Source of the DNA: a virus
Direction: 5' to 3' (one strand)
Length of the DNA: 25,415 nucleotides
Virus record (IMG/VR): IMGVR_UViG_3300015360_000178
Span: 1 to 25,415 of that record
Position 1 is the stretch's first letter; each line of letters begins with the position of its first letter. Below the pieces are notes generated by a model, which saw only the letters and a list, made by a program, of their open reading frames with translations, was not told the origin of the DNA and made no database searches. Both the position numbers and the translations under genes were made by a program. Shown in pieces: positions 1 through 25,415 of this stretch.

Positions 1-2
1 GA

Positions 3-371
3 ATAGAAGATGGCGACCACCCAATTATTTCACAAGACCCAGACCTTCATAAACTCAAAGTAAACGTGTCCAAAAGCAAAATAGGAAGACCTAAAATGCG
101 TGAGGTGGAGACAGTCATGTCCTCACCTGATCGCCCAAAGGCACTTGCGGAGGTTAATACCCCCGAAGCCGTCTGTCTAGTCTTTTTCTACGCTGGAATT
201 ATCGGCAACACGATGAAGACCATTGACACACCCGAAGGGAAAACCGACATCAAGGCAATTGCAGTCATTGCAATCTCCCCTGATGGAGTGAAGTGGATAC
301 AGTTGCAAGAACCGCAACTCCAGTACGCTCCCTTCCTGCAAAAACCAAAACCTGTTGGAGTACAGGCATGA
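3..371 (+). CDS. Hypothetical protein, 5' partial
   Basis: The reading frame is open from the first bases of the window to a TGA at 369-371, so the gene begins upstream. A GTG at 66 could be an internal start, but the frame before it reads as ordinary protein (IEDGDHPIISQDP), so I treat the gene as truncated by the window edge. The visible 122 residues include a central hydrophobic stretch (VCLVFFYAGIIG) and a beta-rich end (AIAVIAISPDGVKWIQL). I do not recognise the family. It is followed by about 190 nt without a convincing gene and then by structured sequence, so it probably ends a transcription unit. Confidence 0.6.
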   Translation: MEDGDHPIISQDPDLHKLKVNVSKSKIGRPKMREVETVMSSPDRPKALAEVNTPEAVCLVFFYAGIIGNTMKTIDTPEGKTDIKAIAVIAISPDGVKWIQLQEPQLQYAPFLQKPKPVGVQA

Positions 372-423
372 AATTCTAAACTCGGGGACAGACAATAAAA
401 CCTGTTCCCATTTTTTTGAGATT

Positions 424-516
424 CACGAGACAACTGCAAATTTCTACTATACAGCCCAGACTGAGGTTTAAAGGCCATAGTCAGACTGTAAAAATAGGTG
501 TTGTAGTTGTCTCGTG
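424..516 (+). ncRNA. Long hairpin in gene-poor region
   Basis: Positions 424-439 (CACGAGACAACTGCAA) are complementary to 501-516 (TTGTAGTTGTCTCGTG). All 16 pairs form, one of them a G-U wobble. The 61-nt loop holds further short complementary pieces (ACAG...CTGT). Another hairpin follows at 537-561 (ATCAGA/TCTGAT with an inner TCC/GGA). The stem is much longer than chance would give. Its role is unknown: structured RNA, processing site or protein-binding site. No U-tract follows, so it is not a standard terminator. Confidence 0.5.
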
Positions 517-559
517 GCTTTCAATTCGGAAACCATATCAGATCCATAAGGATTGTCTG

Positions 560-751
560 ATGTTCTTGATAAATGCAAGCAAAAAACCAACAAAAAGAAC
601 TCTTGTAAGTTCATATACGTGCGCCCTACATCACAAGCCATGTGCCGTAGGGCAACTGCCCACTATTGAGGAAACTGCGGATGAAGTGATATACCACCGC
701 ATAACTGCGTTCGACTCGCAGAGTGGGAATAATTTAAATGAGAAAATCTAG
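560..751 (+). CDS. Small hypothetical protein with CX5C/HH knuckle (doubtful)
   Basis: A 63-residue frame runs from ATG 560 to TAG 749-751 and overlaps the next gene by 14 nt. A longer version from TTG 416 would run through the 424-516 hairpin and reads poorly, so I prefer the ATG. Residues 21-28 (CALHHKPC) could be half a zinc-binding site, and the C-terminal half (IEETADEVIYHRITAFDSQ) reads like real protein. Against this, the same bases form strong hairpins, including a perfect tRNA T-arm motif. Either this is a small gene or the region is structural RNA; the sequence alone does not decide. Confidence 0.3.
   Translation: MFLINASKKPTKRTLVSSYTCALHHKPCAVGQLPTIEETADEVIYHRITAFDSQSGNNLNEKI
623..653 (+). 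other. Two-tier hairpin
   Basis: GCCCTAC (623-629) pairs with GTAGGGC (647-653). After a 2x2 internal loop, CACA (632-635) pairs with TGTG (641-644) around the loop AGCCA. GGGC at 650-653 can alternatively pair with GCCC at 658-661, so two exclusive folds are possible. This is a switch-like arrangement, although no function is evident. Confidence 0.45.
658..729 (+). other. tRNA-like element (T arm plus acceptor, no normal D arm)
   Basis: 705-721 is an ideal tRNA T arm: stem CTGCG/CGCAG around loop TTCGACT, matching the GTTCRANYC consensus. The following AGTGGGA (722-728) pairs 6 of 7 with GCCCACT (658-664), giving a tRNA-sized 72-nt unit. The middle does not make a cloverleaf. It has no D stem, and the only arm is TGCGG/CCGCA (676-680/697-701) with a 16-nt loop. 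AGTGGGA can also pair fully with TCCCATT at 406-412. It could be a tRNA remnant (for example an attachment site), a viral tRNA-like structure, or chance within a small coding frame. Confidence 0.3.
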
Positions 752-1172
752 ATTTTTACTTGATAAAAAAGAGGAAGCGCATCTTCTTATTCGTGATCTA
801 CAGATTTCGGGCTTGGTAAAAAATGAAATCTACGCGCGTCTATCCAAAAAGTTAGGGATACCTCAATCAGAGTGTCACTTTGCTAAAATGAACAAAGTGC
901 AGCAAGTTCAGAACGGCATTTATGCACTTGAGCAAATGTGGCATGAATACAAGCATGAGAAACGAAAGCGACAAATCAAACGGAGAAAAGAACGCACGTT
1001 AAAGAAAAGTATTCAAGTAAAGCCAAAGCATCTTGTACTTGTGCAAAAAGATATGACTAAGCTTACTGCGAGAGTTTCTGAGCAAAATATGATTGAAAGA
1101 GAAGATAGAAATAATTGTCACCCGATACTTTTCAAATACTTGCCATTTTTGTTGAGATTTATTAGAAAGTGA
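738..1172 (+). CDS. Small basic protein, similar to DUF3268 C-terminal helical part
   Basis: This 144-residue, lysine/arginine-rich protein resembles the helical part of DUF3268 proteins (zinc-finger-containing domain) at residues 13-48: an EEAH helix, then a NEIYARLSKKLGIP segment ending in SECHF. DUF3268 proteins usually carry an N-terminal zinc finger. It is absent here because TAA at 735-737 closes this frame just before the ATG. The middle (residues 73-92) is a dense basic helix that could bind nucleic acid. The TGA stop at 1170-1172 shows TGA is a terminator in this genome. The family assignment is from memory of the motif and is tentative. A role in DNA or RNA binding is inference. Confidence 0.65.
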   Translation: MRKSRFLLDKKEEAHLLIRDLQISGLVKNEIYARLSKKLGIPQSECHFAKMNKVQQVQNGIYALEQMWHEYKHEKRKRQIKRRKERTLKKSIQVKPKHLVLVQKDMTKLTARVSEQNMIEREDRNNCHPILFKYLPFLLRFIRK

Positions 1173-1451
1173 TATACTTATGTTTTAAAACTTTAAAGTA
1201 TTAGGCGGCTTTGATCGCCAAAGATAGAACAAATAGCGGATTAGTTGCAGAACTCGCCGTAAACAAAAACTATCTAATTGTGTTCTGTTCGCAACGGTAA
1301 GGATGTTTACAAAGATAAACTGGTGACAACGTTGGTAACTTAAGTTTTGTACTATTTAAGCCTCCGTGTAGTTTTTACACTACCAGCCAATTTCAATCTT
1401 TACCCGAGCACAATAGAACGTAAGTTAGTGGATATTAAATTTTAAATCAAT
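1173..1451 (+). other. Gene-free structured stretch
   Basis: No credible ORF lies here. Several inverted repeats do: GGCG/CGCC around 1204-1219; GTTGC-AGAAC pairing with GTTCT-(gttc)-GCAAC between about 1244 and 1296; GTTTA/TAAAC around 1307-1322; the 10-nt palindrome AACTTAAGTT near 1338-1347; and GTGTA/TACAC near 1366-1381. The density of short stems suggests a structured RNA or a long structured leader for the cysteine-protease operon. It matches no RNA family I recognise. Confidence 0.35.
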
Positions 1452-1459
1452 GCTATAAT
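1451..1459 (+). promoter_or_regulatory. Extended -10 promoter
   Basis: TATAAT at 1454-1459 is a perfect -10 hexamer preceded by TGC, the extended -10 signature. No good -35 box is present (17 nt upstream reads GATATT), which is typical of extended -10 promoters. Transcription would begin near 1466, only about 7 nt before the terminator hairpin at 1473. It likely serves the protease-terminase block. Confidence 0.55.
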
Positions 1460-1472
1460 AGACACATCACAT

Positions 1473-1501
1473 GGCGAAACCCTAATAAGGTTTCGCCTTT
1501 T
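1473..1501 (+). terminator. Intrinsic terminator
   Basis: GGCGAAACC (1473-1481) and GGTTTCGCC (1489-1497) form a perfect 9-bp stem with a 7-nt loop, followed by TTTT (1498-1501). The reverse strand lacks a U-tract, so it acts on + strand transcripts. It lies only 3 nt before the next start codon and just downstream of a promoter, so it may attenuate the structural operon or end the upstream unit. Confidence 0.8.
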
Positions 1502-1504
1502 CGT

Positions 1505-2281
1505 ATGCAGAAATTAAACATACAGGAAGTTCCTAACAATTTCATAGAAGTACCAGTCTTTGCGGACGAGTATATTTTTGGTGGTAATTCAAAAATTCAA
1601 GGGGATGTACTTAGAGCTGACGGAGATTGGCGTAGCAGACTTGCATTTGAAAATCAGTACAATAACGGAGTTGAGAGCATGTCATGCACTGTGTATGGGA
1701 CACTCAGTGCTATAGAAATCTTACTTACAGAGAAATTCGATTTTTCTACTGATTATTCAGAACGATTTACTTCAACTCTTGCGGGAACAACTAAATCAGG
1801 CAACTCTCCACACAAAGTAGGAGAAACTATACGCGGAAGAGGACTTGTTTCTGAGACTCAATTACCATTTTCAATGGAGATAACACGATGGGAAGAATAC
1901 TTTGCTCCTATTCCCTCACAACTCAGTAGAGAAGGCCAGAAATGGCTTAAACAATGGAGTTTTGGTCATGATTGGGTGATTACAAGAGACACACGTAAAG
2001 AAGAAAAGATTGAGCTTCTTACCGATGCACTCAAGTTTTCACCAGTAGGCGTATCAGTCTATGGCTGGGCAGATGAGAAGGGAGTGTATGTAAAAGCAGG
2101 GAACGATAATCATTGGTGTCTCCTTGTAGCAGGAGACAAAGACTATTGGTACGTGCTCGATTCATACGCACCATATCTTAAAAGATTAGCTAAAAATTAT
2201 GATTTTGGATTTGCCAAAAGATACTCCATAGAAAGAAGAAAAAGTAATTGTCTAGAGACACTATTAGAAAAGTTTAAATAA
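1505..2281 (+). CDS. Putative papain-like cysteine protease
   Basis: This 258-residue protein has the layout of a papain-fold (C1-like) peptidase. A candidate nucleophile Cys61 sits in MSCTVYGTLSAIE at the head of a helix, His203 in NDNHWCLLVAG, and Asp219 in YWYVLDSYAP. The His and Asp/Asn segments have the expected strand-turn-strand look. No signal peptide or membrane segment is visible. It heads the block leading to terminase and starts 3 nt after the terminator at 1473-1501, with no Shine-Dalgarno sequence. Possible roles are processing of virion proteins or cleavage of a host target; neither can be shown here. Similar C1-like proteins occur on uncultured phage contigs. Confidence 0.6.
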   Translation: MQKLNIQEVPNNFIEVPVFADEYIFGGNSKIQGDVLRADGDWRSRLAFENQYNNGVESMSCTVYGTLSAIEILLTEKFDFSTDYSERFTSTLAGTTKSGNSPHKVGETIRGRGLVSETQLPFSMEITRWEEYFAPIPSQLSREGQKWLKQWSFGHDWVITRDTRKEEKIELLTDALKFSPVGVSVYGWADEKGVYVKAGNDNHWCLLVAGDKDYWYVLDSYAPYLKRLAKNYDFGFAKRYSIERRKSNCLETLLEKFK

Positions 2282-2288
2282 ATAAAAA

Positions 2289-2816
2289 ATGCTGAAATTA
2301 AAAAGTTTTGAGTTTAGCGATGATACGGGAATGAACGAGTTACTAAGTAACTACCGTGTTGCTGCAGGCGCACACATCATGACCTCTGATGGTCTTATTA
2401 TCATCCCTTACGAAGATGGAGAGCCAAAATCTGATATTCAAAAGACCATAGATGTAAAAGAGCAAAAGAACACCATCATTGAACAAATTGAGATCATCCT
2501 CCACTCACAAGGGGTAATGAAGTTTTTAAATGATGACGCAACAAAGCGTATTGAAGCTGCAAAAGCGGCACTGTCTGAAGCTGAAGCAAACCTTGCAGAA
2601 GCAAAAGCCATTAAGCCAGCAAAGGGAGAATACAAAGAACATGCAAACAAATTAAAAGAACTTGATGCAAAAGTCGCTGAAGAAACAAAGAGACTGAAGG
2701 AAGTAGAGCAAGCGAAGGTAGAAAACAACAATCAGATCAGGATGAACACTATTGAAATTGCCCGACTTACTCTGAATGTTGAACTCTTTGATAAGAAGAT
2801 TGAAGAACTAGGATAG
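2289..2816 (+). CDS. Coiled-coil hypothetical protein
   Basis: This 175-residue protein has a short beta/loop N-terminus (residues 1-47). From about residue 85 to 165 it forms a long alanine- and glutamate-rich heptad region (KRIEAAKAALSEAEANLAEA), which predicts a parallel coiled coil. No catalytic motif or membrane segment is visible. It starts 7 nt after the protease stop in an A-rich context without a Shine-Dalgarno sequence and ends 5 nt before the next gene, so it is part of one operon. Its place upstream of the terminase genes suggests a packaging or assembly accessory role, but I do not recognise it. Confidence 0.75.
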   Translation: MLKLKSFEFSDDTGMNELLSNYRVAAGAHIMTSDGLIIIPYEDGEPKSDIQKTIDVKEQKNTIIEQIEIILHSQGVMKFLNDDATKRIEAAKAALSEAEANLAEAKAIKPAKGEYKEHANKLKELDAKVAEETKRLKEVEQAKVENNNQIRMNTIEIARLTLNVELFDKKIEELG

Positions 2817-2821
2817 TAGGC

Positions 2822-3064
2822 ATGTCGTCTAAAAAAAGACAACTGGTACGAGTCTATCAAGGTTCAACATTGCGTAGAGAGAAAACAAGAGGTGATATAG
2901 AACATGAACTCAGAACTCAGTTGAACCTGATAGGAACAAAACTTCTTTCAATCAATTGGAAGAAGAAAACAGCACACTACATTGACTCAAAAGGTCATAA
3001 ACGATCAGACACTATAAAAATAAATACCTATGAGCAAGAATCCAAAGAGGCAAACGCAAGTTAA
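2822..3064 (+). CDS. Small basic hypothetical protein
   Basis: This 80-residue protein is strongly basic at its N-terminus (SSKKRQLVRVYQGSTLRREKTR) and has a central beta-like segment (LLSINWKKKTAHYIDSKGHK). No family was recognised. It starts 5 nt after the coiled-coil gene and overlaps the next small ORF by 35 nt. Dense overlaps from here to the terminase indicate translational coupling. Confidence 0.6.
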   Translation: MSSKKRQLVRVYQGSTLRREKTRGDIEHELRTQLNLIGTKLLSINWKKKTAHYIDSKGHKRSDTIKINTYEQESKEANAS

Positions 3065-3194
3065 GCCAACTGTAGAAAAGATAGTGACATTCAGAGCAAC
3101 TTCACCTGATGGCAAAATTCAATCAAATGGGGCTACTGAGAAAGAAGCATTAGCGCTCTTAGAACAAACACTCTATGATTCAAGTAACACTTAA
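3030..3194 (+). CDS. Small hypothetical protein (54 aa)
   Basis: ATG 3030 to TAA 3192-3194 encodes 54 residues beginning MSKNPKRQTQVKPTVEKIV and ending in an amphipathic helix (EKEALALLEQTLYD). It overlaps the previous gene by 35 nt and the following one by 20 nt. Without it and the next ORF, 280 nt of this packed block would be empty, and its reading frame looks protein-like. No function can be assigned. Confidence 0.55.
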   Translation: MSKNPKRQTQVKPTVEKIVTFRATSPDGKIQSNGATEKEALALLEQTLYDSSNT

Positions 3195-3345
3195 ACATAA
3201 GGTACTTGATGTTATATTTTCCTTCAATCTTACGGAAGACACACCTGGAGAGAAATTGGCTAAATACAATTATCAAATCGAACGGATAGAAGATACGAAT
3301 CAAGTACGAGCAGAAGACTTCTACATAACGAGTAAAACTGTGTAA
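3175..3345 (+). CDS. Small hypothetical protein (56 aa)
   Basis: ATG 3175 to TAA 3343-3345 encodes 56 residues starting MIQVTLKHKVLDVIFSFNL, with alternating hydrophobic residues typical of beta strands and an acidic second half (YQIERIEDTNQVRAEDFY). Its stop overlaps the terminase small subunit start as TAATG (3343-3347), a classic coupled junction, which supports it as a real gene. The family is unknown. Confidence 0.6.
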   Translation: MIQVTLKHKVLDVIFSFNLTEDTPGEKLAKYNYQIERIEDTNQVRAEDFYITSKTV

Positions 3346-3899
3346 TGGGAAAGAGAGAACCAAAAAAAGAAACTAATCCATCTAACCCTAATGGGGCTAA
3401 TCAGTTTTTATTAGACCCAAGACAAATACTCTGTTGGGACTCTTACGTTGATCCAACTTCTGCAACATTCGGAAATGCCACACAGTCAGCAATCAAAGCA
3501 GGCTATGAGCCGGATTATGCAGACCAAATTACAACATCAGAATGGTTCAAAGGGAAAGTTAGGAGATTGAACCTTTTGAGCAAATCGGAAAAAGTATTTA
3601 ATGAAGTGCTTGATATGCCCATTAATGTAGTTGATTCATTTAACAGAGATAAAAACGGAGAAGAGTATGACGAAGACGAGGTTCAAGAATTGATCGTAAG
3701 AACTGATCCTGCTTTAATTCGCATTAAGTTAGATGCTGCAAAGTTTGTAGCTTCAACTCAAGGAAAGGATGCGGGTTATTCGACACGCTCTGAAATATCT
3801 GGACCAAACGGAGGAAAGATTGAGATAGATGACAACACTCGCAACAAATCAAAAGGAGCTGTCAGACGATTCCTCTCAGGAAATAGAGAGGATTCTTGA
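3345..3899 (+). CDS. terS: Terminase small subunit
   Basis: Residues 31-70 match the N-terminal DNA-binding region of phage terminase small subunits: WDSYVDPTSATFGNATQSA, then IKAGYEPDYADQITTSEWF. This is the usual 'Y.dP.s.tFgNa..SA.kAGYs..yA..i' signature. At 184 residues the length is normal. In the family the protein recognises the packaging site and loads the large subunit on viral DNA. It overlaps the large-subunit gene by 71 nt, and its start is coupled to the preceding small gene through TAATG. It ends with TGA. An acidic linker (NGEEYDEDEVQE) precedes the helical oligomerisation part. Confidence 0.85.
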   Translation: MGKREPKKETNPSNPNGANQFLLDPRQILCWDSYVDPTSATFGNATQSAIKAGYEPDYADQITTSEWFKGKVRRLNLLSKSEKVFNEVLDMPINVVDSFNRDKNGEEYDEDEVQELIVRTDPALIRIKLDAAKFVASTQGKDAGYSTRSEISGPNGGKIEIDDNTRNKSKGAVRRFLSGNREDS

Positions 3900-5502
3900 T
3901 GGTAACGATATAAAAGAAACAAGGGCATTCTTTGTTTTCAACTCTGAAACTTCTGAAGAAGAGGTGTTATTCCTATTTAACTTATGGGGAAGAAAATTTT
4001 TTACCAAGTACTTCAAGGTAGACGACGCTCCTTTCCATAAATTCATTGACGCTGATAACTGCAGAGTGTACAGAGGGAGGTCTGATATCGGGCTATGGAA
4101 GTTTATACGATTCTTTGTAGATATCGCCTTTCGTGGAGCTGCAAAAACTACACGCACAAAACTCTTCATAGCCTTTGCTATATCCAATGATGAAGACCAT
4201 AGACGCAAATACATCAAAGTTCTCAGTGCTGATAAAGCCAATGCGGTACAGATTGTAACGGACGTATACAACATGCTCATGAATCAAACAGTGCACTACT
4301 TCTATCCTGAGATATTCCAAAAGACTGTGGAGAAACGGCAAGAAACGATGCATACATTTACAACCACCACAGGAGTAAAGATGTCCGCTGATTCTGTAGG
4401 CACTGACCAACGTGGAGATGTACAGGAAGATGTGCGCCCTGATTTTATATGGTTCGATGACTTTGAAACTCGTAAAACATTACGCTCTGCAGTTATTACC
4501 AATGCCATATGGGATAACATGGACGAGGCAAAGCAAGGGTTGTCTATTGATGGAGGTGCACTCTATAACTGTAACTATTTATCTGAACGAGGAAATGTAC
4601 ATAAGCTTGTACTTTCTGAAGACACTGAAACAGTGGTGTTAGTCACTCCAATCAAAGGGAAGATTGAAAATGGTGTGCATATTGACGGTACTCCTACATG
4701 GCCTAAAGCATATACTCCTGCTGATGTTGAAGTGAAGCTAAAAAACGCTGCTGATCCTGCAGGAGATTACCTTTGTGTACCAAGTGCAGGATCTGACATT
4801 ATCTTTGACCGTAAATCTGTAAACAAGCAGGAATTCAAGACTCCAATTAGAACTATTGGTACAGGTGACGAATTCAAGATATTCCACACATACGATCCAT
4901 CTCACCGCTATGGTGGAGGGCATGATGTAGCAGGTGGAGTTGGTTTAGACAGCTCTACTTCTGTATTTATTGATTTTTCTACTAATCCAAGCAGAGTAGT
5001 AGCAACATACAAGAGCAATACGATAAAGCCTTCTACATTTGGCGATGAGGTGCGTTCTCAGGCAGATCGATTTGGTGAACCTATTATTGCTGTAGAAAAC
5101 AACAAGTTTGATAGCGTACTTGAACGTTTACGGACGCTCAATTACCCAAACTTGTACTTCCAAGAGATGAAGCCTACTCGAATAGGTACACCACCAACAG
5201 TGCGCACACTTGGATGGAATACCAATGCAGATACTAAATCCAAGATGATATTTGCATTGATGAAAGCTGTTGTAGATGGTCACTTGGAACTCTCGGACAA
5301 AGACCTTATTGCAGAAGCAAAATCATATACTCTTGATGACTTGATGGATAGGCCAGACGATGTGCGCTTAACTACACGCCACTTTGACTTGCTTATCGCT
5401 GCATCAATTGCGTATTGGATGAAAGACTTCGCAACAGTGAAGCCTGAGTCAACAGGAGGTTATCAGCAACCGGACTATGAGCGGGCCGGATTAGATGAAT
5501 AA
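3829..5502 (+). CDS. terL: Terminase large subunit (ATPase-nuclease)
   Basis: This 557-residue packaging motor has an ATPase domain followed by an RNase H-like nuclease. The Walker A-like motif is FRGAAKTT (101-108), a variant lacking the usual GxGKS pattern. Walker B is DFIWFDDFE (205-213). Nuclease acidic residues appear in GHDVAGGVGLDSS (364-376), AVENN (421-425, Glu423) and HFDLL (518-522, Asp520). This is the expected order for large terminases. It overlaps the small subunit by 71 nt. The TGATG at 3897-3901 is in a different frame, so ATG 3829 is kept as the start; the first 40 residues are poorly constrained. It is followed 2 nt later by a zinc-ribbon gene through a TAAATATG junction. 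Confidence 0.92.
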   Translation: MTTLATNQKELSDDSSQEIERILDGNDIKETRAFFVFNSETSEEEVLFLFNLWGRKFFTKYFKVDDAPFHKFIDADNCRVYRGRSDIGLWKFIRFFVDIAFRGAAKTTRTKLFIAFAISNDEDHRRKYIKVLSADKANAVQIVTDVYNMLMNQTVHYFYPEIFQKTVEKRQETMHTFTTTTGVKMSADSVGTDQRGDVQEDVRPDFIWFDDFETRKTLRSAVITNAIWDNMDEAKQGLSIDGGALYNCNYLSERGNVHKLVLSEDTETVVLVTPIKGKIENGVHIDGTPTWPKAYTPADVEVKLKNAADPAGDYLCVPSAGSDIIFDRKSVNKQEFKTPIRTIGTGDEFKIFHTYDPSHRYGGGHDVAGGVGLDSSTSVFIDFSTNPSRVVATYKSNTIKPSTFGDEVRSQADRFGEPIIAVENNKFDSVLERLRTLNYPNLYFQEMKPTRIGTPPTVRTLGWNTNADTKSKMIFALMKAVVDGHLELSDKDLIAEAKSYTLDDLMDRPDDVRLTTRHFDLLIAASIAYWMKDFATVKPESTGGYQQPDYERAGLDE

Positions 5503-5504
5503 AT

Positions 5505-5666
5505 ATGCCAACCCGAGATGATTTTTACAGATGCAAGATCTGCAAACAGCTCTACCCCGATGCTGATTGTATTCTGGACCCAATTAAAGGCTTGCAGTGT
5601 CCGAAAGGATGCGTAGAGGAATATGTTCAGCCCGAGTATGAAAGTCCATTACAAGACTCAGAATAG
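5505..5666 (+). CDS. Small zinc-ribbon protein (53 aa)
   Basis: ATG 5505 to TAG 5664-5666 encodes 53 residues with CKIC (10-13) and CPKGC (32-36), a four-cysteine treble-clef/ribbon layout plus one extra Cys22. It fills the gap between the large terminase and the next zinc protein and begins 2 nt after the terminase stop. Such small ribbons bind nucleic acid or protein; here a packaging accessory is possible but unproven. Confidence 0.65.
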   Translation: MPTRDDFYRCKICKQLYPDADCILDPIKGLQCPKGCVEEYVQPEYESPLQDSE

Positions 5667-5668
5667 CC

Positions 5669-5941
5669 ATGAAACAACAAATTATTACAAAGGTTTGTGA
5701 ACGGTGCGAACAGAAGTTTCAAATACCAAACATTAAAGAATCCCGCGCTCGTGAACTGTTGTTGCAGTTCAAACTCTGTACTCATTGTGGTTTTGTAAAA
5801 AGCTCTAAGTATCAAAACAGCGAGAAATCAGGCAGATGTGTAGATTGCTCAATTCCTTTTGCCATTATGAATCACCATTCTAACGGAAGATGTAAGCGTT
5901 GTGATATGAGGCACTTACGCCACAAAAACAAGGGCATTTGA
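5669..5941 (+). CDS. Double zinc-ribbon protein (90 aa)
   Basis: Four CxxC knuckles, CERC (10-13), CTHC (37-40), CVDC (57-60) and CKRC (75-78), give two complete four-cysteine zinc sites. The C-terminus is basic (CDMRHLRHKNKG). It starts 2 nt after the preceding zinc-ribbon gene. Its last codons contain the first copy of the repeated late-promoter element (5917-5947), so the promoter for the portal gene is embedded in its 3' end. DNA or RNA binding is likely from the fold type. The exact role is unknown. Confidence 0.75.
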   Translation: MKQQIITKVCERCEQKFQIPNIKESRARELLLQFKLCTHCGFVKSSKYQNSEKSGRCVDCSIPFAIMNHHSNGRCKRCDMRHLRHKNKGI

Positions 5942-5947
5942 TAGATT
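5917..5947 (+). promoter_or_regulatory. Late-promoter element, copy 1 (portal)
   Basis: ACGCCACAAA (5917-5926) contains the putative -35 box GCCACA (5919-5924). Exactly 17 nt later comes TAGATT (5942-5947), and the portal ATG begins 7 nt after that, so the transcript would start at or within 1-2 nt of the start codon. The same 10-mer with the same spacing is found at 8369, 15611 and 24168. The element overlaps the end of the zinc-ribbon gene. Confidence 0.65.
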
Positions 5948-5954
5948 GCGATGA

Positions 5955-8006
5955 ATGGAAAAACCCTCTACAGAATATTCATCAGACGAATCCCTGTTGC
6001 TTCTTGAGTCTCGATATAAAAATATGACTAAAGCTCAGCTTGCTACTGAGGCGGTCACTATTTCCACTAATCAAGTGATGGCCTGTTTTGAGTTTAAATC
6101 TCCACGTCTGTCTCGTTTGCAGAAGTATTGGGATCTCTATGATGGCAAAGTACCAAAGAAGCTCAGACAGCTTTTTAACGTCCCTATTCCAGTATTCCCC
6201 GGAATGGTAGACACGCTGAATGCTCTTTATGACACTCCTATACAGCTTAAATTTAAGGAAGGTGATGCATCTGACTATTTCAAGGTACTCAAGATCAACG
6301 GTGCATTTCAAAAGGAAGTGATGGACTCAGCTGAGAACAGTAAATGGGATGAGAAACTTACTCTTGCAAGAAGCAACGGAATCATTGAAGGTCGTCCGAT
6401 TCTTGAATATACCGTATCAAGTGATCCTGAATACTACTCTGAACTTAATGTTATTAAGTTAAAGAACTTTAACTTTCAACCACGAGGGGGAGGAAAGCTT
6501 GAAAACCACTTGTTTGCGGGAACTGAAGATGTAGAAAAGACAAAATCTGAGCTTTTTGCAGGGGTAAAAGCCGGATACTACGACAAAACGCAGGTACTTG
6601 AACTAGTGAGTAAGTGTGCAGATCGTGAGTATTTGCCAAATAACAGTAATATCTACGGTGATAAGCTTTCTCGCTTTAAAGCACTGGGACTAGATCCTGA
6701 TAACCACTCGTATGTGGGGGAATCAGTGTATAAACTAGCAAACCATGTTTTAAATATTGATGGCAAACGATATTACCTTTGTTTTCATCCTTGGAGTAAG
6801 ACATGGGTACGTTTTGAACGGCTTACTGATCAGATAAGCTCTGACCTCTATCCGTGGGTAACGTATGCCACTCACCCAAATGACGAAAACTTTTTACCTA
6901 AGAGTTTTGCTGATGATCTGTACCCCGCAGCAGACTCAATTGTAGCAATGGTGAACCAAGAGCTTACTAACCGTGAAAAGCGAAACAACGGTTCTCGAGC
7001 ATTTGATAAAGACATGTTTTCTGATGTACGAAAGCTTGATGAAGCTATGCATCGTCCTGATGGTCTTGTTGCTGCTGATACGAAAGGAGGAACACGAAGA
7101 ATTTCTGAAGGAGTGTATGAGTTTAAAACAGCAGAACTTGGAGGCACAATCAACCTTGCTGACTGGATTATAGGTTCTCTTGGACGCAATACAGGAGCTA
7201 ATGACCTTTCTGCAGGAAGTGTATCTGAAGTATCTAAGAAAGCCTCAGTGACGTTTGCTGAACAAAAATCAGTTTCTAAGCGCATCGCATGGTCCTCAAA
7301 ACCCTTCCAAGGAATGATGTCAGATCTTGGGAAGCGGTTTGTCTATGGCTTGAAAGACCACATGCCGTCAAAGATGGCTATTAAGCTCATGGGTGAAGGA
7401 GGTTGGGAATGGGATGAAGTCACCCGGATTGACCTGAGTACTAAGAAGGATGTTGACGTGCATATTATCTCTACCGATCAGGAAATACAGAATAGCGAAA
7501 TGAAAGCTAAACGCCGTTCTGAAGCACTTGGAATGGTCTTAAATAGCCCTAACATTAACGGTAAAAAGCGTGATGAGGAAATTCTTATCTCTATTGGCGA
7601 TTATGCAGACGAAGAAGTAGCAGAGTTTTTAGACACTAAAACCTATGCAGACCGAAAATCTATTGCCCGAGCGAGTGTTGCTATTGAAATGATTCTCCGC
7701 AGTGAAGAACCAGACTTGTGGTATGGCGCAACCATTCCGTTCATGCAGAAGATTCTTGATTTTGCCAATGATAAACGCGCATCTCTTAAAGATAAATTTC
7801 AGCAACTTGTTGACTACTCAATGGCGCACATAGACATTGTTCAAGAAAATATAGAAAAAGATATTGCAGAACAGATGCGTATTCAAGGACAACAGAACTT
7901 ACAGCAACCGATGATGCAAGGAGAAGAACAGCCATCAGAAGCAGCTAATCCCGGAATGTCGGGAGGCATGAGTAGGGCTATGAGTATGGCAGAAGCAGCA
8001 GTATAA
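5955..8006 (+). CDS. Portal protein
   Basis: This 683-residue protein lies in the portal position between terminase and scaffold/coat. Its length fits the podovirus/P22-type size class. Portal-like features include a helical clip/stem region (residues about 310-345, YPAADSIVAMVNQELTNREK), an aromatic-rich wing with beta strands (KRYYLCFHPWSKTWVRFE), and a glutamine/methionine-rich flexible C-terminus (residues 640-683) as in portal barrels. The family role is the dodecameric DNA channel at one capsid vertex. The start at 5955 was chosen for frame. An overlapping ATG at 5951 is in another frame. The gene lies immediately downstream of a late-promoter element and probably yields a leaderless mRNA. 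Confidence 0.82.
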   Translation: MEKPSTEYSSDESLLLLESRYKNMTKAQLATEAVTISTNQVMACFEFKSPRLSRLQKYWDLYDGKVPKKLRQLFNVPIPVFPGMVDTLNALYDTPIQLKFKEGDASDYFKVLKINGAFQKEVMDSAENSKWDEKLTLARSNGIIEGRPILEYTVSSDPEYYSELNVIKLKNFNFQPRGGGKLENHLFAGTEDVEKTKSELFAGVKAGYYDKTQVLELVSKCADREYLPNNSNIYGDKLSRFKALGLDPDNHSYVGESVYKLANHVLNIDGKRYYLCFHPWSKTWVRFERLTDQISSDLYPWVTYATHPNDENFLPKSFADDLYPAADSIVAMVNQELTNREKRNNGSRAFDKDMFSDVRKLDEAMHRPDGLVAADTKGGTRRISEGVYEFKTAELGGTINLADWIIGSLGRNTGANDLSAGSVSEVSKKASVTFAEQKSVSKRIAWSSKPFQGMMSDLGKRFVYGLKDHMPSKMAIKLMGEGGWEWDEVTRIDLSTKKDVDVHIISTDQEIQNSEMKAKRRSEALGMVLNSPNINGKKRDEEILISIGDYADEEVAEFLDTKTYADRKSIARASVAIEMILRSEEPDLWYGATIPFMQKILDFANDKRASLKDKFQQLVDYSMAHIDIVQENIEKDIAEQMRIQGQQNLQQPMMQGEEQPSEAANPGMSGGMSRAMSMAEAAV

Positions 8007-8009
8007 AAA

Positions 8010-8369
8010 ATGATAAAAGACTTAGAAAAAGTAGCTGAAATATTTCTCAATGACGTAGACGCTGAAGACTTTCAGGAAAACCTGAAGACCCTTAGTGATT
8101 GGGAGAAGTCTCTTGATGAAAACAGGCTGTTCCTGAGTTGGCAGAATCACGACATTACCAAGGATATTTCTAGGATTGCCAAAGAATCCTTTAAAAGTTT
8201 TGCAATGCAACTTATGCAGAACCGCACTCTCACAGAACAGCAACGGTTTTCCTTATGGGCAAAGCAAGATGCATGTCTTTTTATTCTTGAACTGACTGAA
8301 AAAGATGCGAAGCAACAGATACAGCAAATTCTCAAAGAGGTACATATAGCAATCAACACATTCATGTAA
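8010..8369 (+). CDS. Helical hypothetical protein downstream of portal
   Basis: This 119-residue all-helical protein starts 3 nt after the portal stop. Its second half (LTEQQRFSLWAKQDACLFIL, then a Gln/Lys-rich helix) resembles small proteins often found between portal and scaffold genes in short-tailed phage contigs, but I know no assigned function. It has no membrane segment. Its TAA stop (8367-8369) is the first part of the second copy of the repeated promoter element. Confidence 0.7.
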   Translation: MIKDLEKVAEIFLNDVDAEDFQENLKTLSDWEKSLDENRLFLSWQNHDITKDISRIAKESFKSFAMQLMQNRTLTEQQRFSLWAKQDACLFILELTEKDAKQQIQQILKEVHIAINTFM

Positions 8370-8399
8370 CGCCACAAAAAGGGGGTGAATTGTTAGATT
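8369..8399 (+). promoter_or_regulatory. Late-promoter element, copy 2 (acidic protein/scaffold/coat)
   Basis: ACGCCACAAA at 8369-8378 carries GCCACA (8371-8376), followed after exactly 17 nt by TAGATT (8394-8399), the same hexamer as in copy 1. Predicted transcription starts near 8406, leaving a leader of about 26 nt before ATG 8433. This is the only copy whose gene does not start 7 nt after the hexamer. A G5 run (8381-8385) lies in the spacer. Confidence 0.65.
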
Positions 8400-8432
8400 A
8401 CAAAATAAACATTAATTCGATAACAAATATAT

Positions 8433-8687
8433 ATGCCAAAGAAAACGACAGCTGTGGAGGAAGAAATCGTTGAAGAAAAAGTAGAAGCAACTGAGGAAGC
8501 TGTGGAGGAAGAAGAAGAAGAAGAAGTGGAAAAAATCTTAGATAAAAAAGGAAAACTCGGAGCAAGTGGAGTTGTCACAGTGACATGGAGAGGTCAGTCA
8601 CGACAATATACAAAGGAAATACACGGTGACGCTTTCGTAGCTCTAGCAGAGGAATTTGCAGGGAAGAAGGACGCTACTGTGGCGTAG
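8433..8687 (+). CDS. Acidic small structural-region protein
   Basis: This 84-residue protein has an extremely acidic first half (about 20 Glu between residues 9 and 33, including a run of seven), then a compact second half (VVTVTWRGQSRQYTKEIHGD and a helix). The tail looks like a small beta-beta-alpha domain. It lies between portal and scaffold and is the first gene after promoter copy 2. The acidic arm might bind capsid or mimic DNA, but this is speculation. No Shine-Dalgarno sequence precedes the ATG. Confidence 0.7.
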   Translation: MPKKTTAVEEEIVEEKVEATEEAVEEEEEEEVEKILDKKGKLGASGVVTVTWRGQSRQYTKEIHGDAFVALAEEFAGKKDATVA

Positions 8688-8830
8688 TTTGCAGGGGAGG
8701 GGATTATTCTTCTCTCCAACAAACAACACCACGTTGTTTCCCGGATTGCCCGGCTTTAGAGCAATACAGTTTGCATGTTCTGTACGAAAAACATACTTCT
8801 CGTGATTCGAGATTTTTAAAGACATCACTT
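8688..8830 (+). other. Intergenic leader before scaffold
   Basis: 143 nt without a supported gene. It contains GGAGGG/CTCTCC (around 8696-8717), ACAAC/GTTGT (around 8725-8741) and a terminator-like hairpin at 8798-8817. A frame-extending ATG at 8771 for the scaffold gene lies here, but it would place all these stems in coding sequence, so I reject it. Confidence 0.4.
8798..8817 (+). terminator. Weak terminator-like hairpin
   Basis: TCTCG (8798-8802) pairs with CGAGA (8808-8812) around TGATT and is followed directly by TTTTT (8813-8817). The 5-bp stem is short, so termination would be partial. It could set the ratio between the acidic protein and the scaffold/coat transcripts. Confidence 0.4.
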
Positions 8831-9763
8831 ATGGATCAAAACGAAGAACAGTACAAGAAGGAACTAGCCGAATCAGGCGTAGAACTTCCTGAACTAGAGG
8901 CAACAGAAACGCCAGAGCAAAAAGCACAAGTCGAAGCGCAAGCCAAGGCAGATGCTGATGCCAAAGATGCACAAGACGCTGAGGATGCGAAAGCAACCGA
9001 AAAAGCGACTACAGCAGTAACTGAACCTTTAACAACCGAACCAAAAGAGGAACGCAAGCCGCGCTCAATCTATGACGAATACAAGGACAAAAAATCCGAG
9101 TTGAAAACAGAGAAAGAGTTGCGCGAACAAGTGGAGAAAGAACGTGATGAACTCAAGGTAAAACTTGAGGCAGTGGGAGCAGCCAAAACACCTGAAGAAA
9201 AGAAAATTGCTACTGATGATCTTGATGAATTTGCTAAAGAAATTGACGCAGATCCTCAAGCTCTACGAAGGATGCGAGATGAATTTTTGAAAGGAGTTAA
9301 GACTGAGGGCTTATCTGAAGAAGATCGCAAGATTATCGAAGATGCCAAAGCTATCACTGCATCACACTCAAAAGAACTTGAAAAACAGACTTTTGAAAAT
9401 GAATATCAGGCCGTTGTGCCTTCACTTAAAGAATTGCTTCCAAATGCAACTGACGAAGAAATGCAAGCAGTAAAAAAGGAAATTGACCGAGTTTCCCATA
9501 CAAAGGAATTCGCTGACAAAGACCTTGATTACGTTGTATTTAAAACCCAGAAGACTCTCTCAGAACTTGTATCTCCTAAAAAGCGCGGACTCGAGGGTAA
9601 GGGTAATAAAGACGTGGTGGAAGAAAATAATGATTTCAACCCGAACGCTGATTACTCAAAAATGACCCCTACAGAACGTGATAAATGGGAGGAACAATAT
9701 AAAAATCTCGGAAAGTCTGAAGGTCTTCAAACAGATGCACAAGGCAGAAAACTCTTAATCTAA
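8831..9763 (+). CDS. Scaffolding protein
   Basis: This 310-residue, highly charged, nearly all-helical protein lies directly before the coat gene. Residues 25-65 are an Ala/Asp/Glu/Lys repeat region (AQAKADADAKDAQDAEDAKA). A coiled coil follows at about 90-120 (TEKELREQVEKERDELKVKL). The C-terminus is basic and polar. This composition and position are typical of phage scaffolds, which nucleate procapsid assembly and leave before maturation. I start it at ATG 8831 (MDQNEEQYKK). The in-frame ATG at 8771 would add 20 residues encoded by the structured leader. Confidence 0.82.
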   Translation: MDQNEEQYKKELAESGVELPELEATETPEQKAQVEAQAKADADAKDAQDAEDAKATEKATTAVTEPLTTEPKEERKPRSIYDEYKDKKSELKTEKELREQVEKERDELKVKLEAVGAAKTPEEKKIATDDLDEFAKEIDADPQALRRMRDEFLKGVKTEGLSEEDRKIIEDAKAITASHSKELEKQTFENEYQAVVPSLKELLPNATDEEMQAVKKEIDRVSHTKEFADKDLDYVVFKTQKTLSELVSPKKRGLEGKGNKDVVEENNDFNPNADYSKMTPTERDKWEEQYKNLGKSEGLQTDAQGRKLLI

Positions 9764-9792
9764 GCTCTCTTTTGGATTTATAACCATTATTT

Positions 9793-11073
9793 ATGGGCGC
9801 AAATCTAAATACAATGACATTCAAGACAGTATTCTCAGCCGAATACCAGATGTCACACTTCAAGGAACCTGTATACCAGATCCTTGCAGACACACGTCTT
9901 GAATCAGCTCTTACAAAAGGGCAGACAATAGCACGATCATTTGCTTCTGACGTACAAGTAAACGATATGGGAGCTGACGGAAGTTACTCTACTCAGGCGA
10001 TTACAGACACACAAGAAACATTGGTAATTAACAAGGAAAAAGAAGCTTCGATCTACATCAAGAAACTTGATGAGCTACAAGCACACCTTCCACTCAAGCA
10101 GAAGTACGGACGTAAGCTTGCTAATGCTCTCATCAACCAGATTGATGGTGACGTATTGCTTGCAGCGTATCAAAATGCAGGAACAACTCTTGATGATGGC
10201 TCATTTGCAGGAACTGCCGGAAACGGACACACAGCAACTGCATCTAACATCGCAACAGTGTTCACTACTGCGATGCAAAAACTCCGCCTGAAGAACGTGG
10301 TGTACAACAAGCGATTCCAAGGAGGAATGAAATTGGAAGTTCCTGAGGGAATGCCAATTGCAGTTATTTCTCCTGAAATCCTTTCGTACATTGAATTGTA
10401 TCTTGGAGGCAAGGACACACTTCTTGGAGATCAGGTTTCCCGAAACGGATACTCTGGTTACTTCATGGGGTTTGAACTCTTTGTTTCAAATGGACTTCCA
10501 TGGACTGCAACACTTGAACTTCCAACAATTCCAACAGCTGGTGACACTTTGGTACTCAATGGTGTTACTCTAACCGCAGCAGCAGATGGTGCTGCATCTG
10601 CAGCAGGTGAATATTCAATTCAAGGAACTGTTGATTTAGGTGCAGCTTCATTGGTTAAATTAATCAATGGTACTGGTACACCGGGTGCTGACGAATATAT
10701 CGAAGTTTCAGCTGCAAACCGCAGACTTCTTAAAAATATTACAGCAACATATGACGCAGCAACAAACATCTTGACTCTTGTATCTTCAGGATGGGGAACA
10801 GTTGTTGTTTCAGAAACATTCACTGCTTCAGGAAATATCTTCACAGCAGGAAAGCAGGTATTGCGCTCACTCTTTGCCCTTTCAAAGTCACTTTCACTTG
10901 TAATTCAAAAAGAACCGTCAATGGAGGAAAACTTTGTTTCAGGCAAGATTGGACGAGACTACATCGCATGGACAGTATACGGAATTAAGGTCTTCACAGA
11001 TCAGGCCCCAATGATTGTTTCATACTCTGTACTTTCATCTAGCTTCACTGCTTCAGACGCAACACCACAGTAA
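9793..11073 (+). CDS. Major capsid protein with inserted beta domain
   Basis: This 426-residue coat protein follows the scaffold gene. The N-terminal arm, a spine-helix-like segment (LPLKQKYGRKLANALINQID, 100-118), the A-domain-like segment (PIAVISPEILSYIELYLGG) and the C-terminal IGRDYIAWTVYGIKVFTDQA fit an HK97-fold coat. Residues about 243-352 look like an insertion: GDTLVLNGVTLTA...GEYSIQG...ASLVKLINGTGTPGADEYIEVSAANRR. This is the 'GDt..iNGvtfta' small beta domain common in phage decoration and tail proteins. It splits an otherwise ordinary coat just before the segment FALSKSLSLVIQKEPSMEEN. It probably projects from the capsid surface. No promoter element or Shine-Dalgarno sequence is evident before the ATG. 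Confidence 0.85.
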   Translation: MGANLNTMTFKTVFSAEYQMSHFKEPVYQILADTRLESALTKGQTIARSFASDVQVNDMGADGSYSTQAITDTQETLVINKEKEASIYIKKLDELQAHLPLKQKYGRKLANALINQIDGDVLLAAYQNAGTTLDDGSFAGTAGNGHTATASNIATVFTTAMQKLRLKNVVYNKRFQGGMKLEVPEGMPIAVISPEILSYIELYLGGKDTLLGDQVSRNGYSGYFMGFELFVSNGLPWTATLELPTIPTAGDTLVLNGVTLTAAADGAASAAGEYSIQGTVDLGAASLVKLINGTGTPGADEYIEVSAANRRLLKNITATYDAATNILTLVSSGWGTVVVSETFTASGNIFTAGKQVLRSLFALSKSLSLVIQKEPSMEENFVSGKIGRDYIAWTVYGIKVFTDQAPMIVSYSVLSSSFTASDATPQ

Positions 11074-11087
11074 TAACCAACTATAAC
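11057..11087 (+). promoter_or_regulatory. Degenerate late-promoter element (decoration gene)
   Basis: ACGCAACA (11057-11064) differs by one base from the conserved ACGCCACA. The box GCAACA (11059-11064) is followed after 17 nt by TATAAC (11082-11087), and ATG 11094 begins 6 nt later. The layout matches the four exact copies. It overlaps the end of the coat gene. Confidence 0.45.
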
Positions 11088-11093
11088 AACTAT

Positions 11094-11687
11094 ATGACTA
11101 CCTTCATTAAATTTGCCCTTGTCATGGTGGGAGTAGTAGTTGGAGTATTACTTGGAACCATGTCTAGCTCAGATAACTTAGGAAGTGTGTACAACAACGT
11201 GACCCAAGACTTCAGTAACGGTATCTCAGTTGATGGGACTATCGTCATTGACGAAACGGGAAATGTTGATGCTCCACTTACGCCAATCAGCTTTAAAGAG
11301 CCAATTGAGACGATTGCAGCAGACGATACGCTCACTATTGCAGAAACAGGGAAGGTTATCTATCTCGGCACAGCCGGAGTGGATCTTAATCTTCCAACAG
11401 CAGCAAGTTCTGCAGGTGTCACCTATCGAGTGGTGGTATCTGCAAACTTTGCAACAACGAACATGACTGTTACCGGAGGAGCGTCAGATGCTTCAGATGA
11501 TCTTATTTTTGGGTCACTTGAGGTAGCTGGTGCGGTAGTGCTCTGTTCAGATGAAGACACAGTTTCGTTTGTAAACACTGCAGAATTGCCCGGAGACTTC
11601 ATTGAACTCCATTCCAACGGTACTAACTGGCTCTTAACAGGCCAAGCAGGTGCTTCAGGAGCAATTACCTGTACTGACGCAGACTAA
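11094..11687 (+). CDS. Membrane-anchored head decoration-type protein
   Basis: This 197-residue protein begins with an N-terminal hydrophobic segment (FALVMVGVVVGVLLGTM, residues 7-23), which reads as a signal anchor or signal peptide. A beta-rich body follows, including the segment IAETGKVIYLGTAGVDLNLP and an ending LHSNGTNWLLTGQAGASGA. The latter resembles beta domains of phage head or tail decoration proteins ('...dGtnW...g'). Position right after the coat gene suggests a capsid decoration or fibre. A membrane segment on a decoration protein is unusual; see the finding on hydrophobic N-termini. Confidence 0.65.
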   Translation: MTTFIKFALVMVGVVVGVLLGTMSSSDNLGSVYNNVTQDFSNGISVDGTIVIDETGNVDAPLTPISFKEPIETIAADDTLTIAETGKVIYLGTAGVDLNLPTAASSAGVTYRVVVSANFATTNMTVTGGASDASDDLIFGSLEVAGAVVLCSDEDTVSFVNTAELPGDFIELHSNGTNWLLTGQAGASGAITCTDAD

Positions 11688-11691
11688 ACTT

Positions 11692-11732
11692 TCCTCACTC
11701 TGGCCTTACATTGGTAAGGCTAGAGCTGAGGA
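11692..11732 (+). other. Strong 18-bp hairpin between structural genes
   Basis: Positions 11692-11709 pair with 11714-11732, giving 18 pairs (one G-U) interrupted only by a bulged C at 11726, with the tetraloop ATTG (11710-11713). No U-tract follows (the next bases are TGGATTAAC), so it is not a standard intrinsic terminator. An RNA-processing or mRNA-stability element separating high-level coat/decoration messages from the downstream genes is plausible. Confidence 0.7.
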
Positions 11733-11757
11733 TGGATTAACAAATTAAAATAAAAAC

Positions 11758-12135
11758 ATGAAACGACCACAATTATTCATACCTATCAATGCACAGACAG
11801 CAACATACACGTCTGATCCAGTCAATATAGAAAATGCTGAGAAAGTACAACTTGAGTTTACTCGAGCTAACCATTCATCAGGGTCCTCAGCTTTCGCAGT
11901 TACAGTTTCGGTAGATGGTGTAAATTACGTTACCTACAATAAGCTTATAGACAACGTGACAAACACTAATGCACAGGCACTTACGCGAGTAGCTTCAGCA
12001 AGTCTGGCTTCTGATACAAGCAAACATTACACAATGGACCTCACACAAGATGCGTTTCGTTTTATGAAGGTTACTGTCACTGAAACAACTGATGGTACAC
12101 ATACAGCAAAAGCACTTGTTATTTATAACGTCTAA
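11758..12135 (+). CDS. Small beta-rich structural protein
   Basis: This 125-residue protein is almost wholly beta-strand in pattern. It carries an Ala/Ser/Thr-rich middle and the motif AFAVTVSVDGVNYVTY, similar to single-domain 'eGSlDG.nWv' decoration proteins of phage. The C-terminus (AKALVIYNV) closes a beta sandwich. It has no signal peptide. The start was chosen at ATG 11758, after an A-rich leader downstream of the 11692-11732 hairpin. The likely role is a minor or decoration capsid protein; this is inference from fold pattern and position. Confidence 0.65.
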   Translation: MKRPQLFIPINAQTATYTSDPVNIENAEKVQLEFTRANHSSGSSAFAVTVSVDGVNYVTYNKLIDNVTNTNAQALTRVASASLASDTSKHYTMDLTQDAFRFMKVTVTETTDGTHTAKALVIYNV

Positions 12136-12137
12136 AT

Positions 12138-13010
12138 ATGCTTACACTGCATCCACAAAATTCATTCACCGTAGTTCGCCAGATAGCGAATCATCTTGAT
12201 ACTGACACGAATTATGTGCGCGCTGTGATACGAAACGCATATACCGATGAGATCATAACTACTCTTGATCTTACAAGCCGTGGAAGCCAGCGATTCTCTA
12301 AAAACTGGCAAGTTCCTGCAGATACTTCAGGTCAAGGATTCTATATTTCAATTGTTACTTCTGTATACACAAACTCAGATTACACTACCAAAAATCAAAA
12401 CTATGGAGACGAGGAAACTACTTACCTTGTCCAAGATAGAGTAATGAATGTAGGGCGTGGAGGTGGAGGACTTGATTCACGTACTGTTCGTAGAATTGTT
12501 GAGGAAGTGATAGACGCAAAACTACCGAAAGAGGAAGCTTCCAAAAAAAATACAGCAGGCAGTAAACTAGTTGAAGCCAAAAAACTCACTGAGCCTGCTC
12601 GATGGGATGAAGTACTTATTGCAATTGGCAAACTGCAGGATTTTATTCAAAAACAGGATAAACCAGAAAAGCTAGATTATAAGCCATTTAATCAGGGCAT
12701 AGAATCAATTCTAAGCGCTGTAAATGAGAAAGAGGTAACTGAACCTACAGATATTTCTCCAATACTCGAAAAGTTGGAAGAAAAAGATGAGTCAGACAGT
12801 CTTTCACAAGAGGAAATGAAAGAAATGCTCTTGGACCTTGAAACAAAGTTTATTGCAACCATAAAAAGCGAAATTAATGAGGCAATTTCAACGACACAAT
12901 TTGTAAGTCAATTTGCTACATTCGCGTCACCTAAAAAGAAACAGAAAGCTGATGAGCAAGAGGAAGAAGAAAAGCCTATACCTTTTAATTTAAAAGATTT
13001 AACCGCATAA
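12138..13010 (+). CDS. Beta-domain plus coiled-coil virion protein
   Basis: This 290-residue protein begins 2 nt after the previous stop through a TAAATATG junction. Residues 1-100 form a beta domain (VRAVIRNAYTDEIITTLDL). A glycine linker (RGGGG, about 106-110) follows, then helices predicted to form coiled coils, and an acidic C-terminus (KADEQEEEEKP). I do not recognise the family. The two-part layout suits a protein that docks on the capsid and reaches outward, such as a head fibre or connector accessory. No enzyme motif is seen. Confidence 0.65.
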   Translation: MLTLHPQNSFTVVRQIANHLDTDTNYVRAVIRNAYTDEIITTLDLTSRGSQRFSKNWQVPADTSGQGFYISIVTSVYTNSDYTTKNQNYGDEETTYLVQDRVMNVGRGGGGLDSRTVRRIVEEVIDAKLPKEEASKKNTAGSKLVEAKKLTEPARWDEVLIAIGKLQDFIQKQDKPEKLDYKPFNQGIESILSAVNEKEVTEPTDISPILEKLEEKDESDSLSQEEMKEMLLDLETKFIATIKSEINEAISTTQFVSQFATFASPKKKQKADEQEEEEKPIPFNLKDLTA

Positions 13011-13011
13011 C

Positions 13012-13728
13012 ATGATTGATACAGGAACAGAATTAGCAGACTTCATCAACTCGCTCAATGCAGAGGCAGATATTGATGCAACGCTTATAGATGTTCTTGT
13101 AAGCACAGGTAAAGCAGTTCTTGAAGCGGAACGTCCGTGGATGGTATTACGGAAAACTGATACCTCAAAAAATGTAACAACAGGTAATACATGGCAAACA
13201 GCAATTGACCTTTCTACCATTACAGACTTCTCGGAATTTCATGTAAATCAAAATGGAGTTATTTTAAAGCTCTTTGACGGCGGTAATCGTATCGAATACT
13301 ACTTGTTGAAGCACTTTGATGAACGTCTTGAGTATAAGAATGTGTCTAATACTGCAGTTTATGACGCAAACACAATGACACTCTATCTCAATGGAACAGT
13401 GTCATTTGCAGGTACGCTTTACCTTCCCTATGTCTCTACTTCAACTGAAGTAGACCTTACGAGCGTAACTGCTGTATGGACCAAATTTCCACCACGCTTC
13501 TTGCCAATCTTGGGATTTTATGCAATTGGAGTGTTTAAAGGAGCTGTTGACTACGACTCTATTAACAGAGCTATGCTACCTGAGAACAAAGCAACATTTG
13601 AAGCCCTTAAAAATGCAATGGTTACTTGGGATAACAACTTACAACTTGCAACAAATCAGTCTAATGACCCTACAGAATATGCAGGAGGGTATCCGCGCAG
13701 TGGGGCAATAGATAGATTTAGTGATTAA
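13012..13728 (+). CDS. Putative head-tail adaptor protein
   Basis: This 238-residue protein lies directly before the nozzle gene. It has a helical N-terminus (LADFINSLNAEADIDATLID), a beta insertion (residues about 55-150) and a helical C-terminus with the aromatic signature FPPRFLPILGFYAIGVFKG followed by DYDSINRAMLPE. Position and helix-beta-helix layout resemble the adaptor (P22 gp4/T7 gp11 type) that connects the portal to the tail nozzle. The sequence match to these is weak, so the role rests mostly on gene order. It starts 1 nt after the preceding stop. Confidence 0.6.
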   Translation: MIDTGTELADFINSLNAEADIDATLIDVLVSTGKAVLEAERPWMVLRKTDTSKNVTTGNTWQTAIDLSTITDFSEFHVNQNGVILKLFDGGNRIEYYLLKHFDERLEYKNVSNTAVYDANTMTLYLNGTVSFAGTLYLPYVSTSTEVDLTSVTAVWTKFPPRFLPILGFYAIGVFKGAVDYDSINRAMLPENKATFEALKNAMVTWDNNLQLATNQSNDPTEYAGGYPRSGAIDRFSD

Positions 13729-13730
13729 AT

Positions 13731-15611
13731 ATGCAAGATTTTACCGTTTCTTCTTTTGGTGGACTCAATACCGCAGTACGCGATATTAAGACTTTAAAAC
13801 CGGGCATTTCGCCTGATTCTTTAAACTGGCTTACATCTAAGTTTAAAGACTCTATTGAACTACGCAGAGGCTATGCACGACTTGGAGGTACAGAGGTTAC
13901 AGGAAACGGAAAGATAACAGGACTTGGAGTGAGTATCCGTTACGATGGAACGCAAGTAGTACATTTTTCATACGATAGAAAAGTCAAATACTATGATGCG
14001 GTTTTGGATGACACTGTAGAGGTAAGTACTGATCTTTTACCTGTAGCTGCAGATAGTGAAGATGTATGGTTTGAGCCGTATCAGGGGCTTGCAGGATCTT
14101 TTCAATTTTTTGGATCTCCCAATTCAGGAGTATATAAAATACCTTCTGCAAACCCCGGCAGTCATGTTGACCAATTAGTAAATAACTACCGATGGGGGGT
14201 CTTTCATGTAGGTCAAAACAGAGTGTTTGCAGGACAGAGAAATGGAATTACTGCAGGGAATAACGACAAAACAGGACTCTATCTTTCGTACATTGACAAA
14301 GACCAACTTTCTGACTTTACACAAGTAACAGGGGAAGCTGTTGGTGCTTCAGGATCAATAGTGTACTCAGGAACACTTGCGGTGGTTGGCTCGGGTAAAA
14401 CCATCATGTATACATCTTTTGCTGAAGCAGGAGGTGAAACGCTTGTAGATGACCGCAATGGCATCCTTGTAGGAAATGCAGGATCTACTGGAACAATAAA
14501 CTATGCAACAGGCGCATATAGCATCACCTTCAACCATTCAACCGTTGGTGCAGTTACAGTCTCGTACTATCACGAAACCGCAACATCTACAGGAATTCTT
14601 GATTTTACAGGTTCAGGTAACGGACAGGGTAAGTCTTTTAGACAAGATGATGCGGGAGGTGCATTGATGGCAATATTCAACATCAATACCATTGAGTATT
14701 GCTTTCATTTGCTTAAAACATGGCAGTTTACCTCAACGCTTAATGACACTACCTCAACCAACTTGCCATATAGAAATGTGGGTATCCCTTATATTGATTC
14801 CGCTTGGCAAACACCTGAGGGTATTGTATTTGCTGATCTTTCACGTCCTGCAGACCCTAAATTCAGACTCATGGAAGTACTTGCCGGAACTACAGTAGAT
14901 ACCATTGAACCACGTGCTATCTCTGACGCACTCGATCTTTCGCCGTTTGCTTTTGACTACTGTGTAGCTTTTCGTTGGGGAGATTACGAAATATTCTGCG
15001 TTCAAGAGAAGGTTGCTGAAGTTGCTAATGCATTCAACTCTGTAATGTTTGTGCGTAATGTTGTCTCTAAAACATGGGACAGACTCGATTACTCTGCAAG
15101 TAAGCTACGAGAATTTGCAGGGACACTTATCGCAGGAGACTCTATTTCTAACAATGTCTACACGCTTTTCTCTGGTTTTGATGAGGACGGAGATGTTATT
15201 GAAAATTACTGGACTTCAGGCGACCTTAATCTAGGTTCTGAGAATCTAAAGAACTGCAGAAGGATGGTTATAGAAGGGCTTATACAGCCAGATCAAGAAC
15301 TTAAAATATCACTTTCTTACGATGGGGGCACATTTACTGAACTATTTACCGTCAAAGGTAATGCTGACTATGTGGACTCAGGCATAAATACCTATATAGG
15401 GGGTACAACAATCGGCTCTAAGGTAGTTGGAGGTGGTGGAAGCACAGTAGCTCATCCGTATGAGGTTGATTTCAAAATAAACTCAGATCGTTTTATGAAC
15501 GTCCGTATAAAAGTAGAAGCTCTTGCAATTGGATATGTATCAGTAAATTCCTTTACGTTTAAAGACATCCGCGATAAAGGCAGAAAAAATTTACCTAGCC
15601 GAACAAGATAA
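13731..15611 (+). CDS. Tail nozzle / tail tubular B-like protein
   Basis: This 626-residue beta-rich protein begins with the nozzle-like signature FTVSSFGGLNTAVRDI and ELRRGYARLGG, followed by beta-propeller repeats (RVFAGQRNGI..., YDGTQVVHFSYDRKVKYYDA). This fits P22 gp10 and T7 gp12 type nozzle proteins that close the short tail. Residues about 205-295 look like an inserted Ig-like beta domain (STGTINYATGAYSITFNHST). The gene starts 2 nt after the adaptor stop (TAAATATG), supporting an adaptor-nozzle pair. Its TAA stop contributes the first base of promoter copy 3. Confidence 0.75.
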   Translation: MQDFTVSSFGGLNTAVRDIKTLKPGISPDSLNWLTSKFKDSIELRRGYARLGGTEVTGNGKITGLGVSIRYDGTQVVHFSYDRKVKYYDAVLDDTVEVSTDLLPVAADSEDVWFEPYQGLAGSFQFFGSPNSGVYKIPSANPGSHVDQLVNNYRWGVFHVGQNRVFAGQRNGITAGNNDKTGLYLSYIDKDQLSDFTQVTGEAVGASGSIVYSGTLAVVGSGKTIMYTSFAEAGGETLVDDRNGILVGNAGSTGTINYATGAYSITFNHSTVGAVTVSYYHETATSTGILDFTGSGNGQGKSFRQDDAGGALMAIFNINTIEYCFHLLKTWQFTSTLNDTTSTNLPYRNVGIPYIDSAWQTPEGIVFADLSRPADPKFRLMEVLAGTTVDTIEPRAISDALDLSPFAFDYCVAFRWGDYEIFCVQEKVAEVANAFNSVMFVRNVVSKTWDRLDYSASKLREFAGTLIAGDSISNNVYTLFSGFDEDGDVIENYWTSGDLNLGSENLKNCRRMVIEGLIQPDQELKISLSYDGGTFTELFTVKGNADYVDSGINTYIGGTTIGSKVVGGGGSTVAHPYEVDFKINSDRFMNVRIKVEALAIGYVSVNSFTFKDIRDKGRKNLPSRTR

Positions 15612-15641
15612 CGCCACAAAGCATAGACTATTAGCTAATAT
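15611..15641 (+). promoter_or_regulatory. Late-promoter element, copy 3 (fibre 1)
   Basis: ACGCCACAAA (15611-15620) contains GCCACA (15613-15618). After 17 nt comes TAATAT (15636-15641), and ATG 15649 follows exactly 7 nt later. The spacer holds a perfect 10-nt palindrome, ATTAGCTAAT (15630-15639), which could bind a dimeric regulator. Confidence 0.65.
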
Positions 15642-15648
15642 ACAAAAT

Positions 15649-17286
15649 ATGTTTGATTCAATTTTAGGAAAAATAGCAAGCTTCATAGCTATTCCGTTTG
15701 TTTTTATTGCCAGTTTACTAGCTCCCACTCCTATTGCTCCTGAGCCTGTGCCACAATTTCCTGTATATGAAGAAATTGAACTTGGGGTTGCACTGCCTCA
15801 GGTAGCTGCTGTTTTTGAGACATCTCTAGCTGCCCCGATTACCGCTGCAGCAACTACTATGACCCTTACCGCTAACTCTGTGCGCGGAGGCGGTTCTGTT
15901 TCAGGATTTAATTGCTTTACTGTTGACGAAGGGAGTGCTCAAGCTGAGTTCATCTGTGGAACTGCTTCAGGAACTGCTATAACAGGTCTTACGAGGGGTA
16001 TTAGCCCACTGGACGGTATTACTGAAGACGCAGATTTAAAATTTGCTCATAGACGCGGGTCCAATGTAAAGATTACTGATTTTCCGCTTATTCAACGTAT
16101 TAAGTCTCAGAATAATGGTGAGGGTACATTTGCAAACCCTATTTCATATGAAACTGGTGTTGGTCCAGTAAGTAATAGCGATCTTGCTGATAAAGAGTAT
16201 GTTTTGAGCGTTGTAAGTGGCGGTACTGTTTCTTTTGATAAAGAAATTGTAGCTGGTACTGCAGGTGAAACAATATCGGCAGGGAATCTCATTTACCTTC
16301 TTAATACTGACGCTGAGTGGTACAAAGTTGATACTGACACCGAAGCAACTGTTAAAAATAGACTTCTTGGTATCGCACAAGGAGCAGGCACAAATGGAAA
16401 CACTGTAACTGGCGGTGTACTTATTAGTGGTCTTGATACGAACCAATCTGGTCTTGTTGCGGGGACGTATTACTATGCAGGGGCTACTGCAGGAGCAATA
16501 AGTACAACTGTTTCAGGGCGTGTTGTAGGTCAGGCACGAAATACAACTAATCTTTATTTCAGTCCAGCAGGTATTGCTTCAAGTACAGCGTCTCTCAGAT
16601 TTTCAAATACATATACAGGGACAAATACATTTACAGCCACTACTACCGTAGGCACTTCAACATTAATTATAGGTTCTACTCCCGCGTATCAGATTGGAAA
16701 AAATAGGCAAATAATCACATCAACAGGAACTTCAACTTTATCTGTCCCTACAGGAATTAATAAGTTGTGGGTAGAAGCTCTGGGAGCTGGTGGCACAGGC
16801 GGGGGTTGTACTGCAGGAGGTTCAAACGGGTCTGGTGGTGGTGGTGGAGGTGGTGGAGGGTATGCACAAGAAATTGTAAGCGTTGCAGGAACTTCATCTA
16901 TTCAAGTGGTCGTTGGTGCAACACCAGGGGGAACAACTCGTTTTGGGTCTGTTGGTGCAGCATTCATGACAGTTACGGGGGGAGGCACAGGCATTGAAAC
17001 TACTCCAGGACAAGGCGGTACTGCTACTGGTGGTGACATAAATGTTGGGGGGGGCGATGGGCAATCAGGAGCGAGGGATTCAACGTCTTTCGTTGACGCA
17101 GGGTTCGGGGGATCTGGAGCCAGCTCTATGTATGGTGGTAGCGGAGGAGGTTCTGCATATACTGGCACTCAAGTAAATGGTCTTGCAGCTTCAGGATATG
17201 GCGCAGGTGGAGGCGGGGGTGGATGTAGCAACGGTTCAGCTACAGGAGGTGAAGGAACACAAGGTTTAATTATCGTTCGTTGGTAA
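15649..17286 (+). CDS. Tail fibre/adhesin with glycine-rich C-terminus
   Basis: This 545-residue protein starts with a hydrophobic segment (FIAIPFVFIASLLAP, residues 12-26), which looks like a signal peptide or anchor. A Pro-rich linker and beta domains typical of fibre N-termini follow (AAATTMTLTANSVRGGGSVSG, GLTRGISPLDG). From residue about 375 the protein is dominated by polyglycine (GSGGGGGGGGGYAQ) and ends in GTQGLIIVRW, the pattern of glycine-rich tail-tip domains that present receptor-binding loops. It is preceded by promoter copy 3. It contains a G8 tract (17047-17054) that could slip and vary the adhesin. It follows the nozzle gene and is the likely receptor-binding protein. Confidence 0.75.
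   Translation: MFDSILGKIASFIAIPFVFIASLLAPTPIAPEPVPQFPVYEEIELGVALPQVAAVFETSLAAPITAAATTMTLTANSVRGGGSVSGFNCFTVDEGSAQAEFICGTASGTAITGLTRGISPLDGITEDADLKFAHRRGSNVKITDFPLIQRIKSQNNGEGTFANPISYETGVGPVSNSDLADKEYVLSVVSGGTVSFDKEIVAGTAGETISAGNLIYLLNTDAEWYKVDTDTEATVKNRLLGIAQGAGTNGNTVTGGVLISGLDTNQSGLVAGTYYYAGATAGAISTTVSGRVVGQARNTTNLYFSPAGIASSTASLRFSNTYTGTNTFTATTTVGTSTLIIGSTPAYQIGKNRQIITSTGTSTLSVPTGINKLWVEALGAGGTGGGCTAGGSNGSGGGGGGGGGYAQEIVSVAGTSSIQVVVGATPGGTTRFGSVGAAFMTVTGGGTGIETTPGQGGTATGGDINVGGGDGQSGARDSTSFVDAGFGGSGASSMYGGSGGGSAYTGTQVNGLAASGYGAGGGGGGCSNGSATGGEGTQGLIIVRW
17047..17054 (+). repeat. G8 homopolymer in fibre gene
   Basis: Eight consecutive G in an AT-rich genome, read as Gly codons in the glycine-rich tip. 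Loss or gain of one base would truncate the fibre about 80 residues early. Confidence 0.6.
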
Positions 17287-17287
17287 T

Positions 17288-19114
17288 ATGTCAAAGCTGT
17301 CACTCACAAAAGGAGGAGTAGTTACAAACAAAGGCTCAAAAGCTTCTACCTTTACTGACTCAAAAACAAAACAGACTTCCTATGTAGATCCTAGTTATGT
17401 ACCACGCACAAACAAAAGCACTCCAACTCCAACGGTCGGAGGTTCAACAACTTCAGCGAGTACTCCAGTAGTAACTCCATCAACAGATCTTTCTACAGCT
17501 CTTGGAAATGCAAAATCTCAGGCTGATACAATTCAACAGAATCTCAATGACAGTATTGCATCAGGTGAAATAGAATCTGCCAGTACACCTTCACCAGATG
17601 AATACTATCCACGCTATACACCGCCTGAAGAAGAACAGGCTCCTACTGGTCCATCGACTGAGGAAGTGCAGAAGGATATGATGAAAGATGCACAGGCTCA
17701 AATCAATTCCCTCAATCGAATGTACAAAGATCGTCTTGATGAGCAACAGACTATTAATCAGAGCAGAAGCAGAGAAACTTCATCGGGAAACACTCTGACA
17801 GGTCTTGCCGGTTCTTCAGAAGCAAATGTAAACGCACAAAGAACTGACAGCCAAAATCAGGCAGCAAATAACGCTATACGAAACCAGCAAGAAACGGCGG
17901 TACAAACTGTTCTTTCTGACATTCGTACTGCAGCTGTAACAGAAGGTCGAGAACTTCGCACTGAAGCGCGTCTTGATGCTGAAACTAAGGAAAAAAATAG
18001 AGTTACACGAGAAGCTGATGCTCAGAAACATATTGCTACGCTTGCGCAGGCTGGTGCAACTATTGATGGTTTCAAAAAAACAGATCCTGAAGGCTACTCA
18101 TACCTTGCAAAACAGGCAGGAGGTGAGCAGATGATAAAAGCGATGTTTACACTCAATCGTCCACAAGAAACTATTTTGGATAAGCGCATTGAGGGAGGAA
18201 AGTACGTTATTGCCTACCAGAATCCTCTTGATGGCAAAACACGCATTGAAACGCTCGATCTAGGCTTACCACCACAATATACAAAGACTATTGACGCGGG
18301 GGACCGTCTCATGGCTATTCCCGATGGATGGGATGGTGATCCTTCAAAGCTCATTACTATCAATAAAGGGCTTTCGCCAGAGCAGAAAGAAATAAGCGCT
18401 CGTCAAACTAGAGAAGGAACTGATACAGGCATAGGCAATAGTAGCTCATACGGCAGTGACCTTGATGCAATTATAGGTTCTACTCTTTCAACAATTCCTA
18501 GCAAATTTGGACAGGCGACTTTCCAATCGCAAATTAATAAGTCTAGAAACGACCAAGACAAGATCAACTTGATTGCCTCACAGGTATTGAAAGGACAACC
18601 TGCGGAACTGAGAACAGACTTTGCAAATCAAGCGGTGGGTATTTCAAATATTGATAAAGCTATTCAAGAGCTAGACTCAGGTTTACAAACTGGATTCCTT
18701 GATAGTAAATTGCAGTATGTAGCCAACTTTTTTGGTAGAGATTATGACCCTAAACTTGCAAAAATAAATAGTCTCATTATAGCAGCAATCCAACCATACC
18801 GAAACTCGGTTACAGGTGCTGCATGGGGGACTCAAGAGGATGGCGAATACCAGAGCTTGTTTGGTTCTACAAAATACTCACCTACAGAACTACGTTCACG
18901 TCTTGTGAGTGTAAAGGAAATTCTCAAAGATAAGTCAGCACAAGGTTTGAATACCTTTGTTAATCCTATGGGATATTATGACAATCAGTTTGACTCAGGA
19001 ACGTATGAGCCAGTAGGTACAAACGTACAAGAAAAAGCGGAAGCAGCCGGATATGACTATGCAGCTATGAGAGCTGATGGTCTTTCTGATGAGGATATTG
19101 CATCAAGTTTATAA
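17288..19114 (+). CDS. Large internal/ejection-type virion protein
   Basis: This 608-residue protein starts 1 nt after the fibre gene (TAATATG). The N-terminal 110 residues are low-complexity and rich in Ser/Thr/Pro (STPTPTVGGSTTSASTPVV). A long helical region (about 120-260) is rich in Gln, Asn and Glu. The C-terminal part contains IIAAIQPYRNSVTGAAWGTQ and YSPTELRSRL, a pattern seen in short-tailed-phage internal proteins that enter the host with the DNA. No membrane helix is evident. Paired with the next, larger gene it likely forms the ejection apparatus. The function is inferred from order and composition. Confidence 0.6.
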   Translation: MSKLSLTKGGVVTNKGSKASTFTDSKTKQTSYVDPSYVPRTNKSTPTPTVGGSTTSASTPVVTPSTDLSTALGNAKSQADTIQQNLNDSIASGEIESASTPSPDEYYPRYTPPEEEQAPTGPSTEEVQKDMMKDAQAQINSLNRMYKDRLDEQQTINQSRSRETSSGNTLTGLAGSSEANVNAQRTDSQNQAANNAIRNQQETAVQTVLSDIRTAAVTEGRELRTEARLDAETKEKNRVTREADAQKHIATLAQAGATIDGFKKTDPEGYSYLAKQAGGEQMIKAMFTLNRPQETILDKRIEGGKYVIAYQNPLDGKTRIETLDLGLPPQYTKTIDAGDRLMAIPDGWDGDPSKLITINKGLSPEQKEISARQTREGTDTGIGNSSSYGSDLDAIIGSTLSTIPSKFGQATFQSQINKSRNDQDKINLIASQVLKGQPAELRTDFANQAVGISNIDKAIQELDSGLQTGFLDSKLQYVANFFGRDYDPKLAKINSLIIAAIQPYRNSVTGAAWGTQEDGEYQSLFGSTKYSPTELRSRLVSVKEILKDKSAQGLNTFVNPMGYYDNQFDSGTYEPVGTNVQEKAEAAGYDYAAMRADGLSDEDIASSL

Positions 19115-19115
19115 C

Positions 19116-21911
19116 ATGCCAATTGACTTAGAAAAATACAAAAAATTACCCACACAAACTCCATCTAACTCAGGTGGTGTAGATATTTCTAAGTATCGTA
19201 AGACTCCTGTTTCTTTTAAATATCCTGAGGTACAAACTGCGGAATCACAACAACAGAAGATTTCAAAATATCAGGAAGAAGCACGTCAGTCAGAAGCAGT
19301 ATCAAAGAAAGCAAACTCATTTGGTGGAATGTTGGGTAATTTTGGCAAGGCATTTGTGGGAACAGTTGCCAACTCTGAAGTAGGGCTTGGAGAATCAATC
19401 TCTAAGATTATTCAAGCAGGGAGTAAAGTTAATTTGAAGTCACAATCTGACAACATAACTGCACAAAACAATTTAAATTCCCTCATCCGGCAAAAGAAAG
19501 CCCGAGGTGAAGACACGAGCACACTAGAACGCATGTATAACAACACTGTCTCACATACAGAAAGTTTAAATAAGAATATCAAAGAGGAAGTTAGTTTGCC
19601 CTCAACTCAGAAAGTTCTCGGTCAGTTAGGAGGCACTGCGTTGGATGTACTTACTGCAGGTACATACGGAAAGGCTGCTCAGGGAATGAAAACAGGGCAA
19701 CTGGCAAGTAAAATTCCACTTGTGAGAGGTGTAGCAACAGCTACAGGAGCGCCAGAATTAGGACAAATGGCTGCTAGAAAAGCAAGTGGCATAGGAACGT
19801 GGAAAGGTATTGGAAACATTGCAAAGGGTGCAGGCGCTGGATATGCAGTTGATGTCACACAAGGTCTACAAGGTGCTCGAGGTGAAAATAGAGAGGGAGG
19901 TAAAGCTTTTATACCAGGAATGGGTACAGCTCTTGGTAGTACACTTCCAATAATCTCTGAAGCAGGACAAACTATCGCTAACAAATTCGATCCTCAAACA
20001 AAAGGTGATCTTCTTATTACAAGACGACATAAAGAGCTAGAAAAACTTGATGCATATAAAACACTCAAAACTGCAACTGAAAAGGGGCGTGAGAGAGGAA
20101 TAGATGTAAAGAAAGTTCTTGCCGAAACTGATGTACTTCATGGTTCTGTTGACAACAGGGGGACAATCAATACTAAGGGCGATGGGGGAGCAATTGAACA
20201 GTATACTCGTCAATTTATTGATGGAAACGAAAAGCTTGTAAGCGAGGCTCTTAAAAAAGAGGGGGTGTCCATTTCTCCTGATGTAATACGGCTCAAGCTT
20301 GAAAAAGCAGTAATGGATGCTGGCATTGAGGGTAAAGCACTTGTTCAGGCAAAAAAGAGCATAGCTGACGAGCTGTCAGGCTATGCACTTCGATCAAGTG
20401 ATAACGGTGTTATCCCTGTGTCTACACTCCACGATGCAAAAATTGACAAATACAACAGCATAAACTTCTTTACAGAGGGAAACACAAAAAAATACGATAA
20501 GACTATTGCTAAAGCTCTTAAAGAGCTTGTAGAAACTAATACAAAATCTGTGGACGTATCTGAAGTTAATAAAGAGCTTTCTAGGCACTTTGCTGTTATT
20601 GACTACCTTAACCGTCTTGATGGAAAGAAAGTAGAAGGAGGGAAACTTGGAAAATACTTTGCTCAGTCTGTAGGAGCAATCGTAGGATCTCATTTTGGTC
20701 CACTTGGGGCAATCGTTGGAGCAACAGTGGGGGGGGGAATCAAAGGAAACTTGATGTCTCGTGCATTTGGAGGACAAACAGGACGTACTATTCCAACTGC
20801 CGAGTCAATAAAAGACGCTGTCAAATTTAAAGATGCGAAGCCTTTAGAGTTACCACCAGCTCAGGGCATTATAAATAGCACCCAAACTCCAAATCCAATA
20901 AAACCTACAAACAACAACGCCCCTAGAAATATTAACCCTCTGACTGCAAAAACAGCGGGGGATATATCTAACTCCTCTGCATACACTAAACCTGCTATGA
21001 ATAAAACACAGAATACCCCAGCACCGATGAGTAAAAATGGCATACCCACCAAAATACCCCTAATAAAAAAAAAGTCAAATAAGGGACTAGGTACGTTACT
21101 AAAAAGTAAACTCCCAGAAAATCTTAAAAATAACTTCGATGAGTTTACCAGAGACAAAAATCTATCCCCTCAAGACGCTGAAATTCAAGAGAAAAGCATA
21201 GGAAAATACCTCGAAAAGAAGAATGAATTGCTACAAGAAACGCTCAAGACTAATGGAAAGATAGCTAATACCGATGAACAACGTAAGTTCTTTAAAGACA
21301 TTGGATATAATGGTGCTAACTCTGCTGCAGTTCAGGAAGCGGCAAGTCAACTGAATAAGGATCAGTGGAGGCATCTACTTAAAAACAACTCTGAACCAGA
21401 TGCTGTTTTATATGCGGGTGGCTCTGGATCGGGTAAAACCTCAATAGTAGGCAAGCTGATGCCTGATATTGAAGATACAGCGTCTGCAGTTCTTGATGGA
21501 AATTTGTCTACATACAGCAGTGCTAAAAAACGAATTGCAGAAGCGAAAGAAGCAGGGAAGAACCTTAAGTTTATTTATGTGTATCGTGAACCTGTAGACG
21601 CTTGGGTGAACGGTGTGATTGCGCGAATGTTAAATAATGCAAAGGAAGGAGGAAGGGTTGTTCCACTGTCTGTATTCACGGAGAATCATAAGGGGTCTTA
21701 TGATGTTATAAAGAAGTTGAAAGCTGAGTATGGCGATGATGTAACAACACTTGATAATTCACTCGGTAGCGGTAATGAAGAATTTATGTCTCTCGACAAG
21801 TTTAACTCGATACAGTATAGTGACATTAAGTCGAACCTATTAACAGCAACTAAGCAACTCTTAGAAAATGGAACAATCAACAAAAAACAATATGACGCAC
21901 TCGTCAAATAA
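19116..21911 (+). CDS. Giant ejection-type protein with C-terminal zeta-toxin-like kinase domain
   Basis: ATG 19116, 1 nt after the previous stop, is preferred over an in-frame ATG at 19077 that overlaps the upstream gene. Of 931 residues, residues 1-110 carry YKK/KYRK-type repeats and a Gly-rich hydrophobic segment (SFGGMLGNFGKAFVGTVANS). Residues 520-548 form a glycine zipper (GAIVGSHFGPLGAIVGATVG) likely to insert in membrane. Residues 590-680 are a disordered linker. The C-terminus (from about 760) is a P-loop domain with Walker A GGSGSGKTS (768-776), Asp794 in LDGNLSTY, and YVYREPVDAW followed by GRVVPLSVFTENH, resembling zeta-toxin family kinases of phage and CPR polyvalent proteins. 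Known zeta toxins phosphorylate UDP-GlcNAc; substrate and activity are unproven here. Confidence 0.7.
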   Translation: MPIDLEKYKKLPTQTPSNSGGVDISKYRKTPVSFKYPEVQTAESQQQKISKYQEEARQSEAVSKKANSFGGMLGNFGKAFVGTVANSEVGLGESISKIIQAGSKVNLKSQSDNITAQNNLNSLIRQKKARGEDTSTLERMYNNTVSHTESLNKNIKEEVSLPSTQKVLGQLGGTALDVLTAGTYGKAAQGMKTGQLASKIPLVRGVATATGAPELGQMAARKASGIGTWKGIGNIAKGAGAGYAVDVTQGLQGARGENREGGKAFIPGMGTALGSTLPIISEAGQTIANKFDPQTKGDLLITRRHKELEKLDAYKTLKTATEKGRERGIDVKKVLAETDVLHGSVDNRGTINTKGDGGAIEQYTRQFIDGNEKLVSEALKKEGVSISPDVIRLKLEKAVMDAGIEGKALVQAKKSIADELSGYALRSSDNGVIPVSTLHDAKIDKYNSINFFTEGNTKKYDKTIAKALKELVETNTKSVDVSEVNKELSRHFAVIDYLNRLDGKKVEGGKLGKYFAQSVGAIVGSHFGPLGAIVGATVGGGIKGNLMSRAFGGQTGRTIPTAESIKDAVKFKDAKPLELPPAQGIINSTQTPNPIKPTNNNAPRNINPLTAKTAGDISNSSAYTKPAMNKTQNTPAPMSKNGIPTKIPLIKKKSNKGLGTLLKSKLPENLKNNFDEFTRDKNLSPQDAEIQEKSIGKYLEKKNELLQETLKTNGKIANTDEQRKFFKDIGYNGANSAAVQEAASQLNKDQWRHLLKNNSEPDAVLYAGGSGSGKTSIVGKLMPDIEDTASAVLDGNLSTYSSAKKRIAEAKEAGKNLKFIYVYREPVDAWVNGVIARMLNNAKEGGRVVPLSVFTENHKGSYDVIKKLKAEYGDDVTTLDNSLGSGNEEFMSLDKFNSIQYSDIKSNLLTATKQLLENGTINKKQYDALVK
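20729..20737 (+). repeat. G9 homopolymer in ejection-protein gene
   Basis: Nine consecutive G encode part of the glycine zipper (TVGGGIKG). Slippage here would remove everything downstream, including the zeta-like domain. Confidence 0.6.
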
Positions 21912-22035
21912 AAAGGACTCAGGCTTTGACTATGGTAAAGCATCTCTTCAGGCTTTGAGAGCACATGGAGAAGAAATGAAAGCAAAAGTTATCAAACCAT
22001 TAATGTCTCAAGCAGAACTCGCAAAATTCCGATAA
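21868..22035 (+). CDS. Small basic protein overlapping zeta-like gene
   Basis: ATG 21868 to TAA 22033-22035 encodes 55 residues and overlaps the preceding gene by 44 nt. A second ATG at 21892 gives a 47-residue version (MTHSSNKKDS). The protein is basic and ends in a helix (RAHGEEMKAKVIKPLMSQAE). It is the last gene before a strong new promoter, so it belongs to the late operon. Sitting directly after a zeta-like domain it could be a partner or antitoxin, but known epsilon antitoxins are larger and different; treat that as a guess. Confidence 0.5.
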   Translation: MEQSTKNNMTHSSNKKDSGFDYGKASLQALRAHGEEMKAKVIKPLMSQAELAKFR

Positions 22036-22152
22036 TTTCTTTTTATTGACAAGTCGATCACTCAGTCAGGGTTATTAACTGCAAAACTTAACGAAACAAA
22101 AGCTGTATTTTAGCCTTATTTGTTACTTGTCCACACGTTTCTTTGTACTATA

Positions 22153-22181
22153 TTGACATGGGGTGGCAAGGGGTGTATACT
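22153..22181 (+). promoter_or_regulatory. Strong sigma70-type promoter
   Basis: TTGACA (22153-22158) and TATACT (22176-22181) are separated by 17 nt, nearly consensus. Transcription would start near 22188, about 25 nt before ATG 22213. The same intergenic region (22036-22212) also contains a TTGACA at 22046-22051 without a good -10. This is the only consensus -35 in the window. It differs from the GCCACA-type late elements and suggests early or constitutive expression of the next genes. Confidence 0.8.
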
Positions 22182-22212
22182 GTAGTTAAGTTTAAAAGGT
22201 AATAAAACAACT

Positions 22213-22539
22213 ATGACTACACAAGCATCAAATCAAATTGTCTCCTGCACATGGGGTTACAGCATGTCAATTGTAGAGTTTTTTGAAATCATCAAGAAAA
22301 CTCCAAAGACAGTAGTGCTCCGAAAACTCAAGCAAACATGCAACGAAACTGGTTTCCTTTCAGGTCATGCTATGCCAATTGAAAAGGTGTACGAGAATCG
22401 AGATGGAAAGTATGAGGAAGTCCGGGCATACAAACGCGAGTATAGCGGGCGGACCACATTTATCAGCAATAAGAATGGCTACAAACAATACTTCGACATT
22501 TGGAATGGTCAGCCTAAGTACTATAACCATTGCGATTAA
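22213..22539 (+). CDS. Conserved hypothetical protein (SxGY/WGY family)
   Basis: This 108-residue protein carries SCTWGYSMSIVEFFEIIKKT, KTVVLRKL and a C-terminal YFDIWNGQPKYYNH. The arrangement matches small proteins that I recall from plasmids and phages ('SWGY.qtnvdFy.Vv', 'vtlrk', 'lWdGkp.yys'), frequently next to DUF3560 or DNA-modification genes, as it is here. No function is established. It is the first gene after the consensus promoter at 22153-22181 and joins the DUF3560 gene through a TAATATG junction. Confidence 0.7.
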   Translation: MTTQASNQIVSCTWGYSMSIVEFFEIIKKTPKTVVLRKLKQTCNETGFLSGHAMPIEKVYENRDGKYEEVRAYKREYSGRTTFISNKNGYKQYFDIWNGQPKYYNHCD

Positions 22540-22540
22540 T

Positions 22541-23242
22541 ATGAATCATTACGAAATAAAACAACAAGAACGCAAAGAGAGATACTTAAATAAATCAGTT
22601 ACTCTCTCACAAAAATCAAGCAAACTACATGATGCAGGAATGGATGCTCTCAAACAAATTCCTTTCGGACAACCAATTCTTAGGGATCACTACAGTGCAA
22701 AAGGTGACAGGGCGTACAGAGCAAGAGCAGTAGGGAAAATTGAAAAGTCATTTGAGATAAAAGATAAAGCTAATCACTATGCTCAGAAAGCTGAGAGTGT
22801 TGGAACAGGGGGTATTTCTTCAGATGACCCTGATGTAGTATCCAAACTACAGGAAAAACTTGAAAAACAGCTTAAAGACCACGAAACAATAAAGCGTTTA
22901 AACTCAGAGGCTCGTAAAAATGGCACAGAAAAGCCATGTCCTGCTTACATGATTTCTAACAGCAACGGTAGAATCAATGCAACTAAAGAACGTATAAAAC
23001 AGCTCACTGCTAAATCTACAATGCAGTTAAGAGAAACTATAGTCGGAGTTGGTTTTACTTGTAGGGAAGATTTAGAGGAAAATAGAATTATGTTTGAGTT
23101 TGAAGGGAAACCAAACGAGGAAATCCGTAAAATTCTAAAGAGCTACGGATTCAAATGGAGTCCTACACGCAATGCATGGGTACGACAGCTCACAAATTCA
23201 GGGCGATACGCAACAGATCAAGTTATAAGTATATTAAAATAA
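22541..23242 (+). CDS. DUF3560 family protein
   Basis: This 233-residue protein shows strong DUF3560 signatures: IPFGQPILRDHYSAKGDRAYR (residues 40-60), ANHYAQKAESVGTGGISSDD (77-96), then a coiled-coil segment. A small C-terminal domain follows (NEEIRKILKSYGFKWSPTRN) that resembles a nucleic-acid-processing accessory fold. The start at ATG 22541, 1 nt after the upstream stop, is chosen over a long in-frame extension from 22367 that merely shadows the previous gene. The family is of unknown function and is common on plasmids and phages. The last codons overlap a degenerate late-promoter element for the lysozyme gene. Confidence 0.85.
   Translation: MNHYEIKQQERKERYLNKSVTLSQKSSKLHDAGMDALKQIPFGQPILRDHYSAKGDRAYRARAVGKIEKSFEIKDKANHYAQKAESVGTGGISSDDPDVVSKLQEKLEKQLKDHETIKRLNSEARKNGTEKPCPAYMISNSNGRINATKERIKQLTAKSTMQLRETIVGVGFTCREDLEENRIMFEFEGKPNEEIRKILKSYGFKWSPTRNAWVRQLTNSGRYATDQVISILK
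23208..23237 (+). promoter_or_regulatory. Degenerate late-promoter element (lysozyme)
   Basis: ACGCAACA (23208-23215) has the same one-base change as the 11057 element. GCAACA (23210-23215) is followed after 16 nt by TATTAA (23232-23237), with ATG 23244 6 nt later. Weaker than the exact copies, but at the same place relative to the start codon. Confidence 0.38.
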
Positions 23243-23243
23243 T

Positions 23244-23594
23244 ATGATAAATAAAATTAAAAACACAGTAAACACGATAGGGAACTCTTGGACTCTTAAC
23301 CACAAAATGCTTTTGTTCTCACTGTCACTACTTACTGCAATGTTATTTCAAAGTTTTGCAACACTTCTTCCGTCACTCCCAACTGAAGTGATCGCATATG
23401 AAGCAGTGAGAACAGAGTTTGTATCTGATACAGATACAATAAGTACAGCAAAGACTCAGCTTGAGAATGCAAAAAAGCTCCTTACTGCAGAAGAAGCCTT
23501 ACTATTATCAGAGATAGATGCACACGAAAAGCGACTTGAGGAAATACGAGAGATTAAAATGTCTTTTTCACAAGCTCCAGATCAGCAAAATTAG
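23244..23594 (+). CDS. Membrane anchor and coiled coil of a split lysozyme (N-terminal frame)
   Basis: 116 residues. Residues 22-43 (MLLFSLSLLTAMLFQSFATLL) form a signal-anchor-like segment with basic residues before it. Residues 65-105 form an acidic/basic coiled coil (STAKTQLENAKKLLTAEEAL). The frame ends at TAG 23592-23594. The next frame back (-1) is open from 23558 and continues into a lysozyme-like domain whose catalytic region begins at once. Anchor plus coil plus lysozyme domain is the expected layout of an anchored (SAR-type) endolysin, so the two frames probably make one protein, by frameshifting or because of a one-base sequence error. Confidence 0.7.
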   Translation: MINKIKNTVNTIGNSWTLNHKMLLFSLSLLTAMLFQSFATLLPSLPTEVIAYEAVRTEFVSDTDTISTAKTQLENAKKLLTAEEALLLSEIDAHEKRLEEIREIKMSFSQAPDQQN

Positions 23595-23932
23595 TACGAG
23601 CAATCTGGGGCGCAGAAACAAACGGAAAATTCGTGTGTACAGAACAAGGTAAGTCAGGGGAATTACGCTCATGTCTGCAATACCTTGACTCTACATGGAA
23701 GCTATGGAGTCAGGAATACATTGGATATGTTGCCCCTGTAACTGAGGTCAATGAAATGTATGTTGCTACTCTGAAGGTACAGGAGTGGATCGACTCAGGA
23801 GCAAGTGATTGGAAGGTATTCCTTTATTGGAATGGCGGGGATGGACGGGAAAAGAGGGGGGTTAATCAGTATGGTATCGAATATAATACCGTACAATATG
23901 CTCAAAAAGCATTAGTATATCTCAGCAGATAA
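23591..23932 (+). CDS. Lysozyme/transglycosylase-like domain (C-terminal frame)
   Basis: From TTA 23591 the frame reads LVRAIWGAETNGKFVCTEQG, a lysozyme-fold start with a candidate catalytic Glu (23615-23617) in GAETNGKF. Then come a Gly-Glu...CLQYLDSTW segment, NEMYVATLKVQEWI, and WNGGDGREKRGVNQYGIEY, typical of peptidoglycan lytic transglycosylase domains. The only local start codon, GTG 23633, lies after the Glu and would yield an inactive fragment, so translation very likely comes from the preceding frame by a -1 shift near 23586-23591. Role: cell-wall degradation at lysis or entry. Confidence in the fold is good; enzyme class is less sure. Confidence 0.7.
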   Translation, partial: LVRAIWGAETNGKFVCTEQGKSGELRSCLQYLDSTWKLWSQEYIGYVAPVTEVNEMYVATLKVQEWIDSGASDWKVFLYWNGGDGREKRGVNQYGIEYNTVQYAQKALVYLSR

Positions 23933-23944
23933 ACAATCATAGAG

Positions 23945-23950
23945 TATAAT
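23945..23950 (+). promoter_or_regulatory. Possible -10 element (TATAAT)
   Basis: A perfect TATAAT lies 23 nt before ATG 23974, with a G6 run just downstream (23953-23958). No recognisable -35 box is found (TCAGCA at 17 nt spacing). If used, it would drive the 64-residue gene. Confidence 0.35.
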
Positions 23951-23973
23951 CAGGGGGGTATTAATTTTAATTT

Positions 23974-24168
23974 ATGGAACAATTTACTATTGGCGAGATT
24001 TTTCGTGGCAAGATGCTTTTGAACAATGAAGGTAAGCCGTATACTGCACAGGCAACAGTCTCAAAAGTATTGTCTAACTATCCTTATACAGTCAAAAAAA
24101 CACCGTTTGGTGATGCAAAGATGTTCTCAAAAAAGACAATTGAAGAGTTAAACAATCGTTGGAAGTAA
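23974..24168 (+). CDS. Small hypothetical protein (64 aa)
   Basis: This 64-residue protein begins MEQFTIGEIFRGKMLLNNEG and has strand-like and helical segments ending in KKTIEELNNRWK. It has no membrane segment or cysteine cluster. I do not recognise the family. It sits between the lysozyme and the second fibre, and its TAA supplies the first base of promoter copy 4. Confidence 0.6.
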   Translation: MEQFTIGEIFRGKMLLNNEGKPYTAQATVSKVLSNYPYTVKKTPFGDAKMFSKKTIEELNNRWK

Positions 24169-24198
24169 CGCCACAAAACAGACTCCTTTTGCCATAAT
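24168..24198 (+). promoter_or_regulatory. Late-promoter element, copy 4 (fibre 2)
   Basis: ACGCCACAAA (24168-24177) with GCCACA at 24170-24175, a 17-nt spacer, then CATAAT (24193-24198). ATG 24206 begins exactly 7 nt later, the same geometry as copies 1 and 3. A short TGCC/GGCA inverted repeat lies at 24190-24203 across the -10 region. Confidence 0.65.
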
Positions 24199-24205
24199 CG
24201 GCATA

Positions 24206-25415
24206 ATGTTCTCAATAAAAATACTTTCTGTCGCTATTCTTGGCATTTTTGTAACTCTATCAGGTTATTCTTTTTATACTCAATCACAAACTAATGAACC
24301 ACTAGCTGTTTTAGGAGGGGGACCGGGGACTATCAATCAGCTCCAACAGTGGATAGCGACTGTAGGTGGCATTGTAAAACTATCAAGCTCTACAGCAAGT
24401 ATTCGCGTCCCTAGTCTTATAAACTGCGATACTATTGATACGGATAGTGACGGAGACTTTGCCTGTGGGACAGACGCTACAGGTGGCGGAGGAGGCGGGG
24501 GTTCTATTTCCACATCATCAATTCCAAGTGCGGGGAATCTAGCATATTGGACAAGTAACAAAGCACTCTCACAAGTAGCAACGGGGACACTTACCGAAAC
24601 TGTAACTGGACTGGCTTTGTCTGCTACGCGAGGGCTTGTAGGAGGTTCTTCAATTCTTTCTTTAGATGCAGGACGGGTAATCCCATTAAGTGCATCAACA
24701 ACAAATTGGAATGGTTTTTATGACGTTCCGTCTACTCGTATTACTGCGGGAACAGGGATTGACTGGTCAAGCAATACACTTAATGGTGTCTATACCGCAG
24801 GTGACGCACTTACACTCACGGGAGAGGACTTTAATTTTGATGGAGGCATTAGTCCAGCAGGAGCGTTGGGCGGGACATGGGCTTCTCCAACAGTGGATGA
24901 TGATGGTCATGCTCATACCGCTTCAACTATCTCAGGGTTAGGCACTGCCGATATTTCAGGACTCGATATTTCTGACGATACTAATCTTGCGGTCACTTCT
25001 CCTGTGGTTCTTACGGGAGACACACTGAGCATTTTGGCAGATGGTATAGGTGATACGCAGCTCGCATTTAATACAGGACAGACACTTACTACTGCAGGGA
25101 CTCCAACTTTTGCAACACTTGATACAGGTTTTGGTGCAAATGAGCTATACGATATGAATCAGCATGTACAGACTACTGATCGTGTGACTTTTGTTCATTC
25201 GACAACGACATCTGCTGCAATAACAGGACTTACTTCTGCACTTGTGCAAACAGGGGCATCAGGCATTACTGAAGAATATGCGGGGAGTGGAACATGTACC
25301 AATCAGTTTGTAACGGTTCTTTCCGCACTTGGTATTGGGACGTGTGCTTCAATCAATAATGCACAGTGGTCTGGTACTGATCTCTCTGTTGCAAACGGAG
25401 GTACTGGGCTTTCAA
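24206..25415 (+). CDS. Second signal-anchored fibre-like protein, 3' partial
   Basis: The frame from ATG 24206 stays open to the window end (403 codons), so the gene is truncated at the right. Residues 5-24 (KILSVAILGIFVTLSGYSFY) form a hydrophobic N-terminal segment. Polyglycine (GGGGGGGS, about residue 93) and Ser/Thr/Asp-rich repeats follow: WASPTVDDDGHAHTAS, GLDISDDTNLAVTSPVVLTG, GIGTCASINNAQWSGTDLSV, ANGGTG. Such repeats are typical of fibre shafts of phages from candidate phyla. It follows promoter copy 4. With fibre 1 it would give the virion two membrane-targeted, low-complexity fibres. The receptor-binding tip, if any, lies outside the window. Confidence 0.7.
   Translation, partial: MFSIKILSVAILGIFVTLSGYSFYTQSQTNEPLAVLGGGPGTINQLQQWIATVGGIVKLSSSTASIRVPSLINCDTIDTDSDGDFACGTDATGGGGGGGSISTSSIPSAGNLAYWTSNKALSQVATGTLTETVTGLALSATRGLVGGSSILSLDAGRVIPLSASTTNWNGFYDVPSTRITAGTGIDWSSNTLNGVYTAGDALTLTGEDFNFDGGISPAGALGGTWASPTVDDDGHAHTASTISGLGTADISGLDISDDTNLAVTSPVVLTGDTLSILADGIGDTQLAFNTGQTLTTAGTPTFATLDTGFGANELYDMNQHVQTTDRVTFVHSTTTSAAITGLTSALVQTGASGITEEYAGSGTCTNQFVTVLSALGIGTCASINNAQWSGTDLSVANGGTGLS

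Follow-up and report, generated by a model that had tools for sequence, protein, structure and literature searches.

A 10 bp sequence, ACGCCACAAA, occurs four times in the 25.4-kb virus fragment analysed here (25,415 nucleotides; this whole stretch is referred to as the window), and the locus poses the question of what these copies do and what might read them. They start at positions 5917, 8369, 15611 and 24168, all on the + strand, and a direct search bore out this count from the initial annotation; the − strand contains no copy of ACGCCACAAA, and a reversed control sequence likewise yields none. The chance figure of 0.02 copies that accompanied the count holds for a 10-mer named in advance but not as a measure of significance, because four other 10-mers (AAGAAGAAAA, TGATGGCAAA, GAAGAAGAAG and TGCTTCAGGA) also have four same-strand copies in the window. 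The count by itself is therefore not significant, and what significance the box has rests on its placement, its geometry and its conservation among relatives.

Placement and geometry of the four boxes

The terminase large subunit gene (TerL, 3829-5502, identified by a PHROG match) is followed by a gene on the + strand for a 90-residue double zinc-finger protein (CxxC..CxxC, CxxC..CxxC; 5669-5941), which is our candidate for the box reader, and then by the first late gene (5955-8006, + strand). The latter has no PHROG match of its own, and we name it portal-like from its position after the terminase and from synteny. Further to the right on the + strand are a small acidic protein (8433-8687), which is the first gene of an operon that continues with a scaffold-like gene and the major capsid protein (9793-11073, phrog_267), fibre-like protein 1 (15649-17286, phrog_863 tail fibre assembly), and fibre-like protein 2 (24206-25414), which runs off the contig.

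One box stands before each of the portal, acidic protein, fibre 1 and fibre 2 genes. At all four sites GCCACA is followed after exactly 17 nt by a −10-like hexamer, and checking by position upholds the geometry first described. Box 1 (5917-5926, GCCACA at 5919-5924), which is syntenic in relatives, is paired with TAGATT at 5942-5947; box 2 (8369-8378, GCCACA at 8371-8376) with TAGATT at 8394-8399; box 3 (15611-15620, GCCACA at 15613-15618) with TAATAT at 15636-15641; and box 4 (24168-24177, GCCACA at 24170-24175) with CATAAT at 24193-24198, so that three of the four hexamers conform to TAnnnT and one reads CATAAT. The ATG lies 7 nt downstream of the hexamer at sites 1, 3 and 4, and 33 nt downstream at the leadered acidic-protein site; measured from the start of the box, the former three sites have the ATG at a distance of exactly 38 nt, and the site at 8369 has it at 64 nt. 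The initial annotation had placed all of the boxes at gene junctions before structural genes, which is correct for boxes 2-4, each of which begins on the final A of the preceding gene's TAA stop codon, but not for box 1, which is coding and lies within the last codons of the 5669-5941 gene.

A box that starts 38 nt before the ATG puts the predicted transcription start on the ATG, and if transcription does start there, giving a leaderless message, the box falls exactly at −35. The window also contains a sigma-70-like promoter, TTGACA-17-TATACT (22153-22181, + strand), assigned from its consensus match only (11 of 12 positions), which precedes the non-late genes at 22213-23932; the box is thus absent from some promoters here.

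Conservation and concerted variation among relatives

Searches with the capsid, terminase and portal sequences gathered about 35 viral contigs and one bacterial MAG contig, of which three are 42-44 kb and most are missing the early genes. The gene order is common to the window and its relatives. Absence of the element from the syntenic positions of related phages had been named in advance as grounds for abandoning it; it is present there in about 30 related contigs, in a version that differs by genome. A two-block motif finder that was not given the box, run on the upstream regions of the portal, acidic protein and fibre-1 genes with spacers of 16-18 nt only, returned [A][C][G]nnACAAA, a spacer of mostly 17 nt, and TAnnnT. 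The spacer is 17 nt at 58 of 76 sites and 16-18 nt at the others, these being the only lengths that the finder permitted. The second block (T.91, A.95, T.98) is a sigma-70-type −10, and the spacer agrees with the 17 ± 1 nt of such promoters, but the −35 is not TTGACA; in its place is nnnACA with a genome-specific nnn, which is GCCACA in the window. The late promoter proposed from the window alone, sigma-like in its spacing but atypical in its −35 box, is therefore recovered unprompted in its relatives.

Each genome has its own version of the box, common to its sites. The core is GCC-ACA in the window, GCC-ACG at four sites in L011, GCT-ACG at four sites in L046, GCG-ACA in L012 and L048, TCC-ACA in L013, L014, L042 and L044, GTA-ACA in L005, L055 and L050, GTT-ACA in L008, ACC-ACA in L007, and GAG-ACA in L027. 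When each private box with its −10 was searched back against its own genome, matches were found before portal, acidic protein and fibre 1, also before fibre 2 in genomes that have it, and were rare elsewhere; syntenic private boxes with a −10 were recovered in nearly every contig. In a hand-edited table the core trinucleotide is identical in 96.5% of within-genome pairs versus 14.5% of between-genome pairs. Because some boxes in that table had been located using the private box, we repeated the comparison with motif-finder calls alone, without hand edits, and core identity is then 84% within and 12% between genomes, with means of 1.41 and 3.47 mismatches respectively and none of 5000 shuffles as low. 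At least 11 core changes are needed on the portal tree, and the fact that three or four distinct loci undergo the same change implies a shared reader. The boxes have a promoter-like anatomy, are conserved and vary in concert, and we infer from the sequences that the four elements in the window are the −35-position boxes of active late promoters. The genome-private nature of the box, the probable leaderless start and the zinc-finger candidate had all been missed by the initial annotation.

The distance from the −10 to the start codon is similarly constant. Of 48 portal and fibre-1 sites, 41 have 6-7 nt between the end of the −10 and the ATG, as in leaderless promoters, and judging from this spacing the portal, fibre 1 and fibre 2 starts are probably leaderless. 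One relative, whose capsid is 90% identical, is found in the MAG nzgw467, in a contig that could be binned rather than integrated; nzgw467 is a Patescibacteria genome (Paceibacteria, UBA5272) in which prophages have been reported (PMC12455944). Across 235 kb of nzgw467, TANNNT peaks exactly 6 nt before the ATG, at 28 of 177 genes compared with about 6 at other distances. Upstream regions in this genome with a −10 at 5-8 nt have an extended TGn −10 and no box-like −35, and SD-like motifs are found in only 5%. The phage −10 spacing matches the nzgw467 peak, which suggests that a common start geometry is used and that only the −35 part has been changed, in a comparison that covers nzgw467 alone, the MAG carrying one relative, while the host of the window may be another.

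The zinc-finger protein and other possible readers

The zinc-finger protein, with its four CxxC pairs, is present in 27 of 32 records searched, and in the relatives covering the region its gene lies directly upstream of portal and the portal promoter. Some of the records in which it was not found are short fragments, and others are the deep relatives L051, L053 and L054. Pfam and PHROG scans of the protein give weak, sub-threshold matches only and assign no family, the best match in a PDB sequence search has an E value of 0.14, and structure searches with the whole model found nothing at E ≤ 0.001 with Foldseek and at best a LIM domain (Z 2.5) with VIA. Among cultured phages neither this protein nor portal has a relative, and the capsid has one (26.5%); a search of 380 genomes of the Patescibacteria phylum for zinc-finger homologs recovered only the one already known. 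An AlphaFold2 model (mean pLDDT 89.6) has a C-terminal helix at residues 76-88 by DSSP, encoded by positions 5894-5932 on the + strand, and the residues which co-vary with the box, 76, 80 and 83, lie on one face of this predicted helix.

For covariation we computed the mutual information of every alignment column with the box core, using ten further phage proteins from the same genomes for comparison and taking box data from non-portal sites where available. The last residues of the protein are encoded by the portal box, so that its tail co-varies trivially and was treated apart; codons 76 and 80 are outside the portal box, and codon 83 touches it by its third base. Residues 76, 80 and 83, a face picked after inspection of the data, jointly score higher against the box core than all 1605 i,i+4,i+7 triplets of the other proteins. 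Of 2427 windows, 3 surpass the helix window 76-83; with close relatives thinned, 5 of 2272 do so. Genomes with GCC or ACC boxes have K or N at position 76, those with TCC boxes have H76, those with GTA boxes have T or S76 in two separate lineages, and all with GCG boxes have R80. Single columns of capsid and portal reach equally high scores, whole-protein distance over the zinc-finger region without the tail barely beats phylogeny (partial Mantel 0.03-0.20), and the well-supported independent pairs, only four in number, all or nearly all agree (sign test p 0.125). The covariation of the C-terminal helix with the box has statistical support, and it is consistent with the zinc-finger protein being the box reader.

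More distant relatives broaden the picture. L051 has neither the zinc-finger protein nor a box at these sites. G382 and C23, the latter a second relative in nzgw467, retain the zinc-finger gene in diverged form, flanked by terminase and portal; in G382, AATAATAGC is confined to three sites, those at portal, the acidic position and fibre 1, and C23 has GTTGYC 16 nt before the −10 at two sites, a weak two-site case. In G386 three sites carry GTAATGCACGCAATTTTG and one more has a shorter form of it, yet there is no detectable zinc-finger homolog, which suggests that there is another reader somewhere in the wider group. Late promoters with a common phage-specific upstream element look to be general in the group, apparently with more than one kind of reader.

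We consider it probable, though well short of assured, that the zinc-finger protein is a late activator that reads the private −35 box and recruits the host sigma-70 RNA polymerase. Host polymerase with its main sigma would still read the −10 (TAnnnT), with the −35 contact made via the phage box instead of TTGACA. For portal, fibre 1 and fibre 2 it would begin transcription on the ATG or within a few bases of it, yielding leaderless messages. The probable reader of the box would be the zinc-finger protein, whose gene immediately precedes the first late promoter; its C-terminal helix would enter the major groove at −35, and the remainder of the protein would hold the polymerase, with sigma region 4 or the beta flap as a plausible point of contact. 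We propose that, with a single protein reading every site, the box and the helix evolve in step, and that each phage lineage thereby has a private −35 code.

The promoters could be real, and a trans factor could change along with the box, with some other phage protein as the reader, for instance an unrecognised sigma-like or HTH factor among early genes absent from the fragment. We rate this as rather unlikely, though it deserves serious weight: concerted variation demands a shared reader without naming one, the early regions are missing in most contigs so that another regulator could be the reader, and in G386 these sites share an element although no zinc-finger homolog was detected. However, it is the zinc-finger helix that shows the expected pattern, and in the 13-15 phage records searched for sigma region 4 (including the three of 42-44 kb) there is no PF04545 match over the cut-off and no PF08281 match, a search which a highly diverged sigma could escape. 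A phage-encoded sigma factor is rejected on these grounds; of the two agents first suggested, a phage sigma or an activator, it is the activator that gains, from the position of the zinc-finger gene and its covariation.

It seems improbable that the host's own or an alternative sigma reads the box, such that phage differences are host differences. The −10-to-ATG spacing does fit the leaderless genes of nzgw467, but the corresponding regions of that genome have the extended TGn and no box-like −35, the window itself also contains a TTGACA-type promoter, and C23, in the same MAG, uses the different sequence GTTGYC. A role for the element in packaging, replication or translation rather than transcription start might be suggested by the overlap of three of the four copies with a stop codon, but we give it very little credence given the fixed distance to TAnnnT and the ATG and the restriction to operon starts; being upstream of the predicted start, the box would also not be in the message from its own promoter. 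Chance or coding constraint, which could appeal to the four other four-copy 10-mers and to the coding portal copy, is scarcely credible given that about 30 contigs repeat the element at syntenic positions, most of them non-coding, and that its geometry is fixed; it is conservation that rejects chance, and the count alone would not.

Relation to known systems

Whether the zinc-finger protein represents a new class of late activator seems to us an evenly balanced question. Such a class would be a minimal double zinc-finger that replaces sigma's −35 reading and changes specificity rapidly, giving each phage a private code, with about nine core triplets among the members of one family and with its own first target located in the recognition-helix codons; if it exists, the −35 position would offer a code that can be read from amino acid to base. 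Our literature search found no work on the late promoters of Patescibacteria phages, and the proposed activator, if right, would offer an initial way into how these phages switch gene expression. It would also supply naturally matched variants of box and protein, from which a DNA-recognition code could be derived, and promoters that are insulated both from the host and from one another. The reason for the turnover of the code among relatives, be it avoidance of superinfecting or resident relatives or host interference, would likewise become testable.

The Ogr/Delta proteins of P2 and P4 are small zinc-binding late activators encoded by the phages, with sites further upstream, near −55. A small zinc-binding late activator would be common to both systems, but here the box is at −35, and Ogr/Delta itself is rejected since PF04606 (Ogr_Delta) matches in 0 of 13 phage records with a positive E. 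coli control. In the T7 group a single reader, the single-subunit polymerase, serves all promoters, and these change together between relatives; the concerted change is alike, but the −10/−35 geometry here is that of a cellular polymerase. Phage-encoded sigma factors such as SPO1 gp28 direct temporal classes of promoters with altered hexamers, and altered hexamers are seen here too, but no sigma region 4 was found in the records searched, and the −10 stays sigma-70-like.

A close parallel in sequence anatomy is with the middle promoters of T4, in which a phage box takes the −35 place and the −10 is kept, with host RNA polymerase, sigma-70 and a phage DNA-binding activator; there a double-wing domain reads the MotA box, whose centre is near −30, while AsiA remodels sigma region 4 (PMC6755090). 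Here too, by sequence, the −35 element has given way to a phage box next to a −10 that is retained. In contrast to T4, no AsiA-like partner was identified, in a full Pfam and PHROGs scan that covered the zinc-finger family only and gave no MotA or AsiA match; the zinc-finger candidate is unrelated by the tests made, the box lies exactly at −35, and the boxes vary in concert from phage to phage.

The portal box within the candidate reader gene

The portal copy of the late box, a phage-specific element at the -35 position of putative late promoters, lies at 5917-5926, within the codons of the predicted helix (5894-5932) that is proposed to read the box. Helix residues R84-H85-K86 are encoded by CGC CAC AAA, part of the portal box, so that the proposed reader and its first target would physically be one stretch.

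Recurring elements in deep relatives

G386 is a deep relative without the zinc-finger gene. An element of its own precedes its late genes, at joined coordinates 10193, 13441, 18317 and 25132 of contig C2 (L086/L087); three sites carry GTAATGCACGCAATTTTG and the fourth a shorter form. At the portal and fibre 1 copies GTAATGCACGCAATTTTG belongs to an inverted repeat (TGCA..TGCA), and the sequences suggest that the G386 reader is different from the zinc-finger protein, and perhaps dimeric. In another deep relative, G382, several ATGs of contig C38 (L084/L085) are shortly preceded by a recurring AAAGGTC-type sequence, possibly a ribosome-binding or other element.

Start geometry, possible cargo and early genes

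In the Patescibacteria MAG nzgw467 (L067-L078), which carries one relative, -10 elements peak strongly 6 nt ahead of the ATG and SD-like motifs are few; leaderless messages seem to be in wide use there.

The window's 944-aa late-operon protein (19077-21911) has a Zeta_toxin match in its C-terminal part (PF06414, E 6.7e-13). A DUF3560 gene (22367-23242; PF12083, E 3e-25), between late operons and downstream of a putative canonical TTGACA promoter, looks like part of a separately expressed cargo region.

The early regions of the related contigs L011, L046, L050 and L026 contain integrase-like genes, along with ATPases that resemble conjugation coupling proteins when judged by eye. Such genes hint that these phages are temperate and carry conjugation-like functions.
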